DNA from: Pristionchus mayeri
Taxonomy: Eukaryota; Nematoda; Chromadorea; Rhabditida; Neodiplogasteridae
Length of the DNA stretch: 64,000 bases
Direction of reading: 5' to 3'
NCBI GenBank assembly: GCA_036245805.1
Contig: BTRK01000006.1
Coordinates: 744,001 to 808,000 of the forward strand
The translations under genes were made by a program, and so were the position numbers. Shown in pieces: positions 1 through 64,000 of the stretch. Positions within the stretch are counted from its first letter, which is position 1. Every line of letters starts with the position of its first letter. Below the pieces are notes generated by a model. It ran no database searches and was not told the origin of the DNA. It saw nothing but the letters and a program-made list of their open reading frames with translations.

Positions 1-1036
1 CCTGTTTTGCAAGTCGAACTGGCTTATAGCCCGTGTCGATCAGATAGTATGCTTGCCAGGGATTTTTGATATGTGAATCGAGTTGCTATTTTTGAATTGT
101 TGCCTTCCAGTTACGTAGAAATCATTGACTAACTGAGCGATCGAAAATCCGCGCGATATTTAGAAGCTGGTGATAATGAGCGAAAAGTTGTCCATTGCTG
201 TCAACAAACACCGTAAAGAGGATGGCTTTTGTGACGCTTAATGAGCCTTATCTACGCAATGCATCGGAGATTACGATAAATTGAGAATCTCAAAAAGCAT
301 ATCTTTCGAACCATAAGGCTGGCAGGCGGTTGTTGGGTTGACGGTTTTCGCTGACATTGAGATAAGAACTATGAAACCATTAGCTCATATTTTCAGTATA
401 TTTGGTGTTTGCTAGCATTTTGCTTGCCGCACTGCTGCTGATTTATTTTTTCTGACTTGAAACTGGTCTCTCATCACTCTGTTCGCGATGTTTAGTCCTC
501 ACTAAACATCTCGAACGACCACATCTGCCTACAGTCTATAGCCTGCTATTTCCTCCCATGATTCCCCTTTCTTCACCTGTTTTTTCCCTTACTCTAGCAC
601 TGCTTCTCCCGCTATCTCATGCTCCCTCATAATGTCTGACTTTCGACTGATCATATGGAAGAAGAAGAGAAGGAGAGAGAGAGTGAGAGAGTGAGAGAAA
701 GAATGAGTGAGACTCGTCTCCCGGCCAACGGGGCTGGCAAATGAGAGGTTCTCTGTCGCCTTCTCCCCACTTTTCCCACGCTCGCTCGCACGCATAACAA
801 CTAGCATTCATGGGGAAATCGAGGGAACTTGAGCTATATGAACAAGGAGGAAAGGATACCCGACGTAGACTCATGCATAGGGAACTCGAGGGAACTTGAG
901 ATTAAAGAAAATAAAGGAAAGATCACTCGAAGTAAAGGCACATTTAATCACGATCGAGAGCCTGGTACATGTAACTGAACGAGAAAATAACAACAACTGA
1001 ATAACAAAAACAAATCAATAACAACGGCATATTCAG

Positions 1037-3810
1037 ACAGCGTCAGCCCTCAAGTCGCTCTGGGCCGACAAGAACGTGAAGGAGTTCTATAAGCAGCACA
1101 AGCTCATCTACCACCTCCATGAATCGACCCAGTAGTGAGTTCTGATCTTTAGTCCTTGGCCTCTGTTCATTCGCCGACTATGAATGTGAACTTCACCGGT
1201 ATTCAGCGAAAAGCGCCGTTCGAAAACATGCGTGAGCAAATAAATACCATTTTCCCTCTTTGCGTAGGATGGCACGAATTTCACAGAAGTGGGAAAATAA
1301 CTGAAATTCTTATGGTCTGGCTGCATGATTTTGGTAGGAGCACGGAAAAGAGGATACCGTAGAATGGGTTACTGTAACTACGGTGGAATGGATTACGGTA
1401 ACTGTTCCGCTTGCAGTTTCATGGATCGTCTCGATCGCATCTGTGTGCCCGATTTCACTCCCAACGCCGAGGAGATTTTGTACACAAGAATCAAGACAAC
1501 CGGCATCGTCGAGGTCAACTTCGAGATCGAGAAGGCACACTTCCGGTTAGTTGTTGCTGTTGCTGTTGATGTTGTTATTGTTCTTTTTTTTGGTGTGGGA
1601 AAACAGGTAATGTAAATCAGTATGCTCATGGTTAGCTTGATTACTATACGATGAAAAAGCGTTATTCAGTATGGGAAAAGACCTTTACGCATGTGTGCTG
1701 GATGACCTTTGTGTTAGCTTTTCGAGAAGGCCCGAGTGCATGGCCTCATTATTGCGCCTGAGAGATTCAATAGCCGACCTTTACGGATTGGTCGTACTCA
1801 TTTTTAAAAGCGTAAAGTGCATTACCGATGATAGGCTCTGTTACGTAACCAACCATTACTGGGGTGAGAAAATATACGATGGGGGATAAACATTGATTTC
1901 ACACCCGAAAGCGGGCGAACACAAATAATAAAATCTCTGATGAAATTAAGAAAGATTTTAGTGCAGGCTGTTGGCTGGAAAATTTACGATAAATGGTAAC
2001 AGCCCTAGTACCTAGTAATAAATCAAGCAAAAAAGGAAGTATACGATACAAAATTGTGTCTACCTTTTACAATTTACTGATATTTTCTAGTCAACAGCTT
2101 GTACTAAAAATCTTGTTCCCTTTTAATAGAAAAATCAGAACCCGGAAGTGTGAGGCACTAGAGAAATTGAAAGTAAAAAAGTAAAATGAAGGTCGTCTTC
2201 AGCATAGCTTAAATTACGCTGAACATGCTGAGATGTCCTTTCTCTGTGTGTATCTCCATAGCATATACCTGCAAAGTTTGTCACAATAGATAATTATAGC
2301 TCAAATTGCAATTTCTTTCAGAGTTTTCGACGTCGGCGGTCAGAGATCGGAGAGGAAGAAGTGGATTCACTGCTTCGAAGATGTGAACGCCATCATCTTC
2401 ATCGTCGCCATTTCAGAGTACGATGAGAAGCTGCTGGAGGATCAGCATACGGTAGGGATACTGTAGAATACTGGATCGCGAACTGGAAAAAAATGTATCA
2501 TAACTCATCCTGCAGAACCGTCTTATCGAGTCGATCCGCCTCTACGAGCAGATTACGAACTCGCGCTGGTTCACGAAGACTTCAATGATCGTCTTCCTGA
2601 ACAAGGTACGTGTGTGGAACGGTAGGAATACTGTAGGAGGGCACTGTACTCTTCGTAGGATTCTATAGACACAAAATTAATTTGCAGACCGACCTCTTCC
2701 GCGAGAAGATTGCCAACTCGAAGGCAACAATAGCAATCGCCTTCCCGGATTACACAGGTGATTAAATTTTTGGTATTTTTTTATATTTAGCACTACCGAT
2801 GGAATCGGTATGTTTTCTAGATAGACCACAGAGACCATATTAGTAATAGCGAGATACTTTTTAAATGTACACCGTTAAGCGTGGTTGCTTTGTTCGATAA
2901 AGGCAGAAATTTCTGATTATTTGAGCCCGCTGGTCCCTACTTATTAGGTACAATTTACGTTGTTTTGCAGAATTTACGTTTTTTACCGAGCGCAAATTTC
3001 GCTCAACTCTTTGCAATCAGGCGCCAATTTAGAGCGCGCCGCATGACTGACGATGAGAGGAGCTAAAACACGTACTAGGCCGGATGAGAACTATGACGTC
3101 ATGCCGCCTTTGATGTATCAAAGGCGGTATGACGTCATAGTTCTCATCCGACCTAGTGTCCTAAAAACACTTACCCTCGTGACTGCGATTGCTAAAAATG
3201 CCGCTGAATCGGCGCCTTATCGATTCTCTTTACAAAGCAAACATTTTCCCCCTCGGCCGATAAGAGCATTCCTAGTTGCATTCCTAGTTATTCAGTTTCA
3301 CTCAGGAATAGTATGAACGCGCCGTCTGTTTTTCAAGAAATATTTGCTCACCCACTCAGGAAGCTATTCGTTTGGCCTGACAACGAAATTTAAAAAATAT
3401 ATATATTTTTGAACTCCGATCTCCGCAGGTCCCCACGAATTCGACGAATCGGTCGAGTACATCAAGGGAGAGCTGCTGAAGAAGCAGGCTGCTGGCAGCA
3501 AGAAGCAGGTCTACTTCCATCTCACATGCGCCACAGATACGAACCAGGTTTGATCTTTGACCCTTGAACTTTGAACTTTGTTCTTTGATCTCTGAACTTG
3601 ACAGTTTCGATACGCTAACATTCCTAGACTAGACTTCGGGCACAATTGGAATTTGTGCGAAAGCAAATATGTTTTTTCTCGCTATTGTATCTATGAAGCT
3701 AGGAACACAAATAAACCCTACAAGTTCGCTAATTTCAGGTCAAACTGATCCTACAGTCGGTAATTTCCACGATAATCCGAGCGAATCTCTACAAGACCGG
3801 ACTGTATTAA
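1037..3810 (+). CDS. Heterotrimeric G-protein alpha subunit, 5' end outside window
   Basis: Seven exons can be joined in frame: 1037-1134, 1417-1545, 2322-2451, 2516-2605, 2688-2757, 3429-3547 and 3739-3810, about 235 residues of a family that is usually about 355. Seen: the switch I region ([10 protein letters not shown]), the switch II block ([20 protein letters not shown]), the guanine-specificity NKTD motif split by an intron (FLNK|TDLF), and the TCATDTNQ motif near the C terminus. The N-terminal P-loop (GAGESGKS) and acylation site are not in the window. Positions 1-1036 read as intron and upstream sequence with no exon I could recognise. G-alpha proteins bind and hydrolyse GTP and relay receptor signals at the inner plasma membrane. 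The C terminus is NLYKTGLY: Thr stands where Gi/Go proteins have the Cys modified by pertussis toxin. Probably a nematode-specific GPA; I cannot assign which one. Confidence 0.95.
3074..3157. repeat. Near-perfect 84-bp palindrome in a G-alpha intron
   Basis: The arms starting ACTAGGCCGGATGAGAAC and ending GTTCTCATCCGACCTAGT form a hairpin with a loop of only a few bases. Each arm contains a TGACGTCA octamer. It lies in the 671-bp intron 2758-3428, the largest complete one in this gene, and looks like a MITE or foldback element. No convincing target duplication is visible. Confidence 0.8.
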
Positions 3811-4219
3811 TGGGTCGAGCGTCTCAAGTCTCCACCAGTAATTATTTCGACTTGATCCGACCCGCAACCATGAGCCCTTCAGATTTTGATCTAGATACAG
3901 CGTATCTTCTTGTACATATCTTTCCTTGAACTTTTTTTTCGCACCTTATAGTAGCTCACTCCAACCCTTCCATCCCTGCTCCCCTTCCATCCTTCGTTCA
4001 ATTCCGACTAGGCAAGTCATTGTACGGGTTCAGTATTGTTTCGCTACTGACGTTCCATAAATTATTGATTTTCGCGCAAAATTTCCCCACGCTTTTAAGA
4101 GTTTCTGTCCATAATCATCACTCGTTTTGTTTGTTCGAGGATCTCTGATATAAATCATGAATATTTATGTACGGTAGCTGAGTATCGATTGATTATTAGG
4201 GGGTGAGGCGGAGCTTCGA
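3811..4219. other. Convergent intergenic spacer
   Basis: About 0.4 kb between the stop codons of the G-alpha and caveolin genes, which face each other. It should hold both 3' UTRs. I see no further gene or repeat. Confidence 0.6.
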
Positions 4220-6486
4220 TCAGACGATGAATGACTCCTCTTTGTACTCGCCATTCGAATGGTGGATTCGTATCGTTGAGAAGATGCCTGAAAGTTTGAC
4301 AGTTCACGATTCGACTAAAAGATTGATCAAAGACCTAATTTGAAATATATGAGAGATCGATTATTTACCTCCACAAGCAAGAGTCCACGGCCGAATGAAT
4401 ATGTGGACGGTGTAAGCCCACAGCTGAAATAATAAGATTATTGTCTAAATCACATCGTTTGGTTGCAAAAGAAGTCTTTATAATTTTTGAAAATGGGCTG
4501 TACATTATGTTTGCATTAAAATTTAGGAAATATAGACAACAATATAACAACGTTACCTGCTTAATGAACAGCATGTTGATTCTGAAGGCGCGCACGCACG
4601 GTTGGAAGATCCAGATGATCTTCAAAGAATTTTTTCAAACTTATTTTAAAATTTTCCTAAAATTAAGCTGAAAAGCATGCAAATTTCAGTCGAATTTTGG
4701 TATTTTAAAATTTAAAAAAATGCTAGATTTACATTGAAGGACATGCATGCGAAGCAGCAGCCCATGCACACGGCGATGGGCAGACCACAGATGATGGAGA
4801 GGAAGCGATACCACCACAACTTCGTCAGCTCGAACACCTGGAAATGCAATGATGTATCCAATGTCTGTTCTGAGCGTAGACTTATGCTTAGGCTGATTCT
4901 TGCAGTGTTGCAACTCAATCGCTAATGCATACTTTTAATTGTTGAACTTGAGCTCTTTTTACTCGGTTTTTTTCAAAACTCAATTCGTTTAGCCTTGAGT
5001 GCTTGTACGCAGTACTTTATGATTCTAGCATGCTGCTTCTCTTCTGATTCTAGCATGCTTTTTTATCACAGTGATATCGATCAGATCTGTGAGTCACAAC
5101 GTTTTCGTTTCCTTTAGGCTAGGGATGGCATCGGCAGATATGGTTCTCTTCATTCTACGTATATTTTCGTTGGTCTGACAGACGAGGAAGCACTCAGAAT
5201 AGAGAGAGTCGTTTCATGCGTCATCCCTACCCTGACCGTTTGTAATCTCAAAACAGACGATCGTAAACGATCGGAACCTTTTTGCCATGGCCGCACCTCT
5301 TGGTCATAACATCAAAGAACAGGCCCGTGTTTAGAAAGGGTGATGTCACAGCATGATTTGCGAGTTTGGTGGCATGACCCATGGGTTACATCATACTAGA
5401 TATGGGTCAATAAAAGATCGCGAAATGCCTCAGTGTGGACTGAAGACTCGGATGCTCTAAGACATGATGACAGAGCATGACCGAGAGAGAGTCTCACCTT
5501 GTAGCTGTTCATCCAGACGCAGTCAATGCTATGTAGCGTGACATCGGGCTCGGCGAAGATCTCGTTGAAGCGAACCTGAGAATTTCTTTTATTTTGTTGT
5601 GTGAAATCGTAATTTTCTCGTGAGTCTTGAGAACTAATTTCACGAGAATGGTGTTGTAGGGCTAATGTCTGAGTACTCGCACTCCTGGATCTCTCTCTCA
5701 TTGTCAGATAGACTTTTTTCATGTTCGCAGTGGATTTTCAAGAACATCATTCCTCTATATCACTCTAGCTAGCGATCATCATTGTCGACTTTCAGTGCGC
5801 GTAAAATTTTCTGTTTGTCTTTAGATGGAGTTGAGGATGGGAGGACGTTCTCTAGAGGAGGGTGTTGAACACGTACGGATACTAGAGGCACGGTGCGATG
5901 GAAATCACACCAAAGATAAGAAAAATGGGGGGATTATCGATTGGTGCATGTCGGAGATTATCGATTGTTGCTTTACAGGAAAAGAGGTGGTAATGACCTA
6001 CCCTGAGATCGCGATTGATCCTCTTCGGGTCGCGATTCTGCATGTCCTGCTTGAAGGCCTGAAATATTATTATTTTTTTCTTTCCTAAATTCCCTGGGCA
6101 CATCCTATTGTAAGTATCCGTTACATTTTCAACATTCAGTGAAACATAATGGACATGTGAAAGAGGAAGCGCAGGGCTACAATGAAAAGTTGATGAAATT
6201 GATATTTTTTCATTACTCCTATCAGCCCTGTAGCAACACCTTGATTTTTGAACAAAAGATGAAACATATCATATTATCTATGATTGGGAAGCAGATAATG
6301 AACGAAAAATGATCAAGACTCCACCTGAATCTCATCCTCGAGCGTTGCCTCTGCGATCTTCATCTTTTCCTTGTCCGCTCTATTCTCGATGACGATCGGT
6401 GGTTCTTCGTAGTAGGCACTGGCTGGAGGAGCAGAAGGCGGGGGAACACCTCCCTGGGTGCTGGAACGGGACGATCGGGTAGACAT
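4220..6486 (-). CDS. Caveolin (cav-2-like)
   Basis: Seven exons, in order of transcription: 6325-6486, 6002-6058, 5498-5575, 4733-4837, 4557-4619, 4369-4423 and 4220-4287. They give a 195-residue protein, a normal caveolin length. The family core is plain: NRDPKRINRDLR corresponds to the vertebrate NRDPK..N.. motif, and RFNEIFAEPD to the FEDVIAEP signature that opens the scaffolding region. Next comes DCVWMNSYKVF, a hydrophobic hairpin (FLSIICGLPIAVCMGCCFACM), WIFQPCVRAF, and a C-terminal RIHHSNGEYKEESFIV. Caveolins insert as a hairpin in the inner leaflet and shape caveolae; nematode forms act in endocytosis and lipid traffic. The ATG at 6486 (MSTRSSRSS) was chosen because the upstream open frame has no ATG. 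The N-terminal 50 residues are Pro/Ser-rich and poorly conserved, as usual. The 660-bp intron 4838-5497 carries a MITE. Confidence 0.93.
5120..5229. mobile_element. hAT-like MITE relic in a caveolin intron
   Basis: Begins TAGGGATGGC and ends CATCCCTA, with an internal imperfect palindrome rich in CTCT/GAGA. The termini match the copy at 26364-26475, which has a clear 8-bp target duplication. Here no clean duplication remains. Confidence 0.6.
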
Positions 6487-8805
6487 GGTTCCGGTTCGGG
6501 TTCCTGGTTCTGGTTCTGGTAGTCGGCGACTATGGGGCGGAAGCGACTGGAGCGATGCCACGCCTATGTGTTTTATCGAGGCGCCGGGCTTATCAATGCG
6601 CCCGATTTGACGACGAGGAATCGAAAAGGAGAAGAGGACGATTCATACTCGCTGAGTTTGAATAGGAGGGGAAAGCCCCCTTCTTCCCGTCTTGTTGTGG
6701 TCAAATCGTCTAGAAAAAATCGGAGATGATTCAAGTTTGTGATTCGTACAGTAGTGCCGGTAAGGAAACGCAAACTATCTAAGAAAATTTTGAATTTCCG
6801 CTTTCCCGAAAAGAATTGTCGATAGGAAGGAAGCGGCAGGTTCCATGACATCTCACTCTACAATATGTAAAAAAACAGCATCCTATCTGTCTCTTTGATG
6901 ACATCTTCTCGTTTTCTGACCCAGAGGAAGTTTGAAAAGGAGGCGCTCCCGATGTTTCCACAACTTTGTAAGCCTTCATTTGAACCGGAAATTCTCGTAT
7001 CAGAAGAATTCTGACTTCATTGGAGCCCGTAGAGATTATAGTGGAGCCGCCAGGCTCGGGCCCTCTCAATTTCCAATGCTTTCTCTTCCAGAATCGATGA
7101 TAATGCGTGCGCGGACTGGAAATACGCGCAGTCCCCCTTCGTCCCTTCATCGATGGCAAATATCGCGCGTGATTTCTGATGTACCGAGCTGAGGTGGGAA
7201 TGCGGGCAATGGTCTCTATTTTACACTCTAGGTTGGTTGAGTTGCTACAGAGAGTGCATAGATTGAAGAGACCTCGCATTCTAAAACAGATTGAAAACAC
7301 CACTCTACTCGCATGATTTCGACCGATTTCGCACTGGAATTCGCACAAAAATGGAAAACATTGTGGTATTTGGCCTCTCGCGCCCATCGCTCTCAGGGGT
7401 ACACTTCGCATCAGTTGGCGCAGTTCCATAAAATCGCCATGATGCGATAAAATTTGAGAATCCCCACAAGGCAACATTACGAAGTGACTGAAGGGCTTAA
7501 ACTGGAAAGTTTCCGAGAACAGCGCATCGATTTGGAATTCTTTAGCAGGGTATATTGTAGGCGTACGGGTGCGAAACTCACATGGCAAGTAGCCGAATTG
7601 TGGAAGCTTAGGGGAGGGAGGAGGTGGTGAACACTAAGAAGAAAGTGAGAGCAGAGCACAGGAGACAATCTCGGAGATGAGACAGGAGAGAGGGACGAAA
7701 AAGGGAAGGAGCACCCCGAGCAATCGTCTGACTCTCTTCAGTTTGCACGCTCTCTCGTCTCTCTGACCGGTGAGAGAGCGTGTGGTTTGGAGAGAGTCAG
7801 ACGATTCTTCAGCACCCCCTTCTAATGTTTGTTCGGCAGTCACTGATTAGCGCAGAAGTTGACCGAAAAGCGCCTTCTCTCCCGTGATTTTCGACGACAT
7901 TTCCCGGTTGTCTAAGGAAGTGAGAAGAAGAGATCGGAAAGTGCTCGCTGATGCTGATCATTGAGCGGGCAGACAAGCCTATTAGAGGTGTTTTGCTTGC
8001 GTCTAATGGATTTAAGTTTGGTACGCTAGGCCTAAATGCATGGTAAACCAGAGAAGGCATTGAAGAAAGAGTGAAAAACTTGAAATGGAATTGAAAGGCA
8101 GCTGAGGATAAATACCCGAAGTCGGATATCGCCCCCATTCTTTCCTCAGCTCTCTCCATTCAACGCCTCTGTTTGCGCTTCTGGATTTTGGGGATGCGGA
8201 AAACTGCATGGGTAAACCGTTCGGAAGAGTATCCTGCATCTCTCCATTCCACCCAATCTCTACCTCTGCCTGTAAGGAGAGAGAAGAGGGAACTGGGAAG
8301 GTTGAGACAATCACTTCATCATTAGCAGAGCTTCTCGAGTAGCGGCGCCTGACTTTAACAAAAAATGCGCGACTTGCAGAAGAATGAATCATAGAAATGT
8401 GAGAGAAAAGAGGATGTACGGAATGATGGCTCGAGTCTAGTAGGAGTTGAAGCGAATCTGGACAGTAATGCTCGAAAATGCTGCAGTTTTGTCTTGCCTG
8501 AAGACCATTCGGCCATCATGCGGCAGGAAGATTTTTCGAGAACCATTCCCTAGGCTATACCAAAATAGATTGAAAAAGAAAACGGAGCGAAAACACTCGT
8601 CAAGACTGAATTGAAGGCGCGCACTCTTGTTGACGGTAGGTCGCATCCCTCCATGGGCTTTGATCAGCCTTCCGAAGAGCATTTGCATCAAATACTGGCA
8701 AAACGAAAGTGAACGTGAGTTTCGTGCAAAACACAAACCTCATTTGCCCAAATCATCTTGAATCTCGCCTCCTCCAATCATTCTCCTCCTCATTCCTCTC
8801 GCGAG
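6487..8805. other. Intergenic region between divergent caveolin and membrane-protein genes
   Basis: 2.3 kb that must hold both 5' regions. A long open frame on the minus strand (6779-7588) has no ATG near its start and no recognisable domain, so I do not call it. The only structured element seen is the MITE at 7718-7810. Confidence 0.5.
7718..7810. mobile_element. hAT-like MITE with 8-bp target duplication
   Basis: A 93-bp palindrome (GAGCAATCGTCTGACTC ... GAGTCAGACGATTCTTC) flanked on both sides by AGCACCCC (7710-7717 and 7811-7818). An 8-bp duplication with short inverted termini is typical of non-autonomous hAT elements. Relatives lie at 41904-41996, 52476-52568 and 52630-52705. Confidence 0.85.
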
Positions 8806-11420
8806 ATGGCGCGCGGAGTGGTCGGTTGGAGGTGATTTTCTCTCGATTTTCAAAATTTTTTAAAACGGTAAATTCCAGGGTTTCACTGCTTTTCGGCGCG
8901 CTGTGGGCGCTGACGCTCGCTCAAGGTGTACAGACAAGGCAAAGATCAAAGATCAATATCCATTTTGCAGACTGCTCAGTCACCAACGACCGTCTCCTGT
9001 TCTACACCATCAGTGCGGTTTTGCTTTATTTTATTTTTTAAATTTATTTTTTTTTGTATTTTAGAAAATGGCCCAAAATTCAGAACCCGACTGCTCGATC
9101 CGCGTAGCGACCGGCGCTATTCCGTCAGCACAGTTCAAGCCGGTGAGATACCGTAACCTCCCCTAACCAAGACACTGCTGAGAATACAGTAAGCTACAGT
9201 ACTCCATTTCAGTTCAACGAAACGCCCTGCACCAATGCCACAAGTGTGCGCCACGGAACGTTCACGAGAGGTGCGGAGGAGCAGAGATCAAGGATCAAAG
9301 ATCAACGATCAAAGATCACTGTTCAGACGGCAAGCCGGGCATCCTCGTCATGTTCCGCAATCCGGACGTCGTCAAGACGTCGAGCCTGGAGCCAACGCCA
9401 CGCTGGATCGTGCACCTGTACGATACCGTATCCTCAATTACCGTATCCTACCGTATCCCAACCTACCGTAATCCCAGCATCGCCATCGACTCCTCTCCCT
9501 TCTCGGCCTTCTCGATGGCGCTCGGCGATGAGGACGCCTTCCTGATGCAGAGGGAGGCTGTGGAGCACGAGGCCTGTGGTCTGGCAGCGAACGAGGTATA
9601 CGGTAGGGATACAGCAGATACCTTAACTCCGAAAAAATCAGTTATCAATAATTTGGACTTTCCAATTACCACAATCTCCTGCAGTCGCTCCTCTGCGTCT
9701 CGGCACCCGATCGCACGACGCTGCGCCTGGATCGATACGAGCAGCGGACGCCCCAGAACTACACGTATGCAGATCTCCTGCAGATTGGTCGCAGCTACTA
9801 ATTGCATTCTCTCACAGTGCGGTCGCCTCTGCTACACTCACTCTTCGCCATGGTGAACTCGCGGGACGAGCCAGGGTCCTCTCCCTGCACCAGTCTGCCA
9901 ACGGCTCGATCCGAGTGCGCGCGTGGTCCGACGAGACGAGGAAGCTCACGCTAATTACGGTAATGATGAAAATTCGGATCGTAAACTGATTGTTTATCAC
10001 AGATTACCCCGGATCTCGCCATTGAAGCAGTGGGGAGGCTGCTGGTCAGGGAAGAGGTCTGGTAGATTAAGGAATTTAAAGGAAGAAAGCAACCAGGTCG
10101 GTACCGTAATCGCTACGGATGATGCTACGGCGCTGGCACGACCCTGCGATGAGCAGGGCTGCACGACGCTCTTGAGGGCCGCGAAGGTATCCCGGCAAAA
10201 CATTGATGGAGGTATGGGGAATCGAACCCCAGACTTCTCGCATGCAAAGCGAGCGCTCTACCCCTGAGCTATACCCCCGGACGAGAGTGAGCGCTCGGTG
10301 GCTGAGCCAATTCTCTCCCCTCCAGGACAAGGCGTTCTATTGCATTGGGGAAGGCTCGGAGGGACTGGCGACGCTAGGAGTGGTCACTCTGCCTCCTCTT
10401 GTAGAGGAGCCAAATGTCCACAGGATCCAGCCCAGATCGGTGAATAATTTGCGGCATTCTCTCTATTTTCCTCATAATTGAATGTCCTTCTCCATCCCCT
10501 TGAAAGCCCCTGCTTTTTAAATGGAAAGATATGGACTGAAAGATGATTGATTGCTTGGCTGCGGTACAAACGACAATGAATCGATAATTCAGGCCAACGC
10601 CGCCAGCAAGCCCAAACCAGCTGAGCCGAAGAAGGGAAAGAGAAGTGAGCGAAACAGATCAGTCTAGCAAAACAGATGATTATTCAGAACCGAAGAACGC
10701 GACCGAGCGAATGAATTCCGAGCATTTCAACCTCTACGAGACTATTCCAGTGTATATTCAGGTGCGGATTAGGAATTTTGTTAAAATGCACAGTCAAGAC
10801 GCGCTGTGATTAGCATAGTTTTAGTAGTTACTCTATTTTGCTAGGACGATATGAACCCGGGAACAATCATTGGCGTGCAAACCGTCTTCGTCTTCCTCTA
10901 CCTGCTTGTGTAATTTTAATTTAATAAAATAATAAATATTTTCAAAATTATATTTGCAGCTTCTCGCTCGTCATGTTCATCCGGACGGCGGATGGCGAGA
11001 AAGAGGTTTCTTTCCACACTTTTATATACTATCTGACTCACCGAACTCCTGACCTACCGTAGCCTACCGTACCTCCTCCTTGCAGTCCTTCCACTTCACA
11101 GTGGACGAGCGGGCGCAGCTGCACGCCTACGACTACATCCCGCAGCAGGAGGAGGCGAAGCTAGAAAGGGAGAAGTAGGTCATCGGGATATCGTAATCTC
11201 GAGGTACTGTAGGGTGGTATCGATTAGTGAATGAACATACAGTATCTTGTAGGGTACTGTATCTAGCCATTAGGTTACGGCATTTATCGTTTTTCTCTCA
11301 GAACTGTTACTCCTCGCGAGCAGACGGCGGTAGACGAGGATCTTCCGCCCGAGCCTGTCCGGCAGGAGTCGAGTGCGCCTCCGAGCGATGTGAGACTGTC
11401 TGACTCTCTCACTTTCGCAT

Positions 11421-11467
<47 letters not shown>

Positions 11468-12727
11468 CCGCACTTTCCTTCAGAAGGGCATCTCCTCGGT
11501 GGGTTCGCCGGGCCCGAGCGGTCCCGTCGAGGTCGGGCCCTCGCGCAGCACCACGACTACGGTAGGCTACTGTAACCTACCGTATCCTTCACTTACCGTA
11601 CCCTTGGCAGACGCAGACGACGCTGCAGCCTGCGACCTCGCGTGTGACTTCTAGTGCCGAGAACCTAACCATCAGCAAGCTTGTGAGTGTGGACTAGGGA
11701 TGACGTCACACTTTTCAACAATTAAAAAAATAGCGAAATTATGCTAATTGCGGCTTAATCAACCAAACAATGACGTCATTCCAGACCGAGGACCACTTTG
11801 TGCACGTTGAGGACGCGATCGCGGCCGGCACGAGAAAGAAGGTCGGATACAGTACACTCGTGACCTACCGTACTCCTACCGTACTTTTGCAGCCCGAGGA
11901 GCACTCGATCGGATCGATGGAGGTAATGGAGGCAGCAGCGGCTGCTCCTCCACCGCCCACTCCTCCGCCCGCCCCTCGCAAGCTCTTCGAGACCGAGGCG
12001 TCCGGCGTCAGCCCCGACGTACAACCCACTGAACCCTACCGTACCCTAGGCTACAGTATCCCACCGTATTCTAAAGTGACCAACAATTCCGAGCCTACAG
12101 TATCCCTGATTCAGCTCACAACGGCCTCTCGTGTTGAACAGCCGGTTGCAATTGTCGCATCCCCCTCTCCGCCGAAGAAGAGCCCCTCGAGCCTCGTTCA
12201 GGGTGGGATCTATTTCCCGGTTTGGCTATCTACCGGAATCACTTGCAGAGCCGCCGCGGCGTCCTAAGCGTCGCTCGCCCGCAAAGAAGCTGCCGCCAAC
12301 GGCCAAAGTGCTGCGTAACGTGGAATCGCCACCTTGCGTGAGCTTTTGTTCCGTTGTGTGCAGATATTTAAGTTAATGAATATCGTTAATTAGTCAATTA
12401 AGAGCTAATTAGCCTAAGTAATTAGCTAATTTCAGCAGCACCACTTCGTCTCTCCTGGCGGGTTCTCCACGTGCACTGCTATGTGCTCGCAGGTCGCCGA
12501 CTTCAATCGACAGTACGCCATGGGTAGGTCAATGGTGCGGTACCGTACTGCTAGATACCGTATACCCGATACAGTAGCCTCCTACATGGTTCTCAATTCG
12601 TATTTCAGGTCTGGGCAGATCCGGGGCGCCGCTCATGGCGGAGAGTGACTCTCAGAGAGGTTACTGTAGTTTCGGCACCTATCGCGAACTGACTTTTTTT
12701 AGAGCGGAAGAAGTGATGACTACGTGA
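8806..12727 (+). CDS. Type I single-pass membrane protein, unknown family
   Basis: 26 exons join in frame to about 690 residues. Exon 1 starts at ATG 8806. The first two exons give a signal peptide (MARGVVGWR then SLLFGALWALTLAQ). An ectodomain of about 380 residues with scattered Cys and NxT/NxS sites follows (DCSVTNDRLLFY, FNETPCTNAT, PQNYT). The transmembrane segment is split over two exons at 10845-10909 and 10960-11005 (TIIGVQTVFVFLYLLV then FSLVMFI). The cytoplasmic tail is low-complexity, rich in Pro, Ser and Thr, with basic patches (PPRRPKRRSPAKK). Introns are full of TACCGTA, TACAGTA and TACTGTA motifs. The end is uncertain: reading through the last exon stops at 12725-12727, whereas a 42-nt intron-like segment after CAGAGAG (ending CTGACTTTTTTTAG) would give a short ...RERKK tail. 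I do not recognise the family. Confidence 0.75.
10207..10278 (-). tRNA. tRNA-Ala (anticodon TGC)
   Basis: A 72-nt cloverleaf on the minus strand. It has a GGGGGTA acceptor paired with TACCTCC, the A box TAGCTCAGGGGTAGAG, an anticodon loop TTTGCAT within CTCGC/GCGAG, and the B box GGTTCGATTCC. It lies antisense inside the intron 10187-10325 of the membrane-protein gene. Confidence 0.93.
11420..11464. repeat. (CT)n microsatellite
   Basis: About 22 CT dinucleotides in the intron between exons 11302-11389 and 11484-11561. Confidence 0.95.
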
Positions 12728-12874
12728 TGAGACGAGTCACCGACAAGAAGTTTTCCAAAATTATTTCATAGAGAATAAATAATAATCCTTCGGTTCAATT
12801 GTTTCAATAATTTGAACAACATCGCTTTAAACATCTTTGATGATACTCGCGTATGCACACACTGTTACCTCTAG

Positions 12875-12967
12875 GAATGTATGACTCTCAGAGAGGTTAC
12901 TATAGTTTCGGTACCTATCGCGAACTGACTTTTTTCAGAACAGAAGAAATGATGACTACGTGATGTG
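12875..12967 (+). pseudogene. Second copy of the membrane-protein terminal exon
   Basis: This stretch repeats 12642-12730 with few differences (both contain GACTCTCAGAGAGGTTACT and CGCGAACTGACTTTTTT), about 240 bp downstream and after an AATAAA. Read through, both copies stay open to the same TGA. Read with the 42-nt intron, they end ERKK and EQKK. It may be an unused duplicate or an alternative last exon. Confidence 0.6.
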
Positions 12968-13473
12968 CAAGTAGTACCTAGATAATTATTGAATTGATAT
13001 CGGTATCTCGCAGAAGGAGAGGTCTTTCAGCAAAGAGAGAAATGAGACGCGTGATCTATTGAAAATAGTGGGGCACAAGAAATGCTAGATGAAATGCAAT
13101 ATGAATGCCGCCAAAAGAAATAGCGAAACGCGTAGTTGTGGAGGTGGATCGAAATATCATTTGGGTTTCTAAGGCATGATTTGTATGTGCTCAGTTGTCG
13201 TAACTTGAGAATTATAGAAATGAATGAGCGAGAGAGGCATAGAGCCGGAAATTATGCTCAAGAAATAATGATTAAGAACTACCTAGAAGAACAAACGATA
13301 TCAAAAAACTTAGAGAGCTAGTGAGTTCCGGTCCCTGGACACTTTGTTCAAGTTAGGAGGGACTGACGGTTAAAAAAAAGGACCTGTCATCCAGAAATGT
13401 AGTAAAACGAGTTCATTTGGTATCAAAGAGTGTGGATTAGAGACAATTTTCACAGATGTTGGATATCCATTGC
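12968..13473. other. Spacer before the inverted repeat
   Basis: Between the duplicated exon and the start of the left arm. It has one short open frame (13136-13321) without recognisable features. I see no gene. Confidence 0.5.
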
Positions 13474-13717
13474 TGAGTTGTCAATAATCTGTTTATCATA
13501 TACGATTGGGTTTTTGTATATCATTATGAGCATTGTTTTTCTTCTTTATTTTGGCCATTTCGGCACTCATTCGTCAACGATCGACTGAGACGTCGATTGG
13601 CTGAAAGTTTGCATGATTATGAGCAATACAATATGTGCACCTTTGTAACGTTAAATGACAAAATATTCATTTTTCGAATTGCTAACTTTCAACCAAACTA
13701 TGTATTGTCACTGTCAT

Positions 13718-16700
13718 TCAAAATGTCACTGTCATTACCTCGGTGTTAGTTTGCTCGGACGGAGTCATCGGAGTCTTCGGGATCGAATTTTTCTTGTACG
13801 TTGGGGAATTTCGAGGAGAAGGAGTGCCTGCTTTCCTTTTGGTTTCGAAGCGCGAACGACGACGAATTCGTTTCTTTTTCTTCTTTGCAGCCAATTTCTC
13901 CATTATCCTGCAGATCAAAGCAATGTTAAAATGTGTGAAATTTGGGCTGTACCTTTACACAATTGCAATTTTTTAATGCAAAGGGATACATGAAGGGAGT
14001 GACTTCTAACAAAAAGCTAGAAAAATTGAAAGAAACTCACAATTGATGCGGCCAAACATGTGTGGTAACTCGAATCAAGATTGTGCCAATAATGATGACA
14101 ATCAGTATAAGAATCAGAGTGACGATGATAAATGATTGCCAGATTTTGGCATCCGCTTGATTTAGAGCCACTTTCTCTTCTGAAAAAAGTGAATATGTGT
14201 TGACCAAATAGAAAAGTGCTGACTTGTGCACATTGCTTGGAAATTGTAGCCCATAGTTTTATTATCGGTAGCAATGCTACCAGCCTTGCAGAACAGTTTA
14301 TTGACCCCTTTGAATTCGGTCCATTTTTCAGTATCACTGTTTCGGAACCTAGAAATAGTTTGTGAACAACAATAACAATTCAATAATTACCAAAAATTTC
14401 GCATTTTCTCGCAGTGAAAATACTTGACATTCTTGGCATTTCCTGTGCCCTCCATTTCTAGGAAATACTGAAAGTTATTGTGTTTTGCATTTTTTTCTAA
14501 TGAAAAGTACTTCATCACAATCTTCATTATTTTGCTCGGCGCACGACGGAAAAATTTTATCAAGGGAGCAGCCGCCTTCAATTTAAATAATATAATGTAA
14601 ATTTATAATTAGTATTTCCGCAAGGTACGCTTTAATCCCGCTTACCCCCATGACAGTATGCATTGCTTCCTTTGGGAACTATTACATCCACTCCGTCGTC
14701 ATGTCTTTTGGCTGTCCATTTCCCATCTATTTCACATTCAAGCTTTTTTATTTGAACCTGCGAAATTGTCAATTAAGATGTCTAGTTGTGTAACCTCAAT
14801 ACCGATGCTCCATTTTCATCATCATAAAACATCTTTTTACTGCATTCAAAAACATCGTTCGGCAACTGGGAAGTTTTCAATTTGATGCTATCCTCGAACG
14901 GGGTAAACCTGTTCACACGCTGTGTCGTTCTGGTTTCTGCATTTACTGTCCAAGGGATTCATTAATTTGCATACACCTTAAAATAGCATTTACAATGTTA
15001 CAATATTTTTAGTGGAAAAATAACTCACTTTCACATTGTAAACCATCTCCAGTGTCAAATTTGCCATCATATGAATCCCATCTTGTTATCTCCGCCTCTT
15101 TCGCAATGCACGTAAGAGAAGTGCCGTTTTTCTTTATTTTTCCATATTTCGTGGTATCGTTGTAGACTACTCTACTGTGAATCCCGCACTAAATTGCGAA
15201 ATTTTTTCTCCGTGTAAGCTCGTAAAACAAACGGTGAATGTGGCGCATTCATCATATTTCGTAGAATTCCAAAATCTGGCTGTCGAATTCGCATGACAAC
15301 TTGGGCAAGGATTCTCGCAAAAGGCACACTCTGAAATATATACGAAGGCATATCGAGTTTAGGTTAGGGGGGCAAGAAGTTCCTCGTCTTTTACTGGTGT
15401 GTTGGGTTAGAGGAAAAACATTAAAAGACTTCTTGCAGATCCGAGGATAATCGACATGTAATATCTTTTGTCTATTTTTCACGTACTTCTACGGATGCAT
15501 CTGATGTTCGTCGGTTGGATTCCATTCTCTCCAACTTTAGTCGTATTGTACTCGAATTTTTCCGCATCGCATTTAGCCCAATCAACATCGATCCAATTTC
15601 CGCTAATTTTCAATCTGAAAATTAGCATTTAAACTTGGCTAAGTATTGCAAAACTCACTGCAAAGAAGAACTAGGATCAGGACAGCTCAATAACGAACAG
15701 TTGGAAGGCTGAATTGTCGTTTTTTGAGATAAAAAATAGAAATGTTTATACTCACCTTATGGCAAACTTCGACATTTCCATCGCACAACGATCGATAGTA
15801 GAATTTGTTGATATTCTTTCGAATACATCGAAATCGGTTCGGGAAATTGTCATTAGCAGTGCTTCCTTCAACTTTGAAACGATAATTTTCGCAGATTACT
15901 TTAGGGGCATCGACCCATGGATCAGTAGCTCTGAACATCACAATGACACTGAGGAGTTGCACATTTTACTCACTTTTCACCGTACCTAACTTGCAATCGT
16001 TGCGTTGTCTCAGAGCACTTTAAGGAGTTATCGGATTCTAGTATCGGCTGCAAAATTAAAAACTCATTTAATAAAATATATAATAATATAACAAAATATA
16101 GCTCACATCTTCACATTCGTTTTCCTCTCCACAATCAGCGTAGGAGTACGCATCAATGTGACAACCATCATGGCAATAGACTGTGGTGTCTGATATTTGT
16201 ACTACTTTATCTTTAATGGTAGTCCTCCAAAAGCCATCATTGTTGTCGCAAAAAATGTCGTCAATCTAAATATTGATTGATAAACACAGAGGAGCAACAA
16301 AGCAACGAACATCTACCGATTCTAGCTGGTCGGTGTAGAAATATTTCTTCTTGCAGTCGTCTCTTGTATACTTCACAAAATCGTTCAAGATCACCTGATA
16401 CGAAAAAAAACAAATATTATTTAAAATGCAGTAGGTTAACCAGTGAACAATGAGCATCATTAGTATTGCATTCAGAGACAATTTTTGACTTCTTAGTGCA
16501 TAACACTGAAATTATATGTGATCGATTTATGACATTCCGTTTCTTTCCAGCTCTTGGCCTCTAGGTTTTATGAGAAATTCGTAATCGTAAGCGTAATAAT
16601 TATTGACTCACTGGCACAATTCATGTTCGCCTTAAAATCCGTATTTTCGGAAGTCCATGTAGCCACTTGATCTTCGACTGATTTGCATTCAAAATTTACA

Positions 16701-19700
16701 TCCGTCAGATGTTTTTCCTGATCCGACAGGATAGTAGTTTGAGTATCCTTACCACACTGAAACATCATAGAACAAATTTCTATTTTAGAGGGAACGTTTT
16801 TCAGCGTTAAGGGAAGCGGTCGACATGCCTCGTTTTAAAGCAATATTTGTAGAAAACTCGTAAAATATTGTTTCAATGAACTCAAATAATAAACTCACAC
16901 TGAAAGTCGAGCATTGGTCCCATTTTTTCGATTCGACGAAGCTATTCTTGAAATTTCCATCAGTTTTGCAGTTTGTACAAGGATTTGTGCAGAATGCGCA
17001 TTCTTCATGGAATTCATTATATTTACGTTTTTTTGGTTTAAACTCACTCTTTCGAATGCATCGTATTCCCGCAGGATTTGCTACATTTTTATCAGTTTTG
17101 CCATCCTTGTAGTAAAATTTGTCCGAGTTGCATCTGTCTATTTTCACGTGTTTCCAGTCTTCCATTGGCAATAGTTTCATTCTGTTAAATATTATTTTAA
17201 ATTAATTGAGATTATTTTGAATTAATTAAGATTGGACAGTCAGAAAGAAAGAAATACGAGACTCACTGCAGCTCCCAGTCTGATTTGCACACTGATGCAT
17301 CACATGTCGTTGCCTGAAAATGCATGTATTGATTCACCAATTTCATCCTTCTCACTTTGTCGCACGAAATGGGGTGTTTCGATTGGTAATCTTTGCAATC
17401 ATCCTTATCGAAGTATGCATCGATATTCTTGTGAATACACCTAATCTTGAGTATTACATCTTGCAAATTGTTATCATTCTTGAATATTTTGAACTTGTTG
17501 TCAACACACGATATGCTTTCAACATCCTTCCATTGTGAAGGGCTTCAAAAATTTGAATGGGATTTAAACTGCAAAACAATTCAGCTCACTTTTTTGTGGC
17601 GATTTCGGCTTGCAATCCAAATTCAGGTGAAGAACAAGCTACTTTAACTCCTGATAAATTAGGCTGAAATTATCCCATCAAAGCGTATTTTGTATACTGA
17701 GGAGATATGCGTCCCACCTGTTCGCATGCTTCCTTTTTACTGTCGCACTGCACAGGCTTGTAGTATTCTCCGATATCGCATCCGTCATGGCAAACAACTT
17801 TACTGTTGGGCGGCACATCTTTTATTTCCTTCGCAGACCAAGTTCCTTTGTCGAATTTGCACTCCAGATTAGATATTGCAATCTTGAAAAATTTATTTGT
17901 ATAGATTCGTAGAAAATGATTCAATTATCATGCTGACCAATTTGTCATTGTCGACATAGTGCAATTTTCTATTGTCTCCGCACGCAATCGGTTTTTCGTC
18001 TTTGAACGTGACCTGTTATTTAACAATATTAGCCAAGATTATCGCTGTTGAGACAATACTAGTATAACACAATATGGAATTTCTAAAAAAATGAATTCCA
18101 ACCGGTTTACAGTGCGTATCTCCTTTAGTACAACCGTTACTCAGAGTATTTTGAAGTGTACATAAATCTGAATTGCGCCGTTGCTTCCACTATCATTAAT
18201 CTCCAATATTAGGCGAAAACATTTTACACAATATCACACTATAGGCATGATTCATATCTCGTAGCTTAGAAGAATAAAAAATATATCTGTCGATACTAAA
18301 ATCAATACCTATATATAAAGCGCAGGTTCCGTCCGTGTGTCCGGATTGCGAAATAGGTAGGAGAGGGATGGATTACGTTAGGAAGGCATCGGTCCACTAC
18401 CGTATACCAATCAATAATTAGCATTTGGACAACTACAGTATACCAATCGATAATTTGCCATGGGTCACCTCTTATTCCGTGGGTCAGATTTATGATTTTG
18501 ACCTTTGATCTTTGAATTACAGTATACCAATCAATAATTAGCATTGGGTCAACTACCGTATACCAATCGATAATTAGCCATGGGTCATCTCTTATTCCGT
18601 GGGTCAGATTTATGATTTTTACCTTTGATCTTTGAATTACCGTATACCAATCAATAATTAGCATTGGGTCAACTACCGTATACCAATCGATAATTAGCCA
18701 TGGGTCATCTCTTATTCCGTGGGTCAGATTTATGATTTTTACCTTTGATCTTTGAATTACCGTATACCAATCAATAATTAGCATTGGGTCAACTGCCGTA
18801 TACCAATCGATAATTAGCCATGGGTCACCTCTTATTCCGTGGGTCAGATTTATGATTTTGACATTTGATCTTTGAATTACCGTATACCAATCGATAATTA
18901 GCATTGGGGCAACTACCGTATATCAATCGATAATCAGCCATGGGTCACCTCTTATTCCGTGGGTCAGATTTATGATTTTGATCTTTGATCTTTGAATTAC
19001 CGTATACCAATCAATAATTAGCATTGGGCAACTACCGTATATCAATCGATAATTAACTTTGGGTTACCTCTTATTCGGTGGGTCAGATTTATGATTTTGA
19101 TCTTTGATCTATGATCTAAACTATGCCAATACATAATTAACATTGGGACGACTACAGTATACCAATCGATAATTAGCTATGGGTCAAAGCTTCTAGAATG
19201 TTCCAGAAAGTTCGAAAATGATCCAAAGCTTCTAGAATGTTCCAGAAAGTTCGAAAATGATCCAAAGCTTCTAGAATGTTCCAGAAAGTTCGAAAATGAT
19301 CCAAAGCTTCTAGAATGTTCCAGAAAGTTCGAAAATGTTCCAAAGCTTCTAGAATGTTCCAGAAAGTTCGAAAATGATCCAAAGCTTCTAGAATGTTCCA
19401 GAAAGTTCGAAAATTTTCCAAAGCTTCTAGAATGTTCCAGAAAGTTCGAAACTTTTCTAAAGCTTCTAGCATGTTGATTCGAAAAAGAGAGGGGAGTAGG
19501 ATAGGAGAGGGGGGGAAGGAGAAAGGGAGAGTAGGAGAGAGGGGGAGAAAGGGAGAGGGAGAGGGAGAAAGAGAGAATGGAAAGGGAGAGAGGGAGAGAA
19601 GGAAAGAGGAGTGAGAGAAAGAGAGAGGGTAGTGGGAGAGAGGGAGAGGGAGAGGTGGAGAGAGAGAGATAGATAGAGGGAGAGGTGGATAGAGGGAGAG

Positions 19701-22700
19701 AGAGGTTGAGGGATAGAGAGATGGAGAGAGGGAGAGGTGGAGAAAGGGAGAGAGAATTTAGAGGGAGAGAGAGACGGAGAGGGGGAGAGGAAGAGAGAGG
19801 GAGAAAGGGAGAGAGGAAGAGAAGGGGAGAGATGGAGAGAAGGAGAGGAAGGGGGATAGGAATTGAGAGGGAGAGGTTAGAGGGTGAGGAAATTGGAGAG
19901 GGAGAGGTTAGAGGATGATAGAGTTGGAGAGGGAGAGGTTTGAGGGTGAGGGATTTGGAGATGTTAGAGGGAGAGGGAGTGAGATTGTTTGAGAGGGAGG
20001 GTTAGAGAGGGAGAGAGAGAGTTGGAGAAATAGGGAGAGGGAGATAATGAAAGAGAGGGATGGAGCGTGGGAGAGAGGGAGGGAGAAACGTTAATGGAGT
20101 ATGAGAGAGAGATTTTGCATCCGAAATAAATAAGACGAGGCTAAGAAGACATCCCGGAGAACGCCAGTCGATAGCGCGCGCCGAGGCGCGCGCTATCGGC
20201 TGGTTCTCCCTATAATATTCTTTGTACTCATACTTTATTCATCGATATGCTGTTACCCTACGTTAATTATTTGTCACTCGTTACATTCATGAGCGTAGGT
20301 GCACATAATCAGCTGCTTTCCAGGGACCCACTTTGGCATATCAAATCGTTCTTCGTTTTGATCACTGTCACTTCATCGTTCGCATTCCAAATGGCAGTTT
20401 CTGTAGTGTCTCCTTTCACGCTCACGCATGTTAGGCTAGATGGATTGATGTTTTTCGGAACGGAATTCGGATTGATAACAGCCCGAGTATTAGGACCACA
20501 CTGAAAAGATTGCATTTGTTGGGTGGCGTGAAGCCAGGTTAGTTTTAGTCGAGATCATAATGTTGTTGGCTTCTGAAGACAGATCAAGTTCAAGCTCTAG
20601 CTATTCGCGTCTCTTATGGTATATATCATCTGCATTCGCATGTGTCGTGCTCTCTTTCAATGTTATGCCTTCTTCTCCCGTGTACTTCCCTAACATAAAG
20701 TCGCTACTAGTCGACTAAAAATACGGTACGCTTGAGTAACTATGTTAGATATGCTAAGGATAGTTCAGCAGATGTAAAGTGGTGCTAAGTTTTCCTAGCT
20801 AGATAATCAATGTGTATTTTTTCGATATAGATTGTCTTAAATGTAACAACATAGTTTTTAAAATAATACGTTGAAGGTCGAGCATTGGTCCCATTTTGTC
20901 GATGCGACGAAACTGTTCTTGAACTTTTCATTATCCTTGCAATTTGTACAGGGAGATGTGCAGAATGCGCATTCTTAATGGAATGTATGATATTTGCATA
21001 TTACATTTCAACTCACTCTTTCGTATGCATCTTATTCCTTCAGGATTCGCTATATCTTTATTAGTTGTTCCTTCCTTGTAATAAAATTTGTCCGAATTGC
21101 ATATGGCTGATGTCACGTGTTTCCAGTCGTCCGTTGTCGATAGTTTAATTCTGTTAATTAATATTGAGAATTAATTAAAATTGATCGAACAGGAACGTAG
21201 AAATACAATACTCACTGTAACTCCCCGCCTGTTTTAGCGCACGATAACGCACCACATATTTCTGGCTTAAAATATTATGTATCCATCAAAATTGTTTATA
21301 ATTCTTACCGGTGTGCACGAAATTGGATATTTCGATTGGTAATCTTCGCAATCATCCTTATCGAAGAATGCATCGATATTCTTGTGAATACACCTAATCT
21401 TGAGTAGAATATCCTCCGGTATTTCTTTATTATTCTCGAAAATTCTAAATTTGTTGTCAACACACGAAATACGGTCAACATTCTTCCATTGTGCGGCACT
21501 TCTAAATTGGATATGCTATGTGACTTTCAGAACAATTTTAACTTACTCTTTTGTGACGATTTCGGCTTGCAATCCGAAATCTGGAGGAGAACAAGTTAGG
21601 TCATTTCCCCAGAAACTAGGCTGAAATTGTTTGATTCTCATACATTATTCTGTAAACTTTGATCTTCCTCCCACTTTTTCACATTTCTCCTTTTCATTGA
21701 CGCACTTCACAGGTTTGTAGTATTCTTCGATACTGCATCCGTCATGGCAAACAACTTTACTATTTGGAGGGAAATCTTTTATTTCCTTCGCAGACCATCT
21801 TCCGTTGACAAAATTGCACTCCAGATTAGATATTTCAATCTTAAAAACAATTTATAAACAATTGCAAAATGATTCAATTATTATTCTGACCAATTTGTCA
21901 TTGTCGACATAGTGTAATTTTCTATTGTAGTCACACTTGATCGGTCTTTCGTCGTTGAACGTTACCTGTTATATTGCATTACTGAATTAAGAGTTTGATA
22001 TTATTGCAATATAAAAGATGAATCGTGAAAATAAATCCAACCGGTTCACAATGCGTATCTCCCGGAATGCAACCGTTACTCAGTGCATTTTGAATAGTGC
22101 AAAAATCTGAATAGGGTCATAATTGTTTAACATTCGCATGAATCGAGTAAGTCATTCAGTATCATAGAACACTAGGATAATTATTCATCACTCATTAATT
22201 TTACGTGCGTAAATAAAATAAATATTCAATTCTAGAAACTCACTTTCACATTCCACATTCTTCTTCGTTTCGATCTCTGCCGTTTCATCGTTCAGCGTCC
22301 AGAATGTAGTTTCTCCTTCCACCCTCGCGCACGTTAGCATTGTATCATGGAATTTTCTATCATTGAAAACAGTCCGAGCGCCAGTACCACACTGAAAATA
22401 TAACTATATATACCAGAAGCATGTTCTAAGGCCAACCGAGAATGTAGAGGATTGGTTCCATTTGGTGGATTGTGAGAAAACAGATTTTATACATTTAGGA
22501 CAGGGATTTTCGCATTGAGTGTTTTCTAAAAAAATATAACGGAGACTTTATAATGAAAATGATTTTAAAATTGTGGCAAAACCGTACTCTGAATCGCACA
22601 TTTGAGTTTCACACTAGTGCCATTTTCACCGCCACTATCAACAATCTTCGTTCCGTCTATGAAATTGCCTTCGAATTTCCACGAGTCGCATCTTGCCGTG

Positions 22701-25700
22701 TCCACTTCATTCCAATCATCGTTGTCGCGTACCTTCATACTGCAATATTGCAGAGCTTATTCGACATGCATCACGAATTATAAATATAAATGCCAACGGG
22801 TAATCCATTCAGTTATGATACCGAAGGCAACCTCACATCAGCTTATAAGAATCAGTTCATCTTATTTTTGAGCAATCTCCGAGGGGCTGCAAATTTCCGA
22901 ATTTACAGCGAGTACTTCGAAATTTTAAAATTAATATTTAGTGTTTTTAGTTTTTAAGAATACTTATTAATATCCGAGTTTCTAATGATAATAAACATCA
23001 ACATTAACTGCTAACCTCAACACATATTTCATTCGTGTTTTCACATTGACTTTGAGCGGCAATTTGAGTGATGTTTATGCGAACGCATTGCATGGCGAGC
23101 ACGTAATTATCTTCCTTATCTTCCCTCGATAGCTTGCCTTTTTTGGGAACTGGTTCATAGCTGTACGATAATGCATCATCTTTATGTTTAGTGCAGTTAG
23201 CGTATTCAAATGTGTCGTTCCACGGAAGGCTAAAAAAATGCTACTATTCGATCATTAGCATGAATTACGCACACTTCATGGGGGGATTTGAGTCGTTGCA
23301 TCTTGATATGCATTCCATATCCGGGTTTGCATATTGCGTTCTGGTTTTTTTCATTATCAAGACGCGGCTGAAATCGGTCGATTGGAACGAGAGACAATTA
23401 ACATAAAAATAATATTTCAAAAGTTTACCGATACGCATTCAGTATGCGCTGGACATAAATTCGAGTAGTTATAGAAAATATCCAAACGACACTTCTTATC
23501 TTCATCTGGAACAAATATAATAATATATATGCTTGCATTACATAAATTACTGATTGTCATATGTTTGGGAATGCATTCCATCTTTGGGTCTGCGGAAAAG
23601 TGTATATATTTGTTGCCTTGCTTAGACACAAATCTTCCGGTAGTTTTATCGCATATTCTTTCATTTAACCATATTTCGTTGGCGCTGAACAAATATAATA
23701 AAGAATTCGATGCTCAGATATTATCGCTAATTTTCAATATTGATATCTTGTAATTATATTCTTTTGTAAAAAGCGAAGAATTGTATATGCAAATTTCCTC
23801 ACTAAAGGCTTCCGCTATAACAGTGATATTTTATTATATTAACGTTCGAATCGTCAATGTTAGGCTGTAAAGGTCCGGTATCACAGATTAAACATTATAA
23901 TATCTGAACCTTATAGCATTCTCGCCATTGATCTGTATTGAAGCACTCTTCAATCTTCAGATCTTCTTCGCTCGGGCACACTATAAATCACAAAAATTAC
24001 CATTTTCAAAAAAAAATTTAAAAAAAACAAAAATTACCAAACTTGTACGGAATGAGGTATAACATTGCAGCAGAGTATGTAAGAGAACAGGTTTCATTCC
24101 GTCAAAAATACTTGATAAAGTGTCGCCTAGGGTCAACGCATTTATTTACCTCTTAAAGAAGGAGTATCAGCAAAGTTAAGCTTTTGACGCTATCAAAACC
24201 ATGACCTAGCCCACCCTCCAAAGATAATAGCACTAGCTAGGAGTGTAGGCAACCATCGGTTGCTTAGCTCAGTGATAGAGTAGCCGCCATGTGATCTGGA
24301 AGTTGTGAATTTTATTCGTCTTCCGTTGCGCCGCCGAGCGTAGATAAAAAATATATAATTTGATTCCCACCAAATTTTTTTACAGATCTTCAAGATATTT
24401 GAATTCCCGCACTTCCCTGCTCTACAAGGCTCATTGGCATTCTTCAAACTAATGATAACTCACTTCAAAATAGAGATGAATGCGAAATTTTCAGAATCTT
24501 TTTTGGCTGTGCAAAGTGAGGTCATGGTTATGACAGCGTCAAAAGTGCAACTCTGCTGACACTCCTTCTTTAATATATACATATTGCATTGCCTATTCGT
24601 TAAAGCATACATAATCTTAAAACGATGTTTATTTAAGTACGTCAAATCTTGGAGGGGAGAAATCTTTCAAAATCATCGCTAAAAGCTTATACTAAATTTA
24701 ACGTTCAATCCAGCAAGCGCAATCCCGATAGGGATCTGCATGCGCAAAAAAGTGTTTTCCTCAAAATACTGCTAGTTCGATGCCTCTAGGATCCATATAT
24801 TTTTGGCAGCTTACGATTGAGTACTTAGAAAATTTTGGCATAGCTTTTCATGATCTTTCGAATGAGGTATCATACAACGCGTTGGTCAAATATCAAAAAA
24901 AATAATTTTCGAAAAAAGCGGTAACTGTAGTTCAATATTGTAAGACATGTATATTGTGCCCCTAATGAATGTACCCACCAAGTATGAACTTCGAGCGATG
25001 ATTCTTTAAAGATTTTGCTACCATTTACTGCACTCTTAGAGGCACTTTGGTTTACACCATAATTTGCATAATAATAACGTATCCATAAACGAAACCGATC
25101 GGTATTTATCTACCATAATGCAAGAGTAGTATCATTTGCAGTGAATTTTATTCTGGGCTACCCGTTCAGAAGGAAGTACTGTGCGAAGCAGAATACCAAC
25201 TCCGGTTGAGACTCGACAAATAGCTATGTATTTTGGTTTGCAAATCCCCGAAACCTACGCTTTTTCTTATTAGCTTTCGTGTTTGACGGCGAGGCTCCGT
25301 CTGCCATGAGCAGGTGTGCTCTGGCAGTCACCCGAATGTTTGATTTGGATGCGAATGTAAATTTTTTTGAGCTAAATGTTGTTTCATTTTCACACGTGTT
25401 TCGGAGTTTTCACTGTTCTTGATCGATTTACCAATATTATCAGATTTTTGAAAAACAACTTGTTGACATCATTAACTTAATTTTTTGGCATTGATCATTC
25501 AGGTCACAGTAATGACGACGCAGACAGATTACGACCCAGATCAGATGACGACCTCGACCAAGACAAAGAAACAGCATAGAGGATAGATAGATATTTTGGG
25601 CTGTTCGAATATCTTATTCATTTTCACTCCATTTTCTGTTTTTGATTGTATCACCTAAGAGTAATTCACCTTTCGGCAAGAAGCTTTGACTCGATGCTTC

Positions 25701-25745
25701 CCTCGCCATCATCATGAGAAGCAAAAGAAGAATGGATGACGTCAT
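13718..25745 (-). CDS. Gene A: modular Cys-rich type I membrane protein, mirror copy of gene B
   Basis: Start ATG at 25745 (exon 25670-25745), encoding the signal peptide MTSSILLLLLMMMAREASS. The second exon is 25259-25300. About 50 small exons follow down to 13718-13907. The ectodomain repeats a module whose exons carry: a CNSDKFYYK...RCIRK box; CAFCxxPCxxC...W(D/N)xCSTF; CGxxTR...LTC...C; CTLQNTLSNGCTKGDTHC; a W...VxCHDGC(D/N)I..YY box; and W.DV...C...IRCIHKNI. The transmembrane exon is 14041-14179 (FIIVTLILILIVIIIGTILI). The cytoplasmic tail starts MEKLAAKKKKKRIRRRSR and has several SP/TP sites. The 3' half is almost identical to gene B; the 5' half has diverged from it (for example the KKECQQSCTFDAV exon near 24550 has no obvious partner). 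I recognise no named domain. Probably a cell-surface or secreted-then-anchored protein. Confidence 0.8.
18390..19185. repeat. 120-bp minisatellite in left Helitron-like element
   Basis: About 6.5 units. Each contains two TACCGTATACCAATC copies, TAATTAGC, GGGTCA, and a TTTGATCTTTGAAT segment. Units differ by a few bases. The open frames across it are artefacts of a unit length divisible by three. Confidence 0.95.
19186..19470. promoter_or_regulatory. Array of heat-shock elements (7 x 39 bp), left arm
   Basis: Each unit holds TTCTAGAATGTTCCAGAA followed by AGTTCGAAAA: five consecutive, correctly phased alternating TTC/GAA pentamers, the binding pattern of HSF-1 trimers. Seven units are present here. 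Helitron-borne HSE arrays that make nearby genes heat-inducible are described in Caenorhabditis. Confidence 0.85.
19480..20120. repeat. Polypurine (GA-rich) low-complexity tract, left arm
   Basis: About 640 bp of degenerate GAGAGGGAGA sequence in the Helitron-like element, with its mirror at 34520-35150. Open frames here are compositional. Confidence 0.95.
24150..24205 (+). pseudogene. Inverted partial copy of a gene A exon
   Basis: AAAGAAGGAGTATCAGCAAAG through TTGACGCTATCAAAACCATGACC resembles the exon at about 24520-24575 but in the opposite orientation (that exon encodes KECQQSCTFDAVITMT on the minus strand). It lies in an intron and is antisense to gene A, so it cannot be used as an exon. 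Confidence 0.7.
24255..24330 (+). mobile_element. tRNA-derived SINE or tRNA relic
   Basis: GGTTGCTTAGCTCAGTGATAGAG matches a tRNA 5' end with a good A box. The B-box region (GTTGTGAATTTTATTCG) is degraded, so it is not a functional tRNA. Confidence 0.55.
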
Positions 25746-25836
25746 CTTAAACGAGAGGCAAAAGTGATGACGTCATCTTAATCAATAAAAGGTATGATGA
25801 CGTCATCTTAAACGAGAGGTAAAAGTGATGACGTCA
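25737..25836. promoter_or_regulatory. Four phased TGACGTCA (CRE/ATF-type) sites at the gene A start
   Basis: Perfect palindromic octamers begin at 25737, 25768, 25798 and 25829, spaced 31, 30 and 31 bp (about three helical turns). The first overlaps the gene A start codon (ATGACGTCA on the minus strand). The two pairs are themselves a tandem duplication of about 61 bp (CATCTTAAACGAGAGG...). TGACGTCA is the consensus for bZIP factors of the CREB/ATF type. Confidence 0.75.
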
Positions 25837-25859
25837 TCTTAATTCACGTTAAAATTTGG

Positions 25860-26080
25860 AAAATGGACGAAAAAAAGCGAAAAATACCTCCGCAAGGAGA
25901 GAGGCCACCGATCGACGCGAGAGGGGAGAAGAAGAGTAAATGGAGGAGGAGAGGGAGAGAGAAGGGATCGAGAATAACAAAGGCTCATTTGAATGAACTC
26001 GCTACATGAGAATTGATTAATTATGTGAGGACTTCGCGAAAGTTCAAAATAAGACACGCCAGCGATCTGAAAGTGAAACA
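25860..26080 (-). promoter_or_regulatory. Conserved upstream block of gene A
   Basis: On the minus strand this block reads TTTCGCGAAG...CACATAATTAATCAATTCTC, then AGTTCATTCAAATGAG, a pyrimidine-rich run and CGTCGATCGGTGGCC. The same order recurs upstream of gene B (27505-27700) and gene C (42290-42470), placing it as a shared promoter or 5' UTR region. Confidence 0.7.
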
Positions 26081-26363
26081 TAACTGAAACTGAAACAGGT
26101 CTCAGAGTTTTTTAATCAGTATCTTCATTTAGAGGTAGAGACAGTAGAGGCGAAGATCTGATAGTCCTCGTGTGATTGAATAATCCAACTGCGACGGGAT
26201 TCAATTCCCGATTTTGTAGCCAACCTTTACTGTTGGTAACCTTCGCATAGTTCAGTATTGAGCTACTCCGTAATTTCCTCACTGGCGTATGAATGAGATG
26301 GGGAAGGCGAACCACTGCGTCACTTTGGTTGTCCATCTCTCGTCAATTCATCATAGTTCATTG

Positions 26364-26475
26364 TAGGGATGGCTTGGCAAGAAACGGCCTCTCCATACTA
26401 CACACTCTGTCGGTGGTCTGATTGGTGAGAGAGAGTGTAGTTTGAAGAGAGTCATTTCCTGCGAAGCCATCCCTA
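26364..26475. mobile_element. hAT-like MITE with perfect 8-bp target duplication
   Basis: TAGGGATGGC ... GCCATCCCTA, 112 bp, flanked on both sides by GTTCATTG (26356-26363 and 26476-26483). It lies in the spacer between the divergent genes A and B. Confidence 0.88.
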
Positions 26476-26564
26476 GTTCATTGTCGACTCAAATTCTCCT
26501 ATGACCTGCACTCTCCGGATGTAGTCCCTCGGAAAGGGGAAGTGGTACTGTGAAAATTGAAACC

Positions 26565-26786
26565 CAAGCAATGTTATTAGTGCGAGTGCAGCGAGTGCGT
26601 TTGGAGAATGAAAGACATGTGGTCTATTCAGATAACGCGCAAAACATTTTAAACCCAGTTTGCGATTAGATAAGCCGAGTCTGAAACGCAAACTGGGTTT
26701 AAAATGTTCCGCGCGTTATCTAGATCGACCACTTATCTTTCATTCTTCAAACGCACTCGCTACACTCGCACTAACACCATTGCTTG
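26565..26786. repeat. 222-bp foldback hairpin at the centre of the A/B spacer
   Basis: Left arm CAAGCAATG...GAGTGCGTTTG...AACCCAGTTTGCG pairs with CGCAAACTGGGTT...CAAACGCACTC...CATTGCTTG, with a loop of about 20 bp near 26672. It sits close to the symmetry axis of the whole locus. Confidence 0.85.
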
Positions 26787-27504
26787 CGTTTCTATTCTAA
26801 CAGTAGTGGATATAGATGCCACATTCTTGTAATTAATTAGTGGATGTATTTCCACTATTTTTTAACTAATTAAAATGATAATCAATCGTGCTGCATCAAG
26901 TATATAGCGTTTTGCATAGGCTAAGCAATAATTACCTATACGATAATGAGAAATAGATAGTATCAGCATCATTACTTCTCTAGCATGCTTTTTAGATCAT
27001 ATTGAATCGAATAAAAATTAATAAATATTAGCTCTATTCGATCTCTTGAGAGATATTTTCGTTGATCTCCTTAGTAGCCATCTCACTGAAAATTAGAATA
27101 AATGTTGGTGATTTGAATGAAGCAAGAGCCGGGGAAACATCCATACGTCGCTTTAAAGAGTAGTCCTTCAGTGTCCTAACGAGGAGTGCAGTTGCTCTAA
27201 TTGAATTTGGTTAACATAAGGCAATCATATGATCGTTGAAATATGAGCAATTCAGGTCTAGACGCACACAAGATCAGCGCATTGGCTCTCCTCATGTTAT
27301 CTTGCTCGTGCATCTGGGAGACAATCACTGAGTAGCTCAAGCAGGAGTTATTCAAATATCGAAGTATCGATTGACTATCAGGCAACTGCCTATTACATAT
27401 GGATTTCTCGATTACACGATGGCTAGGACAGGCGGGTCATCATTTCGAAATCTCAATGGATTGTTCTTTTCGAAAATTTCTATGAGAACTGCTAAAGTTC
27501 CAGG

Positions 27505-27855
27505 TATGTTTCACTTTCAGATCACTCTCGTGTCTTCTTTTGCACTTTCGAGAAGGTCTCACATAATTAATCAATTATCACGTAGCAAGTTCATCCAAAT
27601 GAGTCTTTGTCACCTCTCTCTCCTTCTCCTCCTCCATTTACTCTTCTTCTCCCCTCTCGCGTCGATCGGTGGCCGCTCTCCTAACAGGGGTATTTTTTGC
27701 TATTTTTGATCAATTTTCCAATATTTAAAACGAATTATGATAACGCCATCATTAACGAGAGGAGAAGTGACCTCTTCTTGCTTAGGATGACGTCATTATA
27801 TCTATTACTGTTTATAACGACATAACAATTTCTTCTCTCGTTTAAGATGACGTCA
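27505..27855 (+). promoter_or_regulatory. Gene B promoter block with TGACGTCA sites
   Basis: Contains the conserved block (CACATAATTAATCAATTATC, CGTCGATCGGTGGCC) and TGACGTCA at 27788 and 27848. The second overlaps the start codon ATGACGTCA. The 60-bp spacing equals two of the intervals seen in gene A. Confidence 0.7.
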
Positions 27856-30444
27856 TCACTTCTCCTGTTGCTATTGATGATTATCACGAGGGAAGCATCG
27901 ACTGAAGGAGCAGCCCTACTCTTTGCAGACGGGCCGCGTCCTCAAACACGGATGCTAATGAGAAAAACTGTATGTTTCGGGTAATTTACAAACCACCATA
28001 AATAACAAGCTATCCTCGAGTCGCTACCGATTTGGTTTCTCTGCTTTTGACAGTACAATCCGATCTGGTCCCCGCATGAAACATTGATATCCCGCGAGTC
28101 CCCGGATTTTCGTGGCTCGGACAGATAATGAACTAATTCACAACTTTTTTGTGGTATAATACTCTGACTCCGGAACCGGTGAATGAGAAGTTTTAACTAG
28201 GGTAGTGCAAATTGTCAGATTCAAAAATTTAAAAAAAGTTACGGTAAAGAAATGGATTATATGCACATAGTTTGAGTAGTTCTTTTGAGCCTCAAAACCC
28301 TAAATTTGGAATTAGTTTTTATCCGCAAACTTGTGGGGGGGGCACGGCTTACACAGTTTTCATGTAGGGATCTGGCCCATACTTGCTCTGCCGCGAAGTT
28401 GCCTGATGACGTGAGAAACACTACGTTTTGTGAATAAACACATCAGGAAACTCCGAATTTGAGGCATCTCTCCATCCGTTCAATACGAATATTTGCATCT
28501 ACCTTGTTAGCTGAAGGAATAATTCATGAACGGGAAATATAACCTTTTCATTTCGAGAAATCTTACGTGATACAGAGTCTCTCTATTTTTCTTATTTATC
28601 TACTACACACTGCCTCATAAGGCAAATAACGGGGAAATGGGAGCGAGTGTCCTTCAGGACAGCGCAATTTAACAGAAATTGAGGCCTAAATGTCATATAG
28701 CCAATAATAGCTAAAAAAATACACACAGTAAAACAAATTAGCATTTCGATGTGTGAGAAGAATCGTGAAACTCGTGGTGGGTAGAGTCTACAAAAAATCA
28801 GTATTCCTTCAGTCAGAAGCGTGGCATTTTGCGGCATAGTTATATAAATATTGATTGATCTTCGCTGTTTGTACGAGAATTCGTAATGCTTGTGTATTAT
28901 AGCGTGTCCGAGAGAAAAAGAGCTCGCGATTGAAAATTGCCTAACAACCATACATCGAGTATGCTACAAGGTTAAGAAATTAGTGTTTTATATAAGCTCT
29001 GATACATATTATTTGCAGCCCTTTATCGATGATTTGGGCAATAATAAAATAAGATATCGCTGTTATAGTGGAGTAACTTAGTAAGGAAATTTTTGATTCA
29101 CATGACTATGTTTGTAGTGATGATTATCTCAAATTCACGTACATGCGATGGGGAAAATACCCTCATCACTACAAATTATTAATACGTATATTAAGGAAAG
29201 GGAAATAAAATTGCTTGTTTTTCAGCGTCGACAATCAATATGTGCGTCAAGAAGAAATAATTTGCGATAAAGAAACAGGAATCACTTCTAAGCTTACGCG
29301 AAAAAATAAAGAAAAAATAATCGATGTAGCCACCCCTCCAGGCACAACCTTCCAATGTTATCCGCGATGTATGTCAAGATGTTTCTGTTAGCAAATATTA
29401 AATTTTTCTTTGAATTCATTCACCACAAAATCGTTTCAGCTATGAGTCAATGTCATTTGGAAAGAGTATTTCATTCAAATTTATGCCCAAAACATACAGA
29501 ATGTCAAGAGGTAAATTGTCAAATGATTAAATAGATAATTCTTCCAACAACTGCACTCCCAGTTGGTTTCAGCCGATTCTTGCCGATTCGTTTGCACGAT
29601 GCAATGACAAGTTAGAAATGCATATGCTGATTCAAAGACTCAACGCCAACAAACTGTATGCCATAAAATCAAATACACGGCTATTGTAATTTTTAGCATT
29701 CCATGGAGCGATATATATATAAACACGCTAAATGCTCGATACTCAGTTATATTAACAACGCACATTACTTCCAACCAGTTTCCAAACAAGGCAAGCCACT
29801 CGAAGAAGATGATTACGTGCTGGCAATGCGTTGCGTTCGCATAGATCTCAAACAAATATCAAGCAAGTCCTGTGATACCGATATGGAGGAATGTATCGAG
29901 GTAAGAAATTAACAGCTCTAGCCAGGTAATAAGTCAAGTTGGCTCCATATTAATTATCATTTTAAACTATTAATAAGCATCATTATCAATATTCCAAACA
30001 ATAAACTTATATAATTTGAATCTTTAAAATGTTAAGTGCTTGAAGGATTCGCTAAAAAATTCTTAAATTTCAGCCAATCGGAGACTGTTCAGAAATAAAA
30101 TGCCCTGATTCATATAAGCTGATGTGAGGTTACCTTATATCAGAGTTTATCATAGTTTACAAAATTTCATCGTGGGCATTTAGATTTGTTAAGATTCTTT
30201 GTCGTTTAAGCTCTACACTTTTGCAGTATGAAGGAGTCCGAAAACAGGGATTGGAATGAAGTGGCTTGGACTAAGTGCAAATTTGAATTTGAACTCAACT
30301 CTTGGAAATTCGACGGCAAATTCAAAGACGGAAAGAATATTATCAATAGCCTCGGTGCAAAAGGCGCTAGTGTGCAACTCCATTGTGTGAAAAGGAGTGC
30401 GTTTATATTACAATAAGAACAAATTTATCGAAAAAATATACATA

Positions 30445-30510
<66 letters not shown>

Positions 30511-33500
30511 TTAGAAAACACTCAATGCGCAGATCCTTGCTTGATTTCACAAGGTATCAGACGCTGTGAAAAATCTATTTTCACACCATCCACCAATTGG
30601 AACGAACCCTCTACATTCTCGGTTCGCTTTAGAACATGCTTCTGATATCCATAGTTATATTTTCAGTGTGGTACTGGCTCTCGGACTATTATCGGTACCA
30701 AAAAATTTGATGATGCAAGCCTAACGTGCGTGAAGGCAGACGAAGAAAGTACCTTGTGGGAAATGAAGATAAAAAATTTGGCAACCACTAGGATCGTCGA
30801 AACGATGAACGACGTGCAATGTGAAAGTGAGTTTCTCTTATTCATTATTTATTGTGTTTACGCTCGTGAAATTAATGAGTGACCAATAATTATCGTAGTG
30901 TTCGATGATACTGATCAATCAATCAATCAAGTTTATCACGTCAGGCGATTAACACCAGATTAGGAATAGGTCTATTCTTCGGCAGTTGCATGCCACCAGT
31001 TCGCGCCAAGGGATCTTCTTAGGTCATCTTTCCATCGCGCTCTAGGCTGTCCTTGGGGACGGGTCTTGTTGTAAGGGACCCAATCTGTAGATGCGCGGCT
31101 CCACTGGTCAAGTCCCATGCGTCCCAACTTCCGAGCCCACTTAGATGATACTGAATGACTTACTTAAATCATGCAAAGAATAAAAAACTTTGTCCCAATT
31201 AAGATTTATGCACACTTCAAAATACACTAAGGGACGGTTGTATTCAGGGAGATACGCACTGTGAACCGGTTGGATTTCATTTTATAAATTCCATATTGTG
31301 TTATACTAGTATAGTCTCAACAGCGACAATCTGGGCTAATATTATTTTATATCAGGTCGAGTTCAATGATAAAGACGTGATAAATTGCAAGAACGAAAAC
31401 AAGCAATTGTACTATTACTACAAGGGAAAAATGGTCAGAAAAAAATGTTTTTTTACAATTCAGGAAGAAAAAATTCAAGGTTGAAATATCTGATCTGAAG
31501 TGCAAATTGGAGACAGGCGCATGGACAGCGAACAATGCGCCGGAGGATATTAATTTAGGGGATGAAGTTTTTTGCCATGAAGGATGCAATATCGAGACAT
31601 ACTATCAGTCTGAACAGTGCCACAGTACAAGGGAGAAATGTGAAAAGGTGGGATTTAAATATATGTCTAAAATTGTAAAAAATGGAACAATTTCAGCCCA
31701 CTTTATCAGGAGACAAACTAGAATGTACTTCTGCAGAGTTTGGATTGCAAGTCGTGGCCAAAACAGAACAGTGCGGCGAAATATCTTGCTGTTAATATTG
31801 CATACATATTTTAGAAGTACACGAGAATGGAAGGATGTTGATGGTGTTTTGTGTGTTAACAATAAATTTGAAAATATGAACGAGTCAAACGACGTAATAC
31901 TCAAGATAAGGTGTATTCACAAGATCATCAAAGAATACTACAAGGATGGCGAAAGCGATCCCGAATTGTCGTTCATATCAGTGAGAGCAATTTTTAACAC
32001 GGTGATCTAGAAATTGAACTTTTAGCCAACGGATTGTTCTGCTCTGAAGTGTGAAGACTCGGATAAGAAATATTATTGGGCTCTACAGTGAGTCGTCAAT
32101 GTATCTTAAGAAATATGTAATCGACTGCAGAATAAATGATGACGGATGGAAAGACGTCACGTCAGCCAGATGCAATTCGGACAAATTTTATTACACGGAA
32201 GTTAGAAAGGTAGCTGATCCTGAGGGAATACGATGCAAACGAAAGAGTGAGTTGAAACCAGCAATGTAAGAATGACATGAATTCCATGAAGAATGTGCAT
32301 TCTGCAAAAATCCCTGTACAAACTGCAATGTCGATTTCGAGAATAGTTTCGTTGAATCGACAACAAAATGGGACCAATGCTCGACGTTCAACGTGATTAT
32401 TTTTTATTACGCTGTACTCTTGACATAAAACAGACTGTGTTCATGCTCTCCAGCAAAGGCAGAAAACCGGCTAAATTTTTGATTGGCTTTACTGAATCAA
32501 ACATCTAATTTATAAATTGTTTCAGTGTGGTCTTAATACTCGGGCTGTGATCAATCCGAATTCTGTCCCGAAAAACATCAATAAAGCAACCCTAACGTGT
32601 GCGAGGGAGGGAAAAGAAGCAACGGTGTGGAAAGATGGAGATATAGAGACATCACCGGAGAATGAAGTGAAGTGCGAATGTTAGTATCGACAGATGTATT
32701 ATATATGTTTCTCAGCTACGGGACATGAACCATCACCACATGGTGCTATTGTGTAAAATTATTTCTCCTAATATTCGATATTAATTGCGGATAGTATCAA
32801 TTACGACCCGATTCAGATTTGTGCACACTTAAAAATACACTGACGGACGGTTGTATTAAGGGTGATACACATTGTGAAAAGGTTAGATTTAATTTCATAT
32901 TTTGAACTTGGTATTATATTTTATAATCAAACCATTAGTAAGAGCTAATAATATACTTTTAAAGGTCGAGTTCAATGACGATACCGCCATTGAGTGCAAT
33001 GACATTAGTAAAGAAATGTACCTCGACAAGCTAGAAATGGTAAGAAAAAATGTACGAATCCCGTATTATTGTAATTCAATTTGCAGATTAAAATTCCTGA
33101 TCTCAAGTGCAATTTGACGACAGGAACTTGGACTTCGACAGGTTTTTCGAATGGCATTCATGGAGGCAGTGAAGTGTTCTGCCATGACGGATGCGATATC
33201 AACAAATATTATGAAGAATGCAGCAGTGATAAAGATATCTGCGTAAAGGTGGGCCGAATATAGACAAAACTATAATATCGAGTACTTTCAGCCTAATGAG
33301 CTAAACGGCAAATTAAGTTGTTCTGAAGAATTTGGACTGCAAGTCGAAGTTTTAACAAAAAAGTGAGGCAAAAAATACATTTTGAAATAAATTTCGCATT
33401 CGTATTTTAGTCTCAATGAGTGGAAGGATGTTAAAGAAGTTGTGTGTGATAACAACAAATATAAGCATACGAACGACATAAACGAAATAATTATCAACAT

Positions 33501-36500
33501 TAGGTGTATTCACAAGAACATCAAAGAATACTACAAGGATGGCGAAAGCGATCCCGAATTGTCGTTCATATCAGTGAGAGCATTTTTTCACACGGTGATC
33601 TAGATATTGAACTTTTAGCCTACGGATTGTTCTGATCTGAAGTGTGAAGATTCGAATAAGAAATATTATTGGGCTCTACAGTGAGTCGTCGATGTATCGT
33701 CATAAGAAATATGTAATCGACTGCAGAATAAATGATGGCGGTTGGAAAGACGTGACGTCAGCTAGATGCAATTCAGATAAATTTTATTACACGGAAGGCG
33801 GACCGGGAGTTAAAGAGGTAGCAGATCCTAAGGGAATACGATGCAAACGAAAGAGTGAGTTGAAACCAGCCATTTAAGAATAACATGAATTACATTAAGA
33901 ATGTGCATTCTGCAAAAATCCCTGTACAAACTGCAATGTCGATTTCAAGAATAGTTTCGTTGAATCGACAACAAAATGGGATCAATGCTCGACGTTCAAC
34001 GTGATTTTTTTATTACTCTCTACTATTGACATAAAACCGATTGTGTTCTTGTTATCCAGCAAACACAAAAAAATGCTAAATTGTCGATTTACTTTACTGA
34101 ATCAAACATCTAATTTATCAATTCTTTCAGTGTGGTGTTAATACTCGGGCTGTTATCAATCCGAATTCCGTTCCGAAAAACATCAATCCATCTAGCCTAA
34201 CATGCGTGAGCGTGAAAGGAGACACTACAGAAACTGCCATTTGGAATGCGAACGATGAAGTGACAGTGATCAAAACGAAGAACGATTTGATATGCCAAAG
34301 TGGGTCCCTGGAAAGCAGCTGATTATGTGCACCTACGCTCATGAATGTAACGAGTGACAAATAATTAACGTAGGGTAACAGCATATCGATGAATAAAGTA
34401 TGAGTACAAAGAATATTATAGGGAGAACCAGCCGATAGCGCGCGCCTCGGCGCGCGCTATCGACTGGCGTTCTCCGGGATGTCTTCTTAGCCTCGTCTTA
34501 TTTATTTCGGATGCAAAATCTCTCTCTCATACTCCATTAACGTTTCTCCCTCCCTCTCTCCCACGCTCCATCCCTCTCTTTCATTATCTCCCTCTCCCTA
34601 TTTCTCCAACTCTCTCTCTCCCTCTCTAACCCTCCCTCTCAAACAATCTCACTCCCTCTCCCTCTAACATCTCCAAATCCCTCACCCTCAAACCTCTCCC
34701 TCTCCAACTCTATCATCCTCTAACCTCTCCCTCTCCAATTTCCTCACCCTCTAACCTCTCCCTCTCAATTCCTATCCCCCTTCCTCTCCTTCTCTCCATC
34801 TCTCCCCTTCTCTTCCTCTCTCCCTTTCTCCCTCTCTCTCCCTCTCCCCCTCTCCGTCTCTCTCTCCCTCTAAATTCTCTCTCCCTTTCTCCACCTCTCC
34901 CTCTCTCCATCTCTCTATCCCTCAACCTCTCTCTCCCTCTATCCACCTCTCCCTCTATCTATCTCTCTCTCTCCACCTCTCCCTCTCCCTCTCTCCCACT
35001 ACCCTCTCTCTTTCTCTCACTCCTCTTTCCTTCTCTCCCTCTCTCCCTTTCCATTCTCTCTTTCTCCCTCTCCCTCTCCCTTTCTCCCCCTCTCTCCTAC
35101 TCTCCCTTTCTCCTTCCCCCCCTCTCCTATCCTACTCCCCTCTCTTTTTCGAATCAACATGCTAGAAGCTTTAGAAAAGTTTCGAACTTTCTGGAACATT
35201 CTAGAAGCTTTGGAAAATTTTCGAACTTTCTGGAACATTCTAGAAGCTTTGGATCATTTTCGAACTTTCTGGAACATTCTAGAAGCTTTGGAACATTTTC
35301 GAACTTTCTGGAACATTCTAGAAGCTTTGGATCATTTTCGAACTTTCTGGAACATTCTAGAAGCTTTGGATCATTTTCGAACTTTCTGGAACATTCTAGA
35401 AGCTTTGGAACATTTTCGAACTTTCTGGAACATTCTACAAGCTTTGGATCATTTTCGAACTTTCTGGAACATTCTAGAAGCTTTGGAACATTTTCGAACT
35501 TTCTGGAACATTCTAGAAGCTTTGGATCATTTTCGAACTTTCTGGAACATTCTAGAAGCTTTGGATCATTTTCGAACTTTCTGGAACATTCTAGAAGCTT
35601 TGGAACATTCTAGAAGCTTTGGATCATTTTCGAACTTTCTGGAACATTCTAGAAGCTTTGGATCATTTTCGAACTTTCTGGAACATTCTAGAAGCTTTGA
35701 CCCATAGCTAATTATCGATTGGTATACTGTAGTCGTCCCAATGTTAATTATGTATTGGCATAGTTTAGATCATAGATCAAAGATCAAAATCATAAATCTG
35801 ACCCACCGAATAAGAGGTAACCCAAAGTTAATTATCGATTGATATACGGTAGTTGCCCAATGCTAATTATTGATTGGTATACGGTAATTCAAAGATCAAA
35901 GATCAAAATCATAAATCTGACCCACGGAATAAGAGGTGACCCATGGCTGATTATCGATTGATATACGGTAGTTGCCCCAATGCTAATTATCGATTGGTAT
36001 ACGGTAATTCAAAGATCAAATGTCAAAATCATAAATCTGACCCACGGAATAAGAGGTGACCCATGGCTAATTATCGATTGGTATACGGTAGTTGCCCCAA
36101 TGCTAATTATCGATTGGTATACGGTAATTCAAAGATCAAATGTCAAAATCATAAATCTGACCCACGGAATAAGAGGTGACCCATGGCTAATTATCGATTG
36201 GTATACGGTAGTTGACCCAATGCTAATTATTGATTGGTATACGGTAATTCAAAGATCAAAGATCAAAATCATAAATCTGACCCACGGAATAAGAGGTGAC
36301 CCATGGCTGATTATCGATTGGTATACGGTAGTTGACCCAATGCTAATTATTGATTGGTATACGGTAATTCAAAGATCAAAGGTAAAAATCATAAATCTGA
36401 CCCACGGAATAAGAGATGACCCATGGCTAATTATCGATTGGTATACGGTAGTTGACCCAATGCTAATTATTGATTGGTATACGGTAATTCAAAGATCAAA

Positions 36501-39500
36501 GGTAAAAATCATAAATCTGACCCACGGAATAAGAGATGACCCATGGCTAATTATCGATTGGTATACGGTAGTTGACCCAATGCTAATTATTGATTGGTAT
36601 ACTGTAATTCAAAGATCAAAGGTCAAAATCATAAATCTGACCCACGGAATAAGAGGTGACCCATGGCTAATTATCGATTGGTATACTGTAGTTGTCCAAA
36701 TGCTAATTATTGATTGGTATACGGTAGTGGACCGATGCCTTCCTAACGTAATCCATCCCTCTCCTACCTATTTCGCAATCCGGACACACGGACGGAACCT
36801 GCGCTTTATATATAGGTATTGATTTTAGTATCGACAGATATATTTTTTATTCTTCTAAGCTACGAGATATGAATCATGCCTATAGTGTGATATTGTGTAA
36901 AATGTTTTCGCCTAATATTGGAGATTAATGATAGTGGAAGCAACGGCGCAATTCAGATTTATGTACACTTCAAAATACTCTGAGTAACGGTTGTACTAAA
37001 GGAGATACGCACTGTAAACCGGTTGGAATTCATTTTTTTAGAAATTCCATATTGTGTTATACTAGTATTGTCTCAACAGCGATAATCTTGGCTAATATTG
37101 TTAAATAACAGGTCACGTTCAAAGACGAAAAACCGATTGCGTGCGGAGACAATAGAAAATTGCACTATGTCGACAATGACAAATTGGTCAGCATGATAAT
37201 TGAATCATTTTCTACGAATCTATACAAATAAATTTTTCAAGATTGCAATATCTAATCTGGAGTGCAAATTCGACAAAGGAACTTGGTCTGCGAAGGAAAT
37301 AAAAGATGTGCCGCCCAACAGTAAAGTTGTTTGCCATGACGGATGCGATATCGGAGAATACTACAAGCCTGTGCAGTGCGACAGTAAAAAGGAAGCATGC
37401 GAACAGGTGGGACGCATATCTCCTCAGTATACAAAATACGCTTTGATGGGATAATTTCAGCCTAATTTATCAGGAGTTAAAGTAGCTTGTTCTTCACCTG
37501 AATTTGGATTGCAAGCCGAAATCGCCACAAAAAAGTGAGCTGAATTGTTTTGCAGTTTAAATCCCATTCAAATTTTTGAAGCCCTTCACAATGGAAGGAT
37601 GTTGAAAGCATATCGTGTGTTGACAACAAGTTCAAAATATTCAAGAATGATAACAATTTGCAAGATGTAATACTCAAGATTAGGTGTATTCACAAGAATA
37701 TCGATGCATACTTCGATAAGGATGATTGCAAAGATTACCAATCGAAACACCCCATTTCGTGCGACAAAGTGAGAAGGATGAAATTGGTGAATCAATACAT
37801 GCATTTTCAGGCAACGACATGTGATGCATCAGTGTGCAAATCAGACTGGGAGCTGCAGTGAGTCTCGTATTTCTTTCTTTCTGACTGTCCAATCTTAATT
37901 AATTCAAAATAATCTCAATTAATTTAAAATAATATTTAACAGAATGAAACTATTGCCAATGGAAGACTGGAAACACGTGAAAATAGACAGATGCAACTCG
38001 GACAAATTTTACTACAAGGATGGCAAAACTGATAAAAATGTAGCAAATCCTGCGGGAATACGATGCATTCGAAAGAGTGAGTTTAAACCAAAAAAACGTA
38101 AATATAATGAATTCCATGAAGAATGCGCATTCTGCACAAATCCTTGTACAAACTGCAAAACTGATGGAAATTTCAAGAATAGCTTCGTCGAATCGAAAAA
38201 ATGGGACCAATGCTCGACTTTCAGTGTGAGTTTATTATTTGAGTTCATTGAAACAATATTTTACGAGTTTTCTACAAATATTGCTTTAAAACGAGGCATG
38301 TCGACCGCTTCCCTTAACGCTGAAAAACGTTCCCTCTAAAATAGAAATTTGTTCTATGATGTTTCAGTGTGGTAAGGATACTCAAACTACTATCCTGTCG
38401 GATCAGGAAAAACATCTGACGGATGTAAATTTTGAATGCAAATCAGTCGAAGATCAAGTGGCTACATGGACTTCCGAAAATACGGATTTTAAGGCGAACA
38501 TGAATTGTGCCAGTGAGTCAATAATTATTACGCTTACGATTACGAATTTCTCATAAAACCTAGAGGCCAAGAGCTGGAAAGAAACGGAATGTCATAAATC
38601 GATCACATATAATTTCAGTGTTATGCACTAAGAAGTCAAAAATTGTCTCTGAATGCAATACTAATGATGCTCATTGTTCACTGGTTAACCTACTGCATTT
38701 TAAATAATATTTGTTTTTTTTCGTATCAGGTGATCTTGAACGATTTTGTGAAGTATACAAGAGACGACTGCAAGAAGAAATATTTCTACACCGACCAGCT
38801 AGAATCGGTAGATGTTCGTTGCTTTGTTGCTCCTCTGTGTTTATCAATCAATATTTAGATTGACGACATTTTTTGCGACAACAATGATGGCTTTTGGAGG
38901 ACTACCATTAAAGATAAAGTAGTACAAATATCAGACACCACAGTCTATTGCCATGATGGTTGTCACATTGATGCGTACTCCTACGCTGATTGTGGAGAGG
39001 AAAACGAATGTGAAGATGTGAGCTATATTTTGTTATATTATTATATATTTTATTAAATGAGTTTTTAATTTTGCAGCCGATACTAGAATCCGATAACTCC
39101 TTAAAGTGCTCTGAGACAACGCAACGATTGCAAGTTAGGTACGGTGAAAAGTGAGTAAAATGTGCAACTCCTCAGTGTCATTGTGATGTTCAGAGCTACT
39201 GATCCATGGGTCGATGCCCCTAAAGTAATCTGCGAAAATTATCGTTTCAAAGTTGAAGGAAGCACTGCTAATGACAATTTCCCGAACCGATTTCGATGTA
39301 TTCGAAAGAATATCAACAAATTCTACTATCGATCGTTGTGCGATGGAAATGTCGAAGTTTGCCATAAGGTGAGTATAAACATTTCTATTTTTTATCTCAA
39401 AAAACGACAATTCAGCCTTCCAACTGTTCGTTATTGAGCTGTCCTGATCCTAGTTCTTCTTTGCAGTGAGTTTTGCAATACTTAGCCAAGTTTAAATGCT

Positions 39501-41410
39501 AATTTTCAGATTGAAAATTAGCGGAAATTGGATCGATGTTGATTGGGCTAAATGCGATGCGGAAAAATTCGAGTACAATACGACTAAAGTTGGAGAGAAT
39601 GGAATCCAACCGACGAACATCAGATGCATCCGTAGAAGTACGTGAAAAATAGACAAAAGATATTACATGTCGATTATCCTCGGATCTGCAAGAAGTCTTT
39701 TAATGTTTTTCCTCTAACCCAACACACCAGTAAAAGACGAGGAACTTCTTGCCCCCCTAACCTAAACTCGATATGCCTTCGTATATATTTCAGAGTGTGC
39801 CTTTTGCGAGAATCCTTGCCCAAGTTGTCATGCGAATTCGACAGCCAGATTTTGGAATTCTACGAAATATGATGAATGCGCCACATTCACCGTTTGTTTT
39901 ACGAGCTTACACGGAGAAAAAATTTCGCAATTTAGTGCGGGATTCACAGTAGAGTAGTCTACAACGATACCACGAAATATGGAAAAATAAAGAAAAACGG
40001 CACTTCTCTTACGTGCATTGCGAAAGAGGCGGAGATAACAAGATGGGATTCATATGATGGCAAATTTGACACTGGAGATGGTTTACAATGTGAAAGTGAG
40101 TTATTTTTCCACTAAAAATATTGTAACATTGTAAATGCTATTTTAAGGTGTATGCAAATTAATGAATCCCTTGGACAGTAAATGCAGAAACCAGAACGAC
40201 ACAGCGTGTGAACAGGTTTACCCCGTTCGAGGATAGCATCAAATTGAAAACTTCCCAGTTGCCGAACGATGTTTTTGAATGCAGTAAAAAGATGTTTTGT
40301 GATGATGCAAATGGAGCGTCGGTATTGAGTTTACACAACTAGACATATTAATTGACATTTTCGCAGGTTCAAATAAAAAGGCTTGACCGCTATAAAAACG
40401 GGACATGGACAGCCAAAAGACATGACGACGGAGTGGACGTAATAGTTCCCAAAGGAAGCAATGTATACTGTCATGGGGGTAAGCGGGATTAAAGCATAAC
40501 TTGCGGAAATACTAATTATAAATTTACATTATATTATTTAAATTGAAGGCGGCTGCTCCCTTGATAAAATTTTTCCTTCGTGCGCCGAGCAAAAAAATGA
40601 AGATTGCGATGAAGTAAGACTTTTCTTTTAAAAAAAAAATACAAAAATACAATATCTTTCAGTATTTCTTGGAAATGGAGGGCACAGGAAATGCCAAGAA
40701 TGTCAAGTATTTTCACTGCGAAAAAATGCGAAATTTTTGGTAAATTTTGAATAATTATTTTGTTTACAATTATATTTCCAGGTTCCGAAACAGTGATACT
40801 GAAAAATGGACCGAATTCAAAGGCGTCAATAAACTTTTCTGCAAGGCTGGTAGCATTGCTACCGATAATAAAACTATGGGCTACAATTTCCAAGCGATGT
40901 GCACAAGTCAGCACTTTTCTATCAAGTCAACACATATTCACACTTTCAGAAGAAAAAGTGGCTCTAAATCAAGCGGATCCCAAAATCTGGCAGTCATTTC
41001 TCATCGTCACTCTGATTCTTATACTGATTGTCATCATTATTGGCACAATCTTGATTCGAGTTACCACACATGTTTGGCCGCATCAATTGTGAGTTTCTTT
41101 CAATTTGCATAGCTTTTTTTAGAATTCACTCCCTTCATGTATCCCTTTGCATTAAAAAATTGCAATTGTGTAAGGGTACAGTCCAAATTTCACACGTTTT
41201 AACATTGCTTTGATCTGCAGGATAATGGAAAAATTGGCTGCAAAGAAGAAGAAGAAACGAATTTGTCGTCGTTCGCGCTTCGAAACCAAAAGGAAAGCAG
41301 GCACTCCTTCTCCTCGAAATTCCCCAACGTACAAGAAATATTCGATCCCGAAGACTCCGATGACTCCGTCCGAGCAAACTAACACCGAGGTAATGACAGT
41401 GACATTTTGA
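27847..41410 (+). CDS. Gene B: modular Cys-rich type I membrane protein
   Basis: About 54 exons, roughly 1,800 residues. The signal peptide is MTSSLLLLLLMIITREAS. Compared with gene A, intron 1 has shrunk to an in-frame remnant (...CTCTTTGCAG). The repeated module appears about six times. Its C(Y/H)xxC landmark is at about 29370, 31586, 33170, 37335, 38955 and 40480. Its CAFCxxPC-type exon is at 30515, 32294, 33899, 38120 and 39794. Typical exons: 31204-31268, 31356-31433, 31480-31647, and the transmembrane exon 40950-41088 (FLIVTLILILIVIIIGTILI). The final exon 41221-41410 encodes a KKKKKR tail ending EVMTVTF. The intron between 34310 and 36953 holds the Helitron-like element. A frame shift near 40216 is bridged only by a possible 16-nt intron. 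No known domain is recognised. Each module keeps paired Cys and a Trp, suggesting a small disulphide fold. Confidence 0.82.
30453..30508. repeat. (TA)n microsatellite
   Basis: About 28 TA repeats in a gene B intron. Confidence 0.95.
30915..31150 (-). mobile_element. 3' end of an RTE-type LINE in a gene B intron
   Basis: The minus strand reads SKWARKLGRMGLDQW, then TRPQGQPRARWKDDLRRSLG and ANWWHATAEE. This is the usual C-terminal tail of RTE reverse-transcriptase proteins (G.P..RW.DD....G..W...A). It is followed by a short TTGA-type tandem tail (TTGATTGATTGATTGA), also typical of RTE. Heavily 5' truncated and nonfunctional. Confidence 0.8.
34520..35150. repeat. Polypyrimidine (CT-rich) tract, right arm
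   Basis: Mirror of the GA-rich tract at 19480-20120. Confidence 0.95.
35162..35697. promoter_or_regulatory. Array of heat-shock elements (about 13 x 39 bp), right arm
   Basis: Same unit as at 19186-19470 on the other strand (TTCTGGAACATTCTAGAAG core), in about twice as many copies. One unit is partly deleted near 35600. Confidence 0.85.
35703..36730. repeat. 120-bp minisatellite in right Helitron-like element
   Basis: About 8.5 units of the repeat found at 18390-19185, two more than on the left. Confidence 0.95.
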
Positions 41411-41665
41411 ATGACAATGACAAATGGCAATGACAATACATAGTTTGGTTGATAGTTAGGAATTCGAAAAATGAATATTTTGTCATTTAACGTTACAAAG
41501 GTGCATATATTTTATTGCTCATAGTAATGAAAGCATTCAGTCCATCGACGTCTCAGTCGATCGTTGACGAATGAGTGCCGAAATGGCCAAAATAAAGAAG
41601 AAAAACAATGCTCATAATGATATACAAAAACCCAATCGTATATGATAAACATATTATTGACAACA

Positions 41666-42289
41666 CATAATTAGAAATTCTGAGAAGATTCGTCATGCCA
41701 TTAGGGTTTGCAAGCCAAAGTCGAATGCCTCCCATCCTCGGATTTCAAATGTGCGAAGGGGATGGGGCGATAGCGGATTCGAAATTCGACTTCCAATTTC
41801 CAACCCTACATCCATTTGTCAGCTCTAAGTGATGCATCTAATGAGTGAAGCTCTTAGGATAAATTGAGGCGAACATGGAATATGATGAAATGACAACAGA
41901 TGGGAGCAATCATCTGACTCTCTTCAGTTTGCACGCTCTCTCGTCTCTATGACCGGCGAGAGAGCGTGCAAACTGAAGAGAGTCAGACCTTTGCTCATAT
42001 ATGGACATCCAAAGTTACGCAATACTTTCCCTTCTCCATCTGACTCGTGCGACGGCGAGAACTTTACGGCGTAGCTGAGCTACGGTAGGTCAATATTGAA
42101 ATACACGAAGATTTCTTACAGTAAAGGTTGCAAAAATCGGGAATACAACAGTTGGATTCCTCAATCGCACTATGCCTAGCACTAGTGGATCTTCGCATCT
42201 ACTGCCTCATCCTCGCAGTGGAGCAACTAATTTAAGAAATTGGGCCGAGGACTGTTTCTGTTTCAGCTATGTTTCAGAGCACTGACGTG
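41666..42289. other. Spacer between gene B and the gene C promoter block
   Basis: Contains a MITE at 41904-41996. I see no gene. Confidence 0.5.
41904..41996. mobile_element. hAT-like MITE, same family as 7718-7810
   Basis: GAGCAATCATCTGACTC ... GAGTCAGACCTTTGCTC with inner GCACGCTCTCTCG palindrome. The flanks ACAGATGG and ATATATGG agree at 6 of 8 positions, a possible decayed target duplication. Confidence 0.75.
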
Positions 42290-42519
42290 TCATAGTTTGC
42301 ACTTTCGAGAAGGTCTCACATAATTAATAAATTCTCACGTAGCAAGTTCATTCAAATGAGTCTTCGTCTCCTCTCGATCCCTCTCTCTCCTTCTCCTCCT
42401 CCATTTACTCTTCTCCTTCCCTCTCGCGTCGATCGGTGGCCGCTCTCCTAGCAGGGGTATTTTTTGCTTTTTTACGTCCATTTTTCAAATTTTATCTCTT
42501 CTTGTTTAAGATGACGTCA
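42290..42519 (+). promoter_or_regulatory. Gene C promoter block
   Basis: Third copy of the conserved upstream block (CACATAATTAATAAATTCTC, CGTCGATCGGTGGCC), ending in TGACGTCA at 42512 over the start codon. Confidence 0.7.
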
Positions 42520-43189
42520 TCACTTCTTCTCTTGCTGTTGATGATAATGGCGATGGAGGCATCGAATAAAACCCAAGGTGCGTTCTTAAATGAAGTGACC
42601 ATATCGTCCGATAAAGTTAACTGCAAAATATAATAATATCCCTAATTTCGATAGTTTGTATTCAGATTGGGTTTCGTTCGGAGTATGATTACGATGATGA
42701 TTAGATATTCTCTTACATTGCTCGCGTCCTAGTGGTGTGATGGTCCACGGCAACCTCTATTTCTACGAGTCTTGTGTAGACATCGAAATGTAACCAAGTA
42801 ACATGTTATCAACCATGCAAATTCACCGCTCACTGTACTAAAGAGTGAGAAGAATGAAGAGAGTGAAGGGTGATTTGCATGATAAATAACGTGTTACTGG
42901 GTTACTTTTCGACCTCTAGTCTTGTGCTAGTCTTGTGCTGTGCTAGTCTTGTGCTCTTGTGCTACACGTTAACGCAGCACATGAGCTTTGCAAACTTATG
43001 TGTACGGGCGGCCCCAACTAAACCCTTGCTCGGACATGTAAGGGGAAACAGAGCACTCGTCTGCTGCGACAGTCCCCAACCGCTGCCCGAGTAATTGGCA
43101 CCTCCTCCCTGCCGGTGTGCGATGTCGCTCGGCGCACGGGGCAAGACGATCCCGGAGCCCTCAGGACATTTTTCTGGATCCCCTGACCA

Positions 43190-43905
43190 CGCCTCGAACC
43201 CCCGACAAGAAGGACTTCCGAATCTGCACCCTCAACGGGCACACTATCGCATCCGAGGCTTCCATCGCCACCCTCGAACAGCCATTCGAAGGAATTCGCT
43301 AAGATGTAATGTACTTTCAGGAGACCAAGTCCCAGACCCTCGTCAAGCGTACCCTCACTACTCTTAGCGTACTCTTCGATTGAAGATGGACTACAGGAGT
43401 TCTACACGAAATTGTTCCGCTCGACCACCTCGGTTGCTCGCTACCCCTTCCCTCCAGCCGACTCCCCTCCCCCATTCTCGCTTCTGAGATTCGATGTTCC
43501 ATTGCACATACGAAGAATGACGGCGCAGCAGGACCAGACAAGATTAGAGGCTGCAAAGATGGAACTCGATCCTCCTCCGAAAGGGTGATCGAGCTGACCT
43601 GAACAACTTCCGCCCCATCGCCCTTCTGCCCATTCCGTATAAGCGCTTCACCAAAGTGCTCGTGACACGAATGAAGAGGGCTGTACCACGCCCAGCCTAT
43701 CGAACAAGTTGGATTTCGCCTTCGGTTTGGCTGCATTGACCACATCCAAATCCTCGCCTCAGTGATCGAGTACCATCGCGAATTTCAGCCCCCCGGGGGG
43801 TCTCGTTTTTGTGGATTACTGCAAGTCATTCGACAGTGTTGACGTGCCCGCAGTACTCAACGCCCTCTATGTTTATCGATATAGTGGATGGAACTTGCCT
43901 TGTGA
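43190..43905 (+). mobile_element. Degenerate RTE-type retrotransposon fragment
   Basis: In shifting frames it shows an endonuclease start (FRICTLNGHTIASEASIATL, then DVMYFQETKS). Reverse-transcriptase pieces follow: LNNFRPIALLPIPYKRFTKV, QVGFRFGCIDHIQILASVIE and FVDYCKSFDSVD. Large internal deletions, a stop and frameshifts make it dead. It lies between the first exon and the remaining exons of gene C. Confidence 0.88.
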
Positions 43906-44046
43906 AATTCATTCGAATGCGACCAGATCGACTCCCCAGAAATTTGTCTGGAGTGTTCATAGCCACTAGTCTCAAAATTTCCACGAATTACGTTATTCAT
44001 TATATCGACATGAAATGTTCGTGCTACGCGATGTATTTATCAGAGG

Positions 44047-44875
44047 ATTTCTGAGAGAATCGAGTTACTCCCTACAGGGTCCGTACAACGAAAAAATAAA
44101 AATTTGTGCCTACGGGTACTTTTTCACGTAGATCACGAAAATCGACCCTTGGAAGCCGTATCTCTGACCCCTCATTCTCTGTGGTGCACCGAAGCGGGCG
44201 GTCGGTTTTTGAAACTTTTGTTTGGAGCTTCCAAACCCCATATATTTATAGTTATTCTGAAAGAGCTCGACGAGATAAGTATTTTTCCTGTTGGAAGTTT
44301 AAGGCTAGCTCATCTATGAAAAAAGTGATGGCCATTCAAATTTTCTAATTTGCAGCCCTGGAAAATTTTTCGGCAGATTACTATCTGATTTCACTTTCAT
44401 TCGATTCCGTGTGCATTTTTACCCCTTATATCAAATTTTCAAGGAAATCGGGTGATACGTATAGATCGAAATTTTCAAAAGAATATGGTGATGTCGAGAT
44501 TTTTTGGCCAAAAATATCGATTTTTTAAACCTACAAACTTTTATTCAAGTTTTGGAGTGAAAACATGTGCAAATTCGTTTTCTATGGGTCGAAATACGTC
44601 AAAAACAATTTAACTCGACTTATTCTGAAATTTTTCATTTTTGGTCTCAAAAGCACCTAAAAACATTGTTGAAATTTTCGATCTATACGTATCACCCGAT
44701 TTCCTTGAAAATTTGATATAAGGGTAAAAATGCACGCGGAATCGAAAGAAAGTGAAATTAGATTGTAAGGGTCGATTCCTAGGGTCGATTTTCGTGATCT
44801 ACGTGAAAAAGTACCCCTAGGCACAATTTTTTATTTTTTCGTTGTACGGAGGTATCTCGGTTCTCTCAGAATTTT
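44047..44875. mobile_element. Large foldback element (about 830 bp)
   Basis: Inverted arms: CTGAGAGAATCGAGTTACT...GTACAACGAAAAAATAAAAA...TACTTTTTCACGTAGATCAC pairs with its reverse complement ending near 44875. Inner arms include CGGGTGATACGTATAGATCG and its complement. I saw no transposase. Confidence 0.8.
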
Positions 44876-47841
44876 TCTGTTATCTCGCGCTCTTTTTGCG
44901 AACGCCACGGTCCGGAAAGTGAACCTAACCGGACCAAAAGTTGGGAACAGTTTTTTTGATGGTTTTTGACCCTTACTGTGCAGGAACCACGTTTTATGCA
45001 AATTCGTCCTTGAGACGGTAAGTGGCCAAGGTTGTGCCATCCAAAAAAGTGGCTTTTTCGTGTCATGAATGTAAATGATGCGCGATCAATACCAAACTTT
45101 CAGGATGATCTGGGGTCACGGTAAGGATCATTTTCCTGCTTTGCACGAGTCTCTAGCTTGTCTAGAAGCTGTGTAATAAATTTGCAGCCTCCAATTTTCA
45201 GCGTCTGCAGCAAAAAGGAGCGAAGTTGCAGCAACATGAAAATTGTTTTCTGAGTAGTCCTATGGCACCTCTCAACCCTCAGAAAGTTCGGTAAGCACGA
45301 AAAATGTATCCGAGGAAATAATCCATTTCAAAAAGTGTATTGTGATTGCGTCATCACTATGCAAGAGCTAGAAAATTTGAAGAGGTCTCCGTTAGGTCAC
45401 CTAATTCCCCGATGAATTTCATATCTAAATTTAAAATTTCAGCCGGAGTGTACATCTGGTTCAAAAATTACAGAGCTCGGAAGTTTTGGACGCTGACTTA
45501 TGGTCGATACTGTATATATTTTAAATGTATATATATTATTTCAGCCGATAATGGAATCCGATAACTCATTAAAGTGCTCTGAGACAACGGTAAAGAGTGA
45601 GGCAAATGTGCAAATCCAAAGTGCCACAGTGATGTTCAGAGATGCTGACCCATGGGTCGAATTATCGTTTCAAAGTTGAAGGAAACACTGCTAATGACAA
45701 TTTCCCGAACCGATTTCGATGTATTCGAAAGAATATCAACAAATTCTACGAATCGATGTTGTGTGATGGAAAAACAGAAATTTGTGATAGGGTGAGAATC
45801 AAAAATTTAATCTTATATTTTACTAGTATTTTACTTTTAAAAAAGCAATTCAGCCTTCAAACTGTTCGTTATTGAGCTGTCCTGATCCGCGTTTTTCTTT
45901 GCAGTGAGTTTTGCAATACTTAGAAAATTTGATGTTAATTTTAAGATTGAAAATTAGCGGATATTGGATGAATGTTGATTGGGCTAAATGTGATTCGGAC
46001 AAATTCGATTACAATACGAGTATTAAGGGAGAGAATGGAATCCAACCGACTGAAATCAGATGCATCCTTAAAAGTACGTGATAATATACGCAGACATTGC
46101 TCTATGTTGATAATAAATGGATTCGCTAGAAATCATCATTTTCCCTCTATCACATCATTCCAGTAAAAAAACATGACTTTTTCCATGCATATTATTATGC
46201 CTATTATATTTCCCTCAATATTAAGTGGCTTTACTATATTTCAGAGTGTGCCTTGTGCGAGAATCCTTGCCCAAATTGCCATGCAAATTCGACTGCCAAA
46301 TTTAGGAATTCAACGAAATATAATGAATGCGCCACATTCACCGTTTGTTTTTTGCGCTTTAAAGGAGAAAATATATCGTAGTTTCAGTGCGGGATTCACA
46401 GTGAAGTAGTCTACAACGATATCACGAATAATAATAAGGAAGATAGAAAGGATGGCACCTCTCTTAAGTGTATTGCAAAGGAGGACGATATGACAACTTG
46501 AGAATCTAAAAGTTTAAAATTTCAAATTGGAAGAGAAGGTTTAACTTGCCAAAGTGAGCTAATTACTAATTAAAAACTTAAAAATATTGTATAATTATGA
46601 GAATTATTTTGAGGTGTATGTAATCTCAAAAATCCATTGGAAAGTGATTGTCGAAATGAGAACGACACATCGTGTGAAAGAGTTTGTTCCTTTAGAGGAT
46701 GCAATCAAATTGAAAACTTCTCAGTTGCCGAAAAATGTTTTTGAATGCAGCAAAAAGATGTTTTATGATGCAGAAAATGGAGAATCGGTATTGAGGTTAC
46801 GCCATTTGAAATACTAAATGACCATTTCGCAGACTCAAATAAAAAAGCTTGACTGCGCAAAAAATGGTACATGGACAGCCACAAGACATGACGACGGAGT
46901 GGATGTGATGGTTCCCAAAGGCAGCAATGTATACTGTCATGCGGGTAAGCGGGATTAGATAAGATATATGCAAAATGCTAATTTGAATTTTTGTTATTTT
47001 ACTCTTATTTATTTTGAAGGTGCCTGCTCCCTGGATAAAATTTTTCCGTCTTGCGCCGAGCAAAATAATGAAGATTGTGATGAAGTAAGACTTTATTTTT
47101 AATAAAATAATACAAATAAAATCGATAACTCGTCTTTTTCAGTACTACCTAGAAATGGAGCATGATAAAGTCAAGTATTATCACTGCGAAGACATGCGAA
47201 ATTTCTGGTATATTGTTACTGATTATTTGCTTATAAAAACATTTCCAGGTTCCGAAACAGTGATACTGAAAAATGGACCGAATTTGAAGGCGTCAATAAA
47301 CTGTTCTGCAAGGCTGGTCGCATTGCAACCGATAAAGAAAATATGATCTACAATTTCCAAGCGATGTGCACAAGTATTCACTCTTCTACCTTGTCACTAT
47401 ATATTCATTTTTTTTCAGAAGAGAAAGTGGCTCTAAATCAAGCGGCTCCCAAAGTCTGGCAGTCATTTCTCATCGTCACTCTAATTCTCATTCTGATTGT
47501 AATCATTATTGCCACAATCTTTATTCGAGTTACCATGCACGTTTGGCCGCATCAATTGTGAGACATTATAATATTTTTGTTAGACATTGCTCTTGGAATA
47601 TTTCCTTTCGCAAATATCTGCAATTATAAGCGTGTAAAACATAAACTTTTGGAACATTTTTTTAATCTGCAGGATAATGGAGAAATTGGCTGCAAAGAAG
47701 AAGAAGAAACGAATTCGTCGTCTTTCGCGCCTCGAAACCAAAAGGGCAGCAGGCAGTCCTTCTCCTCGAATTTCCTCAAATCGCAAGAAAAACTCGATTG
47801 CTAATACTCCGGACACCCCGAGCAAACTTACAAAAAGGTAA

Positions 47842-49138
47842 CCAAAAATGTCAATGGTGTAGTTTGGTTGATAGTATGAAATTCTAAAATTATTGGCAAA
47901 AATAGTCATTGGAAGTTACAAAGGTATAAAATATTGAATCAACGTCTTATATTATTGATCATAGTAATGCAAACATTCAGTCAATCGAATTCTCAGTCGA
48001 TCGCCGACGAATGAGTGCCAAAATGGCGAGAATAATGAAGAAAAAATGCTCATTACGATATACAAAACCCAATCGTATATGATAAACAGATTATAGACAA
48101 TGCAGACATAGAGAAACAAATTCTGTGAAGATTATTCATGTTCTGAATTTAGGAAACCATATGGCTTGTCCATTTGATTTTGTTTCGTATTCGGAGGATT
48201 AATTTGAATCGCCGTTTCTCAAGGGCCGGAAATCACTAGTCCTTTAGGTGTTCATAATTGCTCGGGTCATCTAGGTTATTATTCACCTATCGCAAACATA
48301 AATTCGCTCTTACAATTTAGCTCTCTTGTAAGTGTTTATTTTACTCAGTCAAGGCTATTATTCAGAAGTCTTCATATGCTGCCCATCCTTGCCAACCACA
48401 ACGTGCAAGGGCTTGTCCATTTACAATGATGAAAATATCCATCGCCACTAAATTTAGGGAACATTTATTTTTCGACTCAATGTGCCAGATGAGGACTATT
48501 GCTGTCCATCTATCGTAGCGATAGTCAATAAATGCATAAATTCAACGAGCATTGTAATCAATGATGTGGTAATTCAAAACTGTTTACAAATGTTTAAACT
48601 ACTCAGCGAGACTGTATGGTAATCAATGAATATCATCGTACCAAACGTGTGCTAAGAAATCATTAGGGGCGAAGTCAAGCGAAAACATAAAATAACAAAT
48701 CGATAATTAATCAGTGAGACAGTACTCTTCTAATGCGCTCGCCGATCGATCGAGGCATTTGCACCAATACTTCATCCTTTCTTCGTGATCTTGCTCGTTT
48801 GTGTACGGACGCTCAGCGTAAATCCACTTTCTTTGCTGCTCGTCGCGATAGCCTATGTATAATATTCATCTTTGATCTTGGTTTCTTTAGACCATTAAAT
48901 TATCATCTTGCCTCAGCACTTGTCATGACCGATTGATAATATCAATCTATGATGTTGAAAAGTGAAGGAGAATTGGATATTTTGAATTCCCATAATTTCA
49001 TACAGCGGCTCCCAGTATGTTGGGACTTCAACTGCTCTTACATATCATACTCTCATTCAAAATATACATGATTCGATTAGCAGATGGGGATACCAAAATG
49101 GCGGGAATTCAAATCAAATTGTCTCTTCTCCTTTATTT
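47842..49138. other. Intergenic region, no gene seen
   Basis: The first about 260 bp continue the homology to sequence downstream of gene B (CCCAATCGTATATGATAAAC recurs at 48067). The rest has no recognisable gene or repeat. Confidence 0.5.
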
Positions 49139-50400
49139 TTATATTTTACCTTCCGCAAAGAAGCACTCCGACTTGAGTGTATTCTGAACTAGTTTCACAA
49201 TGTCCAGTTTCGGCGCCAACTCTCCGATCAGTGGCACGATCTCGATTCTGTAGCGGACCAATCCATTGAATATCCGCTCAGCCTCTTCGTGCTTGAATGC
49301 GTGATGGATAAATCGAATGTCCACAATCAGCCCGTCGAGGTCGAGGTTCGCCGCGTGTGCTCGAGTCAGAGCCTGGAAAAGTAACATTTTAGTGTGTTTC
49401 CCGTTTTAGAGACTGGTTAAAAACAACTGTTATTTTAGCAAGTAGCATGATCCCTTTCAATGTCCGATTATCCTGAATGATTAAGTGAAGACTACCATGT
49501 CCCCTTCCCACATTGGGCATGTGCCACATACTGTGGTGATGAAAGGGCGGTGTCTCGGCAGGTGTTCGAACCCGAGTGAGTCCGAATTGAATGCGTTGGC
49601 AACGCCATAGACAACTACACCAATTTATAAAAATATTTATAGAATTTAGTTGGAATCTACGCGTTACCATCTCCTTTCTACTCATGCTGTCCAGCGTGAT
49701 ATCTTCATTGTAGAGGGAAAATCCGTGCAAGAGAAGGAACATATTCGTGCACTCCTGCGCTGTCAGATAGGAGCTCATGCTGAGGTAATGGAAGAAATCC
49801 AGACGGTACTGCTGTCTTGCTGAAAGGGTTTCATAGGTCTAAATTGCAATTTGCACCGCACCAATTCTTTAATTATTTGATATACTTGTTTATTATTGCA
49901 CAAAGTAGCTATTGCACAACTTCTCTAAGAACGATAAGAACTTTTTTTCACATATTTTGCATATTTAAAATCGAACCTTCAATTGGATATTTTCGAATGA
50001 TATCTCTCTCCGGGAGATCATCAACTTGACGAACAAGGACGGATTCCCAGGTGTAGTCCAGCTGATTGAGAAGACGGTAGAAGCGATCGAACTCCTCAGA
50101 ATTGAGACGTCTCTTCTGAATGAGTGCGGAGAGCTCCTGACGAGCCTCCTCCGTTTCTGAATTAGTTGATTAGCAGGCGACGTCGTAGTCACCTATTCAT
50201 CCCCTTGCAAGAGTTCATGATTCGAAAGAATCATCTTTCTTTCTGCCTAAAACCGGCTAAATATCACAGAAACTAAGCGATGGAAAAGATGGGTAAGTGC
50301 TGAATTTACATCATGGATCAAGGTACAAACCTTCCGTCGTTTGCTCCGTTTTCGGTCTGGCCACATCAATAGGCATTCTTGCAGCTGCTTCCGCATTCAT
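49139..50400 (-). CDS. Unknown protein, tandem paralog 1
   Basis: Four exons (50331-50400, 49977-50156, 49668-49819, 49139-49372) give a 211-residue protein starting MNAEAAARMPIDVARP, with no signal peptide or membrane segment. Its centre reads LTAQECTNMFLLLHGFSLY. The C-terminal part is ERIFNGLVRYRIEIVPLIGE. The neighbour at 51375-51966 has matching landmarks (VEKCSQLFLGL, RRIMNGMSLYRLTILPVIID), so the two are paralogs in the same orientation. The fold looks helical and intracellular. I do not recognise the family. Confidence 0.75.
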
Positions 50401-51374
50401 CGAGTTCACAAGAATATGAAACGCGATTCTAAAATGTGACCGTGTCTCAGGCGAAACTCAAATAACTAAACGAAAATACAGCGAATTAACAATAGTCAAG
50501 GTATCTCTCAGACGGGTGCGAAAGTGCGTAATGTAAGAAGGTAATCAATAATGAAGGAAATGTGAAATCTGCCTAGAAAGGAGGGAAGAGGAAGACCTCC
50601 TAGAGTGGAGTGGGTGGGTGTTTCGGTCCTGGGTCGTATACGTAAAATGAAAGTAGTCAATGTTTAAGGATGTCTCAGATAGGTAAACTCAAATAGTGAC
50701 ACGAAAATACAGCGAATATAGCAATAATACTCATGTGGATACAAATTTAATTAATATTGAATTGTCTTTCGCCTTTCATAAGAGTACTAAAGTAAGCAAA
50801 ATGAAGTCATTTCTCACGAAACCATCCCAAGTCATATGGAGATGGGAATGATAGCGCGAGCTCAATAACAACGAGGTTGGACTTGTGACTTCACATAGAT
50901 GTGTACATGCACACTGATATGCATATCACATCTAGAGCTTTCTGACCGAGAGTTGTACAAGATAAAATTATTTTAAATGAAATAGAATGGCACAATATCG
51001 AAAAAATGTTTGAATAGTCACGTGCACTATATGAAGATGGCATAGATGCATGCACTCCAAGCAGCTGTCACGAGACCGTTGACCCAGGTCTACCCTGGTC
51101 CAGATGATCTCGCTGACCCCGAGACCAAAGTCCAGGCCAGGTTGGGTAAATGCGACCAGGGACCGAACCATCATTCTGTCTTGCCTTAGTGAGCACATTT
51201 TAGACAGTCTTTTGCATCCAGCACTGTCATACTCCCATTCAGATTAATTTTTAAATTCTTTCTTTTAAGTTGCTCAATCATTTAATAGTTCCAGAGCTTG
51301 GTCAAAAATATTTATTTTTGCATAGAAAGCAAACAACAACGATGTGCAAAAATCATACTTTGACAAAACGAACA

Positions 51375-51966
51375 TCAATCTTTCAGATGGTATTCTCGAT
51401 ACGCCTTAGAGACGTTTCGCGCAACTCCACCCCAGTACCACGCTTCTTCTGCCCAATCATCACTTGTCCCACTCATGTGCACTTGAAGGCATTGCCTTGC
51501 GAAATGGCCCTCATCGAAGATCGTAAACTCAATCGAGGGTGCAATATTCGGCACCAGATCGATAATCACGGGTAGGATCGTCAATCGATAAAGGCTCATT
51601 CCATTCATAATCCTTCTTGCTGTCCCTTCTCGCACGGCTGTGATTGCCATTCCGTGCATTCCGTCGGAAAGGCCGGGAAAGGGGTTGAAACTATCCTCGT
51701 AGGAGGAATCCTTGGTGGCAAAGGCGCGAACGATGGTCTTCTCAGCTTCACTTATAGTCTCCGACGTGATTTCCATTCCAGAAAATGACAGTTCGTCAAG
51801 TCCCAAGAATAGTTGAGAGCATTTCTCGACGGAAAGCAGATCCTCACTCAGAAGTTCGAAGATTGTATGCCGTATCTGATTAGGATCTGAACAACATGAA
51901 TTATTGATCGGCGAATATTAGAAGAGCAAACCACGGTTCGTGAGGTTGGGTGATGGAGACGTCATT
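51375..51966 (-). CDS. Unknown protein, tandem paralog 2
   Basis: Two exons (51933-51966 and 51375-51886) give 181 residues starting MTSPSPNLTNRDPNQIRHTI. It matches the neighbour at 49139-50400 in the regions named there, but has a different C-terminal tail (DDWAEEAWYWGGVARN) and lacks the N-terminal exons. The spacer 50401-51374 shows no gene. Confidence 0.7.
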
Positions 51967-52475
51967 GAAGAATTGATAGTCGAGTATTGGAGGCGAAGAT
52001 GAGGAAGACTAAGAATTGTCAGTGAAATGACATGAGTAGCGCTTATGGTTCCCACCATTTCACTCGACCTTTACTCTCGCTTTCCTCTTTTCTCACTCTC
52101 GAGCAGATTCGATTCAGTCATAACATTGTTCGATGGTCTAGAACAGCCAGAGGGAAGTTAGCATCTCAGCAAGAAAACAGTCCGATTCGATACGAGCAGA
52201 AAAGGCCCTACGGGGATTCCCAGTTTCGATTTTTAAGGTTTATGAAGTATTTGAACTTCAGATTCGATAATTGAAGCCTGAGGAGAAGCTTCATGATATT
52301 TTTTGTTGAGGTCTGCTTATTTACACAAAGATGTTGAGACTGGCGAAACGGGTTACTATAGCAATGCTTGGATATGGATTGATCACGTTGATCTCGTATC
52401 GCTCGTGAGCTAGCGATAGATAGTGTGAAATGGGAAGTAGACAAATTCTAGAGCTCGAGAAACGATATCACGAAC

Positions 52476-52568
52476 GAGTAATCGTCTGACTCTCTTTGGT
52501 TTGCACGCTCTCTCGCCGGTCAGAGAGACGAGAGAGCGTGCAAACTGAAGAGAGTCAGACGATTGCTC
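52476..52568. mobile_element. hAT-like MITE, same family as 7718-7810
   Basis: GAGTAATCGTCTGACTC ... GAGTCAGACGATTGCTC, flanked by TCACGAAC and CCACGAAC (7 of 8 matching). Long perfect internal arms (GCACGCTCTCTCG). Confidence 0.82.
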
Positions 52569-52629
52569 CCACGAACTCTTCATTCTCTCTTCGCCGCTCG
52601 ACCTGTCGATAGAGTGTGTTGCGTTAAGA

Positions 52630-52705
52630 GAGCAATGATCTGACTCTCTTCAGTTTACACGCTCACTCGTCTCTCTGACCGGCGAAGAGATCCAGACGAT
52701 TGCTC
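52630..52705. mobile_element. Truncated hAT-like MITE
   Basis: GAGCAATGATCTGACTC ... CAGACGATTGCTC; the right arm has lost about 15 bp. No target duplication seen. Confidence 0.7.
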
Positions 52706-53030
52706 GAATGAAGAGAGCGTGGCATCCTTTCTCAAATACTCGAGCAGGAGTAAGTGAGTAGTCGGTTCTCTCTGGGAATTCATGATCTGTTTACTCACTA
52801 CTTCAGTGGGAATGAGTTCAAGATTGTTCTCGTTAGGTGATAAGATAAGTGATCTCAACCTCCTTAATTTCGTGCACACAGTTTATTACAGGCATTATTT
52901 ACATCGCAAGGCGGGAAAAGTGAATAAAATGCGTCGATAGATTATGGAGCATACCCGGTGGTGGGCTTACTGATAGTGAGTGATACAAGATGAGGATAGG
53001 GACATATAGATTATGATGATCTTTGAACCC

Positions 53031-63760
<10,730 letters not shown>

Positions 63761-64000
63761 CTGCAATTAAATTAAAATTTGAATCTCCCGCAAGTTCACA
63801 TTTCTTGTAACTGTCCACATGAAATGGCCCCATTCGGCTGCTTTTCTCCTCAATTGGCCGATAGCCATAACTGGCAAATAAAATTTATGAAACTGCAGCT
63901 CCAATTTCGCGGGAGTGCTACTCTTGCGCGAGTCCTGTCCCCTGGGAAGAAAATATGCGCGTGTTTCTAACAAGGAAAAACAGATCGCTCTCCTTATTTT

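Follow-up and report, generated by a model that had tools for sequence, protein, structure and literature searches.

The window analysed here, the whole 64,000-nt stretch of Pristionchus mayeri contig BTRK01000006.1 from position 744,001 to 808,000, contains two predicted genes, A and B, which run outward from start codons separated by 2105 bp (ATG 25745 on the minus strand and ATG 27850 on the plus strand), the arms of a palindrome and a third, truncated gene copy. Genes A and B were modelled by our own scoring of splice sites on DNA alone, and the exons, the TGA codon and the 2-bp difference described below rest on these models. The main features are as follows.

13718..25745, minus strand: gene A, predicted; start at 25745, N-terminal exons at about 23.7-22.2 kb, three full Cys-rich modules
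27850..41410, plus strand: gene B, predicted; start at 27850, N-terminal exons at about 29.2-30.8 kb, four full modules
25737..25836, minus strand: four TGACGTCA motifs at the start of gene A, with the start codon within ATGACGTCATC (Met-Thr-Ser-Ser)
27788..27855, plus strand: two TGACGTCA motifs at the start of gene B, with the same Met-Thr-Ser-Ser start as in A
31815..34299, plus strand: part of gene B holding two inner copies of the module, which are direct repeats of each other (31825-32582 and 33418-34187, 88.5% identical)
13477..20512: left palindrome arm, whose core (14826-20512) is near-identical to the right arm (self-BLAST and alignment)
34119..41664: right palindrome arm, with its core at about 34119-40298 (self-BLAST and alignment)
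18398..19475: intronic minisatellites of gene A, a 120-bp unit (6.6 copies) and a 39-bp unit (7.5 copies)
35156..36726: the same intronic minisatellites in gene B, the 39-bp unit (11.6 copies) and the 120-bp unit (8.6 copies)
About 45545..47841, plus strand: copy C, the third copy, 5′-truncated, with last module, transmembrane (TM) helix and tail; it lies downstream of B and is read in the direction of B

Both predicted proteins share one layout: a signal-peptide-like start, tandem Cys-rich modules, a single TM helix and a KKKKKR tail. Hydropathy, reading frames and the predicted models are consistent with a type I membrane protein, having a signal peptide, a Cys-rich ectodomain, one TM segment and a tail. 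In the splice models the TM helix of gene A lies near 14.1 kb and its KKKKKR tail exon ends at 13718, and the corresponding positions in gene B are about 41.0 kb for the TM helix and 41221-41410 for the tail exon. The cytoplasmic tail is short and polybasic, with a WPHQ...EK...KKK motif. Each module is Cys/Trp-patterned and built from about nine short exons, and two of its sub-units are related to each other; among exons of at least 72 aa, only one kind was modelled across ten cluster stretches. The 5′ flanks of A and B are identical at 277 of 348 positions, and the TGACGTCA motif found at both starts is presumably CRE-like. The original prediction, of mirror-image genes starting about 2.1 kb apart and running outward, each with a signal peptide, one TM helix and a KKKKKR tail, thus agrees with the splice models. 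Its tandem modules stand as well; for its count of about six, the models give three full modules in A and four in B, each with additional partial modules at the N- and C-terminal ends.

The giant inverted repeat that had been proposed was recovered by self-BLAST of the window and by global alignment, as two pairs: 13477-19186 with 41664-35937 (97.7% identity) and 19185-20512 with 35446-34119 (99.5%). In the assembly these are large inverted arms on one chromosome. One correction to the original prediction is that the arms are a mosaic and their divergence is not uniform. Over the outer 1.35 kb (13477-14825), 85 of 1347 aligned columns are mismatched (6.3%), against seven mismatches in 5687 (0.12%) across the core (14826-20512), which is 5.7 kb long in the left arm and about 6.2 kb in the right. 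The step occurs at 14825, and the inner end of the core, at 20512/34119, is equally sharp, so that one part of the arms is far more alike than its neighbours. All 493 gap columns of the core alignment fall within 18750-19249, inside the two intronic minisatellites. Because of these identity steps, gene conversion of the membrane-proximal half would be the simplest cause of the mosaic; the core alone may instead have been duplicated a second time recently, or the assembly may contain a switch.

The family is multi-copy within this nematode genome, where matches at E<=1e-3 fall, by our own grouping, into eight clusters on four large contigs. A second palindrome (C6:6718805-6726557 / 6742233-6734483, C6 being a contig) has 7.75-kb arms that are 99.845% identical, each bearing family exons that read outward. 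A short inverted pair was also seen within the family, and further inverted pairs occur in the genome, for example 512 bp at C2:26.78 Mb and 804 bp at C3:37.39 Mb. A 1054-bp inverted pair at C6:816.7-830.4 kb (contig) was left out of the family palindromes, since a reading frame that we take to be transposase-like is located there. Pfam scans of family pieces, paralogs and single units found no named domain in the module, and a PDB sequence search gave a best E of 0.35 for one module and 1.2, 0.25 and no match for three unit profiles, in agreement with the earlier view that the module matches no named domain. The weak match to AVR-Pik (PDB E 0.35; of ten units, one with a Pfam E of 0.0074) is taken as chance. 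Two family queries found no homologues in a set of 5.8 billion proteins, in which the control, the caveolin of the window, found none either although it has a clear Pfam match, so that the negative from this set carries no weight for taxonomic spread. No papers on the family were noticed among the open-licence PMC papers listed, where it has no name to search for.

Taken together, these data favour, with a probability of roughly 0.7, a multi-copy family, so far undescribed, of modular type I membrane proteins that evolves by birth and death with palindromic conversion. Under this reading, one family member would have been duplicated head to head, in inverted orientation, to give A and B, and recent gene conversion between the arms would have homogenised the membrane-proximal modules, which are almost identical. 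The compared N-terminal exons have diverged, A and B differ in module number, the third copy is truncated and A and B each show one apparent lesion; the pair is probably on the edge of pseudogenisation. From their architecture, the proteins are putative surface-displayed recognition or adhesion proteins in which the distal part would vary and the proximal part and tail would be held.

As a further correction to the original prediction, A and B each have an apparent lesion close to the N terminus:

22857..22859, minus strand: TGA nonsense codon in gene A; the cognate codon of B is TGC at 30101
29698..29900, plus strand: exon 5 of gene B, with 2 bp more than its counterpart in A, within a TA-rich stretch that directly follows 29701; a probable frameshift unless spliced otherwise

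Since exon 5 of B has 2 bp more than that of A, its frame is shifted relative to A, in a stretch where the alignment is weak. It is possible, though we favour it less, that A and B are both pseudogenes, with putative intact members elsewhere, and that the palindrome is a side effect of an inverted duplication of the ordinary kind. The two lesions are what such a history would leave, as are the truncation of copy C and the loss from the last module of B of a Cys kept in A and C. However, downstream exons are open over most of A and B, alternative splicing or an alternative start could bypass each lesion, dN/dS is constrained, and the TM and tail frame is kept in A, B and C. In support of the favoured reading, the TM helix, WPHQ and a basic run are kept in copy C and in one paralog on contig C3. 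The third broken copy had been foreseen, as had the joint occurrence of module duplication, palindromic duplication and decay at one locus, and both were found.

Selection on the coding sequence bears on a second alternative, a conflict-driven receptor family whose divergent N-terminal half would bind putative fast-changing partners (pathogen, prey or kin, mate), the palindrome generating diversity while the proximal half stays constant. The compared N-terminal exons of A and B are identical at 99 of 229 residues (43%; dS 0.69, dN 0.46) while the core is homogenised, and their dN/dS is 0.66 overall and 0.26-1.77 by exon, with dS near saturation in some. The second palindrome and the short inverted pair also speak for this alternative, as do two N-terminal exons with dN/dS of 1.15 and 1.77, but these values come from 47 and 27 codons, carrying 8.7 and 5 synonymous changes. 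In all comparisons made, pooled dN/dS stays below 1, and apparent lesions are present in both genes, so that this alternative appears unlikely. The N-terminal exons are less constrained, and relaxed constraint in partly broken copies would give the same values. The 3′ blocks are under purifying selection, with dN/dS of 0.24-0.47 (by pair, 0.27 for A-B, 0.44 for B-C, 0.47 for A-C and 0.35 for B-C4), and are largely homogenised; the rapid evolution through conflict that had been suggested was not borne out. The outer A-B blocks have a dS of 0.129, whereas the other blocks that were counted hold a single synonymous difference. When the outer-arm differences between A and B were set against copy C, A agreed with C at 33, B agreed with C at 38 and neither did at 12, a split indicating that A and B drifted independently there and ruling out copy C as donor to either. 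The mosaic fits a worm gene family in flux and does not prove an arms race. We likewise hold it doubtful, and only a speculative extension, that head-to-head palindromes serve this unnamed, putative surface-receptor family as a constant/variable device, in which conversion would hold the membrane-proximal modules identical while distal modules and module number diversify, for putative recognition of rivals, kin, mates or microbes.

There is a slight chance that the module contains a very divergent C6 domain (PF01681), an ectodomain of nematodes that Pfam already lists. In one unit, the order CxxC...C....CG...LTC...W...C resembles that of C6 domains, as seen in the C6 copies of this genome, which holds 73 C6 matches at E<=1. 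However, scans of family pieces, of paralogs and of single units gave no C6 match above the cut-off, none of the C6 matches listed lies at a family cluster, and profile-profile comparison of the module with C6 (hhalign) gave a probability of 0.77% and an E of 0.072 over 18 columns, from shallow alignments of 19 and 7 sequences. C6 proteins resemble the family in sharing its genome and in Cys-rich units ending LTC...W...C, and differ in that family pieces have neither a Pfam hit nor a significant profile match, so that membership is not supported.

That the palindrome is an artefact joining two alleles or haplotypes is very improbable: haplotype switching could give near-identical cores beside diverged flanks, but allelic misassembly is unlikely because strain RS5460 is selfing, with under 1% males at 20 degrees, and was assembled from HiFi reads of at least 10 kb, longer than either core (PMC11544036), and the two sides have different inner arms, numbers of minisatellite copies and module counts.

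If expressed, the family would bring to nematode surface biology an extracellular module not yet catalogued, in a genus that serves for the study of predation and kin recognition. It would also offer a natural case of a receptor divided by regional palindrome conversion into a proximal half that is homogenised and a distal half that is free. Should A and B prove to be dead, the locus would illustrate birth-and-death evolution with palindromic conversion clearly, but in an ordinary form. In both cases, the two cores should be regarded as partly one sequence when gene families are counted in this genome.

Comparable systems are known. Clustered protocadherins undergo regional gene conversion and, like A and B, are related adhesion-type genes with regional homogenisation among paralogs, but they are tandem cadherin genes, whereas here two copies are inverted and the modules match no known domain (PMC1852091). 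Closer in phylum, Caenorhabditis has inverted paralog pairs with gene conversion, such as the hsp16-48 inverted repeat, in which adjacent inverted duplicates exchange sequence; conversion tracts across 7829 C. elegans pairs averaged 117 bp (range 12-2958 bp), as against the nearly identical 5.7-kb stretch seen here, which may reflect several events (PMC3966223). Palindromes whose inverted arms are able to exchange sequence by conversion are known from Y chromosomes, bdelloids and Folsomia; the present locus differs in that each arm carries one gene and measures 7-8 kb, and in its host, a worm with males and selfing hermaphrodites (PMC7953838).

Exon models of the mirror-image receptor-like genes A and B, and of copy C, a third family copy downstream of B, were obtained with our own splice-site and codon dynamic programme, trained on exons of the window. 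The landmarks are:

25745, minus strand, start of gene A (MTSS, then a hydrophobic run)
27850, plus strand, start of gene B (MTSS, then a hydrophobic run)
25737-25836, minus strand, start-site motif (TGACGTCA) at A
27788-27855, plus strand, start-site motif (TGACGTCA) at B
13718, minus strand, stop after the KKKKKR tail of A, by reading frame
41410, plus strand, the same stop in B
47841, plus strand, the same stop in copy C

By these models one module, the Cys-rich ectodomain repeat, spans about nine exons: CxxCxxPCxxC...C, then CG...LTC...W...C and two short Cys exons, next LxC...GxW...VxCHxGC, and finally two units of two exons each, which have Cys, Trp, LQ and RC positions in common. C10, W29, C37 and C60 are invariant in an alignment (A2) of ten two-exon units. 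Four full modules were predicted in B and three in A, each gene also having partial N- and C-terminal modules, and direct repeats 88.5% identical lie within B's two inner modules. Both genes end in a transmembrane (TM) helix (mean hydropathy ∼3.5 over 19 residues) followed by WPHQ and KKKKKR; the tail frames read to a stop and the hydropathy fits a TM helix, in line with the original prediction, and the third, broken copy that it proposed corresponds to copy C, which lacks the 5′ part. As read from sequence, A and B would encode type I membrane proteins with a modular ectodomain. A carries a TGA at 22859-22857 (B counterpart TGC at 30101), exon 5 of B is 2 bp longer than that of A in a TA-rich stretch after 29701, where A/B similarity is low, and a Cys kept in A and C is missing from B's last module. 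For A as for B, it is doubtful that the gene is intact.

The original prediction recognised no named domain in the module, and none emerged: Pfam scans gave no family above cut-off for five family pieces and three paralog models, or for 28 single units (the two smallest E values, 0.0074 and 0.0083, each came from one member), and the best E of a PDB sequence search with module and units was 0.25. C6 (PF01681) was rejected as the module's identity, since the profile-profile comparison suggested earlier was run against this domain and was not significant, and among the listed matches, from 73 in the genome, none lay at family clusters. A large protein set yielded no family homologue, but a caveolin control was likewise matchless, so that this absence carries no weight. 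Judged by the Pfam, PDB-sequence and C6 profile tests run, the module is undescribed.

A 481-aa probe was compared exon by exon, so that counts are lower bounds, with the genome of P. mayeri, family Neodiplogasteridae (290,818,952 bases, 73 contigs), giving 105 matches at E≤10. By our own grouping, those at E≤1e-3 form eight clusters:

contig C6: window (744001-808000); 822-829 kb; 6.72-6.74 Mb
contig C4: 43.11 Mb
contig C2: 2.88 Mb; 26.79 Mb
contig C3: 31.70-31.76 Mb; 37.29-37.39 Mb

Contigs C1 and C5 gave a single match each, at E >3. One C3 paralog model has TM, WPHQ and KKKRK. As read from sequence, paralogs have the tail motif in common. A candidate signal peptide with an MTSS start lies at a TGACGTCA site (C2:2873889), ∼2.5 kb upstream of the first model on C2. 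The window has 12 occurrences of TGACGTCA, where 30 Markov sequences average 0.9, and AAGATGACGTCATC has 97+94 genome matches (some sites on both strands) versus 1 for a reversed control; the TGACGTCA/AAGATGACGTCATC element appears to be a promoter or start element of wide occurrence.

Self-comparison of the window aligned 13477-20512 with 34119-41664 as an inverted repeat. The outer arm (13477-14825) holds 85 mismatches in 1347 aligned columns and the core (14826-20512), sharp at both ends, 7 in 5687. At A/B-differing sites inside the outer arm, copy C agrees with A at 33, B at 38 and neither at 12. A near-identical core beside an independently drifted outer arm is the pattern left by gene conversion. 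Within the core, the A and B arms carry unequal copy numbers of two intronic minisatellites (120-bp unit, 6.6 vs 8.6; 39-bp unit, 7.5 vs 11.6). A second family palindrome (C6:6718805-6726557 / 6742233-6734483; 7.75-kb arms, 99.845% identical by BLAST) bears outward-reading family exons on each arm; an alignment shows six mismatches within the arms, plus four where they continue inward for 300 bp. On C3, both models contain family exons at an inverted pair of 849 bp (31712762-31713610 / 31714984-31714136) whose halves are 100% identical. According to the excerpted assembly report (PMC11544036), P. mayeri RS5460 (290.8 Mb, six chromosomes, scaffold N50 48.8 Mb, BTSK01000001-73) was assembled in Canu from PacBio HiFi reads of minimum 10 kb plus Hi-C, and has <1% males at 20 degrees. 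The palindromic structure of the locus is very likely real, and its mechanism of evolution is an ordinary one.

The 120-bp minisatellite (window 18398-19186 and 35698-36726) recurs as near-identical arrays on C1 to C6 (at least 183 matches; 40 of 433 candidates scored), including one directly 3′ of the C4 family gene, and looks recently spread. A foldback element at 55177-56262, its halves ∼92% alike, has a 96% identical copy at C3:37307578-37308666, adjoining a family gene model. Among the neighbouring genes, 1388-2757 (plus strand) is G-protein alpha-like by eye, ∼6058-4369 (minus strand) encodes a caveolin (PF01146, E 5e-27), and 63679-62235 (minus strand) encodes a papain-type protease (PF00112) carrying an I29 propeptide.

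Selection was estimated by the Nei-Gojobori method over last-module, TM-proximal and TM blocks at the 3′ end; 3 of 14 blocks (X1, Y2 and tail) were excluded for a stop in the supplied frame, and one more, below the score limit, from the C4 comparison. dN/dS was 0.27 for A-B (386 codons), 0.44 for B-C and 0.47 for A-C (356 codons each), and 0.35 for B-C4 (311 codons); the A-B outer blocks gave 0.24 with dS 0.129 (150 codons). Six N-terminal A-B pieces, taken without exon 1, the beginning of exon 5 and some further parts, share 99 of 229 residues (dS 0.69, dN 0.46, ratio 0.66), with ratios by piece of 0.35, 0.26, 1.77, 0.34, 0.89 and 1.15, those above 1 resting on few synonymous changes.

As these comparisons read, the proximal part of A and B is homogenised and the distal part diverged. 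The proteins may be displayed on the surface, where distal modules would bind partners and the basic tail would anchor or signal, while pairing of the inverted arms could lead to conversion. Conflict-driven diversification of the family is possible. Protocadherin clusters, as described in the excerpt of PMC1852091, undergo regional homogenisation among related adhesion genes, and in this homogenisation resemble A and B. Inverted paralogs in Caenorhabditis, in the excerpt of PMC3966223, exchange sequence in tracts of 12-2958 bp; the A/B arms are inverted copies too, and probably exchange sequence likewise.
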